A DNA stretch of 50,316 nucleotides. It comes from Lachnospiraceae bacterium. GTDB taxonomy: Bacteria > Bacillota > Clostridia > Lachnospirales > Lachnospiraceae. This document shows positions 1-50,316 of this stretch, piece after piece (position 1 is the stretch's first letter; every line of letters starts with the position of its first letter). Below the pieces are notes generated by a model. The model worked only from the letters and a program-made list of their open reading frames with translations. It made no database searches and was not told the DNA's origin. Made by a program: the position numbers and the translations under genes. The stretch spans positions 1 through 50,316 of the forward strand of contig JAFUGL010000068.1 in the NCBI GenBank assembly GCA_017469405.1. The letters are read 5' to 3'.

Positions 1-1
1 A

Positions 2-145
2 GCAGGTCTTTTACTTGCATCCAGAGACTTGATGGGTGGATACAACTGGGTTAAGGAAAATGCAAGTGATGAAAATATTGGTAAGGCTGTTGAAAAACAG
101 AAGTCCAAATATGCCGGAAATGAAGTTATGGGCAAGAAGCTTATC
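2..145 (+). pseudogene. serA: serA internal fragment in inverted orientation
   Basis: On the plus strand this stretch translates without a stop into a serA-like segment: AGLLLASRDLMGGYNWVKEN, then a VEKQKSKYAGNEVMGKKL stretch. In the family this lies roughly 45-50 residues after the point where the minus-strand fragment breaks, just before the GVIGLG nucleotide-binding loop. The frame hits a stop at 146-148 once it enters the complement of the serA start. The two pieces are thus head to head with the part between them missing. It has no start codon of its own and cannot be a functional gene. Confidence 0.85.
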
Positions 146-286
146 TGAAAGCTCCAAATCATGCATAGCAGCACTTCTCACAAGCACAGCGTCTGCATCA
201 GCAAAATCATCAGTCTTCTCATAGTTATCAGTAAATAAATCCATACCGCAGTCAGCTATAGGATTTAAGCAATTAACCTTTATCAT
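131..286 (-). pseudogene. serA: serA 5' fragment (3-phosphoglycerate dehydrogenase N-terminus, broken by fold-back)
   Basis: About 52 codons from the ATG at 286 encode the N-terminal substrate-binding part of D-3-phosphoglycerate dehydrogenase, the first step of serine synthesis. The readable residues include LNPIADCGMDLFTD, ADAVLVRSAAMHDLEL and DKLLA. A good ribosome binding site (AAAGGAGATT) precedes the start, and serC lies 75 bp upstream, so serC-serA would be one operon. After LLA the family continues with an IARAGAGVNN-type segment. Here the reading frame instead runs into the complement of a later serA segment (2-145, plus strand). The gene is therefore broken at about 131-142. Whether this is a real inversion or an assembly or amplification chimera cannot be told from the sequence alone. 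Confidence 0.85.
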
Positions 287-361
287 CTTTAAATCTCCTT
301 TAATGTATATCTTTTATCATCAAATCATATATTATTATATAAATGCCTTAAATATATGTTC

Positions 362-1444
362 TTATGAATTAGCCTCTTCGAATTCCTTCATAAATGCAAC
401 GAGCTTCTCAACACCTTCGATTGGCATAGCGTTGTAGATAGATGCGCGCATACCGCCTACGCTTCTGTGTCCCTTAAGGTTTACAAATCCTGCCTCTGTT
501 GCTTCCTTAACGAACTTAGCGTCAAGCTCATCATTTCCTGTTACAAACGGAACATTCATCAAAGAACGATCCTTCTTTTCAACTGTTCCCTTGAACATCT
601 TTGAAGAATCAAGGAAATCATAAAGGATTGCTGCCTTCTTCTCATTGTGAGCCTTCATAGCTGCAAGACCACCCATTTCCTTAACCCACTTAAACACAAG
701 ACCACAGATGTAAATTCCGTAGCATGGAGGTGTATTGTAAAGGGAATCATTGTCAGCCTGAGTCTTATACTTAAGCATTGTTGGGCAAAACTCAGGAACA
801 TCATCTCTGATTAAGTCTTCTCTTATTATAACCACAACTACACCTGCAGGTCCGACATTCTTCTGAACACCAAAGTAGATTAAGCCGTAGTCACTTACAT
901 TTACAGGCTGTGAAAGTATATCTGATGACATATCTGCAACAAGAATCTTACCCTTTGTATTTGGAAGTTCCTTAAATGCAGTTCCGTAAATAGTATTGTT
1001 ATGGCAGATATATACATAGTCTGCATCCTCTGATATAGGTAAATCAGAGCAATCAGGTATGTATGAGAAGGTCTTATCTGCTGATGAAGCGATAGCATTT
1101 GCCTTAAGATATTTCTTACCTTCCTCATAAGCCTTCTTAGCCCACTGTCCTGTAATTATATAATCAGCAACTCCGTTTTTCATAAGGTTCATAGGTATAG
1201 CTGCAAACTGCTGTGAAGCACCACCCTGAAGGAAAAGCACCTTGTAGTTATCAGGGATCTCAAGTAAGTCTCTTAAATCCTTCTCTGCTTCCTTGATGAT
1301 GTTGTCATATACCTTTGAACGATGGCTCATCTCCATAACGCTCATTCCCGAGCCCTTATAATCCATCATCTCGTCTGCTGCCTGCTGTAAAACAACCTCA
1401 GGTAATACTGAAGGTCCTGCTGAAAAATTAAATACTCTTGCCAT
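362..1444 (-). CDS. serC: Phosphoserine aminotransferase
   Basis: This is a 360-residue class V PLP enzyme that converts 3-phosphohydroxypyruvate and glutamate to phosphoserine and 2-oxoglutarate, the second step of serine synthesis. It starts with the family N-terminus RVFNFSAGPSVLPEVVL. The GGASQQFA loop is at about 74-81, the VADMSSD segment with the PLP-binding Asp at about 169-175, and the Schiff-base lysine is K195 in FGVQKNVGPAG. The length matches the family (about 360). The ribosome binding site TCAGGAGGATTT precedes the ATG. It lies 62 bp after ilvB and 75 bp before serA on the same strand, consistent with a shared transcript. Confidence 0.97.
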   Translation of the reverse strand: MARVFNFSAGPSVLPEVVLQQAADEMMDYKGSGMSVMEMSHRSKVYDNIIKEAEKDLRDLLEIPDNYKVLFLQGGASQQFAAIPMNLMKNGVADYIITGQWAKKAYEEGKKYLKANAIASSADKTFSYIPDCSDLPISEDADYVYICHNNTIYGTAFKELPNTKGKILVADMSSDILSQPVNVSDYGLIYFGVQKNVGPAGVVVVIIREDLIRDDVPEFCPTMLKYKTQADNDSLYNTPPCYGIYICGLVFKWVKEMGGLAAMKAHNEKKAAILYDFLDSSKMFKGTVEKKDRSLMNVPFVTGNDELDAKFVKEATEAGFVNLKGHRSVGGMRASIYNAMPIEGVEKLVAFMKEFEEANS

Positions 1445-1506
1445 TAATAAAATCCTCCTGAATATTATTTATATATTTATTACTTTGTATATTACTTGTT
1501 ATTATC

Positions 1507-3195
1507 TTACTTATTTTTCTCATCCAAATCCTGCTGGTCAAAGCATGTCTCAAGAGGAGCTCCTGCAGGAACCATTGGCCAAACCTTATCATCTTTATCG
1601 ATTATACAATCGATTACTACAGGCTTGTTAAGCTTGATTGCATCCTTAAGAGCCTTTTCAAACTCCTTAAGATTTGTTGCTCTTACACCTTTTGCGCCTA
1701 AAGCCTCGGCAACCTTTACGAAATCAACATTATCCTCAAGCACGGTATTGGAATATCTCTCACCGTAGAAAAGTGTCTGCCACTGTCTAACCATACCGAG
1801 AACGTGATTATTTATAACTACCTGAATGATAGGAATGTTATATCTTGCTGCTGTAGCAATCTCATTCATATTCATTCTGAAGCATCCGTCACCGGCGATA
1901 TTGATAGTAATATTGTCAGGCTCACCAACCTTTGCACCGATACATGCCCCAACACCGTATCCCATAGTACCAAGTCCACCTGATGAAAGAAGCTGTCTTG
2001 GCTTAGTGTACTTATAGTACTGTGCAGCCCACATCTGATGCTGTCCTACGTCAGTAGTAATAGTAGCCTTACCTTTGGTTATCTCATATATCTTATTGAT
2101 TATTGCAGGTCCTGAGAAAGCATTCATATCGCCATGATCAGGATATGCTTTCTTTAATTCCTCAATCTCAGCATGCCATTCAGGTTTCTTTCTTGCCTTA
2201 ATTCTTGAAGAAATCATCTTAAGAACCTCTTTGGCATCACCTATAACGCTTGCATCAACAACTACATTCTTATCAACCTCTGCGGCATCTATATCCAACT
2301 GTAATATCTTGGCATTGGCTGCAAACTTCTTGGCATCACCGATAACTCTGTCTGAAAATCTTGCGCCGACAACGATTACAAGGTCAGCCTTATTTACAGC
2401 AAAGTTTGAAACCTTTGTACCGTGCATACCAATCATACCGGTATATCTTTCATTAGTTCCGTCAAATGCACCTTTACCCATAAGAGTATCACATACAGGA
2501 GCATCAATCTTATCAGCAAGCTTCTTTAACTCCGGTGAAGCATCAGCAGCTATCACACCGCCACCTGCTATGATAAACGGTCTCTCACTCTTATCGATAA
2601 GCTTTACTGCCTGCTCCAAATCCTCTGCCTTAATTGTACTTGTAATTCTTTCGATTGACTCCGGTGCCTTTGCCTCGTAATCAGCAACATTGGCAGTTAC
2701 ATCCTTTGTAACGTCTACAAGTACAGGACCCGGTCTACCGGTCTTGGCAATCTTAAATGCCCTTCTTATGGTATCAGCAAGCTTATGTACATCCTTAACG
2801 ATAAAGCTGTGCTTTGTAATAGGCATAACCACGCCTGCTATATCTATCTCCTGGAAGCTGTCCTTACCAAGTGCTGTAACATTTACATTTGCTGTAATTG
2901 CAACAAGCGGTATGGAATCCATATATGCTGTAGCAATACCTGTTACAAGGTTTGTAGCACCCGGACCTGAAGTAGCCATACAAACACCAACCTTACCGGT
3001 TGCTCTGGCATATCCGTCAGCAGCATGTGCAGCACCCTGCTCATGGGAAGTAAGTATATGATGAATCTCATCCTGATGCTTGTAAAGTGCATCATATACA
3101 TTAAGTATAGTACCTCCCGGATATCCGAATACTGTATCAACTCCCTGCTCTTTTAAACATTCAATAATTATCTCTGAGCCTGTTAATTGTTTCAT
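1507..3195 (-). CDS. ilvB: Acetolactate synthase, large (catalytic) subunit
   Basis: This is a 562-residue ThDP-dependent enzyme condensing pyruvate with pyruvate or 2-oxobutyrate, the first common step of valine/isoleucine synthesis. The catalytic Glu is E52 in TSHEQGAAHAADGYARATG. The metal/ThDP motif starts at GDG (435-437) and ends near VINN about 25 residues later. The FAD-binding and central domains are complete. No regulatory small subunit (ilvN/ilvH) is adjacent: serC follows directly. The start is supported by AAAGGAAGAA upstream. The leader carries the palindromic element at 3221-3357, so that structure sits immediately before the ribosome binding site. Confidence 0.96.
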   Translation of the reverse strand: MKQLTGSEIIIECLKEQGVDTVFGYPGGTILNVYDALYKHQDEIHHILTSHEQGAAHAADGYARATGKVGVCMATSGPGATNLVTGIATAYMDSIPLVAITANVNVTALGKDSFQEIDIAGVVMPITKHSFIVKDVHKLADTIRRAFKIAKTGRPGPVLVDVTKDVTANVADYEAKAPESIERITSTIKAEDLEQAVKLIDKSERPFIIAGGGVIAADASPELKKLADKIDAPVCDTLMGKGAFDGTNERYTGMIGMHGTKVSNFAVNKADLVIVVGARFSDRVIGDAKKFAANAKILQLDIDAAEVDKNVVVDASVIGDAKEVLKMISSRIKARKKPEWHAEIEELKKAYPDHGDMNAFSGPAIINKIYEITKGKATITTDVGQHQMWAAQYYKYTKPRQLLSSGGLGTMGYGVGACIGAKVGEPDNITINIAGDGCFRMNMNEIATAARYNIPIIQVVINNHVLGMVRQWQTLFYGERYSNTVLEDNVDFVKVAEALGAKGVRATNLKEFEKALKDAIKLNKPVVIDCIIDKDDKVWPMVPAGAPLETCFDQQDLDEKNK

Positions 3196-3220
3196 ACAAA
3201 TTCTTCCTTTCTATTTTTCT

Positions 3221-3357
3221 GCTGTATGAATTATATCTAATCCTTCGCAGGCACGCTTTCGCTACCCTCCGACGCAGCGGTACTAAGTTCGAAAATGCCT
3301 CACTAAGTACCGGCGTCTACAGAGTACCTGCTGAAGGATTAATATAATTCATACAGC
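3221..3357. repeat. Long palindromic element 1 (conserved 85-nt tip, gene-specific arms), upstream of ilvB
   Basis: The outer arms 3221-3246 and 3332-3357 pair almost perfectly over 26 nt. They enclose an 85-nt core (3247-3331) that begins GCAGGCACGCT and ends AGTACCTGC. Inside the core, GACGC..CGGTACT (from 3271) pairs with AGTACCG..GCGTC (ending 3317) to form an inner hairpin. The core matches element 2 (6253-6337) at about 73 of 85 positions with no length change, while the arms do not resemble those of element 2. The element lies in the ilvD-ilvB gap, just before the ilvB ribosome binding site. A T-run follows only on the plus strand, so it is not an obvious terminator for these genes. 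Confidence 0.85.
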
Positions 3358-3432
3358 TTTTTTTCTATAATAATTATGTTTGATAGAATAACACAATCCA
3401 TATAATATTTCAAATCATAATTTGTTATGTTG

Positions 3433-5100
3433 TTAATCCTTTATCTCAAGTACTGCGCCTCTGTTACCTGAAGTTACCATCTTAGCATATCTTGCAAGAT
3501 ATCCTGTTGTTACCTTTGGCTCCTTTGGTGTCCAGTTAGCTTTACGCTTTGCAAGTTCCTCATCAGAAACTCTTAAGTTGATGGAGTAATTATTGATATC
3601 AATCTCAATTATATCTCCTTCTTCTACAAATGCGATAGGTCCGCCAACTGCTGCTTCCGGTGATACATGTCCGATGGAAGCTCCACGGCTTGCTCCTGAG
3701 AAACGTCCGTCAGTTATAAGTGCTACGGATGAACCAAGTCCCATACCTGCAATTGCTGATGTAGGATTGAGCATCTCTCTCATACCCGGACCGCCCTTAG
3801 GTCCTTCATATCTTATAACAACTACATCTCCGTCAACAATCTTTCCTCCGAGGATTGCTGCAATAGCATCCTCTTCCGAATCAAATACTCTCGCAGGTCC
3901 TTCATGCTTAAGCATCTTTTCTACAACAGCTGAACGCTTTACAACCGAACCGTCCGGTGCAAGATTACCCTTAAGAACTGCAAGTCCGCCTGTCTTGGAA
4001 TATGGATTATCTACAGGACGTATAACCTCAGGATTTCTATTTACTGAATTCTTAACAGCTTCACCGATTGTCTTACCGGTAACTGTCATACAATCTTCAT
4101 TTATAAGTCCGATATCACAAAGCTCTTTAACTACTGCATATACACCGCCCGCTTCATTGAGGTCTTCCATATATGTAGGACCTGCAGGTGCAAGGTGGCA
4201 GAGGTTAGGAGTCTTCTCACTGATTGGATTGGCAAATGATATATCAAAGTCAAAGCCTATCTCATGTGCAATTGCAGGAAGATGAAGCATGGAATTGGTT
4301 GAGCATCCAAGTGCCATATCTACTGTAAGAGCATTTAATATGGCATCCTTAGTGATAATGTCACGTGGGCGGATGTTCTTCTTTAACATATCCATAACTG
4401 CATATCCGGCTTTCTTAGCAAGACGAAGTCTTTCAGAATATACTGCAGGTATAGTTCCGTTTCCCGGAAGTCCCATACCGAGTACTTCAGTAAGACAGTT
4501 CATGGAGTTTGCAGTGTACATACCTGAACAGGAACCACAGGTAGGACAAACCTTTTCCTCAAACTCTACAACATCCTCATCGGTAATCTTACCGGCAGTA
4601 CGTTCTCCGACTGCTTCGAACATAGATGAAAGACTTCTCTTTCTTCCGTGGATATGTCCTGCAAGCATAGGTCCTCCTGATACAAATACTGTAGGAACAT
4701 TTACTCTTGCAGCTGCCATAAGAAGTCCCGGAACGTTCTTATCACAGTTTGGAATCATAACGAGTGCATCAAACTGATGAGCGATAGCCATACACTCTGT
4801 TGAGTCAGCAATCAAATCTCTTGTTACAAGTGAGTACTTCATACCCACATGTCCCATAGCAATACCGTCACATACTGCTATTGCAGGAAACATAACAGGG
4901 GTTCCGCCTGCCTCAGCAACTCCGAGCTTTACAGCCTCGGCTATTTTATCAAGGTTCATATGTCCCGGTACAATCTCATTGTATGAACATACGATACCGA
5001 CCATTGGCTTTTTGATTTCTTCGGCAGTGTATCCGAGTGCATTCAGAAGTGAACGAGCCGGTGCCTGCTGAAGACCGCATTTCATATTGTCACTTACCAT
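3433..5100 (-). CDS. ilvD: Dihydroxy-acid dehydratase
   Basis: This Fe-S dehydratase of about 555 residues makes the 2-oxo acids of valine and isoleucine from their dihydroxy precursors. Visible motifs include PGHMNL, the cluster-ligand segments CDKNVPG (Cys about 119) and CPTCGSCSG (Cys about 185-191), and the C-terminal [21 protein letters not shown] place the start at the ATG at 5100 (MVSDNMKCG). AGGAG lies 8 nt before it, whereas the upstream in-frame ATG at 5106 would leave only 2 nt of spacing. It follows leuB after a short gap and precedes ilvB with element 1 in between. Confidence 0.95.
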
Positions 5101-5121
5101 AATCATTTCTCCTTTTTTTAT

Positions 5122-6204
5122 TTAAATTCTTTCTGAAATTAATGTTCCCATTTCATCGCATTTAACTTGTGGCTCACCCGGTTTAGCTATGTCTATTGTA
5201 CGGTATCCTTCTTCAAGGACTTTCTTTACCGCATTTTCAATGGCATCTGCTTCTTTATCAAGGTCAAATGTATATCGAAGCATCATAGCTGCCGATAAGA
5301 TTGTCGCTATTGGATTAGCTATATTTTGTCCTGCTATGTCAGGAGCTGAACCGCCCGATGGCTCATAGAGTCCGAACTTTGTTTCATTAAGTGATGCAGA
5401 TGAAAGCATTCCTATAGAGCCTGTTATCATGGATGCCTCATCTGAAAGTATGTCACCAAACATATTCTCTGTAAGCATTACGTCAAACTGAGCCGGATCC
5501 TTAACAAGCTGCATAGCGGCATTATCCACAAGCATTGTTTCATATTCCACTTCAGGATAATCCTTTGCAACTTCCTCGGTTACTTTTCTCCAAAGTCTGG
5601 ATGAATCAAGTACGTTTGCCTTATCTACAAGAGTAACCTTCTTTCTTCTCTTCATAGCTATATCAAAGCCCTTAACAGCTATTCTTCTTATCTCATTTTC
5701 ATTGTATGTAAGTGTATCAACCGCTGTCATTACACCATCTATTTCTTTGGTGTATCTTTCTCCAAAATAAAGTCCGCCGGTAAGTTCACGCATTATCATC
5801 ATGTCAAAGCCTCTTTCGGCAACACTTTCCTTTAAAGGACAAGCCTCTTTAAGTTCAGGATAAAGATATGCAGGACGAAGATTTGCAAAAAGCCCAAGTT
5901 CCTTACGGATTTTTAAAAGTCCTGCTTCAGGTCTTTTATTTGGCGGAAGCTTATACCAAGGTGAAGTCTGAGTATTTCCACCGATTGAGCCAAGCAAAAC
6001 CGCATCCTTGGACTTTGCTATGGCAACTGTTTCGTCGGTAAGAGGATCACCGTATTTGTCTATGGAGCAGCCACCCATAAGAAGCTGTTCATAGTTAAAT
6101 GTATGACCGAATTTTTTTCCTACCGCATCAAGCACCTTCATGGCTTCGGTTACGACCTCGGGACCGATGCCGTCACCCTTGATTACTGCTATATTACAAT
6201 TCAT
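5122..6204 (-). CDS. leuB: 3-Isopropylmalate dehydrogenase
   Basis: This 360-residue NAD-dependent beta-decarboxylating dehydrogenase oxidises 3-isopropylmalate in leucine synthesis. The N-terminus reads [14 protein letters not shown]. The substrate loop is seen in [14 protein letters not shown], the catalytic-site Tyr segment in [12 protein letters not shown], and the metal-binding Asp segment in [14 protein letters not shown]. The C-terminal NAD site contains [16 protein letters not shown]. Length and ends match the family. The ribosome binding site is AAAGGAAGAG. Palindromic element 2 occupies the leader between purC and leuB. Confidence 0.97.
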
Positions 6205-6224
6205 TTTTCTCTTCCTTTCTTCAA

Positions 6225-6365
6225 GGAAACATGTACCTGTGATTAATTCATCGCAGGCACGCTCTCGCTACTTTCACACGCAGCGGTACTAAGCTCGAAA
6301 AAACCTCGCTAAGTACCGGCGTGTTCAAAGTACCTGCTTATGAATTATCACAAGTACATGTTTCC
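6225..6365. repeat. Long palindromic element 2 (conserved 85-nt tip, gene-specific arms), upstream of leuB
   Basis: Arms 6225-6252 and 6338-6365 (28 nt each) are complementary with only small mismatches or bulges. The 85-nt core (6253-6337) starts GCAGGCACGCT and ends AGTACCTGC, the same length as in element 1. An inner hairpin forms between CACGC..CGGTACT and AGTACCG..GCGTG. Compared with element 1, the first pair of that stem is C-G instead of G-C, a compensatory change. It fills the 193-bp purC-leuB gap just before the leuB ribosome binding site. Confidence 0.85.
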
Positions 6366-6397
6366 GCTATAGTTTATTCATAAAACTTAAATAATAA

Positions 6398-7267
6398 TTA
6401 TAACTTCTTTCCTGAGAGCTTTTCGTAACCTTCCAAATAAATTGCTATTGTTTTGTCTACCACTTCCTGTGGGAGTGTCCAATTATGTCCTTCATGGCTC
6501 TTTAACCAATCACGAGCAAATTGCTTATCAAAGGATGGCTGTGAATGTCCCGGCTCGTAAACGTCCGCCGGCCAGAATCTGGAGCTGTCCGGTGTAAGCA
6601 TCTCATCACCAAGAACCATATTTCCATCCTCATCAAGTCCGAATTCAAACTTTGTATCTGCTATGATTATGCCCTTGGTAAGTGCATAATCGGCACATTT
6701 CTTATAAAGCGCTATTGTATAATCTCTGAGCTTTGAAGCATATTCCTCTCCCTTACCAGGGAAATACTTTTCAAGATGAGCTACGCTCTGCTCATAGGAA
6801 ATATTTTCATCATGCTCACCTATCTCAGCCTTTGTTGAAGGTGTATATATAGGTTCAGGAAGCTTATCTGACTCCTTTAATCCCTCCGGAAGCTTGATGC
6901 CACATACAGTACCATCCTTCTTGTAGCTCTCCCAGCCGCTTCCTGTTATATATCCACGCACGATACACTCGATAGGAAGCATTTCAAGCTTCTTACACAT
7001 CATGGAATTACCGTCAAACTGTGGCTGTCTAAAATATTCTGGCATATCATTTACATCAACGGATATCATATGATTAGGAATTATATCCTCTGTCATATCA
7101 AACCAAAGCTTTGACATCTGTGTGAGCACTGTACCCTTCTTGGTTACCACATTATTAAGTATTACATCAAAGCAGCTTATTCTATCAGTTGCAACCATAA
7201 TAAGGTTATCACCGTTATCGTATATCTCACGTACCTTTCCTTCTTTAACCGGTTTAAATTCTTTCAT
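6398..7267 (-). CDS. purC: Phosphoribosylaminoimidazole-succinocarboxamide synthase (SAICAR synthetase)
   Basis: This 289-residue ATP-dependent ligase joins aspartate to CAIR in purine synthesis. It belongs to the longer form of PurC rather than the approximately 237-residue type. Motifs include KEGKVREIYD at the N-terminus, MVATDRISCFDV, ECIVRGYITGSGW, IIADTKFEFG and DEMLTPDSSRFWP. The ribosome binding site AGAAGGAGAA precedes the ATG. It is the only non-amino-acid gene in the run, between leuD (51 bp upstream) and leuB. Co-transcription with the leucine genes is inferred from strand and spacing. Confidence 0.96.
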   Translation of the reverse strand: MKEFKPVKEGKVREIYDNGDNLIMVATDRISCFDVILNNVVTKKGTVLTQMSKLWFDMTEDIIPNHMISVDVNDMPEYFRQPQFDGNSMMCKKLEMLPIECIVRGYITGSGWESYKKDGTVCGIKLPEGLKESDKLPEPIYTPSTKAEIGEHDENISYEQSVAHLEKYFPGKGEEYASKLRDYTIALYKKCADYALTKGIIIADTKFEFGLDEDGNMVLGDEMLTPDSSRFWPADVYEPGHSQPSFDKQFARDWLKSHEGHNWTLPQEVVDKTIAIYLEGYEKLSGKKL

Positions 7268-7318
7268 TTTTTTCTCCTTCTTTTACGTATTTTCCAGAAT
7301 AGAAATTAATTCATCGCA

Positions 7319-7807
7319 TTAATTTTTAGCATTTATTCTCGCTATAAGTCCGCCGCTTTTGATTATCTCCTGCATAAATGGCGGGAATGCCTGACCTTTA
7401 AATTCCAAGCCCTTTGTCTTGTCATATATCATACCTGAATCAAAGTCGATTTCCACTGTATCGCCGGCTTCGATTGCCTTGGCAGCCTCAGGACATTCTA
7501 TAATCGGAAGTCCTATATTGATTGCATTTCTGTAAAAGATTCTGGCAAAGGTTTCAGCTATAACACAGCTTATGCCTGAAGCCTTTATAGCTATCGGTGC
7601 GTGCTCTCTTGAAGAACCGCATCCGAAGTTCTTGTTGGCAACCATGATGTCACCCGGCTTTACTCTGTTTACAAAATCCTTATCTATATCTTCCATACAG
7701 CTTTTCGCTAATTCAGCAGGATCTGATGAATTAAGATATCTTGCAGGAATTATTACGTCTGTATCTACATTGTCACCGTATTTGTGAACTGTTCCGCATG
7801 CTCTCAT
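7319..7807 (-). CDS. leuD: 3-Isopropylmalate dehydratase, small subunit
   Basis: About 162 residues. It is the swivel-domain partner of LeuC, which isomerises 2- to 3-isopropylmalate. The N-terminus reads [18 protein letters not shown], and the substrate-recognition segment is [19 protein letters not shown]. An upstream ATG at 7843 exists but would overlap leuC. I choose 7807 (MRACGTVHK) because AAAGGAGG ends 8 nt before it. The length then matches bacterial/archaeal-type LeuD (about 160-165). It begins 19 bp after the leuC stop, so the two subunits are tightly coupled. Confidence 0.95.
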
Positions 7808-7826
7808 TTTCATAACCTCCTTTGTC

Positions 7827-9092
7827 CTATAATCCAAGCTCACATGGACAGCTTATCTTACCAGTTATAGCTGATGCCGCAGCAACGGCAGGGCTTGCAA
7901 GGTAAACCTCTGAATCCACATGTCCCATTCTGCCTACAAAGTTACGATTGGTTGTTGAAACTGCTTTTTCACCGGCAGCCATAACTCCCATATGTCCTCC
8001 CAAACAAGGACCACAGGTAGGTGTTGAAACTATAGCACCTGCTTTTATAAATATTTCAGTCAATCCTTCATTTAACATCTGAAGATATACATCCTGAGTT
8101 CCCGGAATAACGATAACTCTCACTCCGTCAGCGGCATGTCTATCCTTCATAATCTCTGCTGCAATTCTCATATCAGAGATACGGCCGTTTGTACAGGAAC
8201 CGATTACAACCTGATCAATCTTTATATCTCCAACCTCATCGATAGTCTTTGTATTTTCAGGAAGATGAGGAAATGCTACAGTAGGCTTAAGAGTAGATAA
8301 ATCAATTGTATACTCCTCATCATACTCTGCATCGGCATCAGCCTCATACTTTGTATAAGCCTTGGTAGAGTGTTCCTTCATATATTCTTCTGTAAGCTCG
8401 TCTACAGGGAAGATACCATTTTTGGCACCTGCCTCGATAGCCATATTGGCAATTGTAAATCTGTCATCCATGGTAAGATTCTTAATTCCTTCACCGACAA
8501 ATTCCATAGAACGATATAATGCTCCATCCACACCTATCATACCGATAATGTGAAGGATAACATCCTTACCGCTTACCCATTTAGCTTTTTCTCCTACTAT
8601 ATTAAACTTGATTGCGGAAGGTACTTTAAACCATGCCTTACCGGTAACCATACCGGCTGCCATATCTGTACTTCCTACACCTGTTGAAAATGCACCGAGT
8701 GCACCATATGTACATGTATGTGAATCAGCGCCTATACAGGTTTCACCTGCCACAATAAGGCCTTTTTCCGGTAATAATGCATGCTCGATTCCCATTGCAC
8801 CTACATCAAAAAAGTTTGTAATATCATAGTCCTTTGAAAACTCTCTTACGCATTTACAATGCTCTGCACTCTTGATATCCTTATTAGGAGTGAAGTGGTC
8901 CATAACAAGAGCAACCTTATCCTTGTCGAACACTTCTTTTTTGTTGAATTTCTCCATCTCGTGAATTGCAACAGGAGCTGTGACGTCATTGGCTAAAACC
9001 AAATCCAAATCTGCTTCAATGAGCTGTCCTGCGCTTACACTTTCAAGTCCTGCATGAGCTGCAAGAATTTTCTGTGTCATAGTCATACCCAT
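7827..9092 (-). CDS. leuC: 3-Isopropylmalate dehydratase, large subunit
   Basis: About 421 residues, an aconitase-family subunit holding the 4Fe-4S cluster. The expected cysteines are visible: one in [13 protein letters not shown] (C300) and a pair in [13 protein letters not shown] (C360, C363). [15 protein letters not shown] is also typical. I place the start at 9092 (MGMTMTQKI): GGAGG lies 8 nt before it and overlaps the upstream in-frame ATG at 9107, which lacks its own site. It is the first gene of the run, and its leader contains palindromic element 3. Expression is probably controlled by the divergent LysR protein. Confidence 0.95.
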
Positions 9093-9120
9093 ATTGGTTT
9101 CCTCCATAATATTCTTTTTA

Positions 9121-9264
9121 GCGGATTTAGGAATTGGCGTGCCGATTTAATTTATAGACTTAGTTGTACAGATAATCAATGTATCGCAGGCACGCTCCTG
9201 CGTATACATTGTTATCTGTACAACTAAGACTTAAGTTTTTTAACGGCACGCCAATTAATCCGCC
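9121..9264. repeat. Long palindromic element 3 (short-tip variant) in the leuC leader
   Basis: Two nested stems are visible. The outer arms pair GCGGATTTAG..TTGGCGTGCCG (from 9121) with CGGCACGCCAATTAATCCGC (ending 9263). The inner arms pair about 9158-9185 with 9202-9230. The tip is only GCAGGCACGCTCCTGC (9186-9201). Its first 11 bases equal the start of the 85-nt core of elements 1 and 2, but here the 5-bp stem closes directly on a 6-base loop. It lies in the 5' untranslated region of the leu operon. Confidence 0.8.
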
Positions 9265-9279
9265 AGTAAACTGATTGTT

Positions 9280-9308
9280 ATTGTAACATAAGGAGTATTA
9301 TTTTCATA
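9280..9308 (-). promoter_or_regulatory. Candidate leuC operon promoter (weak -35)
   Basis: Read on the minus strand, TACAAT (9285-9280) is a plausible -10 box. Seventeen bases upstream there is only a poor -35 (TATGAA at 9308-9303), as expected for an activator-dependent promoter. The palindrome centred at 9338 would then lie near -65, the usual recognition position for LysR-type activators. This is inference from spacing; no start site is known. Confidence 0.4.
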
Positions 9309-9328
9309 ATGAATTATTTTGATAGATA

Positions 9329-9347
9329 ATATAACTTGAGGTTATAT
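9329..9347. promoter_or_regulatory. Putative LysR-type operator
   Basis: ATATAACTTGAGGTTATAT is a perfect 7-5-7 inverted repeat with the T-N11-A shape favoured by LysR-type regulators. It lies between the divergent leuC and LysR genes and overlaps the -35 box of the LysR promoter. One site could therefore serve both activation of leuC and autoregulation. Confidence 0.6.
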
Positions 9348-9364
9348 CAATATTGATGTATAAT
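9336..9364 (+). promoter_or_regulatory. LysR gene promoter
   Basis: TTGAGG (9336-9341) and TATAAT (9359-9364) are separated by exactly 17 bp, a near-consensus vegetative promoter. The -35 sits inside the palindrome at 9329-9347. The resulting leader to the ATG at 9493 would be about 120 nt, AT-rich and without an obvious hairpin. Confidence 0.6.
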
Positions 9365-9492
9365 AAAATTCTGTTATATGAATTATATTTTATTTGAGTT
9401 AATATTTTTGTCGGAAATCAATTAGGGTTAATGTAATATGACAGATTAACAAAGATATTTGAATTTTATTTTTTAATTTGTGAGGTTGTTTT

Positions 9493-10485
9493 ATGTACGA
9501 TAATTTAAATAATTATAAGGTTTTTTATAATGTTGCGAAGTATAGGAGTCTCAGTAAGGCTGCTGAAAAGCTTTTTATCAGCCAGCCGGCTATCAGTAAA
9601 TCCTTATCCAAGCTTGAGGAAGGTCTTGATACAAAGCTGTTTGAAAGGACCTCTAAAGGCGTTGTATTGTCATCAGAGGGTGAGGTTTTATATAAGCATA
9701 TTGAGTCTGCATTTGAGAGTATTACTAAGGGTGAAGATGAAATTAAGAAGATAAATGAGCTTGGAATCGGTCAGTTAAGGATTGGTGTTAGTACCTCACT
9801 ATGTAAGCATATTCTCCTTGATTACCTTAAGGGATTTATAACTGAGAATCCTCATATCAAGGTTATAATTGACTGCCACTCCACCATCAATACAATCAAG
9901 CTTTTACAAGATGATAAAATTGATATTGGACTTATCTGTGAAACGGATATTCCAAAGGGTTACGAATACAAGAAGCTTCAGGATATTCACGATATATTTG
10001 TAGCTTCAGACAACTACATAGACAATCTGCATCTTAGAGAAAAGGACGAGTCGGAAATCGCTGAAAGTCCATACTTTTTTGCAGGTAACCTTACATCCTT
10101 TATAAATGAGGAGGATAATAAAAATGAATTTAAGCTTTCAATTAAAGAAATACTTGAAAAGTCTAATCTTATGCTGCTAGAACCTAACAATATAACCAGA
10201 ACTCATATTGATAGTTATCTGGCTGAGGAAGGTATATATCCAAATCAGATACTTGAAATAAATAACATGGATCTTCTCATAGATTTTGCCGCAATCGGTA
10301 TGGGTGTTGCGAGCATCGTACGTGAATTCGCAACTGATTATCTTGAAAGCGGACAGATTACTGAACTGCCACTTGAAAACGAAGTCAAAAAAAGAACCGT
10401 CGGATTCATCTATCCAAATAGAAAGATAAAACATGCGGCTCTTAGTAAATTTATTAGTTATTGTACATACGATTATCAAAAATGA
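9493..10485 (+). CDS. LysR-family transcriptional regulator, probable leu/ilv regulator
   Basis: 330 residues. The N-terminal winged helix (about residues 1-62) shows the LysR signature in SLSKAAEKLFISQPAISKSL and LFERTSKGVVLSSEGE. An effector-binding domain follows, starting near QLRIGVSTSLC (about 93). A GTGAGG ribosome binding site precedes the ATG. It is divergent from leuC with a 400-bp shared region containing a LysR-type palindrome. By family precedent such a divergent regulator usually controls its neighbour, so control of the leucine/branched-chain run is likely. The effector is unknown. Its last codons overlap the 3' end of the degraded HicA gene on the other strand. Confidence 0.9.
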   Translation: MYDNLNNYKVFYNVAKYRSLSKAAEKLFISQPAISKSLSKLEEGLDTKLFERTSKGVVLSSEGEVLYKHIESAFESITKGEDEIKKINELGIGQLRIGVSTSLCKHILLDYLKGFITENPHIKVIIDCHSTINTIKLLQDDKIDIGLICETDIPKGYEYKKLQDIHDIFVASDNYIDNLHLREKDESEIAESPYFFAGNLTSFINEEDNKNEFKLSIKEILEKSNLMLLEPNNITRTHIDSYLAEEGIYPNQILEINNMDLLIDFAAIGMGVASIVREFATDYLESGQITELPLENEVKKRTVGFIYPNRKIKHAALSKFISYCTYDYQK

Positions 10486-10670
10486 TAATCTATTCCTGCT
10501 TGTTTCATAATACCATTAGCAGTGTGTCGAGATTAAATTTTAGAATCTACAGGGAAATTCTTGTCAGTTATTGAACTATACCAAATGTCATGGTCTCCTT
10601 TTCCGCGCCTTACAAACCAACAATTATTATCCTTAAGAATTTCTCTGACTTTCTTTTCGAATTCTGCCAT
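10476..10670 (-). pseudogene. hicA: HicA-family mRNA interferase toxin with in-frame stop
   Basis: Starting at 10670, an ATG overlaps the stop of the upstream antitoxin-like gene (TAATG). The frame encodes MAEFEKKVREIL, then FVRRGKGDHDIWYS, the HicA dsRBD-like fold with its catalytic His at about residue 27. After VDSKI, codon 46 is TAA (10535-10533). Beyond it the same frame continues with SRHTANGIMKQAGIDYHF and a second stop at 10478-10476, exactly the family C-terminus. One base change (AAA to TAA) explains the break. The 45-residue product lacks the last strand and helix and is probably inactive. It overlaps the end of the LysR gene by 10 bp. Confidence 0.85.
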
Positions 10671-10882
10671 TAGGCAACCACTTCCTCTCTGTTTTCGAGG
10701 AAGAAATATAAATATTTTGGATTAGGAAGATTATTCAGCTCAACAAGTTCAGGAATAAGCTTTCTTGTTCTATCCATAAGATTATTCAAAGATTCCGACT
10801 CTATAGTTAATGGTAAATAATCATTTTCAGCAATCCACACCTTTGCTTCACTATCCCATTCGATTCTAATTACATATTCCAT
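10670..10882 (-). CDS. HicB-like antitoxin (DUF1902 family)
   Basis: This 70-residue protein starts MEYVIRIEWDSEAKVWIAEN, the HicB-like partial RNase H fold of DUF1902 proteins. These commonly precede HicA-type toxins. The C-terminus (YLYFFLENREEVVA) has no added DNA-binding domain, so it is the short form. It is translationally coupled to the broken toxin by a TAATG overlap. An AGGGGTG site precedes the start. With the toxin inactivated, the antitoxin is probably a surviving relic. Confidence 0.75.
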   Translation of the reverse strand: MEYVIRIEWDSEAKVWIAENDYLPLTIESESLNNLMDRTRKLIPELVELNNLPNPKYLYFFLENREEVVA

Positions 10883-11035
10883 ACGTTCACACCCCTTCGA
10901 CCTATATTATTTATGTCTTACAATCTTTCTTAATAAAGATTTTAACACTTTTCCCATTGAAAGTATATAGTTGTTTAATGCATTCTCAACTAAAATCATG
11001 TCATTATTTTACATATATCCAAGAAAAAAGCTTAA

Positions 11036-12007
11036 TCACTTCACGCTTTCTCTTTTTTTCTTCCCAACCGGAAGTTCCGCAAGTATAATCGCCACAAACA
11101 TGATTATACATCCGATTATCTCATCCACGGACATCTTCTGTCCCAGGATAAGGAATCCCGAAATCGCGGACACAACCGACTCAAGGCTCATAATAAGTGA
11201 AGCAACTGTCGGATTGACATCCTTTTGACCGATTATCTGCAAGGTATAAGCAACACCGCAGGACATAATGCCTGAGTAAAGAATCGAAGGCACAGCCTTG
11301 ATGATCAAGTCCATAGCCGGCATCATATCGTAAACCACACCATCCATTGGATATACAAAAAATGCGCTTATTATGGCAGCAGTATAAAATTGCGTACTCG
11401 ATATAATTACGCCATTTATCTTTTTAGTATTAGCATAATCGACAAAAATTATATGAAATGAAAATATAAGAGCACACATAAGAAGCTGCACATCCGATAT
11501 TTCAAATACGTACTCTCCGCCTCTGCCTATGCACAGGAAATAAAGTCCAACGAGCGCAAGCAAAACGCAAAACCATATAATCGGAGAAGTCTTTTTCTTT
11601 AAAAATATACCGACTATCGGTACAAGAATAATATAAAATGCAGTTATAAAGCCAGCCTTACCTGCTGATGCGTGAAGCATAGCCATCTGTTGAAAATTAC
11701 TGGCTGCACAAAGGATAACGCCACACACTATTCCATATTTTACAGAGCGTTTAAATACTTCCTTATCTTCATTTCTTATATCATCTTCTGATATTCCATC
11801 CTTTAATCTGCTCTTCTTATTTAGATTATTCATAAATAATATAACAGGTATAAGAATAGTTCCACCAAGTATGTACCTTGTTACGCTAAAGGTAAACGGA
11901 CCTATATATTCCATACCGGCAGACTGGGCTACAAATGAAGTTCCCCATATTATTGCAGTAAGTAAAAGTAAAAATGAATTGCGTAGTGAGTTGTCTTTTT
12001 TAGCCAT
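11036..12007 (-). CDS. EamA-family (DMT superfamily) transporter
   Basis: A 323-residue polytopic membrane protein with about ten hydrophobic segments in two homologous halves. The first half begins LLLLTAIIWGTSFVAQSAG, typical of the drug/metabolite transporter EamA repeat. The second repeat includes ALIFSFHIIFVDYA and ASLIMSLESVVSAISGFLIL. The C-terminus is Lys/Arg-rich and cytosolic. The substrate cannot be told; such proteins often export amino acids or metabolites. It sits alone, separated from the giant surface-protein gene by a terminator. AAAGGA precedes the start. Confidence 0.9.
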   Translation of the reverse strand: MAKKDNSLRNSFLLLLTAIIWGTSFVAQSAGMEYIGPFTFSVTRYILGGTILIPVILFMNNLNKKSRLKDGISEDDIRNEDKEVFKRSVKYGIVCGVILCAASNFQQMAMLHASAGKAGFITAFYIILVPIVGIFLKKKTSPIIWFCVLLALVGLYFLCIGRGGEYVFEISDVQLLMCALIFSFHIIFVDYANTKKINGVIISSTQFYTAAIISAFFVYPMDGVVYDMMPAMDLIIKAVPSILYSGIMSCGVAYTLQIIGQKDVNPTVASLIMSLESVVSAISGFLILGQKMSVDEIIGCIIMFVAIILAELPVGKKKRESVK

Positions 12008-12115
12008 ATCATAAGTATCCTTTTAAATTTTTTATATAAAATCCAAGAGTATTTATAATAAAATATTTGTTTGATGTCAACTGTTTTTTCTATAGATTTT
12101 ATATATAGTAAAATA

Positions 12116-12145
12116 AAGAGCGTACCGCTTTAACGATACGCTCTT
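12116..12145 (-). terminator. Rho-independent terminator of the giant surface-protein gene
   Basis: AAGAGCGTA (12116-12124) pairs with TACGCTCTT (12137-12145) across a 12-nt loop. On the minus strand the stem is followed by the T-rich TTATTTTACT. It lies 27 bp past the stop of the 3644-residue surface-protein gene and before the EamA gene. Confidence 0.75.
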
Positions 12146-12171
12146 ATAAAATCATTTATAATGATTAATGT

Positions 12172-15100
12172 TTAAAAATCTCCCTTACGCCTTTTTCTAA
12201 GAACAAGAAGACATATAATTCCTGCAAGTGATACAAGCATCATTGCTACAACCGGCTTAACAGGTGTAGTATCTCCTGTCTGCACTGAAGGAGGTGTGGT
12301 CTTCTCAGGCGGCGTCGTTGTAGGTGGTGTCGGTGTTGTAGGCGGCGTCGTTACTGTAGGTGGCGTAGGTGTTGTAGGTGTTGTTGGTGTTGTAGGCGTT
12401 GTAGGCGGTGTTGTTGTCTTAACTCTGTCAATCATAGTAACAGAAACCACTTTATTTTCACCTGCCGAAACTTTTTCTGAAGGTATCTCAAATACAACAG
12501 GTGCAGCTACATTATATCCATCAGGTGCAGCTAATTCTACCAACTGATAGCTCTTTCCGTCTTCAAACAAACCAGAAACAACATAAGCATCCTTAGTTGA
12601 AATCCACTTAATTTCATTACCTTCTGAATCCTTAACCGGTGAACCATCCATATCAAGTACTGCAAGTGTTGCACCAGGAAGAGGATTATTATTATCATCA
12701 ACCTTGAGGAAACTTACGACTACTGATGGTTCAAGCCATGTAATTTCACCATTTTCACCAATTACTACTGTACCATCTCCATCATCAAATGAATCATAAG
12801 ACACCTTATCACCATCAAGTTTAAAGCTTATCTCTATTGGCTTTTCTGAAACATAATATCCATCAGGTGATTCAAGCTCTCTGATAACATAATCAGTACC
12901 TGTTACCACACCATTAAAGGTTACTACTCCGTCTTTATCAGACTCGGTCGTTGTAATAAGTGTTTCAATATTAGTATTATCTTTCTTATACAAACCGTAA
13001 GTTGAATTAGCAAGTTTCTTTGACTCATCATTTTCACTTACCTTTGTAAATACAATATCTGTCCTATACTGATCATCAATAATTCTATTGCCTTCTATCT
13101 TATTTCCATCTTCATCAGTAAGACCGGCAAAGCTATTGTCATCAACAGTTGCATAGAAATAATCTTCACAGATCTTAAATGCTCCCACGCTCTTTGTTTC
13201 GCGTATCTGGTATTTACCCTTTGCAAGTTTAGTAAATATTACAACACCATTTTTATCTGACTTAGCTGTTGCAACTGGAGCATCAGATACATCACCATTA
13301 TCATCTACTGAATATGCTGCAAACTCTACTCCCTCAAGTGGTTCATATGCAGCAGGATCCGGTGCACATGATTCATTTACAAGACCATACTTTGTAAAGT
13401 TAAGACTTGTAATGTCATCTTTTACAAGAAGAACACCTTCACTTGATATCGCTGTTGTAGTATTGTCATAATCAATAGTAGCATCTGATTTAAGTCTGAA
13501 AGTTGTATCAGTTGTAATCTTATAACCCTCCGGAGCAACTGTCTCTCTAAGAGTATATGTTACATTTGGCTTTAAGTCGTCAATCTCTGTAGCTGTATCT
13601 GTTGAATCCCACTCAGCTACTATATTATTACCTTCATCAATAATTTGAATATGAGCACCAGGTACTTCCTCCTCAGAGGTAAGATCAACCTTGGAAATCT
13701 TAACCTTATAAATACGCTCATCTTCTACAACTATCTGACCTGTTTCTCTAACCTTAAATGTTCCGTCTTCATCTCTTACAAAGAGCTTTCGAATCCTTCC
13801 GTCAGATGTATTTACAAAGCTTACTTTGAACACTACATCATCTGCCTGTTTGAAACCTTCCGGAACGGTAGTCTCTTTTAATGTATACTCTTCATTAACA
13901 TTAAATTCATCTACTCTAAACTTTATTGCTTCTCTTGTAGAGATAAAGCTTTGAGCAACATCACCATAAGAGTCATATATAGTAAGTTCTGCTCCTTCAA
14001 GTGTCTGTCCGCTTGACTTATCCATCTTTATAAATGATACATAATTCATTGGAGCATCCTGCATTACTACGGTCATGTTAGTATTTGTCTCCCATGAACC
14101 ATCAGTCTGCTTAATCTTAATTACATTTTCTCCGCCTTCATTGACAATCTTAAATGTAATATCTTCTGCAACCTCATAACCATCCGGTGCAGTTATCTCA
14201 GTCAGAACATAAGCTTTATCAAGCTCAAATGTTGAATAATCGATTTCCCACTTACTACCATCTGATGTATGCTCAAGCTTGTTAGTTGTTGTAGTAAGAT
14301 TTCCATCTGCATCAACTGTCTTTTCATATACAGGAGCACCATTTTCCTCAGTAATCTTAAGTTTTGCATCCGGCAATTCATCACTGCTTACAAGATCAAT
14401 CTTGCTAATCTTGACAACATCTCTTGCCTTATCTTTCATTACTATCTTGTTATTATCCCTGAGTGAGAAATCATCCTCTCCTGCATCCTGAACATATAAG
14501 TCACTATTATTATCTATATAGAACTTAATCTCAGGTGCGATGTAATGAGTAGGAACACCATCACTCATAGGAGCCTTAATCTCTTTTAAAACATAAACCT
14601 TATTCTTTTCAAGATCTCCGGTTGTTATCTCATGAAGAGTTCCTGAATAATAGCTCTCAATTAACTCTCCATCCTTATATATACCAAGATATGCTCCACT
14701 CAGCTCAACACTTAAATTATCTGCATCAACCTTGCTTATATAGATAGTTCCTTCAGGCTTATCATATACTTTAACCTCATAATCATCCTGAGTTTCACCC
14801 TCTACAACAAGCTTGTTGTCACTTGTAATCTTAAATGTAATAGGATTTACAATTTCAAATCCATAAGGTGGAGTTGTTTCCTCAAGTATATACTCCTTAT
14901 CAGCTATAAAGCCAAGTGAAAGAACATCCAAATCAATTGTTCCAACATTGTTGACTTCTATTCCTGACTGGATAAGTCCACTACCATCCTTTGCATATAT
15001 TGAGAATACTGCTCCAGGAAGCTTATCATCTGTAACTTTATTGTATTTAGTAATTGTAAGCTTTAAAGGTTCATCAAACATAGTAAGAGTGTACTTACCA

Positions 15101-18100
15101 TCAACATTTGTAAGTTCAACCGCAGCAGAAGCTGCCTCACTCTGTTTTTTGCTCCAAACCTTGTTATCAGAATCAATCATAAATTGAACCGGTTCTGCAA
15201 CCTTATAACCAAATGGAGCTGATGTTTCCTCTAATGTATACCACTTATCTGCTGTAAGTCTGCTTAAGTCAATGCTATGATCCTTGTTGGTTCCATCTGC
15301 AACATCCGTTGTCCATGCACTTTCAATTACAGTACCTGAAGCATCTTTTACCCATAATCTTGCTCCGGAAAGATATGTTGAATCAGATACCTTTTTATTG
15401 ATTATCAGGCTATTTGTAGTATCCTTCATAACAACAGTAATTGCATCATCACCTGTACCTGAAACAGTTTCATAACCATTACCATTGTCAACCTGAAGTT
15501 CATACTTCTCGTCAGTTAAATTATACACAACCTTAAACTTAACATCATCTGCCAAAGCATATCCGACAGGTGCTTTTATTTCTTTCAGTGTATATTCCTG
15601 ACCTACTGTTATACCTGTATAAGTATTATCTGTTATACCGTTTGTCTTTTCATTTCCACCATTAGTATTTACAACCGAATCTCCGTTTTTAACCTGAAGT
15701 TCAGCACCTGATAATTCATTTCCTGATATATCAGTTTTCTTAACCTTAACTTTGATGGTGTTGGTATATGTTACACGAGACTCTTCGTAAACCTCATCTG
15801 TAACATAGTTTTTAACAGTTATTTTATTATCTACATCTGCTGTTACTAAAAGCTTAATTTCTTCTGTAGAATATGAAACAAGTGCATCTCCTGTATTCTT
15901 CTCTTTTAAAATATAATAATAATTATCTACCTGATTAAGTGTACCACTAATAGCTGTTTGTTCACCATCAAAAACAGCATAACCGGTATTATCAGATTTT
16001 GCCTCATAGGTTGCTTCTTTTGTAGTGAAATTACTGTCCGTATATTTCTCAAGTACAAATGTAAACGGAAGATTAACATCTTCATTTCCTGATAATACTT
16101 TTCTTACTGATAACGGCCATTTTGTTGTACCATCATAAGAATTATTAAACTGTATAAATTCAACATCTGAAGAATCTTTACCAATTATATTAGTACCACT
16201 CTGTGTATCAGTGCTACCACTCTTGGTAATTGTATGTGTTACATCTATTTTTCCTGTACTGCTATTTCTGGTCAATGTAACATTTATTGTATACTCAGTA
16301 GCATCATATGTGTATCCCGGAAGTTTACGTGGTGAAGGAACAATCTCCTTAACCTTATATTCATATGATTTACTGTCAGCCGATCCAAGTACACTCTGAT
16401 CATATACTATCTTATCAAACGTAACATTACCATCTGCGTCATTTTGCTTTATCTGTATAGGAGTTGCCGAATCACCCTCATACAAGCCAAAACTGAATAT
16501 TCTATTTGCACCCGGTTTATCATTATTTGTTCCAAATGTCTTAAGTGCAGTTATGGTAATTTCCTGAGTATCCTCTTTGGTATTGGTAAATTCAACAGCT
16601 GATATCTCATGTTCCAAATCAGTACTCTCGTAGTATTTTACTGTCGGCTCAATACCTGATGATGTAAAGCTAAATGTTACCTTGGCAACATACTCTTTGG
16701 TGTCACATGTAAATCCGTCTTTTGAAGTTTCTTTAATGATATATTCATATGGTGCAGTACTAATTCCGGTTGTAGTTTTTACTACATCTGCAATACCAAA
16801 CACTTCATTTATATCAATTACTATATTACCTCTTGCATCATTGTAACCTTTATATGTCTTTCCGTCTCTTGTAGCTGTAAATTCAAATCCATCATGGTCT
16901 TCGCCATAGTAATCAGAAAGCTTGGCACCTACAAGAACTTTATTTGCTTCAAGTTTAAGAACTGCTTCACGTTCTTCATTTACAAATACAACTTCTGACG
17001 CTGATACTTCATTTGCAGAAACAATTCTTCCCTTATAGTAAGTAGGTGTAGCTACTATACGGTTAGTTGTATTATCTAATGTCAAATCAACTTTTACAAA
17101 ATAATTATCTGTAGAATACTTATAACCATCATCTGATGTTGCAGCCACCTCGCTAATCTTATAATAATAAGGTGAACCGTCTACATCCGTGCTTTCATAT
17201 TTAATTGCTGCAAAGTTTATTGCACCGTTAACAGTATTTTGCTTAGTCTGACTATATGCAGGGGTAACTGCTACACCACTAGCATCTACCTGTTCAAGCT
17301 TAAATGAAAACTCTTTAAGATTTCCATCTGAATCTGTAATATCAGACGAAGCATCTGTTTCACCTGCTTTTATAAGTTCCTTTTTAGCACTTAAAGTTAT
17401 TGAACCTGCTGACGGAATAAGAGTATTTGTAAATACTATTCTCTTATTTTGAACTATTGCTGTTTCTGTCTGAACAGTATCAATATCAGCACTCAATTTC
17501 TTTGTTGTACTATTATAACTTACCTTAACAGTCACTGTATAAACAGCTGAATCATAAGTAATGGAAGCATCACTTCCAGGTATTTCAGTTATCTTAAATG
17601 TATAATAACCTGCATCCGAAGCCTTGCTAAATACAAGATCCGTGAAAGTTGCATTACCCTCAGCATCTGTAGTAACTGTTTCTGTATAATCTGCTCCTGA
17701 TGCATCCTTATAAATCTTACCTGTTGCTGATGTATTTGCTACAGCTTCGATTTTAAATTCAAATCCGTCAAGCGGATAAGTTCCACCTTCAATCTTCTTT
17801 GTTGCAGGAATTGAAAGTTTTACCTTATCGGTAGTATTATCAAATATTACATTTGATGTGCCTGTTCCTGAAACGAGACGTGCATCACTCCATGTTCCTG
17901 CAGTTGAATCATATTCATACTTGTAAACGCTATCAATGGCAGTATTGAGCGATGTTCCGCTTCCCGGATCAGTTACAGCAACAACAACTACATAATAGTC
18001 ACGTGAATTATTAATTCCTGTATAACCAAGTCCACCTTCATAAATCTTATAGATATGTTTACCTATACCAAGTTCAGTATTTGCACTATTTGCAGTACTG

Positions 18101-21100
18101 TAGGTAATCTCAGGGAATGTAATAATATTTGTATCAGCCGACCATACACCCTGCTTTGGTGCAGACCATGAAGTAGTTGAAGTTATTTCATCCGGTTTAA
18201 GTGAACTGGACTGCTCTCCTATATAACCATAATAGAAGTCGAAATTACCATATGTACTTCCTGTTACACCATCTGTACTTCCATCGACTTTTTTGGATAT
18301 AGCAAGGTTAATACTTCCTGTACGTGCTGCCTTTGTATCTGTAAAGCTTACTCTTGATGCAGCAACATTCTCTTCAATTACTGCTCCTGCAGCATTATAC
18401 TTTGTAATCTTAGTTGAAGTCTTTATTCCACCTGTTGAAGAATCTCTTGTCAAAGTCACATCAACATAATAATAATTAGTATCTGTTGAATATCCTTCAG
18501 GTGCTGTATTTTCACTAATCCTATATCTGTAAACCGTTGATCCGTTGCTATTTAAATCATCAGCATCATATGTAAGTCCATCGAAGGTTACATTTCCTGC
18601 AATATTAGTTACAGAAAGCTGACTTGCATTATTTTGATCATCAGATACACCATTTAAAGTTACCGGCTCGAGCTTGAAGCTGAATATTCCATCTTCAGGT
18701 GTAACATTTAATCCATTTTCAACCAAAAGCTTATTAGCCTTAAGCACAAGTGTAGTTTCATCTGTAGTATTATTAAATGCAGTTTCTTTAGGATCGGCTG
18801 TTGCAGCTACAACAGCTCTGCCATTTACATCATACTTTGTGTAACTTACATTTTTTGTAAGTGCACCACTACCGTCTTTATCAATAACAACAGTCATGAT
18901 GACATAACCGGTATCATTAATTATATCGCTGTAGCCGGATGCATCTTCCACTATCTTATAATAATAGTAAAGTGGAAATGTTCCATTACCTCCCAAACTA
19001 TATGCAATCTTGTCAAATGTTACCTTACCACCTGTAGAATCAGATGCTGTTGCTGTTGATGTTGCAGTTGATTTCCAATTTCCTGCATTTGTTAAATCAG
19101 CTACTGACATTGGTGTAATATGATTATCTGTATAGAATCCCTCAGGAATTTCATATAAAGAAAATCCAAATGAAAGTCCATCCAATGGATATGTCTGATT
19201 TGCACCTGTTCCGGCAGTTTTATCATCAAGCTTTTTATATGCAACAGGTGTTACATCAACCGAACCTGCGTAGCTGTTTGTAAATGCTACTGTCTTAACA
19301 GCATCATCTCCAAGTCCTGTAACAGTAACTTCTGTACCACTTGAATAATTATTATCTGATACTGTTGCAGTACCATCACTGAGAATACTATATGTAATTG
19401 AACTTGGATTCTCCTGTGCATTTGTAGCCCGGATAGTCTCAGTTACTGTTGCACTACTATCTGTAGTAAGATTTGTAAAGTACCAGGTATATGTCTTGGA
19501 AGCATCATCATAGCTGTACCATTTTGAGCCTGCATCCACTCCCGCCTTTATCTCAGCAAGAGTCTTTGTATATGTTTTTGAAGTTGCAGAAGTACCTTCA
19601 CCTTCACTTACAGTTACAGTAAATTGAATAGTGCTTAAATCCAAATCATCCGGTGCGTTCTCTAAAGTCTTTGTAACCTTGAAATCAACCTTATCATTAT
19701 CTACACGCATTGTTTCACCGGTCTTATAAACATAATTGTTCCAATCAGAAACATCCGCAATTGTAAAGTTATACATACCATCGATACCAAGGTAACCTTC
19801 AGGAACATTTAACTCCTTGATATAATACTTCTGACCCTTAACAATCTTCCATCCTGCTGTATTGCTTCCCTGGAATGTTGCTTTACCGTTTTCATCTGTT
19901 GTAGCCGTAACTATATTGCCACTCTCGTCTTTAACAGGAACTGCTTCTCCATTTACATCTATAAAGAGCTGGAATTCTACTCCTTCAAGTCTGTTAAGAG
20001 CATTTCCGTATTCCTGCTTAAATATATTAATAGATAACTGATTACCGTAATCACCACCACCTGATGATGAATAGCTTGCAGTCTTCTTTGCTGTAAATCC
20101 TTTTACTTCAACCTCATTTTCATAAGTTCCGTTTGACAGTATATTTGACTCATACTCAATTGTATAATGAGTAGCATCATTTAAAACAACTGTCATTACA
20201 TTACTACGAACATCACAAGATATTACTTCTGCATTGGCAGGATCAATAGCTGTAATCTTAATTGTTGAATAATCAATACTAAGATTTGTAAATGTATCTG
20301 TAAGTGTAATGTCTTCTCCACCATTCAATCTGAGTTTTTCAGGATTGACATCAATCTTATACTTGGCAACTCCATCCACCTGACTTACAAGCTCTTTTGA
20401 AACAACGCTGCTATCAGCTTTGTCTGGCTCATAGTCAAAATTAACTGATGCACTTTCTCCAAGGTATGTTGCTGTATTTGTAAGCGTAAGCTTACCACCT
20501 GCATCCAATGCATCCTGCTTTAATTCTGTCAATGTGGTCTCATCTTTTACAATTACATAATAATCAAGCCAATAATAATCATAATATTTTCCTGTTGATG
20601 AATCCTTAACTATAGGAATAGTAAATGTTACATTATTATTAGCATCCGGAGCTGAAACAGCAACTGTCTGGTTAAGATCGGTCTCAGGACTCCAAACTGC
20701 TTTACTTCCATAAACTTTTGTTTTCTTTGTCCATGACTCTTCCGGAGTTTCAGTATATATTTCAAATCCTTCAGGTATAGCATCTGTGATGGTAACTGTA
20801 TCACTTTCAACAGGTGCAATTCTTATTTTAAATTCATAATATGGATACTTTTCGCCATTGATTGTTTCAGTACCCTTACTACTTACAGACTTTTCTATTT
20901 CAGGCTTTATAGGTGTGGCATCTGCAGATGTTGATATGTTACGTCCATCTGTTTTTGCTGATATATTGTTTGTATGATTTTTACGCCATGTATCAACCTT
21001 TGCTGCTTCAAGCCATCCCTGATCAACCTTTGTCTTATAAGTGAGTACTATCTCTCTTTTTGCTGTAGAAGCATCAAGGCCTGCTGCACCTGTTGTCTTA

Positions 21101-23106
21101 TGGAATGTTAAATTAAAGCCACTGGTTACAGTAGTATTATCGCTGCCTCTTACAGTTGTAGTATAAGTTGCATCATATCCTTCTCCGGAATTTAATCCCG
21201 ATACACTTATGCTTGACTTGTCTATATCATCATAATAATAATTTGATGAATTTGGTGCCGTATCTGAAAGTACAAGGCTGTCAAGACCTATAGCAGGTAC
21301 ATCTACAGTGACTTTCCATGTAACATATTCAGATGTTACCTCTGTAGCAGTTTTATGAATTCCAAATTCATTATTATCATCAATTCCTATTGTTGCATCT
21401 GCTGTTCTACTTCCATATTTATCATAAGTTGCAGTATTGCTTAATTTCATGTCTGATATCTGCTTATCAATATCCTGTGCCTGAGTCTGATAAGTAATTA
21501 CATAATAATAAGGTGTAGTATCTGTAAAATTATATGTAAATGAATTATCTGAAGGCTTATTGACTGTATATGTAACTGCAGGAGTACCCGAACCACTTGA
21601 ATTACTATAACCATTTATAGTTATATCACTATAAAACTTCTGATTATCATTTATAGTTGTTGAGTCATCTTTAAGAACGTCTGTTATGCTCTTGCCGTTT
21701 AATCCAATAATTCTCTCAGGGTTTAATGTAATAGTCCACTCAACTATTCCACTGTCATTATCTACTACCCTTGAAGACTTACCGGATATAGATGTGTAGG
21801 TTATACTCTTTTGAGATGTAGCTACATTATTAGATGAATTTGTATCAGATTCACATGTTATCTGTGCTCTATTGTTTACAGTAACGTAACCTGTATCACT
21901 GCTTGAAGGGATGATATTGTTTTTATTACCATCCTTAGCTTTAACTTTATATTCAAAATCAACATGATATCCATTATATAACTTATCAATTGTGTAATCT
22001 AATGATGTAGCTGTATTAGATCCTGTTACGCTGACACCGGAAACTTCACTTCCATAGCTGTCATATACTTTATAAGTAATACTGTCAATTTCAAGACCTG
22101 TATTGTCAATGACATCACTCAATCTTATATTTTCATTATAACCTGTAGACTGAACTTTAACATTATATGTAATAGTATCACTATCTGCTGATATTGTTCC
22201 GCTGTTACTCTTGGTTACAGAAACATCATTTTGGGAATTTGTCACGATGTTTCTTGTTACTCTGTCTCCAAAGGAAATAACATCCTGAGTACCATCAAAT
22301 TTACCTTTGAAAGTAAGATAAAACTGTGCATCATCAGAATCCTTTAAGGTGCCAAAATTAGCATCATCTGTATTAAAATTAAAGTAAATTACTCCATTTT
22401 CAATTCTAAATGGATTATCTGAAACTTTAATTGTAGAACTACTACCGCTTTGCTTATAAACCAAATCAATCGTTGTACCACTGATATTATTTGCAACTAT
22501 ACCTGCAGGTATGGTATATGTCATGGTTCGGTTATCTTCAATAAACTGTCTTATAGTATCTTCTGTAAAATAAATTGTAAATTCATATTCATTATCAAGA
22601 TTTATGCCGCTCCATGTATTTGTACTTGAATCATAATCAACATTACTCTTTGCATCTGCATCGGTAACATAATCACGCAGATTAGTTGAATATGAAGCTG
22701 ATTTAAGATTATCATCCTCTATAATTTCATCATTATCATCATCCAAAGAATTTTCACTGTCTAACAGTATCTCTTCTTCATTAATGTATTCTTCAGGTAA
22801 AACTGCCTCAGAATCACTTTCCTGATTATCCCCCTCATCATCAGATAATAATTCTTCAGTCGAAACTATATCCGACTCTTCTGTAATCTCTGAAGTATCA
22901 AAAGAAGTAACTTCTTCCGTTGATTGAACTTCTGAAGTAACCATTACTTCCTCGCCCTGGGCAGACTCCTCCCCTTCAGCATAGGCATTGTACCTTACAC
23001 CGCTTCCTCCACTGGGAATAATAATGGACAGCACCATAAGTGCTGACAGCAGTATAGCTATCACTCTCTTTCTTTGCCTTGTAGCACTTTTCTTTAATCC
23101 TTTCAT
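12172..23106 (-). CDS. Giant cell-wall-anchored surface protein with pilin-like and SpaA/Cna-B repeats
   Basis: 3644 residues from the ATG at 23106, which has CAAGGAGGAGA upstream; an earlier in-frame ATG at 23181 has none. A basic signal peptide ends near NAYA (about 43), followed by an acidic Asp/Glu/Ser linker to about 165. Then come adhesin-like beta domains (about 165-1020), one SpaA-type domain (about 1022-1130) and a further beta region. About eight Spy0128/FctA-like pilin repeats follow (about 1280-2440, opening with motifs such as LVLKANKLL and KLSIPATKKI). About ten SpaA/Cna-B domains come next (about 2445-3550, each with a YTLKE(T/I)xxPxGY-type strand). A Pro/Thr stalk leads to PSVQTGD, a hydrophobic helix and KRRKGDF. 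The Lys and Glu motifs suggest internal isopeptide bonds. VQTGD is an LPxTG-like sortase signal, but no sortase lies in the window. The ligand is unknown. Confidence 0.9.
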   Translation of the reverse strand: MKGLKKSATRQRKRVIAILLSALMVLSIIIPSGGSGVRYNAYAEGEESAQGEEVMVTSEVQSTEEVTSFDTSEITEESDIVSTEELLSDDEGDNQESDSEAVLPEEYINEEEILLDSENSLDDDNDEIIEDDNLKSASYSTNLRDYVTDADAKSNVDYDSSTNTWSGINLDNEYEFTIYFTEDTIRQFIEDNRTMTYTIPAGIVANNISGTTIDLVYKQSGSSSTIKVSDNPFRIENGVIYFNFNTDDANFGTLKDSDDAQFYLTFKGKFDGTQDVISFGDRVTRNIVTNSQNDVSVTKSNSGTISADSDTITYNVKVQSTGYNENIRLSDVIDNTGLEIDSITYKVYDSYGSEVSGVSVTGSNTATSLDYTIDKLYNGYHVDFEYKVKAKDGNKNNIIPSSSDTGYVTVNNRAQITCESDTNSSNNVATSQKSITYTSISGKSSRVVDNDSGIVEWTITLNPERIIGLNGKSITDVLKDDSTTINDNQKFYSDITINGYSNSSGSGTPAVTYTVNKPSDNSFTYNFTDTTPYYYVITYQTQAQDIDKQISDMKLSNTATYDKYGSRTADATIGIDDNNEFGIHKTATEVTSEYVTWKVTVDVPAIGLDSLVLSDTAPNSSNYYYDDIDKSSISVSGLNSGEGYDATYTTTVRGSDNTTVTSGFNLTFHKTTGAAGLDASTAKREIVLTYKTKVDQGWLEAAKVDTWRKNHTNNISAKTDGRNISTSADATPIKPEIEKSVSSKGTETINGEKYPYYEFKIRIAPVESDTVTITDAIPEGFEIYTETPEESWTKKTKVYGSKAVWSPETDLNQTVAVSAPDANNNVTFTIPIVKDSSTGKYYDYYWLDYYVIVKDETTLTELKQDALDAGGKLTLTNTATYLGESASVNFDYEPDKADSSVVSKELVSQVDGVAKYKIDVNPEKLRLNGGEDITLTDTFTNLSIDYSTIKITAIDPANAEVISCDVRSNVMTVVLNDATHYTIEYESNILSNGTYENEVEVKGFTAKKTASYSSSGGGDYGNQLSINIFKQEYGNALNRLEGVEFQLFIDVNGEAVPVKDESGNIVTATTDENGKATFQGSNTAGWKIVKGQKYYIKELNVPEGYLGIDGMYNFTIADVSDWNNYVYKTGETMRVDNDKVDFKVTKTLENAPDDLDLSTIQFTVTVSEGEGTSATSKTYTKTLAEIKAGVDAGSKWYSYDDASKTYTWYFTNLTTDSSATVTETIRATNAQENPSSITYSILSDGTATVSDNNYSSGTEVTVTGLGDDAVKTVAFTNSYAGSVDVTPVAYKKLDDKTAGTGANQTYPLDGLSFGFSLYEIPEGFYTDNHITPMSVADLTNAGNWKSTATSTATASDSTGGKVTFDKIAYSLGGNGTFPLYYYYKIVEDASGYSDIINDTGYVIMTVVIDKDGSGALTKNVSYTKYDVNGRAVVAATADPKETAFNNTTDETTLVLKANKLLVENGLNVTPEDGIFSFKLEPVTLNGVSDDQNNASQLSVTNIAGNVTFDGLTYDADDLNSNGSTVYRYRISENTAPEGYSTDTNYYYVDVTLTRDSSTGGIKTSTKITKYNAAGAVIEENVAASRVSFTDTKAARTGSINLAISKKVDGSTDGVTGSTYGNFDFYYGYIGEQSSSLKPDEITSTTSWSAPKQGVWSADTNIITFPEITYSTANSANTELGIGKHIYKIYEGGLGYTGINNSRDYYVVVVAVTDPGSGTSLNTAIDSVYKYEYDSTAGTWSDARLVSGTGTSNVIFDNTTDKVKLSIPATKKIEGGTYPLDGFEFKIEAVANTSATGKIYKDASGADYTETVTTDAEGNATFTDLVFSKASDAGYYTFKITEIPGSDASITYDSAVYTVTVKVSYNSTTKKLSADIDTVQTETAIVQNKRIVFTNTLIPSAGSITLSAKKELIKAGETDASSDITDSDGNLKEFSFKLEQVDASGVAVTPAYSQTKQNTVNGAINFAAIKYESTDVDGSPYYYKISEVAATSDDGYKYSTDNYFVKVDLTLDNTTNRIVATPTYYKGRIVSANEVSASEVVFVNEEREAVLKLEANKVLVGAKLSDYYGEDHDGFEFTATRDGKTYKGYNDARGNIVIDINEVFGIADVVKTTTGISTAPYEYIIKETSKDGFTCDTKEYVAKVTFSFTSSGIEPTVKYYESTDLEHEISAVEFTNTKEDTQEITITALKTFGTNNDKPGANRIFSFGLYEGDSATPIQIKQNDADGNVTFDKIVYDQSVLGSADSKSYEYKVKEIVPSPRKLPGYTYDATEYTINVTLTRNSSTGKIDVTHTITKSGSTDTQSGTNIIGKDSSDVEFIQFNNSYDGTTKWPLSVRKVLSGNEDVNLPFTFVLEKYTDSNFTTKEATYEAKSDNTGYAVFDGEQTAISGTLNQVDNYYYILKEKNTGDALVSYSTEEIKLLVTADVDNKITVKNYVTDEVYEESRVTYTNTIKVKVKKTDISGNELSGAELQVKNGDSVVNTNGGNEKTNGITDNTYTGITVGQEYTLKEIKAPVGYALADDVKFKVVYNLTDEKYELQVDNGNGYETVSGTGDDAITVVMKDTTNSLIINKKVSDSTYLSGARLWVKDASGTVIESAWTTDVADGTNKDHSIDLSRLTADKWYTLEETSAPFGYKVAEPVQFMIDSDNKVWSKKQSEAASAAVELTNVDGKYTLTMFDEPLKLTITKYNKVTDDKLPGAVFSIYAKDGSGLIQSGIEVNNVGTIDLDVLSLGFIADKEYILEETTPPYGFEIVNPITFKITSDNKLVVEGETQDDYEVKVYDKPEGTIYISKVDADNLSVELSGAYLGIYKDGELIESYYSGTLHEITTGDLEKNKVYVLKEIKAPMSDGVPTHYIAPEIKFYIDNNSDLYVQDAGEDDFSLRDNNKIVMKDKARDVVKISKIDLVSSDELPDAKLKITEENGAPVYEKTVDADGNLTTTTNKLEHTSDGSKWEIDYSTFELDKAYVLTEITAPDGYEVAEDITFKIVNEGGENVIKIKQTDGSWETNTNMTVVMQDAPMNYVSFIKMDKSSGQTLEGAELTIYDSYGDVAQSFISTREAIKFRVDEFNVNEEYTLKETTVPEGFKQADDVVFKVSFVNTSDGRIRKLFVRDEDGTFKVRETGQIVVEDERIYKVKISKVDLTSEEEVPGAHIQIIDEGNNIVAEWDSTDTATEIDDLKPNVTYTLRETVAPEGYKITTDTTFRLKSDATIDYDNTTTAISSEGVLLVKDDITSLNFTKYGLVNESCAPDPAAYEPLEGVEFAAYSVDDNGDVSDAPVATAKSDKNGVVIFTKLAKGKYQIRETKSVGAFKICEDYFYATVDDNSFAGLTDEDGNKIEGNRIIDDQYRTDIVFTKVSENDESKKLANSTYGLYKKDNTNIETLITTTESDKDGVVTFNGVVTGTDYVIRELESPDGYYVSEKPIEISFKLDGDKVSYDSFDDGDGTVVIGENGEITWLEPSVVVSFLKVDDNNNPLPGATLAVLDMDGSPVKDSEGNEIKWISTKDAYVVSGLFEDGKSYQLVELAAPDGYNVAAPVVFEIPSEKVSAGENKVVSVTMIDRVKTTTPPTTPTTPTTPTTPTPPTVTTPPTTPTPPTTTPPEKTTPPSVQTGDTTPVKPVVAMMLVSLAGIICLLVLRKRRKGDF

Positions 23107-23240
23107 ACTTTCTCCTCCTTGAATGATGAATTTTCTATAATAAAGTATTATTTTTTTAATAAATGGGCATACTTGTCCCACTATATTTTAAACCTACTTT
23201 ACATAATATCGGATTTTTTATAAATTTGCAATACCATTTT

Positions 23241-23277
23241 TATGCCATTTTATGCCGAAATATCGTTATTTTATGCC
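23241..23277 (-). promoter_or_regulatory. Three GGCATAAAA direct repeats upstream of the giant surface-protein gene
   Basis: Read on the minus strand, GGCATAAAA occurs three times within about 40 bp, between the ABC exporter and the surface-protein gene and about 140 bp before its start codon. A Pribnow-like TTATTATAG lies closer to the gene, just upstream of the ribosome binding site region. The repeats may be binding sites for a regulator, but nothing identifies one. Confidence 0.3.
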
Positions 23278-23354
23278 ATTTTAGAGACATTCAACAATAT
23301 CTTGTGCTATTATTCTAAAATTTAAACCATATCTAGTTTAAGTTACATAAAAAT

Positions 23355-25097
23355 TTAATGTGCAAATTGTGCGTTATAGAGGTTGCTATAGAAGCCATTT
23401 AAGGCAAGAAGTTCCTCATGTGAGCCTTTTTCGATTATATTACCATCCTTCATGACAAGGATGATATCAGCCTCCTTGATGGTGGAAAGTCTGTGCGCAA
23501 CCACAAAGCTGGTTCTGCCCTCCATCATCTTGTTAAAGGCTTTTTGAATACGTATTTCTGTTCTTGTATCGATAGATGAGGTAGCCTCATCCAAAATAAG
23601 CATAGGCGGCATAAGAAGCATAACTCTCGTTATGCATAAAAGCTGCTTTTGACCTTGGGACAGATTGCCTCCATCCTCGGTGATTACAGTATCGTAACCA
23701 TTTGGAAGTCTCTTAATAAAGCTGTGAGAATGAGCCTTCTTCGCAGCCTCGATAACCTCTTCATCAGTTGCATCAGGCTTACCATAGGTGATATTGTCCC
23801 TGATGGTACCTGTCTTAAGCCACGTCTCCTGAAGCACCATACCGTAATTATCACGAAGACTCTCTCTGGTCATATTCCTTATATCAGTTCCATCCACACT
23901 TATACTACCTGCATTTACATCATAAAATCTCATCAAAAGATTGATAAGAGTACTCTTGCCACAGCCGGTAGGTCCTACTATCGCAACCCTCATACCAGGC
24001 TTAACCAGTAAATTAAGATGCTCGATAAGCTTCTTATCCTCTGTATATGAAAATGATACATCATCTATAACTATCTCGCCTTTTGCCTTATCAAGTACCC
24101 TTGCATCCGCCGGTTCACTAACCTCACCCGGCTCGTCTATAAGCTCAAATACCCTGCCTGCACAGGCGATGGCATTTTGAAGCTCTGTTATAACATTTGA
24201 TATCTCATTAAAAGGCTTGGTATACTGATTGGCATAGCTTAAAAAGCTGGTAAGTCTTCCGACAGAAAGCTTACCGCGAAGCACAGCAAATGCACCGATT
24301 ATACCAACAGCTGCATAAACCAATCCGTTTACAAATCTTGTGGATGGATTGACAAGCGAGGAATAAAAGGTTGCATTCATACTATCCTTCTCAAGCTTAT
24401 CATTTATAACTGCAAATCTTTCCAGAGCATCCTCCTCGTAACCAAATGCCTGGACTATCTTTTGTTCACCGATCATTTCATCCACAAGCTCTGTAAGCTC
24501 GCCTCTTGACTCCGACTGACCTCTGAAAAGCTTGTAGGTTCTCTTTGCTATAAATGCAGCCACAAAAAGCGAAAGCGGCGTAAGCACAACTACCACAAGT
24601 GCTATAGACACATTTAGATAAAGCATAAAACAAAGTGTTCCGACTATCGTTACAACACCTGTGAAAAGCTGTGAAAAACCCATCAAAAGTCCGTCTGCAA
24701 ACTGGTCTATATCTGTAACTATCCTGCTTACGATATCTCCGTGTGCATTGGAATCTATATAGGAAAGCGGCATATCTGAAAGGTGATTAAAAGCCTCAAT
24801 CCTTATATCCTTAACAACCATATATGTTATACGGTTATTGATTATACTCATGATCCACTGGGCAAGTGCCGTTATGCCCACTACAATCAAAAACTTAACT
24901 ATGATTTCCCTTATCCCGTCAAAATCAACCTCTCCCGGTTTAACTATAAGATTTATGGCATCACCTGTAAGTATTGGAGCATAAAGTGTCGCGATAACGG
25001 ATACAAACGCACATGCAAATGAAAGTACTACCCAAAAGGTGTACTTTTTTATGTGCTGCATTATTCTTTTTAAAATCCATGAATTATTCTTATTCAT
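23355..25097 (-). CDS. ABC exporter subunit (permease-ATPase fusion), canonical Walker B half
   Basis: 580 residues: an N-terminal six-helix exporter domain (about 15-300) and a C-terminal ATPase. Walker A is GPTGCGKST (about 374-382), the signature is LSQGQKQ (about 477, with Gln in place of Gly), Walker B is LILDEATSS with the catalytic Glu (about 502), and the switch His is in VAHRLST (about 531). It forms a pair with the next gene upstream (47-bp gap). In a heterodimer this half supplies the intact Walker B/His side and the altered signature. The substrate is unknown: family members export drugs, lipids or peptides. It is the last gene of the long minus-strand run that includes the zinc-ribbon genes. 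Confidence 0.92.
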   Translation of the reverse strand: MNKNNSWILKRIMQHIKKYTFWVVLSFACAFVSVIATLYAPILTGDAINLIVKPGEVDFDGIREIIVKFLIVVGITALAQWIMSIINNRITYMVVKDIRIEAFNHLSDMPLSYIDSNAHGDIVSRIVTDIDQFADGLLMGFSQLFTGVVTIVGTLCFMLYLNVSIALVVVVLTPLSLFVAAFIAKRTYKLFRGQSESRGELTELVDEMIGEQKIVQAFGYEEDALERFAVINDKLEKDSMNATFYSSLVNPSTRFVNGLVYAAVGIIGAFAVLRGKLSVGRLTSFLSYANQYTKPFNEISNVITELQNAIACAGRVFELIDEPGEVSEPADARVLDKAKGEIVIDDVSFSYTEDKKLIEHLNLLVKPGMRVAIVGPTGCGKSTLINLLMRFYDVNAGSISVDGTDIRNMTRESLRDNYGMVLQETWLKTGTIRDNITYGKPDATDEEVIEAAKKAHSHSFIKRLPNGYDTVITEDGGNLSQGQKQLLCITRVMLLMPPMLILDEATSSIDTRTEIRIQKAFNKMMEGRTSFVVAHRLSTIKEADIILVMKDGNIIEKGSHEELLALNGFYSNLYNAQFAH

Positions 25098-25144
25098 ATC
25101 AAACTATCCTTTAAAGCATGTTCAATTGTTGCCAAACAAAACTT

Positions 25145-26911
25145 CTACGCCTTTTCCTTATTTTGCGAATAATAAATCTCCTTGTATACCTCACACGATG
25201 AAAGCAGCTCATCATGTGTTCCAAGTCCCACAACCTTACCATCATCAAGAACTACTATCTTATCCGCATACATAATCGAAGTAGCTCTCTGTGAAACCAT
25301 AAATACCGTTGTATCCTTTATCTTTTCTTTTATCGCCATACGAAGTGCCGAATCCGTCGCATAATCAAGTGCGGATGAACTGTCATCAAGTATGAGGATT
25401 TCAGGACGTTTAACCAGAGCTCTAGCAATTGTAAGCCTCTGCTTTTGACCGCCGGAAAGATTCTTTGCACCACGATTAAGCTTAAAAGATGTGCCACCCT
25501 CTTTTTCATCCACAAAGGACTTTGCCTGAGCGATGTCCAAAGCAAGCTCTATATCCTCTCTGGTTGCATCTTCCTTTCCCCATCTGATATTGTCCTCGAT
25601 AGTTCCGCTAAACAATACCGCCTTTTGCGGAACCACACCTATCTTTTTGACCAGCTTATCCTTTGGATAATCCTTTACATCTATACCGTCTATAAGCACC
25701 TTACCCTCAGTACAGTCATAAAATCTCGGGATAAGATTTACAAGCGTGGATTTACCGGAACCGGTACCACCGATTATACCAACGGTTTCACCCTTATTAA
25801 CAATTAGATTCAAGCCTTCAATCGATGCTTCCTTTGCATGCTTATATGTAAGGCCTGTATTTATAAATTCAACCTTTGGAGCTATGTCCATATTATTGCT
25901 ATTTACATCTGTAACCTGCCTGTTCCATAGGTCGTTGCCAATATCTTCTGAACTCACATAAGCCTGACTGCTCTTCATATCAAACACATCACTGATACGT
26001 TTGGCACAGGCAACCGCCTTTGTCTCGGTTATGATAAGATTGGCCAGTTTTACAAGCTCCACAAGAATCTGCGACATATAATTGACAAGTGCATAAACAG
26101 AACCCTGTAGTATAAAACCATCTTCAACACGCTCTCCACCCTTCCAGATAAGTGCAGCTATAGAAAGGTTTATAACCACATAGGTAAGAGGATTTAAAAA
26201 TGAGTTAATCCTTCCAACAAATATCTGTCCCTTTGTCAACGCATTTGTAACATCATTAAATTCATTTTTTTCGTGAGTTTCCTGATTAAAGGCGCGAATC
26301 ACCCTGACACCCGACAGATTTTCGCGTGTCTTTAAGGTAACCTTATCAAGCTTTTGCTGAACCTTTTTATAAAGAGGAATCGAGACAAACATTATGCCAA
26401 AAACTATTACAAATAAAACCGGCAATGTTATAAGAAATACCAATGCAGCCTTTACATCCACCGTAAATGCCATTATCGTTGCGCCAAACACTATAAACGG
26501 TGAGCGCATAAAAAGCCTTAAGAACATATTTACTCCGGTCTGAACCTGATTTATATCACTGGTCATACGCGTAACAAGAGTCGATGCCCCTATCTCATCA
26601 ATCTCGGTATATGAAAGTGTTTCGATATGCTTAAATAAATCATATCTAAGCTCCTTACCTATGCTCATGGCAACCTTGGCAGAAAAATACTGGGCTGTTA
26701 TGGAACATACAAGTCCTATTATTCCAAGCGCAATAAGGACAAGCCCCATCCTGTATATATAGGGCTTGTCGTTATTATTGATACCATTATCAATTATTGC
26801 AGCCATAACCAGCGGCACAAGAAGCTCAAAGCTCGCCTCAAGCATCTTAAAAAGCGGTGCCAGTATAGCCTTCAACTTATAATTTTTAAAATATCCCAGT
26901 ATCCGTTTCAT
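25145..26911 (-). CDS. ABC exporter subunit (permease-ATPase fusion), degenerate-site half
   Basis: 588 residues with the same layout as its partner. Walker A is GGTGSGKST (about 380) and the signature is canonical LSGGQKQR (about 484). Walker B reads LILDDSSSALD, with Asp in place of the catalytic Glu (about 509), and the switch loop reads VSQRATS, with Gln in place of His (about 537). These changes are those known in heterodimeric exporters with one non-hydrolysing site. It starts only 15 bp after the stop of a zinc-ribbon membrane protein gene, its ribosome binding site lying in that gap, so it is very likely on the same transcript. Confidence 0.92.
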   Translation of the reverse strand: MKRILGYFKNYKLKAILAPLFKMLEASFELLVPLVMAAIIDNGINNNDKPYIYRMGLVLIALGIIGLVCSITAQYFSAKVAMSIGKELRYDLFKHIETLSYTEIDEIGASTLVTRMTSDINQVQTGVNMFLRLFMRSPFIVFGATIMAFTVDVKAALVFLITLPVLFVIVFGIMFVSIPLYKKVQQKLDKVTLKTRENLSGVRVIRAFNQETHEKNEFNDVTNALTKGQIFVGRINSFLNPLTYVVINLSIAALIWKGGERVEDGFILQGSVYALVNYMSQILVELVKLANLIITETKAVACAKRISDVFDMKSSQAYVSSEDIGNDLWNRQVTDVNSNNMDIAPKVEFINTGLTYKHAKEASIEGLNLIVNKGETVGIIGGTGSGKSTLVNLIPRFYDCTEGKVLIDGIDVKDYPKDKLVKKIGVVPQKAVLFSGTIEDNIRWGKEDATREDIELALDIAQAKSFVDEKEGGTSFKLNRGAKNLSGGQKQRLTIARALVKRPEILILDDSSSALDYATDSALRMAIKEKIKDTTVFMVSQRATSIMYADKIVVLDDGKVVGLGTHDELLSSCEVYKEIYYSQNKEKA

Positions 26912-26926
26912 AGTCTTATTCCTAAA

Positions 26927-28366
26927 TTATATCTTGGCTCCACACAGATAGCAGAACTTTGAACCTTCTTCAAGCATTGTTCCACAGCTTGGGCAATATA
27001 GAACCTTTACATTTTTATAACCCATCGCTTTTATCTGACCACAATTCTTACAACTTTTTGCGTCTTCATCATTTATTGTGTAGCAAGCCAAACATTCCCA
27101 AGTTTTCTTCTCTCTCTTAAGACTTGATGCTTCAAGGACACTTCCTGCTTTAACTTCCTTGCCATATGCATTCTCATCAGAGTCATCTTGTGAATCTGAT
27201 ACATCATTTCCTTTACTCTTGGCAAGTCTTTCATTCATTTCAGCAACGGCTCTATCCTTATCTTCTTTTTCCCTCTTTTCAGACTCATCTCTGGTCATAC
27301 CGCATGCACATGAGCCGACATAAGAATAATTAGCGGTCTTACAATTATAGCATATCCAGCCACCCTTTTTAAGTACAAATTCTCTGTCGCTTTGCTCTTT
27401 AGCCAACTCAAGCTTTGACTTAACCGGCGGGATCATACCAAGCGGCACCATACCCGGACCCATACCCCCAGGCTGACCATAGGCGGTCTGACCGTAAGGT
27501 GGTACACCGTAGCCGGTTGCACCATAAGGCGGAACTCCATAACCGGTTGATCCGTATGGCGGCATGCCATAGCCGGTTGCACCATAAGGCGGAACTCCAT
27601 AACCGGTTGATCCGTATGGTGACATACCATAGCCCATACTACCGTAAGCACCATATCCTCCCACAAAATGTTTTTCTCTTAAGAAGATATAGAGACCACA
27701 TGCGATGTGTATTCCGATAATAAGTGCTATACCGCCGCCACTCTGTGACCGAAGAGCACTTCCAAACACATCCGAAACATCTATATAATCTCCAAAATCA
27801 CTCTTTAACATATGCGACAAAATCAGTATACAGATTAGACTGGATAAATATACACCAAGAGGCACAAAGCTCTTTCCACCTATGACCTCTCCTCTATCTG
27901 CTTTCTTATAATTAATTCCCTCCGCATATATTGACGATACGACAAGAATAGCAGCTATTCCGATAACTACAAGATATTTTCCCAGTGATGAACCAAGATA
28001 TCTGAATGATGCAGAAAGCGAACCACCCGATAAATTATTTAAATAAATCAATAAAACAATAGCAGTGATCACATATCCTGTTGCAAATACATACATAGTG
28101 GTACCAAACTTGTTTACATCTTCTTTTATCATATATACAGCAGCTGCAAATGTGATGATTGCCGCGATTGCATAAATAATAATTGAAACCCATAAAATGC
28201 CTGCCGCCTGCCTATAATACTCTCCACCATATTGTTTGTATGGTTTAAGCTGGTCGAGTCCATCAAACCCATCAAAAACATAAGAGATATAGATAATCCC
28301 CATAATGCCCCATAAAATTGCTGCTATAAACTTAACTATATCCTTTCCTGCATAAGACTGCTGCAT
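26927..28366 (-). CDS. Polytopic membrane protein with Tyr/Pro/Gly repeat tail and three zinc-binding motifs
   Basis: 479 residues; not a named family to me. About six membrane helices fill residues 10-230. A low-complexity stretch follows (about 236-315) built on GYGVPPYGAT / GYGMPPYGST units. The cytosolic tail then has CYNCKTANYSYVGSCACG (about 338-355), a charged helix, CLACYTINDEDAKSCKNCG (about 418, a RanBP2-like zinc finger) and a final zinc ribbon CPSC...CYLC (458-475). The tail is clearly paralogous to that of the gene at 40666-41499, so the cluster is bracketed by two related proteins. It lies 15 bp before the ABC exporter. A role in assembling or sensing at the membrane is only a guess. 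Confidence 0.75.
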   Translation of the reverse strand: MQQSYAGKDIVKFIAAILWGIMGIIYISYVFDGFDGLDQLKPYKQYGGEYYRQAAGILWVSIIIYAIAAIITFAAAVYMIKEDVNKFGTTMYVFATGYVITAIVLLIYLNNLSGGSLSASFRYLGSSLGKYLVVIGIAAILVVSSIYAEGINYKKADRGEVIGGKSFVPLGVYLSSLICILILSHMLKSDFGDYIDVSDVFGSALRSQSGGGIALIIGIHIACGLYIFLREKHFVGGYGAYGSMGYGMSPYGSTGYGVPPYGATGYGMPPYGSTGYGVPPYGATGYGVPPYGQTAYGQPGGMGPGMVPLGMIPPVKSKLELAKEQSDREFVLKKGGWICYNCKTANYSYVGSCACGMTRDESEKREKEDKDRAVAEMNERLAKSKGNDVSDSQDDSDENAYGKEVKAGSVLEASSLKREKKTWECLACYTINDEDAKSCKNCGQIKAMGYKNVKVLYCPSCGTMLEEGSKFCYLCGAKI

Positions 28367-28428
28367 ATCATTTACCTTCCTCTCTGTGTTTATCTGTTAA
28401 TCAGTATAAATATATAAAATAATCCTCA

Positions 28429-29421
28429 TTACGAATTGCTGCTTAACAGTGGTTTATTTTTATCCTTATATGCAAATGCATATAAAAGTACTAAGAAACA
28501 ATATCCAAAGAAATTACCTGCCATAAAGAACATTCCATCTGAAACATTATTTATCTGACCTATAGCCAATGCACCGAAAAACAATGCTCCACCTCCAAAT
28601 AACAGGTTAAGCCACAATGCCCATTTAAATCCTTTGATATTATATAACAGCATACATAAAAATATCAATATAGAAAGAACAACTAAAAATATACAGGCTG
28701 TTTGCGCTCTTTCGATATACTCCGGAACACCTTCATATCCATAATTTTTCAAATTATCTCCCCTTAAAGCAGAAATATAATTTTTGGTGATTATCAGGAA
28801 AAGGATACTTAATATCATTGCAATTACAGGATAGAAAAATGTATATAATACCCTCTCTGAAATAAGCAGTACTATATATGCCGCAATAGAAACAGCAATT
28901 AAAATCAAAACAATTTTTAATATACCGTATTCATATGTACGGAAAAAATCAGAATCATAATCATCTTTGTATCTTGGTAATGTCATTACAATAAATCCAG
29001 TAAACGGTGTAGCATTTATAAGAGTTCCAAGGATTGCAACAATATTTGCAAATATCTTTAGAAACTTTGTAAATTTTTCTTTCCTCCTGGCCTTCATCTC
29101 TTCTCTTACAGCAGGGTCATACGGATTTGGCTGTGCATATGGATTAGCCATCATATGCGGATTTGCCTGCATATATGGATTTGGCTGCGCATACGGATTT
29201 GGCTGCGCATACGGATTTGGCTGCGCATATTGACTCATCTGCGCATACGGATTTGGCTGCGCATATGAATCAGCACCCATATACAAAGCTGATTGCTCAT
29301 CCGGTTCAGCACTCATATACATTTCAGCTTGTGAAGTATCCTTAATTCTTTGTTCGGCGCCACACACCTTACAAAATTTACTTCCATCAGGTATTTCGCT
29401 ACCACATTGTGAACAAAACAT
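28429..29421 (-). CDS. Zinc-ribbon membrane protein with QPNPYA repeats
   Basis: 330 residues. The N-terminal zinc ribbon is MFCSQCG..PDGSKFCKVCG (Cys 3, 6, 17, 20). A low-complexity cytosolic linker (about 50-105) follows, with repeated QPNPYA / QANPYM units. About five membrane helices fill roughly 118-315. The ribbon is nearly identical in wording to those of the neighbouring genes, including at DNA level. The QPNPYA repeats resemble the tail of the protein at 40666-41499. No catalytic motif is visible. It lies in the middle of the co-directional zinc-ribbon run. Confidence 0.75.
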   Translation of the reverse strand: MFCSQCGSEIPDGSKFCKVCGAEQRIKDTSQAEMYMSAEPDEQSALYMGADSYAQPNPYAQMSQYAQPNPYAQPNPYAQPNPYMQANPHMMANPYAQPNPYDPAVREEMKARRKEKFTKFLKIFANIVAILGTLINATPFTGFIVMTLPRYKDDYDSDFFRTYEYGILKIVLILIAVSIAAYIVLLISERVLYTFFYPVIAMILSILFLIITKNYISALRGDNLKNYGYEGVPEYIERAQTACIFLVVLSILIFLCMLLYNIKGFKWALWLNLLFGGGALFFGALAIGQINNVSDGMFFMAGNFFGYCFLVLLYAFAYKDKNKPLLSSNS

Positions 29422-29467
29422 ATCATTTCCTCCTCATATATGATATAGACATAAGTCTTGTACATTT

Positions 29468-30466
29468 TCATTCAGATACTTTATTTCCACATACATAACA
29501 AAACTTTGCATTATTGTTTAATAAAGTACCACAGCTTTTACATTTATTAATCATTTTAGTATTATTCATTGTTGGATTTTTAAATGTATTCAAAGGCGGA
29601 TAGTTAATTGGCTGACCGGGCACAGTTCCCATCGGCGGATAACCCATAGTCTGACCCGGCATAGTTCCCATCGGTGGATAACCCATAGTCTGACCCGGCA
29701 TAGTTCCCATCGGCGGATAACCCATAGTCTGACCCGGCATGGTTCCCATCGGCGGATAGCCGGTAGTCTGCCCCGGCATGGTTCCCATCGGCGGATAACC
29801 ATAATAACCTGCATAACCGATATATGAACTCTCTTTTTCCATGAAATAGATATATAAACCTGTCAAAGAAAGAATTCCCACCCAGATTAAATTTTCACCA
29901 AATCCATTTATAATAAGTGAGTCGGTACCATCTGATTTAGAACTGAAAAAAATCACTCTGCAAAGCACACCACCAAGATAGATAAGCACCGGAATAAAAA
30001 TCTTTATGTCATATCTTTGTCCCTCGTCTGATTTTTTGCAATAAAATCCCATAACAACAATCGAACCATACATAAGAGCATACATAAGCAATCCACCCAC
30101 AGTAAAATTCGATCCAAGCCTTGATAAAGATCCTAACAACGATTTAAGATAAACAACTACTGCAACAACAATCGCTGTTGCAAAAACAGCATACACAATA
30201 GTAAAGATTCCATACTTATTCAGCTGACGAATAACCAATACATATGCACAAATAACCGAAATAACAGCAAGGCATACCATGATAAAAATCTCAAACTTCA
30301 ATATTTTAACCGCTTTATCTTCGCTGCCATAACCATAATGCCTTACAGATTCCTCGTATTCTTTAATAATTTTTGTACTATCAACTATCTTAATAATATG
30401 TCTTATAGCTACTACAACCCACAGTATTGCCACCGCAAATCTTGTTATGTCACTTTTTTTATACAT
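29468..30466 (-). CDS. Polytopic membrane protein with 13-residue tandem repeats and C-terminal zinc ribbon
   Basis: 332 residues. About six membrane helices (roughly 8-225) precede a run of 13-residue units GYPPMGTMPGQTM (about five copies, about 226-290). The protein ends in a zinc ribbon CKSCG...CYVCGNK (about 309-327). Compared with its neighbours the order is reversed: ribbon at the C-terminus, as in the proteins at 26927 and 40666. The 39-bp DNA units are almost identical, so copy number could vary between strains without frameshift. The function is unknown. Confidence 0.75.
   Translation of the reverse strand: MYKKSDITRFAVAILWVVVAIRHIIKIVDSTKIIKEYEESVRHYGYGSEDKAVKILKFEIFIMVCLAVISVICAYVLVIRQLNKYGIFTIVYAVFATAIVVAVVVYLKSLLGSLSRLGSNFTVGGLLMYALMYGSIVVMGFYCKKSDEGQRYDIKIFIPVLIYLGGVLCRVIFFSSKSDGTDSLIINGFGENLIWVGILSLTGLYIYFMEKESSYIGYAGYYGYPPMGTMPGQTTGYPPMGTMPGQTMGYPPMGTMPGQTMGYPPMGTMPGQTMGYPPMGTVPGQPINYPPLNTFKNPTMNNTKMINKCKSCGTLLNNNAKFCYVCGNKVSE
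29592..29800. repeat. 39-bp tandem repeats inside a coding region
   Basis: About five near-identical 39-bp units share ATCGGCGGAT at exact 39-bp spacing (for example 29631 and 29670). Each encodes 13 residues, so gain or loss of a unit keeps the frame. The repeats form the cytosolic Pro/Gly/Met-rich segment of the host membrane protein. Confidence 0.8.
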
Positions 30467-30498
30467 ATGACCGCATCTCCTTTGTAATTAACTGATTA

Positions 30499-32358
30499 TT
30501 ATTCCACCTTATGATTGTAGTACATCGACCAATAATTTACGCCGTCTATATTTTTCAGTTGCATTTTAGCTTCATACTTTTCTATTTCTTCATCAATATC
30601 GTATTCCGGATCAGGAACTTTATTATAGGTTATATAATAAAATGTGCCGTCCGTTTTAACCGTTTCTATTTCCAATAAATCTCCAATCCAACCGATTCCA
30701 CCAATCATAAAATACAAACGACCGTTTTCTATATAACTCTCATTTTCATCAAGCAGTTTATTTAAAAGAATATCATAATCTCCTTCTTTTACATTAAATA
30801 TATTAACAGCCACCCACTTAAGTCCCTCAAGTGATACATGATTATATCCCATATTGTGCCAAGGTGAATTTTCATCCGATAAGTATCCGCGCGGATCATC
30901 AACCTCTCCCCATACAGTTTCAAGATCATATAAAGGATATAAGCTATTGTCAACACATATAAAAGGAGAAACTAGGTGATATAATAAATCAAAGTTTCCA
31001 CTTAATACTTGCTCACTGTCATAATAACGCTCATAATTACCGTCTCTGTATATGTCCATTTGGTTAAAAAAACTTACAAGCGCATCATATTCCGGCAGAT
31101 CTGATATAGATATCTCCCATGGTTCTACCGGCACGGGCTCTGTATCAAATAAATTAACGCCGTCAGCTATAGGCTGATCCGGTTCATCAACATCAACATT
31201 TACTTCATCTAACTTTTCATAATCCTCTGTTGTCATCTTACTGTCAATCGAAAAGAGCAAAGAATCAGGCAGCCCCCACTTGGTCATATAGCTGTTTAAC
31301 AATTCCCTTGAACCAAATATAGTAACGGATGTAAACATATATCCGTCTCTTGAATACCAATAGTCTACTTTTACAAGGAAATCATTTGTACTGCCTATAT
31401 ATTCACCATCTTTATTCATACCTGTAAGCTTGCTGATTTCTTTTGCAAATAGAAGTCTTGACTTCAGCAAATCATCAAAATTTCCGGCTTTTAAAGGCAT
31501 ATCATCATATAAATCCTTTAAAGCCTGTTTGTTTTCTTCCTTACTTCTATCAAAAAAACCTGAATAAAATCTATCCGGAAAAACTATTCCCGCCGGATAA
31601 TCAAGTCCTGTAAAACCGTCCTGTAAAAATTTGTCATAATCCGACTCTACTTCATCAAGAGATATCTCTCCGTTTTTATCATATAATTTGCTGTAGCTGC
31701 TGGAACCATCACAATAATATCCTGCTTTTTCAAGATCGGAAGGTGTAGATTTAGCACTTGTACCATCAGCAAATTTAAAACTCGCATTATTATAAAAACA
31801 TATACTGATTGCTCCATTATGTACAACCGAATCATTACCCAAATTAACTATTGGTCTTGTAACTATTATGTTCTGTTTTTTATTTTCATCATCTTGTGAA
31901 AAGGAAGAAATGAGTTGTCCATCCTTATAATAATCGTATGTAGGATTTATATCATTTGACTTAAATACAACTCCATCATTAAGCTTACTTAAGTTTGATA
32001 ATCCATCCTCATAGGTTATATCACAACGCGTTCCATTTACGGTAACATACGAGCCACTGCTCTTTTTACCTTTTATAAAATATATAGTTAAAAATGTACC
32101 GATACCTATAACAGCGAGTACACATACAGCAATCCATACCTTTGCCCAGGTTGGAAGTTTCTTTTTAGAAGCCTTTTTTTGCTTACCACTATCCGCACTT
32201 GAAGGCTGCGACTCCGGTACATAATTTTGCTGATACTGCTGCCCGTTGTCAGGCTGTGCATTATGTTCGCTCATCTGCGGTACTATAAGCTTCGCTCCAC
32301 ATACATTACAAAATTTACTTCCATCAGGAAGATTTGCCCCACACTCATTACAAAACAT
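30499..32358 (-). CDS. Zinc-ribbon single-pass membrane protein, extracytoplasmic family A
   Basis: 619 residues. The zinc ribbon MFCNECG..PDGSKFCNVCG (Cys 3, 6, 17, 20) is followed by a Gln/Ser-rich linker, a membrane helix at about 71-95 (WIAVCVLAVIGIGTFLTIYF) and a long domain outside the cell. That domain opens with YVTVNGTRCDI..DGLSNL. It later has an acidic patch, EPWEISISDLPEYDALVSF (about 410) and ends NIDGVNYWSMYYNHKVE. The same domain occurs in 34752-36782, 36838-38772 (in part) and 38804-40621. No enzyme motif is visible. The Lys-flanked helix and positive-inside rule put the ribbon in the cytoplasm. Confidence 0.75.
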   Translation of the reverse strand: MFCNECGANLPDGSKFCNVCGAKLIVPQMSEHNAQPDNGQQYQQNYVPESQPSSADSGKQKKASKKKLPTWAKVWIAVCVLAVIGIGTFLTIYFIKGKKSSGSYVTVNGTRCDITYEDGLSNLSKLNDGVVFKSNDINPTYDYYKDGQLISSFSQDDENKKQNIIVTRPIVNLGNDSVVHNGAISICFYNNASFKFADGTSAKSTPSDLEKAGYYCDGSSSYSKLYDKNGEISLDEVESDYDKFLQDGFTGLDYPAGIVFPDRFYSGFFDRSKEENKQALKDLYDDMPLKAGNFDDLLKSRLLFAKEISKLTGMNKDGEYIGSTNDFLVKVDYWYSRDGYMFTSVTIFGSRELLNSYMTKWGLPDSLLFSIDSKMTTEDYEKLDEVNVDVDEPDQPIADGVNLFDTEPVPVEPWEISISDLPEYDALVSFFNQMDIYRDGNYERYYDSEQVLSGNFDLLYHLVSPFICVDNSLYPLYDLETVWGEVDDPRGYLSDENSPWHNMGYNHVSLEGLKWVAVNIFNVKEGDYDILLNKLLDENESYIENGRLYFMIGGIGWIGDLLEIETVKTDGTFYYITYNKVPDPEYDIDEEIEKYEAKMQLKNIDGVNYWSMYYNHKVE

Positions 32359-32405
32359 TTTTTATCCTCCATATTGTGACAGGAATCACTCCCTGCAATA
32401 TATTT

Positions 32406-33233
32406 TTAATATCTGATTTCCACACTCATTTTTCCTATAAGCTCATGTGTATCATCACGATAAACCTTTACGGTTTCCGTTCCTTTTTTAACATTGGATG
32501 CATCATCATATCCAAAACTTATCCAAAGATAATCGTCCGAACCTCTATCAGTGTCAAAAACACCAAAGCTCGTATATCCATCAGTACCTGTTATTCTATA
32601 GCTTAACGGAATTTTCTCTCCGGATGAAAGTCCACCTATCTGGAAATGATAATATCTTGTAGTACTTCTGCTTATTTCACTTAAATTAGTAAAATTATCA
32701 CCGGACGACGTATTTACGGCAACATTGTATATATATGTTGTACTTGAATATACTTCCTCTTTTGTTTCTTTCTCGACTTCCTGTTTATCTTCTGTTGTGG
32801 TTGCAACCGTGGTTACATCATCTCTGTCTGTTGTAGCAACTTCGGTTTTATTATTATTTTCTAACGCCTTATCATTGGAATCATCCTGACTTTTCTTTGA
32901 AAAAGGATTTAATACAAATATAACGATAACAACTGCCGCAACAATTGTTCCTATTATTTCACCGATTATAATCCCTTTCTTTGCACCACTATTTTGTCTT
33001 TCATTTATTTTCATTTTATCATTATTATTAACACTGTTATAATCACCCGATGTATTATCAAGAGAGTAATCATCGCTATAATAGCTTGTATCGGGCTGTA
33101 TCTGCTGTTCTGCCTGCTCATAACTTATCTGATTTTCTGTGTTTTCATTTTCATGTATTCGCTGTTTGGCACCGCATGCATTGCAGAATTTACTTCCGTC
33201 AGGTAATTGAGTTCCACATTGATTACAAAACAT
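32406..33233 (-). CDS. Zinc-ribbon single-pass membrane protein, extracytoplasmic family B (short form)
   Basis: 275 residues: zinc ribbon MFCNQCG..FCNACG, a linker rich in Asn/Asp/Gln/Ser, a membrane helix at about 88-108, a Thr/Glu-rich stalk and a domain of about 110 residues outside the cell. The last contains YNVAVNTSSGDNFTNLSEIS, RYYHFQIGGLSSGE and a C-terminal MSVEIRY. It matches the middle part of the protein at 33300-34640 (YIINAVVNTSENDIITNMER, RYYHFELQGLEYGE), so the two define a second extracellular domain family. The fold is unknown, but all-beta, Ig-like character seems likely from the alternation. Confidence 0.72.
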   Translation of the reverse strand: MFCNQCGTQLPDGSKFCNACGAKQRIHENENTENQISYEQAEQQIQPDTSYYSDDYSLDNTSGDYNSVNNNDKMKINERQNSGAKKGIIIGEIIGTIVAAVVIVIFVLNPFSKKSQDDSNDKALENNNKTEVATTDRDDVTTVATTTEDKQEVEKETKEEVYSSTTYIYNVAVNTSSGDNFTNLSEISRSTTRYYHFQIGGLSSGEKIPLSYRITGTDGYTSFGVFDTDRGSDDYLWISFGYDDASNVKKGTETVKVYRDDTHELIGKMSVEIRY

Positions 33234-33299
33234 TTTTCTTTCCTCCGTAAAAATTTAAGCAATAGCAGGTTAAGTATTCCTAAACCTTTTCATTTTTGC

Positions 33300-34640
33300 T
33301 TAATGTGTTTGTATAGATTCACCGGAATAATCAGCCGATGTATACTGCTGTTCCAGATGATATTTATCATCATATGTATTTAAAAATATAGCATACTCTC
33401 CCGTACGACTTTTAATTTTATAATCCCAGTCATATTCGGTATTCTGCATTGTATCTTCAAAATACCAGTACATATCATAATCACCAAACTTATTTATAGC
33501 ATCAGTAAGCAATTCCGAAGGAATTACATTTTCACTAATCTCATATCCGTATCTAATACCTACTAAAATGTTATTCTCAAAATAAAGCACATAATTATTG
33601 CCATCTGAATACACATAATTCAGATAATCCAAAGGAACATCCGACCATTCCCAATACTCTTTGGCAGGCAGGGAATTATTTAAATATGAATTTAATTCGT
33701 CATAAGACATACCAAAAAGACTGCTGTCCACTGTAAGTATGCCATTTACTACTCCAAATGAACCGCCGTTATCTTTTTTCTCTTCTGATTTTGTAGTATT
33801 TTCTGTAGTATCTGCAACATTATAAACGATTTTTACTGAAATACTTCCAATATCCTCTTTTGTATCTTTATATTTAACATTAATTGTTTCAAGTCCTGTA
33901 TGATAGTCATCATCTTCGTCAAAATATTTTATTACTATTTGATCACCATTTTTATGTGTGCCCGGTATAGCATACGTAGAAGCACTTCCTGAAGCTTTTT
34001 CTACTTTATAAATCAATTCAACCTCTTCTCCATACTCCAAGCCCTGAAGTTCAAAATGATAATATCTTTCATCATATATGCTTATTCTTTCCATATTTGT
34101 TATAATATCATTTTCACTTGTATTAACAACTGCATTGATAATGTAAGCTTTACCGGAAGTTTCTTCATATGTACTATCAGTCGTAGTATCGGCTACGATT
34201 TCAGTTGTTTTATCTGCTGCTTTTTCATCCTTTTTAAACGGATTTAAAACAATTAAAACTATTGTCACTGCAACAAGGAGTGTTGCAAATATGCTTATAC
34301 CTATTATCAAACCTTTTTTTCCTGATTTGGGTGTATTCTGTTTTTTGACATTCAAATCATCGTCTGTCGGCTTTTTTAGTTCGACAAACTGTGTATTATC
34401 CTCATACACCTGCGGCCTCATACCGTTATATACCGGCTGCGTCTGATTATCATATACCGGTTGTGTCTGATTACCATATATCTGTTGGCTGTTGTATCCC
34501 TCATAAGGCTGCGTTGTTCCTACCTGTTGTTCCTGCTGAACCGGCCTATTAATAGCGTTCGGTCTAATCTGCTCGGATCCGCACACATGACAAAATTTAC
34601 TTCCATCAGGTATATTACTTCCACATTGAGTACAAAACAT
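33300..34640 (-). CDS. Zinc-ribbon single-pass membrane protein, extracytoplasmic family B with extra C-terminal domain
   Basis: 446 residues from the ATG at 34640 (MFCTQCGSNIPDG), preceded by CGGAGGAAAG; the frame is open further upstream but has no comparable site. Layout: zinc ribbon, linker with QTQPVYDN / QTQPVYNG repeats, membrane helix at about 110-132, Thr-rich stalk, the family B domain, then an extra domain of about 140 residues starting near FGVVNGILTVDSSLFGMSYD. The extra part reads like a small alpha/beta domain, but I cannot name it. Confidence 0.72.
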   Translation of the reverse strand: MFCTQCGSNIPDGSKFCHVCGSEQIRPNAINRPVQQEQQVGTTQPYEGYNSQQIYGNQTQPVYDNQTQPVYNGMRPQVYEDNTQFVELKKPTDDDLNVKKQNTPKSGKKGLIIGISIFATLLVAVTIVLIVLNPFKKDEKAADKTTEIVADTTTDSTYEETSGKAYIINAVVNTSENDIITNMERISIYDERYYHFELQGLEYGEEVELIYKVEKASGSASTYAIPGTHKNGDQIVIKYFDEDDDYHTGLETINVKYKDTKEDIGSISVKIVYNVADTTENTTKSEEKKDNGGSFGVVNGILTVDSSLFGMSYDELNSYLNNSLPAKEYWEWSDVPLDYLNYVYSDGNNYVLYFENNILVGIRYGYEISENVIPSELLTDAINKFGDYDMYWYFEDTMQNTEYDWDYKIKSRTGEYAIFLNTYDDKYHLEQQYTSADYSGESIQTH

Positions 34641-34751
34641 TTTTCTTTCCTCCGTTTTTGCGACATGGTGACAGGCATCACATTCCACCCTATCCCATAT
34701 ATTGCTTTCACAATTATAATATAAATTATAATTGAAATAAACCCTCAAAAA

Positions 34752-36782
34752 CTATTCTGCCCTATGTTTGTAATACATCGACCAATAATTCTTGCCATCT
34801 ATGTTTTTTAATTCCATTTCAGCTATATATTTTTTACTCGGGATATCGCTTGCCGTATCACCAAAAAAATTAGGATCAGGCATTTCATAATATGTTATGA
34901 TATATTTTCTGCCATCGGTCTTAACGGATTCAATTTCAGGATAGAAAGCCAATCCTTCTCCGGCAATATCTATCGAATAGTAATATCTCCCACTTTCATA
35001 ATATCCTCTTCCTCTGACTTCTAAATCATTAGTCAAAGCTTCAAAATCTCCATCAGAAACATTAAATATATTTTTTGCAATCCATCTTAATCCATTTTCC
35101 GACAAAGAATGATAAGCCGCCCATTAGGTATCAGGATCATTTGTATAACCTCGCGGATCAGCCGGATCTCCCCCATAAGTCCACGCTTCTTCAAGATCAT
35201 AGACATCATCGTACAAACCAATCCTTTGGATACACATAGGATTTCCCATTATATTTCCCAAAATATTAGAGGTTCCGTCTGCAGCCGTACTGCTATCATA
35301 CTCATCATACTCATCTCCCCAATCGTTATCATAATACCATTCAAACGACAACAAAAATGAAATCAGCGCATCATACTCCGGTATATCAGACACAGATATC
35401 TCCCAAGGTTCTACCGGCTGCTGTAAGTTATAATCCTCATCTTCAGGTATATCAGCTCCCGGTCTTATCTCAATATATGGGTCATATATCTCAATGGTTG
35501 CATCCTCTTGAGTATCATAATGTTCGGTGGTAATCTTGGCATCCAAGATAAACATACTGAAATCCGGAACTCCCCAGTTATTCATATATTCATTTAAATT
35601 TTCCATCGGACCATATATTGAAATTATGGCATCATTATATTTTCCGTTTATATATACGAGGTCAACTCGTACAAGGTAATCTTTTGTACTACCTATATAT
35701 TCATGGGCATTCATACCAGTGAGCTTGCCAAATTCGCGGCAAACCAAAAGTCTGAATTTTAAAAATGTATCATAATCTTTGATATCCATATTCTGATATC
35801 TGTCTATAAGTACCTTTCTGTTTGTTTCCTTATCTCTTGAAAAATCAAAATTATTCCTATCATCCGGGAAACCATAACTAACAAGATCATAATTCAAGTT
35901 TTCAAATCCCGATTCAAGAAACATATTATAGTCGGAATTAATACTTTCAACCGAAATCTCGCCGTTTTTATCATAAAGCTTACTGTAAGTATATTTTCTT
36001 TCATCATCATTATTGGTTTGCGAAAAACATACAAAGCCTGCTTTTTCCAAATCAGCTTCTGATGATTCTTCGTTTATTCCATCAGAAAACTCAAAATCAG
36101 CATTATTATTTAAATGTACACTTACACCTGCATTTCTTTCTTTTTCCTCATGAATACTGAGAACTTCTTTTTTTACGAATGCACTAAACTTCTCGTCCGG
36201 CTCTAATGTTTTTACTAATTCTCCATTTTGATATAACTCATATGAGTCGCCGTTTTGAAGCAAAACTCCGTTTTCTATCTCGTCAAGATTTGAAATTCCG
36301 TCTTTATCATTAAATTCACACTTAACACCATTTATGGTTATATAAGCCGGTTTACCGTTTTTCTTACCCTTTATAAAATGTATCGTTAAAAATGTTGCAA
36401 CACCAACCACTGCAAGTACGCATACTGTTATGAGTACCTTAATCCATATAGGCAGCTTTTTCTTTGAAGATTTTTTAGAATTTGCTTTTTTATTGTCAGC
36501 CGGTTCGGACTGTTGTACATAGCTTGGTTGAATCTCTTGCTGATTAGATTGATTATAATTTGATTGTATTTCCTGCTGATATGTCTGCTCATAGCTTGGT
36601 TGTACAGGCTGACTTGACTGGTCGTAACCGGACTGAAAACTTTGTTGTCCGTCATAACTATATCCTGTCTGCATCGGCTGTGCTGCCTGTCCGCTCTCTT
36701 GAAGTGAAATCATCTTCGCTCCACATATGCTGCAAAATTTACTTCCATCAGGGAGCTCGGCTCCACATACATTACAATACAT
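34752..36782 (-). pseudogene. Zinc-ribbon single-pass membrane protein, family A, interrupted by an in-frame stop
   Basis: From the ATG at 36782 (MYCNVCGAELPDG) the frame runs 552 codons to TAA at 35126-35124. It then continues in the same frame (WAAYHSLSENGLRWIAKNIF) to a second stop at 34752, ending NIDGKNYWSMYYKHRAE. The intact paralog at 38804-40621 reads DPDTEWMGYRSVSEYGLRWI at this point, so GAA for Glu has become TAA. Otherwise the protein would be about 676 residues: zinc ribbon, long Gln/Ser/Tyr linker, membrane helix and family A domain. The truncated product still has the ribbon, helix and most of the outer domain, so a shortened function is possible. Sequencing error is the main alternative. 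Confidence 0.82.
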
Positions 36783-36837
36783 TTTATATTCCTCCGTTTA
36801 ATGAAAAAACTTACACCCCATATTACATTTTAAAAAC

Positions 36838-38772
36838 TCAAAAGAATGGGGTTATGCTATCCTTGTAGATTGACCAATATCCCTTACCATCAATTATCTT
36901 GTACTCCAGTTCAGCATAGTGTGTTCCTATAAACTCATCTCCCTCTCCATATGTGTATAAGTCATAGGTTATATGATATCTCTCTCCATTGAACTCAACA
37001 GATTTAATTTGAGGAACAAAGCCTCCGCCTACACCTCCTACGTAAGCATAATAGTTTCCATCATAAAAGTAATAATATGAATCAACATTATCCTTAGCAG
37101 CTTGTATCATATCATCATTCCAGTTATAGACATTCTTAAATACAAAATCAGCCCTATATCCATCAATCCCATAAGCATATTCAAATTTATTAAGAGGGTC
37201 CATTACCTCATCACTGATATATACATTATCATAATAATGTATATTATAAAGTCCTATATCAATATTAAAGAATGAAGAATAAAATCTGTCATAATCTATA
37301 TATCCTTCGCAGTCGTAATCTTCTCCTCGTTTACTATACCAGCCAAAATTACCCAGAAAATCATCAATTCCCTCCGGCAGATTAGCTATATCATATGGCT
37401 CATATGATGTTACCGGAACTTCTGTAGTAGATTCATCATTACCCTCTTCTTCGGGTATATCAGCTCCCGGTCTTATCTCAATATAAGGATCGTAAACCTC
37501 AATAGTTGCATCCTCTTGAGTATCATAATGTTCGGTGGTTATCTTGGCATCTGAAACATAAAATGTACTATCTGGTAATCCCCACTTTGTCATATAGTCG
37601 TTCAGTTTTTCATGCGGAGCATATATTGAAATTAATGTACATGTATCTCCTGAAGCACTAATACCAACATCAACTCTGACGAGAAAGTCACTTGTTGCTC
37701 CAACATATTCATTATTTTTCATACCGGACAGCTTTGAAGCTTCCTTTGAGAAAAGAAGCTTGAATTTAAAATAATCATCAAAATCACTAATACCACTTAC
37801 ATCAAGCTTTGATGAATATGCATCTATCAAAGCTCTTCGTCTTTCATCTTTATTAAAATACGGACTGCTTGCCGCAATCAAAATCTTATCCTCCGGAAAA
37901 CCCGGTGATAAATTATAATCGACACCATTGTTATAATTCTCAAGAAAAGCCTCATAATCAGAATTAATGCTATCAAGGGCAATCTCACCATTCTTATCGA
38001 AAAGTTTACTATACATATAAAAGTCAGAATACTTGCTAGTATATATATATCCATTTTTTTCACAAGCTTCCTTTGATGCTTTGCTTCCAATACCGTCTGA
38101 TAATTCAAACTCAGCACCATCCGTTACGGTTATTTGCAAGCACCCAATTCTCCTTTTGATACTATCAAAATGCAAAGCGCCTTGCTTTTCAACCATTACA
38201 TTGACATCATTTGGTTCTACATTTGATATGAAATTTCCATTTTTATAAAGATCACAACTATACGCACCATTCCTACTATATGTTAATACTATGCCATCTT
38301 CAATCTTATCAAGGTTGGATATGCCATCCTCGTCGTTTATCTCGCACTTTATGCCATCTATGGTTACATAAACCGGTTTACCGTTTTTCTTACCCTTTAT
38401 AAAATGTATCGTTAAAAATGTTGCAACACCAACCACTGTAAGTACGCAAACTGTTATGAGTACCTTTACCCACATTGGAAGCTTCTTCTTCGATGTCTTC
38501 ACTGGCTTGACTTTCCTATCGTTAATAGGCTGTGACTGCTGTACATAGCCTGATTGCATCTCCTGCTGATATGACCGGTCGTAGCTTGATTGTACAGCTT
38601 GTCTTGACTGCTCGTAACCGGACTGTAAATTTTGTTGTCCATCATAACTATAGCCTGTCTGCATCGGCTGTGCTGCCTGTCCACTCTCTTGCAGAGAAAT
38701 CATCTTCGCTCCACATATGCTGCAAAATTTACTTCCATCAGGGAGCTCTGCTCCACATACATTACAATACAT
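36838..38772 (-). CDS. Zinc-ribbon single-pass membrane protein, family A with divergent C-terminus
   Basis: 644 residues: zinc ribbon MYCNVCG..FCSICG, Gln/Ser/Tyr linker, membrane helix (about 97-118, VLITVCVLTVVGVATFLTIHF) and an outer domain. The first two thirds of the outer domain matches family A. The stretch PDSTFYVSDAKITTEHYD is identical to the protein at 38804-40621. After IRPGADIPEEE it departs from its relatives: the EPWEIS/PEYDAL and final WSMYYNH parts are replaced by a different C-terminal sequence ending GKGYWSIYKDSITPFF. This mosaic suggests recombination among paralogs. Confidence 0.75.
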   Translation of the reverse strand: MYCNVCGAELPDGSKFCSICGAKMISLQESGQAAQPMQTGYSYDGQQNLQSGYEQSRQAVQSSYDRSYQQEMQSGYVQQSQPINDRKVKPVKTSKKKLPMWVKVLITVCVLTVVGVATFLTIHFIKGKKNGKPVYVTIDGIKCEINDEDGISNLDKIEDGIVLTYSRNGAYSCDLYKNGNFISNVEPNDVNVMVEKQGALHFDSIKRRIGCLQITVTDGAEFELSDGIGSKASKEACEKNGYIYTSKYSDFYMYSKLFDKNGEIALDSINSDYEAFLENYNNGVDYNLSPGFPEDKILIAASSPYFNKDERRRALIDAYSSKLDVSGISDFDDYFKFKLLFSKEASKLSGMKNNEYVGATSDFLVRVDVGISASGDTCTLISIYAPHEKLNDYMTKWGLPDSTFYVSDAKITTEHYDTQEDATIEVYDPYIEIRPGADIPEEEGNDESTTEVPVTSYEPYDIANLPEGIDDFLGNFGWYSKRGEDYDCEGYIDYDRFYSSFFNIDIGLYNIHYYDNVYISDEVMDPLNKFEYAYGIDGYRADFVFKNVYNWNDDMIQAAKDNVDSYYYFYDGNYYAYVGGVGGGFVPQIKSVEFNGERYHITYDLYTYGEGDEFIGTHYAELEYKIIDGKGYWSIYKDSITPFF

Positions 38773-38803
38773 TTTTTATCCTCCACTTGATTTATGCACA
38801 TTT

Positions 38804-40621
38804 TTATTCAACTAAATGATTTGAATACATCGACCAATAATTCTTGCCGTCTATATTTTTTATTTCCATTTCAGCTATGTATGCTTCTTTTACATTATCA
38901 CTATTAGGATCCCAATCAGGTACTTTTTTGTATACTATGATATATCTTGTGCCATCAGTCCTAACTGACTGAATCTCAGGATTGTAAGGCACTACCTCTT
39001 CTCCCAAAGGATAGATTGCATAGTAATATCTTCCGTTTTCATAATATGAACTTGCACAGTCAGATGAAGCATTAGCCAAAGCTTCATAATCCTCATCAGA
39101 TACATTAAATATATTTTGGGCAATCCATCTCAATCCATATTCTGACACTGAACGATAACCCATCCATTCTGTGTCGGGGTCATTCGTATATCCACGTGGA
39201 TCAGCCGGGTCTCCTTTGGAAGACCTCGCTTCTTCAAGATCATATACATCATCATATAAACCATATCGCGTAATACATCCTTGATATCCCATAATATTCC
39301 ATAAAATATCAGAATTTCCATCTGCAGCTGTACTGCTATCATACTCACATTCATAGTTTATATCACGATACCATTCAAACTCTTTCAAAAATAAAATCAG
39401 CGCATCATACTCCGGTATATCCGACACTGAAATCTCCCAAGGTTCTACCGGCTGCTGTGGTGTTTCCTCCTCTTCTGTAGGTATATCAGCTCCCGGTCTT
39501 ATCTCAATATAAGGATCGTAAATCTCAATAGTTGCATCCTCTTGAGTATCATAATGTTCGGTGGTTATCTTGGCATCTGAAACATAAAATGTACTATCAG
39601 GTAATCCCCACTTTGTCATATATTCATTTAATTTATCTTTAGGTCCATATATTGAAATTGTTGTGTGATCATATTTATCTGAAGAAAACCAAAAATCAAC
39701 TTGAACAAGAAAATCTTTTTTGCTGCCTACATATTCGCCGTCTTGCATTCCTGTCAGATTTGCAAGTTCTCTTGACAATAGCAACCTATATTTAAATAAT
39801 GAATCATAATCATAGTCTGATCCTAATCCGCCACAAGTATTAATAATTTCTCTTCTATTTTCCTCTTTAGTTCCACTAAAGGTTAATTGTGAGAAATTAT
39901 AATCAAATCCTCTTATTTCATATCCAATACCGGCTTTTCCTGATTCGAGAAACTTTTCATAATCAGAGTTAATACTATCAAGTGTAATCTCTCCATTTTC
40001 ATCGAACAACTTACTATATTTGATATTACTTTGATTTACATATCCTGCTTTTTCAAGCTCATATTTTGATGATTTGTTACTCACTCCATCAGAAAAATCA
40101 AAATCAGTTTTTTCATTTATATTTATATTTAAAACCTCAATATGTACAATATCATCATTTATATTGCCTATTTCGCCTTTTTCAACATATACGTCTGCAT
40201 CAAAAACAGGTACAGGGTTTACTTTTTCACCATCTTTATACAGACTACATCCCATACCGTTGAAAACAACACCATCATTAACTTTATCAAGGTTGGAAAC
40301 ACCATCTTTATCATTTATTTCGCACTTAACGCCTTTTATGGTTACATAAGCGGGAGTTCCCTTTTTCTTACCCTTTATAAAATGTATCGTTAAAAATGTT
40401 GCAACACCAACCACTGCAAGTACGCAAACTGTTATTAGCGCTTTATCCCATATCGGCAGTTTTTTCTTTGAAGGTAAATTTTGTTGTTCATCATAACTAT
40501 AGCCTGTCTGCATCGGCTGCGCTGCCTGTCTGCTTTCTTGCAGTGAAATCATCTTCGTTCCGCATACGCTGCAAAATTTACTTCCATCAGGAAGCTCGGC
40601 TCCACATTCATTACAATACAT
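38804..40621 (-). CDS. Zinc-ribbon single-pass membrane protein, family A (short linker)
   Basis: 605 residues. Zinc ribbon MYCNECG..FCSVCG, a linker shortened to about 30 residues (others have 50-90), membrane helix at about 54-78, and the complete family A outer domain ending NIDGKNYWSMYSNHLVE. It is the intact reference for the interrupted gene at 34752-36782. The short linker looks like a deletion in the Gln-rich segment. An ATGGAGGAATG site precedes the start. Confidence 0.77.
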   Translation of the reverse strand: MYCNECGAELPDGSKFCSVCGTKMISLQESRQAAQPMQTGYSYDEQQNLPSKKKLPIWDKALITVCVLAVVGVATFLTIHFIKGKKKGTPAYVTIKGVKCEINDKDGVSNLDKVNDGVVFNGMGCSLYKDGEKVNPVPVFDADVYVEKGEIGNINDDIVHIEVLNININEKTDFDFSDGVSNKSSKYELEKAGYVNQSNIKYSKLFDENGEITLDSINSDYEKFLESGKAGIGYEIRGFDYNFSQLTFSGTKEENRREIINTCGGLGSDYDYDSLFKYRLLLSRELANLTGMQDGEYVGSKKDFLVQVDFWFSSDKYDHTTISIYGPKDKLNEYMTKWGLPDSTFYVSDAKITTEHYDTQEDATIEIYDPYIEIRPGADIPTEEEETPQQPVEPWEISVSDIPEYDALILFLKEFEWYRDINYECEYDSSTAADGNSDILWNIMGYQGCITRYGLYDDVYDLEEARSSKGDPADPRGYTNDPDTEWMGYRSVSEYGLRWIAQNIFNVSDEDYEALANASSDCASSYYENGRYYYAIYPLGEEVVPYNPEIQSVRTDGTRYIIVYKKVPDWDPNSDNVKEAYIAEMEIKNIDGKNYWSMYSNHLVE

Positions 40622-40665
40622 TTTTCATTCCTCCATTTTGTGACAAGGCTCACTCCCTGTCACTT

Positions 40666-41499
40666 TTACTCTTCAGTCTTTAGCTTATATCCGCATACAT
40701 TACAGAATTTATCTGTCGGTTCAATCTCACTTCCACAGCCCGGACAGTTATTTGGCGATATAGTCTTAAAGCCCATCGCCTTAATCTGACCGCAGCTTTT
40801 GCATATCTTTGCAGAATCCTTATTTAAATGATGACAGGTCAAGCATTCCCAAACCTTTTCATTTAATGCCATGGCTTTTTCTTCTTCCTTGACCTTTGCC
40901 ATTTTTTCTTCCAATTCTGCCACTGCTATTTTTTTATCAGCATATTTCTTTTCAGACTCATCTCTGCTCATACCACAAGAGCATGATCCAACATAAGAAT
41001 AATTCGCCTTCTGGCAGTTATAACAAATCCATCCACCCTTTTTAACAATAAAATCCTTTTCGGCCTGAAGCTCTGATTTAGTCTTACCATTTTCAATAGT
41101 AGCCATGACAGGTGCCGTGCCACCCATAGGCATACCCGGAGCAGCCTGCATATACGGATTTGGCTGTGCATATGGATTTGCCTGCTGATAAGGTGCAGCC
41201 GCATACGGATTTGCCTGTGTATATGGATTTGCCTGAGCATACGGATTTGCCTGCTGATAAGGTCCGTATTCAGGTGTAAGAAGCATCGGATTTATCGCAT
41301 ATGCAGTACCATTATGCTGATGTCTTGCTGCCTCATAAGGATACATATCGGCAAGACGTACAATCTCCGGTCCTCTCATATTTTTACTCTGACGCCTTGA
41401 ATTACCTATCGCATCAAAGCCCTTGTTCATAAGGTTGTTAAGTACGTATCTTAATAAATATATTACAAATACAAACGCTATCGCTATAACCCAAATCAT
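40666..41499 (-). CDS. Membrane-anchored protein with QANPYA repeats and three zinc-binding motifs
   Basis: 277 residues. A single N-terminal membrane helix (about 1-18) is followed by a basic segment and a low-complexity stretch of QQANPYAQ / TQANPYA units (about 77-117). Then come CYNCQKANYSYVGSCSCG (about 158), a charged helix, CLTCHHLNKDSAKICKSCG (about 218) and a final ribbon CPGCG...CNVCG. The last 140 residues match the tail of the protein at 26927-28366 almost motif for motif. The two flank the cluster and probably bind the same partner. GGGAGGAAT precedes the ATG. Confidence 0.77.
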   Translation of the reverse strand: MIWVIAIAFVFVIYLLRYVLNNLMNKGFDAIGNSRRQSKNMRGPEIVRLADMYPYEAARHQHNGTAYAINPMLLTPEYGPYQQANPYAQANPYTQANPYAAAPYQQANPYAQPNPYMQAAPGMPMGGTAPVMATIENGKTKSELQAEKDFIVKKGGWICYNCQKANYSYVGSCSCGMSRDESEKKYADKKIAVAELEEKMAKVKEEEKAMALNEKVWECLTCHHLNKDSAKICKSCGQIKAMGFKTISPNNCPGCGSEIEPTDKFCNVCGYKLKTEE

Positions 41500-41582
41500 T
41501 TTTATTCCTCCCGGTTTACATAACTTATAATCACATAAATCATATTCATAGTCATCATAGTAAAATCAGCCTAAAATTCATC

Positions 41583-42086
41583 CTAGAAAAATGATGATTT
41601 AGTCTTTATGTCAGTTACATATGTTCTTTCAACAACAGCATTGAAATCAAGCATAAGAAACGCCTTTTCAATGGCTGTAAGAAGTACATTTGAATCCATT
41701 CTGGCGGACATTTCTATAATGCCGTTTCTTTCCTTCCACTGATTTACTCTGAATTTATATAGGTGAACTCCCTCGATTTTGCTGTCACCTGCTGCTTTGA
41801 TTGATGCAGTAAAGGTGCCTGCAGAATTTCTGAATACAAGATTGTTTGCTCCCTTGCTTATGCTTATGCTTATGCCTTCCTGACTTAGAATTCCTCTGTC
41901 AAGTGCATTAAGCATTTTGTCAAGATTCGGAACTATTGTCTTAAAAGTATGCTCCTGTTCGTAAAAATCATATGCTCTGCTTTTATTGGCAGCTCCGCTG
42001 TCAAATAATTTATTGTTGCCTTTCGCTATAGCTATTCCTATAGCTACACTTACACCAAGTATAATAACTACTATTGCTGTTACCAT
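41583..42086 (-). CDS. Single-pass membrane protein of unknown function at the head of the zinc-ribbon operon
   Basis: 167 residues. An N-terminal membrane helix (about 2-22, IVVIILGVSVAIGIAIA) is followed by a soluble domain with FKTIVPNLDKMLNALDRGI and ISKGANNLVFRNS, ending TDIKTKSSFF. I do not recognise the family and see no catalytic or metal motif. It has a strong AAGGAGG site and is the first gene of the apparent operon running to 23355. Its upstream region (42087-42244) contains two copies of TTTGTCCGA on the coding strand. Confidence 0.65.
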   Translation of the reverse strand: MVTAIVVIILGVSVAIGIAIAKGNNKLFDSGAANKSRAYDFYEQEHTFKTIVPNLDKMLNALDRGILSQEGISISISKGANNLVFRNSAGTFTASIKAAGDSKIEGVHLYKFRVNQWKERNGIIEMSARMDSNVLLTAIEKAFLMLDFNAVVERTYVTDIKTKSSFF

Positions 42087-42183
42087 TTTCCTGCCTCCTT
42101 AAAATCATATAATTATTTATTTTTACAAATATTAACACCAAATAATAATTTTAATATATTTATCGTTCTGTTTCACTACCCTA

Positions 42184-42236
42184 TCGGACAAAACTTTCAG
42201 GTTAAAAATCTTTAAATCATTCAACAATCGGACAAA
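42184..42236 (-). promoter_or_regulatory. Two TTTGTCCGA motifs upstream of the zinc-ribbon operon
   Basis: On the minus strand, TTTGTCCGAT occurs at 42236-42227 and again at 42192-42183, 44 bp apart (about four helical turns). Both lie between the LuxR gene and the first gene of the operon. A third copy (TTTGTCCGAC) is at 49487-49478. They may be operator sites or part of promoters; no sigma factor consensus fits well. Confidence 0.35.
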
Positions 42237-42244
42237 TTTCGAAC

Positions 42245-42925
42245 TTATTTTCGATATTCATCAGAGTTTTCAGGTACGATAAGCTTCTTTACAACAGCAT
42301 TTGCTACAAGTGTTATGGCATTTTTGTAGCCTGTTTTCTTAAGCATGCTGCTTATCAGATATTTAACTGTGTTAATCTTTAAATCAAGTTTTTTGGTTAT
42401 ATCAGCATAAGAGCATCCGTTTGAAAGCTGCTCTATGACTGCTATATCCATATCAGTAAAATCTGAACTCTTACAATTGCCCAAAACTGTATTGTATCTA
42501 ATATCGTATTCTGCAAGCTTTTTACTTTCGTCATCAGTCAGCTCCCCGTAACGGCTTTCTTTATAAACCTCTTTTATTATCTTGGACACATCTCTGGTAT
42601 CCTTATTTCTATTCCAAAAATACATATTTTCCGTATCTATATAGCTTCTTGACATAGGATATATAGGATAATCTGACATAATAATAACACGTATTTTTGT
42701 TTCACTTTTGATTTCTCCGGCAAGTCCTATACTTGAGAGTCCGTATCTCATATAAGCATTTATAAGGAGAACATCCGCTTCCTCGTCCTTGCACGCTTCC
42801 TTAACCTCACTCAAATCTCCTAAAACCTTCACAATACTGATGGTATCATCCGATGCCAGCTTGTCACAAAGCCACTCTGTTATGATTCTTGACTCATCAG
42901 CAATGATTACTTTTATTTCATTCAT
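42245..42925 (-). CDS. LuxR-type regulator with degenerate receiver domain
   Basis: 226 residues from the ATG at 42925 (MNEIKVIIADESRI), which has AAAGGACGAG upstream; an earlier in-frame ATG at 42973 lacks a site. The N-terminal receiver-like domain keeps the first acidic pocket (ADES), but where the phospho-acceptor Asp is expected it reads ADVLLINAYMRYG, with Asn. The C-terminal helix-turn-helix (about 165-225) has the LuxR pattern DMDIAVIEQLSNGCSYADIT and LKINTVKYLISSMLKKTGYK. No histidine kinase is adjacent. It probably acts without phosphorylation. It is divergent from the membrane winged-helix gene and directly upstream of the zinc-ribbon operon, which is its likely target. Confidence 0.82.
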   Translation of the reverse strand: MNEIKVIIADESRIITEWLCDKLASDDTISIVKVLGDLSEVKEACKDEEADVLLINAYMRYGLSSIGLAGEIKSETKIRVIIMSDYPIYPMSRSYIDTENMYFWNRNKDTRDVSKIIKEVYKESRYGELTDDESKKLAEYDIRYNTVLGNCKSSDFTDMDIAVIEQLSNGCSYADITKKLDLKINTVKYLISSMLKKTGYKNAITLVANAVVKKLIVPENSDEYRK

Positions 42926-43121
42926 AGCAATCACTCGTCCTTTCTCTAAAAATCCATCATACATTTTATCCAAAAGTTATTTTTTTGCGTTCAAGATAAA
43001 TTCATTTTTTCTTCTCGGAAGTGTTGAATTGCTCATTTTTCTTTGCTAAAATGTCCTTACGTCCGATTAATGACAAATTTGGTAATAAGCGGTCGAATAA
43101 TAATTTTTACGGGAGTTTTTT

Positions 43122-44651
43122 ATGTCTTTTACCAATATCGACTACAACGACAACCATTACAAATTAATATGGACAAGCGGTGAGCTTGAAGGTTTCTATA
43201 TTGATTTTAAATATCAGGAAATCGGTTACAGAGAAAATGAACCTGAAAGAATTGAATTTAAAAAGCTGCAGATTATAAAATATCTCCTTGATCACTCCAC
43301 AGAGTATATCACGGGAACACAGATTAATCTCACGGAGGAGCTTAATTCAATTGATTTGCCAAAAAGTATCTCATCTATCAAAGCCAGCATATTAAGGGCT
43401 TTAAATCCCGAATTTGATAAAGAAAAGGCTTCGGATTTATATAATTTGATAATTGATAAACACAGGATAAACGGTCAGATGGGCTATAGGCTCATTACTT
43501 CTGATGCAGTTTTGTCAAATGTAGAAGTCTCAGATAATGAAAACATGAATCTTATCAATAAAGCAGCGTTTTCTTCTGAAAATAATAATACTTTAAATGA
43601 TGGGATTGCTGTAAATAATAAGATAAATATTGAAAAAGATGATAATTCATACGATGAGGAATCTTTTTCTTATATATCAAAAAACTGGTTTATGCTATTT
43701 ATAATAAGCTATATCATCCTTATGCTTTTATTTATCCTAAAGGCAAATGATATAAGTTTCGGACAGCTTTATAGGCATCTTGTAACGCTTCCGCTTAAAA
43801 CAAGCTTTTTAATATGTATATCGGGTGGCATACTTCCGGTTCTGGCAGGAATTATAATCGATACACCATTTGCACTTTTATCAAGTCACATAAAAACCGG
43901 CAAAAAGGCTGATATATCAAAATATCATCATATAGTAATGCACAAAGAAGGAAGATTTGATCTATCGATGCAGCATATTTCATTTTTTGCAATCTGCAAC
44001 CTTACAGGTGCCATCACTACCGCTGCCGCTATTCTTTTCGTTAAGAGAATACCTGATTTTGATACATATATTGAAAAAAGTAGTATGAATACGCCTCTTG
44101 CCATCATCACGTTTGCAGCTTTATTTGTTGCACTTTACAATAACTATATGCTTCAGACCAAGTCTGAGCCAAACAGAAACAATCACAATTATATACTTAC
44201 AAGAGCTCACGCATTTTTCAATTTCTTCTGGCTTACCTTTTCCATATCCGTAAGCTGTGGGCTTTTATTTGCATTTTTACTTTTCAGAATCAGCAGCTCA
44301 TATGCTACTCCGGACTCTTTGGATTCATCATTTTTGATAATGATTCTTGCAGCATACTCATATCTTTGGTTTTCTGCCGATTCGCCTTTAGCCAAGGATA
44401 TCGATTCCATAAGCAAGGACAATTTTGTATCAGGTGCACCGGTGCTTGCATTCTTTTCGATACTTTATACAATACTTTGCTTTGATATGTCGATGACCTG
44501 CATACTCTCCTTTACAATCAATATACTGGTGCTTATAGTCTGGTACATAGTTTTAAAAAAGCGCAAAAGTATAGGTGTAATAAGATTTATAACCTCATTT
44601 TTCTCTGTTATAGCTGTTTTCGTAATTCTTATGTTGGTTTTGAATTTATAA
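43122..44651 (+). CDS. Membrane-bound winged-helix regulator with multi-pass C-terminus
   Basis: 509 residues. The N-terminal 125 residues read like an OmpR/ToxR-type winged helix: FKKLQIIKYLLDHSTEYITG, a recognition-helix region around LPKSISSIKASILRALNP and the closing wing INGQMGYRLI. An Asn/Asp-rich linker (about 130-185) leads to about eight or nine membrane helices (about 188-508). There is no receiver or kinase domain. The layout recalls ToxR/CadC one-component sensors, but those have a single helix and an outer domain; here the sensing part is all membrane. It is divergent from the LuxR gene. A GGGAG site precedes the ATG. Confidence 0.7.
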   Translation: MSFTNIDYNDNHYKLIWTSGELEGFYIDFKYQEIGYRENEPERIEFKKLQIIKYLLDHSTEYITGTQINLTEELNSIDLPKSISSIKASILRALNPEFDKEKASDLYNLIIDKHRINGQMGYRLITSDAVLSNVEVSDNENMNLINKAAFSSENNNTLNDGIAVNNKINIEKDDNSYDEESFSYISKNWFMLFIISYIILMLLFILKANDISFGQLYRHLVTLPLKTSFLICISGGILPVLAGIIIDTPFALLSSHIKTGKKADISKYHHIVMHKEGRFDLSMQHISFFAICNLTGAITTAAAILFVKRIPDFDTYIEKSSMNTPLAIITFAALFVALYNNYMLQTKSEPNRNNHNYILTRAHAFFNFFWLTFSISVSCGLLFAFLLFRISSSYATPDSLDSSFLIMILAAYSYLWFSADSPLAKDIDSISKDNFVSGAPVLAFFSILYTILCFDMSMTCILSFTINILVLIVWYIVLKKRKSIGVIRFITSFFSVIAVFVILMLVLNL

Positions 44652-44800
44652 GATTATATTTTATCTTGCTTTATAAATGTCTTAAAAACACTATATGCTT
44701 TTATAATCATTAGATAATCATTTTTTCTGAAATATTAGTTGCTTATTCCAACTATATCATTTAAACTATACACATCTTAAGAAAGAACGAGGAATTATTT

Positions 44801-45112
44801 ATGAGTGAAAACATAAACGAAAATGAAGAATTTGACGAACCAACCATATCTATGACTCTGGAAGACGGCACAGAGCTTGAATGCGACGTAATCGCTATCT
44901 TTCCTGTAAACGGACGTGACTATATCGCACTTTTACCAAATAAGCCTGTAGCAGGTTATGAAGAAAATGAAGTATTTCTTTATCGCTATGCTGAGCTTGA
45001 GGGCGATGATATCGACCTTTCCCAGATAGAAACCGAAGAAGAATACGAAGCTGTCGCAGATGCCTTTGATGAGCTTCTCGACGAGGAAGAATTCAATAAT
45101 TTTGAAGAATAA
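44801..45112 (+). CDS. DUF1292 family protein
   Basis: 103 residues, very acidic. It contains the DUF1292 core: ISMTLEDGTELECDVIAIFP, YIALLPNK and NEVFLYRYAELEGD, followed by an acidic tail (DELLDEEEFNNFEE). The family is common in Firmicutes and has no established function. It is a small stand-alone gene with its own ribosome binding site (GAACGAGGAA) in the gap after the membrane regulator. It ends just before a large hairpin shared with the convergent gene. Confidence 0.88.
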   Translation: MSENINENEEFDEPTISMTLEDGTELECDVIAIFPVNGRDYIALLPNKPVAGYEENEVFLYRYAELEGDDIDLSQIETEEEYEAVADAFDELLDEEEFNNFEE

Positions 45113-45122
45113 AAAACAACCA

Positions 45123-45217
45123 GGAAAGGCTCTGATTGATATACTTTAGGTACACGCATGGCACACTGACGCTTAACGCCATGCTTAGCACCTAAAGTAT
45201 ATCAACCGGAGCCTTCC
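45123..45217. terminator. Large bidirectional hairpin terminator
   Basis: TTGATATACTTTAGGT (45136-45151) pairs perfectly with ACCTAAAGTATATCAA (45190-45205). Outer GGAAAGGCTC pairs with GAGCCTTCC, and the tip GCATGGC (45156-45162) pairs with GCCATGC (45178-45184). T-rich tracts follow on both sides (TTTGTTATATTATT on the plus strand, GTTGTTTTTTATT on the minus). It lies between two convergent genes. Its shape, long arms with a separate tip stem, recalls the three palindromes near the leu/ilv genes, but the tip sequence is mostly different. Confidence 0.75.
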
Positions 45218-45226
45218 TTTGTTATA

Positions 45227-45259
45227 TTATTCAACTGTAATGTGAGTCATATCCGTATA
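45227..45259 (-). pseudogene. Remnant of a lipoprotein gene 3' end
   Basis: On the minus strand these bases encode YTDMTHITVE and a stop. The lipoprotein gene at 46822-48243 ends YTDMAHITVE and a stop, and the DNA matches at about 31 of 33 positions. The fragment lies immediately after the stop of the DUF5648 gene, in another frame, and before the big hairpin. It looks like the scar of a second lipoprotein copy whose body was replaced. Confidence 0.8.
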
Positions 45260-45261
45260 TT

Positions 45262-46734
45262 TTATTTTCCACCATACCATGCGGTACCTTCATCACGCCA
45301 ACCATATTTTTTCAAGTTATCTCTTTCTGTTTCATTGGTGGTGTAATGATGTGCACCTGCTTTTGCATTTGGATTATACAAACGATATAGAGGCTTTCCA
45401 TCCTTTGCTTCTGAATACCAGCCAATACCTTCATATTTCCATCCAACTTCTACAAGAAAATCTTTTTCTTTTGCACTCATTGTATAATGATGATCACCTG
45501 CATTTGGATTATATAATCTGTAAACAGGTGTATCAGAAGTTTCAGGCGCATTCCATGCCACACCTTCGTATTTCCACCCTACACTAACAAGCTTATCTCT
45601 TTCACCTGCATTTGCAGTATAAAAATGCTCGCCAGAATTAGGATTGTATAAACGGTACATAGATACATATTTTACCGTTGGTGTTGTAGGCGTTGTTGGT
45701 TCTGTTGGCTCTGTTGGCTCTGTCGGTGTTGTTGGTTCTGTTGGCTCTGTTGGTTCTGTTGGCTCTGTCGGTTCTGTTGGTTCTGTTGGTGTTGTTTCAG
45801 CAACAGTTAATTTAAGATATGAATAACCATCACTATAATAGAAATTGATATCATATTCACCGACAGCAAGTGTTTTTAAATAACTATTCTTAAAAGTAAC
45901 AATTGTACTTCCCTCGGCAACTGTATAATCGGTTCCTTTAGCCAAACTATAAGAAGCAATATAACTATTATCAGCTCTTACATATATTTCAAATTCTTCA
46001 AATTCAGCAAAAGGTCCATCTACTTTAACTTCGACATCTTTATCAGAATCCAAATAAAATGTTCTTTCATCTTCACCAATAATGTCATATATTCTTATCC
46101 ATATTGCATAAAATGTTGTATCAGCATTTATAGGATCATCTAGAGATGTACCATTTCCGGTCCATCCTAAAAATTCATATCCATCTTTCGATAAATCTGC
46201 CGGTCTTGTAGCTACAGTATTTTCATTTACCGTTTGTGTACTAACAATTGTATCTCCATCTTTAAATGTAACTGTATAAGTAGTTGGTTGAACATAAGTT
46301 TCAACAATATCACCACTCAATTTAGTTCCGTCATATGTAACAGTAAATTCAGAATTTCCATCTGTTGTAAGGCCGGTATTATCTTTTAGTAAAACAGTAT
46401 ATTCTCCGGTTATTTCACCTGAAATTCCATATGAACCTAAATAACTATTATCTGAATATTTAGCCTCAATTAACTCAATTAAGTTTAATGAGTTTTTTCC
46501 TTTCGTCTGATTTCCGTTTTTTAGTGCTGTCCTATATTCACTAACGCCATGTTTAACAAATATACCATATGAATTAGAAGACTTTGTCCAAGTAATAGTA
46601 CCATCAGCATAAACATGAAGGCCTATCATAGAAGGTTTTGTTGAATCATATTCAAGTGCCTTAACATTTATGTTTGGTATAAATACAATTAATGCAATCA
46701 CGAAAGCAATTACTCTTTTTAAAATTTTTTTCAT
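45262..46734 (-). CDS. Secreted surface protein with InlB-type repeat and three DUF5648 repeats
   Basis: 490 residues from the ATG at 46734 (MKKILKRVIAF), with AAGGAGGAAAA upstream. A signal peptide ends near NVKA. An InlB B-repeat/Flg_new-like segment follows: VTFKDGDTIVSTQTV..GYEFLGW..TTFYAIW. After a second beta domain there is a Pro-Thr-Glu stalk. The end has three C-terminal repeats of about 45 residues with YRLYNPN(S/A)G(E/D)H(F/H)YT and VGWKYEGVAW cores, which is the DUF5648 pattern. No wall-sorting signal or membrane anchor is seen, so it may be released or held by the repeats. It is followed directly by the lipoprotein remnant. Confidence 0.85.
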   Translation of the reverse strand: MKKILKRVIAFVIALIVFIPNINVKALEYDSTKPSMIGLHVYADGTITWTKSSNSYGIFVKHGVSEYRTALKNGNQTKGKNSLNLIELIEAKYSDNSYLGSYGISGEITGEYTVLLKDNTGLTTDGNSEFTVTYDGTKLSGDIVETYVQPTTYTVTFKDGDTIVSTQTVNENTVATRPADLSKDGYEFLGWTGNGTSLDDPINADTTFYAIWIRIYDIIGEDERTFYLDSDKDVEVKVDGPFAEFEEFEIYVRADNSYIASYSLAKGTDYTVAEGSTIVTFKNSYLKTLAVGEYDINFYYSDGYSYLKLTVAETTPTEPTEPTEPTEPTEPTEPTTPTEPTEPTEPTTPTTPTVKYVSMYRLYNPNSGEHFYTANAGERDKLVSVGWKYEGVAWNAPETSDTPVYRLYNPNAGDHHYTMSAKEKDFLVEVGWKYEGIGWYSEAKDGKPLYRLYNPNAKAGAHHYTTNETERDNLKKYGWRDEGTAWYGGK

Positions 46735-46821
46735 ATAGTTTTTCCTCCTTATATACTCTGACAATTCTTATATCTCTTACCACATCCTCGCGTAGTCAAA
46801 ACTTAAGTAATTTCAATTATT

Positions 46822-48243
46822 TTATTCAACTGTTATGTGAGCCATATCCGTATAAAGCTTCTTATCGCCCCAGACTACTCCGACTACTGTAACTGTAGCT
46901 CCGTCTTCGCCGATTGTTGAACCGTCGCCGTCAACTATCTCAATTGTTACAGTCTTTTCAAGTCTGCCTGTTTCATTTTTAACCTTAACTTCTCTCCAGG
47001 TGCTTATAGTACCTAATTCACCTGTAAGCTTGATAACCATTCCCTTATATTCGTCTTTATCATACTTTGACTTGAAATCATTAAATGTATCATAATCCCA
47101 AGCTCCGTCGACCACCTCTACATCCGGTGTCTGATCAAGATTTACACCCGATAGATCCTTTTTGTCTTCAGGCTGCTCGTAAGGACTGCCGGAGTTTTTA
47201 GCATCCTCTTTAGCCTGAGCTGCGGCTGCCTCGGCGGCCGCCTCTGCATCTGCCTCGGCCTGCTTTGCATTTTCCATTTCATCTACAGAGGTTATAAGAA
47301 ATGTACTCTCATAGCCTATGGTTTCTGTATAATCATCATTGTATTTTGGATATAAGCCAAATGCCGTAACCTTACCATCCTCTGCTATTTCAAATTCAAG
47401 CGGCCATACTCCCTTTGTGACATCCTTGTATTCCCCGCCTTCATCTTCAACTCCGAGAGCCTGTGTTATATCAACCGCATCAGGTCCTGCATCCTCCGGA
47501 TTATCATATATGAGCCAGCATACATTTGAAGCCTTTATCTCCCATGTACCTGTCATTTCTTCACTGACATCACCATTACTCTCAATAATCTGCTCAACAA
47601 AGGTATGATCATCATTTAAAGTAATATATTGGGAATCGGTTGAAAAATCTCTATATGCCACCATTCCCGAAAATGCATCATCATACCAGCTCTGCGGCTT
47701 GCAACCCCACTGTCTGTGTGCACGCATAAATGTTGTACCTGTCACAAAATCATAACAGGTAAAATTATCCTGAAATGTAATATCAAAATCAACAGTTCCT
47801 CTTCCGTCATTTAAATCCATAGGCTCATCAATCGTAACATGCCCATTCTCTTCATTTAAAGGTGCACCGCCAAAATCCTGATTAACATAAGTACCCTTAT
47901 CATTTAATGTATCAATCTCGATATCAAGACCAATGTTGCTGAAATCATGTGAAGTCTGTGTAAACATTATAAAATAATCTGCATTTACATCTCCCTCCGG
48001 ATACCAGTAGTCACTTGTATCTCCAAAAGGATCCTCGAGGTCATTATATGAACCCGGATGAATATATGCAGGATCAACTAATGCCTCTCCTTTTATCTCC
48101 TCTGTCGTTGCTTCGGTTGCTTCAGCAGTTTCAGTAGCTTCTGTTGTTTCATTCTTCTTTTCAGACTTACCGCACGCTGTAAGTGAACCGACCAACATAG
48201 AAGCAATAAGCACTGACGATAAAACCTTACTTGATTTTTTCAT
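46822..48243 (-). CDS. Lipoprotein of unknown function
   Basis: 473 residues. The signal peptide ends in the lipobox SLTACGKS, with the lipid-bearing Cys at about residue 24, followed by a Thr/Glu/Ala-rich linker. The middle (about 60-330) contains a tryptophan- and tyrosine-rich domain. An Ala/Glu coiled stretch (AKQAEADAEAAAEAAAAQAK) is followed by a C-terminal domain of about 85 residues with YKGMVIKLTGELGTIS and VTVVGVVWGDKK, which reads like a small OB-type beta barrel. ACGGAGGTATT precedes the ATG. It probably shares a transcript with the DUF5648 gene, 87 bp downstream. Confidence 0.82.
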   Translation of the reverse strand: MKKSSKVLSSVLIASMLVGSLTACGKSEKKNETTEATETAEATEATTEEIKGEALVDPAYIHPGSYNDLEDPFGDTSDYWYPEGDVNADYFIMFTQTSHDFSNIGLDIEIDTLNDKGTYVNQDFGGAPLNEENGHVTIDEPMDLNDGRGTVDFDITFQDNFTCYDFVTGTTFMRAHRQWGCKPQSWYDDAFSGMVAYRDFSTDSQYITLNDDHTFVEQIIESNGDVSEEMTGTWEIKASNVCWLIYDNPEDAGPDAVDITQALGVEDEGGEYKDVTKGVWPLEFEIAEDGKVTAFGLYPKYNDDYTETIGYESTFLITSVDEMENAKQAEADAEAAAEAAAAQAKEDAKNSGSPYEQPEDKKDLSGVNLDQTPDVEVVDGAWDYDTFNDFKSKYDKDEYKGMVIKLTGELGTISTWREVKVKNETGRLEKTVTIEIVDGDGSTIGEDGATVTVVGVVWGDKKLYTDMAHITVE

Positions 48244-48287
48244 TTTATAATACCTCCGTTATATTATGGCAAAAATATATGATAAAG

Positions 48288-48332
48288 TGCTTGTCTTCCT
48301 ATCACATAATGTGTGATATATGGGGACAAGCA
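48288..48332 (-). terminator. Hairpin terminator after the 48345 lipoprotein gene
   Basis: TGCTTGTC (48288-48295) pairs with GACAAGCA (48325-48332), and an inner stem pairs TATCACA (48300-48306) with TGTGATA (48312-48318). On the minus strand it follows the lipoprotein stop by about 12 nt and is trailed by a T-rich stretch ending ATATTTTTG. It is probably a terminator between the two lipoprotein genes. Confidence 0.6.
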
Positions 48333-48344
48333 CCTTGCTGCATT

Positions 48345-49340
48345 TTATTCAACGAGTTCGACACCCTTGATAAGCATCTCAAGCTCTTCCATGGTTCCGT
48401 ACTGCATATCAATCAGGAAATATCCGTCACCTGCATCTGTTGCTACAGTGTACGCGTTATCATATGGGATATAACCTACCCAATGGATATCTCCTATATC
48501 CCACTCCTGCTTTTCAAAGCCGGAATCTTCACCCATGGATCTTCTAATCTGCTCATCAGCCGATACATTTCCTGTCCAAAATGCAATTCTGCCACCAGTT
48601 TCATCATTATCAAGGACGATCTGTGATGATGTTTCCTTAACAATTGTATAACCCTCAGGAATTCCTACAGTTGCATTGTCCATTTCATTTGTCTGAATGT
48701 AATTGATTACTTCTTCAGCTTCTGTTGTTTCGGCATCAGTGTCAGAAGCCTCTTCTTCTGTCGCATCCGGTTCTTCGGCTTCACCCTCACCAATCTTAAG
48801 TGAACCAAGCACCTTCTTTGTTGCTTCATCATCAAATGCAAATCCTGCTGCTGATACTCTTATATACTTACCGTTAACTGTTGCGTAAAGCTCGAAACCA
48901 TATCCACCCCAGCCATCACTGTACTGAAATCCTGTCCAGTCGATATCACCATAAGTACCCTTTACATCAGTCTGCTCGTTGGTATAAGTATCTTTGTTAT
49001 AATTGTAAGCATTCATCATGTTATCTTCGCTGCTTTCTTCCTTGAAGTCAAAATAAGTCAGGTCTGATTTTTTAACCTGAAAATATCTTGTGTCATTTTC
49101 ATCGAAGACATCTCCGCCTCTAAATGTATATCCGGCAGGAACAGTTACAGTATAAAAGCCCCAGGTTACAGTTTCCTCTTCGCCTGCTGCCTCTTCCTCC
49201 GTATCCTCCTCGGTATACTCGTATTCATCTTCAGTAGTGGCATCATCAGAATCCTTCTTATCCTTACCACATGCTGAAAGTGCTCCTACAAGCATTACTC
49301 CGCATAGTAAAACCGAAAGCTTTTTAGAAAATCTTTTCAT
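48345..49340 (-). CDS. Lipoprotein of unknown function
   Basis: 331 residues from the ATG at 49340 (MKRFSKKLSVLL), preceded by TGGAGGATGA; an in-frame ATG at 49355 overlaps that site. The signal peptide ends in the lipobox GALSACGKD. An acidic Asp/Glu/Thr linker is followed by two similar domains of about 110-120 residues separated by a second acidic Glu/Thr/Ala linker (about 205-230). The first opens VTWGFYTVTVPAGYTFRGGD, the second NATVGIPEGYTIVKE. The repeated domain is not one I can name. No enzyme motif is visible. A 420-bp upstream gap holds a phased operator-like array. Confidence 0.82.
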   Translation of the reverse strand: MKRFSKKLSVLLCGVMLVGALSACGKDKKDSDDATTEDEYEYTEEDTEEEAAGEEETVTWGFYTVTVPAGYTFRGGDVFDENDTRYFQVKKSDLTYFDFKEESSEDNMMNAYNYNKDTYTNEQTDVKGTYGDIDWTGFQYSDGWGGYGFELYATVNGKYIRVSAAGFAFDDEATKKVLGSLKIGEGEAEEPDATEEEASDTDAETTEAEEVINYIQTNEMDNATVGIPEGYTIVKETSSQIVLDNDETGGRIAFWTGNVSADEQIRRSMGEDSGFEKQEWDIGDIHWVGYIPYDNAYTVATDAGDGYFLIDMQYGTMEELEMLIKGVELVE

Positions 49341-49502
49341 AATCTCATCCTCCATTTTTCCTGTAATACACCGGTCAAAATAAAAAGCCGGATGTAATTA
49401 ATTAGCAACATTACTTATGTTTATATCTCTTCAAATTAATATAATATCATAAATAAAAATATAATAATATCCTCCGAGTCGGACAAATTTAGGGGGTATT
49501 TT

Positions 49503-49634
49503 TGACCAAGTTGGGCAAAATCGACCCCCATTTTTGACCGACTTGGTCAATTTTTAACTCTTTTTTTGACTGATTTGGGCTATTTCATCCCATCATTTTG
49601 ACCAAGTTATGCAAATTTTTGCATAACTTGGTCA
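49503..49634. promoter_or_regulatory. Phased array of TGACC-N5-GGTCA-like palindromes
   Basis: Related 15-bp sites start at 49503 (TGACCAAGTTGGGCA), 49535 (TGACCGACTTGGTCA), 49567 (TGACTGATTTGGGCT) and 49599 (TGACCAAGTTATGCA), exactly 32 bp apart. A fifth, inverted copy (TGCATAACTTGGTCA) starts at 49620, 21 bp further. The 49535 site is a perfect TGACC-N5-GGTCA palindrome. The last two form a perfect 34-bp palindrome. A weak sixth site (49471-49485) is in phase. Spacings equal about three and two helical turns, so all sites face the same side of the DNA. The other sequence in this 420-bp gap is AT-rich and featureless apart from the terminator at 49685. Confidence 0.65.
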
Positions 49635-49684
49635 GTTCCATTTCTTTTCTTTGATTGAATAATATAATTAAAGAGCAAAAAAAA

Positions 49685-49710
49685 ATAAAGGACAACTGAA
49701 TGTCCTTTAT
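49685..49710 (-). terminator. Rho-independent terminator of the Rpn-family gene
   Basis: ATAAAGGACA (49685-49694) pairs with TGTCCTTTAT (49701-49710) around a 6-nt loop. On the minus strand the stem is followed by a run of about nine T residues, and it lies about 50 bp after the stop at 49762. Confidence 0.88.
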
Positions 49711-49761
49711 CTTAAAAACCCCAAACACATACTTTTAAAGGTCTTTATAGTCTTTAAATCG

Positions 49762-50316
49762 TTATTCTTTTTTTGAAAGAAGTTTTCTTAATTTCTCTAT
49801 TTCAGCATCTTTTTGTTCTAATTCAGCTCTACTCTCGGCACGTCCTTGCTCTATACCCTTTTCATATCCTTCTTCATAGCCCTCTTCACGAATTGACTTC
49901 TTATATAATTCCTCATCAAATTCAAATATACTCATCGAAATCACCTCTGCTTTATTTGCCAGCAAAAAGTCCTTCAATATGTCATGCTTTATGCAATAGT
50001 CAACTGCGCGCCGTACTGCTTCTTCAAGCGGATATTCTTCCGAATACTTTCTTACTGTATCACCAAATTGCATATATTGAAATAATGTCGGACATTTTCT
50101 TTTCACTTCTTCATTATATCCCGAATTGATATTCAATTGCAACACCTTTAACTGAAGATTTATATCATCTGTTTTATGCTTATATGATGATGAAAGTGTT
50201 AATTCTTTCACTTCCGGTTGTTCTTCTTTTCCATTATAAAAAACAAAAAATCTTGGATTTGGAAGTTCTATAAGCTTACTGCCATAAAGATTCTTTTTGA
50301 CAATAAGCTTTTCAAT
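49762..50316 (-). CDS. Rpn-family recombination-promoting nuclease / PD-(D/E)XK transposase-like protein (C-terminal part)
   Basis: The frame is open from the window edge, so the gene starts beyond 50316; about 184 codons are visible. The visible part begins with KLIVKKNLYGSKLIELPNPR and RFFVFYNGKEEQPEVKELTL, then YMQFGDTVRKYSEEYPLEEA. It ends in a coiled Glu/Gly tail (EEGYEEGYEKGIEQGRAESR) typical of the PDDEXK_2/Rpn group. These are mobile-element-like nucleases scattered in many copies in gut Firmicutes. The nuclease core lies mostly outside the window, so activity cannot be judged. A possible GTG at 50211 is internal to the family domain and is not the start. Confidence 0.85.
   Translation of the reverse strand: MEKLIVKKNLYGSKLIELPNPRFFVFYNGKEEQPEVKELTLSSSYKHKTDDINLQLKVLQLNINSGYNEEVKRKCPTLFQYMQFGDTVRKYSEEYPLEEAVRRAVDYCIKHDILKDFLLANKAEVISMSIFEFDEELYKKSIREEGYEEGYEKGIEQGRAESRAELEQKDAEIEKLRKLLSKKE

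Follow-up and report, generated by a model that had tools for sequence, protein, structure and literature searches.

What might a long array of zinc-ribbon membrane proteins be doing beside an ABC exporter, and do the array and the exporter form one unit? The question arises from a contig of the 2.75-Mb assembly of a Lachnospiraceae bacterium, hereafter the window, which designates the whole stretch of 50,316 nucleotides analysed here. An earlier note on this DNA had described about ten ribbon-bearing membrane genes feeding into an exporter, with two unusual regulators at their head. Each part of that description was examined, and the locus was compared with its relatives in the same genus and beyond.

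From position 42973 down to 23355, the minus strand carries a LuxR-like gene, a gene that we call p167, ten ribbon genes (one broken) and the ABC pair. A further gene, wHTHm (43122..44651, plus strand), is divergent from the array. Downstream of the ABC pair, positions 12172-23181 encode a giant surface protein of the SpaA/FctA type, about 3,640-3,669 aa long. The listing of open reading frames bore out the positions given in the earlier note; the start of A_447 lies at about 34640 and not at 34748. All ten genes between 26927 and 41499 are co-directional, and each encodes a zinc ribbon (PF13240 or PF12773 matches) together with hydrophobic segments, the zinc-ribbon match of PMc_332 lying only under the curated cut-off. 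The expected combination of ribbon and membrane helices thus holds for these ten but not for p167 (41583..42086, minus strand), which has one N-terminal hydrophobic segment and neither a CxxC ribbon nor a known domain. More than half of the PF13240 matches in the assembly fall within the array: 10 of 19 at E up to 0.001, and 9 of 16 above the curated cut-off. Cassette genes are separated by 31-83 nt, with about 110 nt ahead of A_447 and 158 nt between the LuxR-like gene and p167, and GGAGG-like sites are found upstream of them.

The ribbon proteins fall into three kinds. Four B-type genes, all on the minus strand, share an N-terminal Cys4 ribbon, one hydrophobic segment and a two-part outer region: B_605 (38804..40621), B_644 (36838..38772), B_619 (30499..32358) and a broken gene (34752..36782). 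In the broken gene, one in-frame stop falls at codon 553 out of 676, and the part beyond it is still recognisable. B_619 is the closest match of the single B gene present in two relatives of the same genus, G026 and G030 (78-80%). The two A-type genes, A_447 (33300..34640, minus strand) and A_275 (32406..33233, minus strand), have an anchor similar to that of the B type and a different outer domain, to which A_447 adds an extra C-terminal domain. They match at 41% over A_275 residues 69-275. Outer domain A is indeed common to these two proteins, but it is absent from the A proteins of relatives that were aligned; elsewhere in the genus, weak matches were seen in G027 and G028 (29-31%).

The other four ribbon proteins, again on the minus strand, are polytopic or anchored and contain Tyr/Pro/Gly repeats. 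Two carry three ribbons: T3zn_277 (40666..41499), with an N-terminal anchor, NPY repeats and three Cys4 ribbons, and T3zn_479 (26927..28366), with six hydrophobic segments, Tyr-Gly repeats and three C-terminal ribbons. PM_330 (28429..29421) combines an N-terminal ribbon with NPY repeats and about six hydrophobic segments, and PMc_332 (29468..30466) is polytopic with Tyr-Pro repeats and one C-terminal ribbon. The N-terminal half of T3zn_277 resembles the N-terminal part of a ribbon-less polytopic protein of G026 and G030 (53-54%), and in PM_330 a ribbon occupies the place of that part. Modules of the cassette have evidently been exchanged between proteins. Searching the outer parts of A and B against Pfam (E up to 10) returned only a weak DUF3857 match (E 0.053). 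The predicted structure of A had a mean pLDDT of 33.6, and that of B gave no strong structural match; residues 394-605 of B_605 aligned weakly with cystatin, VirB8-like and NTF2-like chains. Two other genera also have the second outer part of B, with no ABC pair adjacent to it, in a 1382-aa protein (G254) and in a ribbon protein (G196).

The distribution of the cassette was then compared with that of the exporter across 37 genomes of the genus. A full-length triple-ribbon tail protein (T3zn) was found in four of them. In G026 it lies in two pieces on two contigs, the second of which begins inside the triple-ribbon gene; this genome is counted as a carrier across both, and we infer that they join. 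Its order is wHTHm (divergent), LuxR, p167, A, B, polytopic and triple-ribbon, followed on the second contig by ABC1 and ABC2. G030 is intact from p167 through ABC2, and G001 has polytopic, B, A, triple-ribbon, ABC1 and ABC2. The expectation that the set stays together across genomes is thus borne out for a core of A-type, B-type, polytopic and triple-ribbon tail genes beside the ABC pair in four genomes, but not for the regulators, which are not universal. Considering the four-gene sets of the relatives, the array of the window is an expanded form of a four-gene core.

The exporter is far more widespread, as ABC1 was matched at E up to 1e-200 in 35 of the 37 genomes. The locus comparison covered 34 of these 35 (all but G015). 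In 26 of the 34 loci, a divergent DUF1292 gene lies 90-628 nt from ABC1 with no cassette between; in the window this gene (44801..45112, plus strand) bounds the insertion site on its other side. The remaining eight comprise the four loci with the cassette, one in which no DUF1292 was found (G014) and three in which the contig ends too early (G010, G024 and G016). The distance from DUF1292 to ABC1 is usually 90-400 nt, reaching 628 nt in G009 and 615 nt in G012. The extra sequence holds a 153-aa frame in G009 (L138:7443-7904) and is a long gap in G012 (L139:9326-9940). In a quick tree built from ABC1 and ABC2, the carriers fall in one group of six together with G029, which has no cassette, and G010, where the contig ends. 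Since the carriers group with the cassette-free G029, a single gain followed by loss in G029 is possible.

The exporter itself consists of ABC1 (25145..26911, minus strand), core to the genus, and its partner ABC2 (23355..25097, minus strand). Both match PF00664 and PF00005, so that the pair shows the layout of heterodimeric ABC exporters, two adjacent half-transporters with membrane and ATPase domains. The motif residues are DD and Q in ABC1 and DE and H in ABC2, a pattern that we take to be that of exporters with one degenerate site. No NCBIfam model scored above its curated cut-off among the 25 listed of 210 for one subunit and the 25 listed of 197 for the other, and the pair is accordingly left without assignment to a particular exporter type.

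As the earlier note had stated, the exporter follows closely on the last ribbon gene of the window, ABC1 starting after a junction of 15 nt (26912..26926, minus strand). In the three other carriers, the interval between the triple-ribbon gene and ABC1 measures about 150 nt and looks almost the same in all three, whereas the genes differ more. It contains a hairpin, then a T-rich stretch, then a sigma-70-like promoter site, TTGAAA-16-TATAAT. Folding energies of the hairpin are -30.2 (G030), -30.6 (G001) and -31.5 kcal/mol (G026), with z values of -4.5, -5.8 and -5.1, respectively. An automated terminator scan did not list this hairpin, whose loop probably exceeds the length that the scan allows. 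The junction stretch of the window has no such fold (z +1.1) and also lacks the TTGAAA-16-TATAAT box; it keeps the ribosome-binding stretch AGGAATAAGACT, as in G010. In 15 of the 34 rows of the comparison, the region upstream of ABC1 has no promoter box of the kind seen in the relatives. Therefore the absence of the box in the window alone proves little, and the 15-nt spacing and the missing hairpin weigh more.

The view of the array as feeding into the exporter as one unit finds no support in that form: the pump is core and occurs cassette-free, and a hairpin and a promoter-like site stand between the two in three of the four carriers. Because the window is without a segment that those three have kept, the single operon appears to be a local fusion. 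The simplest reading of these junctions is that a deletion in the lineage of the window joined the pump to the cassette, which in the window appears joined to the pump's transcription.

The LuxR-type gene at the head of the array (42245..42973, minus strand; likely start near 42934) had been described as receiver-defective, and the alignment agrees: an Asn replaces the Asp of the aligned response regulator (LLIN in the query, AILD in the target), so the phosphoacceptor Asp expected of a phosphorylated LuxR response regulator was not found in this protein. The LuxR-like protein of G026 likewise has Asn at this position. The divergent wHTHm protein had been called a winged-helix polytopic protein. 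Its polytopic character is supported by eight hydrophobic segments, which follow an N-terminal domain in a simple hydropathy scan, but the winged helix was seen by eye only. A Pfam search (E up to 10, HMMER filters on) gave no match, and comparison with solved structures gave one, to a histone chaperone at E 1.1. The protein is a candidate membrane regulator; a place among the OmpR/ToxR-like membrane regulators, which are marked by an N-terminal winged helix, would be putative, the pattern being seen by eye and with no useful Pfam or structure match. Two regulators stand at the head of the cassette in the window and in G026, but G030 has only fragments (wHTHm residues 444-504 and LuxR residues 1-56) and the G001 locus shows no trace, with no significant match to wHTHm, LuxR or p167. 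A search of the whole G001 assembly, which is 75% complete, did not find wHTHm either. Within the genus, wHTHm was matched in three of 37 genomes (G000, G026 and, as the fragment, G030).

Among 396 other family genomes sampled, relatives of wHTHm were found in two, both belonging to one other genus. When six genomes of this second genus were considered, three had a wHTHm relative and all six had an ABC pair. The order ABC1, ABC2, ribbon-bearing membrane gene was present in five of the six; the ribbon gene is polytopic in four of these and has only two hydrophobic segments in G422. The wHTHm relative is directly next in two genomes and follows three other frames in the third. Thus the neighbourhood of regulator relative, ribbon-bearing membrane gene and ABC pair does recur. 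The C-terminal, membrane part of wHTHm is conserved across the two genera (28-30%) and its N terminus is not; the ABC pairs are about 35-39% identical and at most putative orthologues. In a third genus, the gene after an ABC exporter pair encodes a ribbon protein with one hydrophobic segment (L187:4919-9478). When 45 ribbon loci from outside the cassette were sampled, this was the only one with an ABC exporter within a flank of about 1.5 kb, indicating that such pairing is rare in general. For ribbon-bearing membrane proteins as such, 110 of 299 family genomes gave matches, the majority of them to the ribbon end.

Rates of change were calculated between the window and G026, several dS values exceeding 1. 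Ribbon proteins were 61-81% identical with dN/dS of 0.15-0.28, the ratio for the triple-ribbon protein being based on the first 288 aligned codons only. p167 (79% identity) and wHTHm (88%) both gave 0.16. Lower ratios were obtained for LuxR (95% identity, 0.06), for ABC1 and ABC2 (about 95%, 0.05) and for DUF1292, DMT and LysR (about 94%, 0.03-0.04). The giant adhesin (70% identity) reached 0.18 and lipo336 (66%) 0.10. All ratios are below 1, which indicates purifying selection, with no sign of diversifying selection. With wHTHm at 0.16, the giant adhesin at 0.18 and lipo336 at 0.10, quick change is not peculiar to the cassette. Comparison of B_605, B_644 and the broken B gene revealed identical runs of 75, 65 and 66 nt in DNA that is otherwise 63-72% identical. 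The maxima obtained in 1000 codon-block shuffles were 35, 56 and 35, and the observed runs exceed all of them. B_619 had no such run with the other B paralogues. To judge by these sequences, the array of the window was multiplied by duplication together with an exchange resembling gene conversion.

The nearest worked-out case by anatomy appears to be TcaA. In the available portions of the published accounts, TcaA has a single membrane span, a predicted intracellular zinc finger and a large outer part (PMC10328498); its gene adjoins a regulator gene and an efflux gene and is tied to wall teichoic acid and to sensitivity to wall-attacking agents (PMC10328498; PMC10611510). Like TcaA, A_275, A_447 and the four B genes have an N-terminal zinc ribbon ahead of one membrane span in the hydropathy scan. 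Unlike tcaRAB, the window has an array of ribbon proteins instead of one, and an ABC pump instead of an MFS pump. As to the TcaA trait of a regulator and an efflux gene in one transcription unit, the genes are closely spaced in the window, and in the three relatives the hairpin and promoter-like site lie between. Pfam holds TcaA models, and none of the TcaA-named ones matched the window proteins or the outer parts of A and B in this Pfam scan. The likeness is thus probably one of layout, no kinship having been detected in sequence.

Other ribbon proteins were also considered. YdjG and YdjL, of the PspA-linked ydj operon, are described as combining a ribbon, a membrane segment and an NTF2-like domain (PMC11237479), and the weak NTF2-like alignment of B_605 recalls them, though the same residues align with cystatin and VirB8-like chains. 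In the parts of that account available, YdjG has two ribbons and the system includes PspA and TPM partners; no PspA or TPM-domain partner was found among 18 window proteins scanned. YvbJ-type proteins carry an N-terminal ribbon on a membrane protein (PMC13377840) and are likened here by description only, the available parts of the accounts mentioning neither an array nor an ABC pair.

On the basis of the TcaA-like anatomy, we propose an envelope-sensing or protection module for which the exporter is a recurrent but optional partner. Put in full, the locus would be an accessory, fast-evolving array, working in the manner of TcaRAB, inserted between DUF1292 and the core heterodimeric ABC pair and recurrently placed beside an exporter; we give this reading a probability of about 0.45. 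The ribbons, which the sequence shows joined to variable further domains through a single hydrophobic segment or several, would be cytosolic and zinc-binding. The outer domains might sense or bind either constituents of the envelope or molecules that attack it, and the ribbons might serve to dock these proteins to each other or to a partner, for instance the triple-ribbon protein. Expression would be set by the membrane regulator and the pseudo-receiver LuxR protein in those genomes that have them. Within that response, the exporter could export or clear a substrate, a role that the efflux gene next to tcaA may also play; in the window, where the terminator and promoter are missing, the pump would come under cassette control. 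A bolder version, which we consider unlikely, is a new type of envelope module in which ribbon-docked, interchangeable membrane proteins with exchangeable outer domains and triple-ribbon hubs would serve an ABC exporter under the control of a polytopic membrane regulator of a new class, one that is conserved between genera in its membrane part and swapped at its presumed DNA-binding end.

The site could instead be nothing but an insertion hotspot, where cassette and pump share a place and not a function, the joined layout of the window being an accident of deletion. That most genus genomes have the pump without the cassette speaks for this, as do the terminator-like hairpin and promoter-like site between the two in three carriers and the long intervals of G009 and G012. 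It accounts less well for the second genus, where ABC pair, ribbon gene and regulator relative are close together in a different context, or for the ABC pair and ribbon gene of the third, such neighbours being so rare in the sample. We regard a mere shared site as doubtful, yet a possibility to be taken seriously.

The array might also be a receptor or decoy system, its variable outer domains conferring immunity to phages or bacteriocins. The locus is lineage-specific, duplicated and mosaic and changes faster than its core neighbours, as such a system might. Against this, a PADLOC search with nine proteins gave no match but one weak one (E 0.025), no relatives of wHTHm or T3zn_479 were found on plasmids, and none of wHTHm on viral contigs; we consider an immunity role decidedly improbable. 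A further proposal would have the array work in surface display, as substrates of the giant surface adhesin or as accessories to it. In all four carriers, a giant SpaA-type protein with a similar rate of evolution is encoded downstream of ABC2, but in G029, G009 and G012 an adhesin-like gene lies downstream of the pump although no cassette is present. Adhesins of this type are Sec-exported and sortase-anchored, which also argues against the proposal, and we hold it to be very improbable.

Ribbon-bearing membrane proteins are widespread in the family, and for most of them there is no explanation. Within one clade a natural series is available, from an empty site through a small cassette without regulators, a cassette with regulators and one with decayed regulators to an expanded array joined to the pump. 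With this series, comparison and transfer into a laboratory host could be used to test what the ribbons do and how they are linked to the exporter.

Some further frames were observed near the locus or in the window's own genome. Related frames, presumably transposase-like or Rpn-like, lie near the locus in different genomes, at 49762-50211 of the window and at L027:14452-15414. The window's own genome encodes a ribbon protein about 34% like the first half of the B proteins (L074:5031-6029). It also contains a cluster of Gln/Asn-rich proteins (L072:5172-13175) that are without an N-terminal ribbon and weakly like A_447 around the hydrophobic segment, and frames similar to this cluster occur in L075, L076 and L077.
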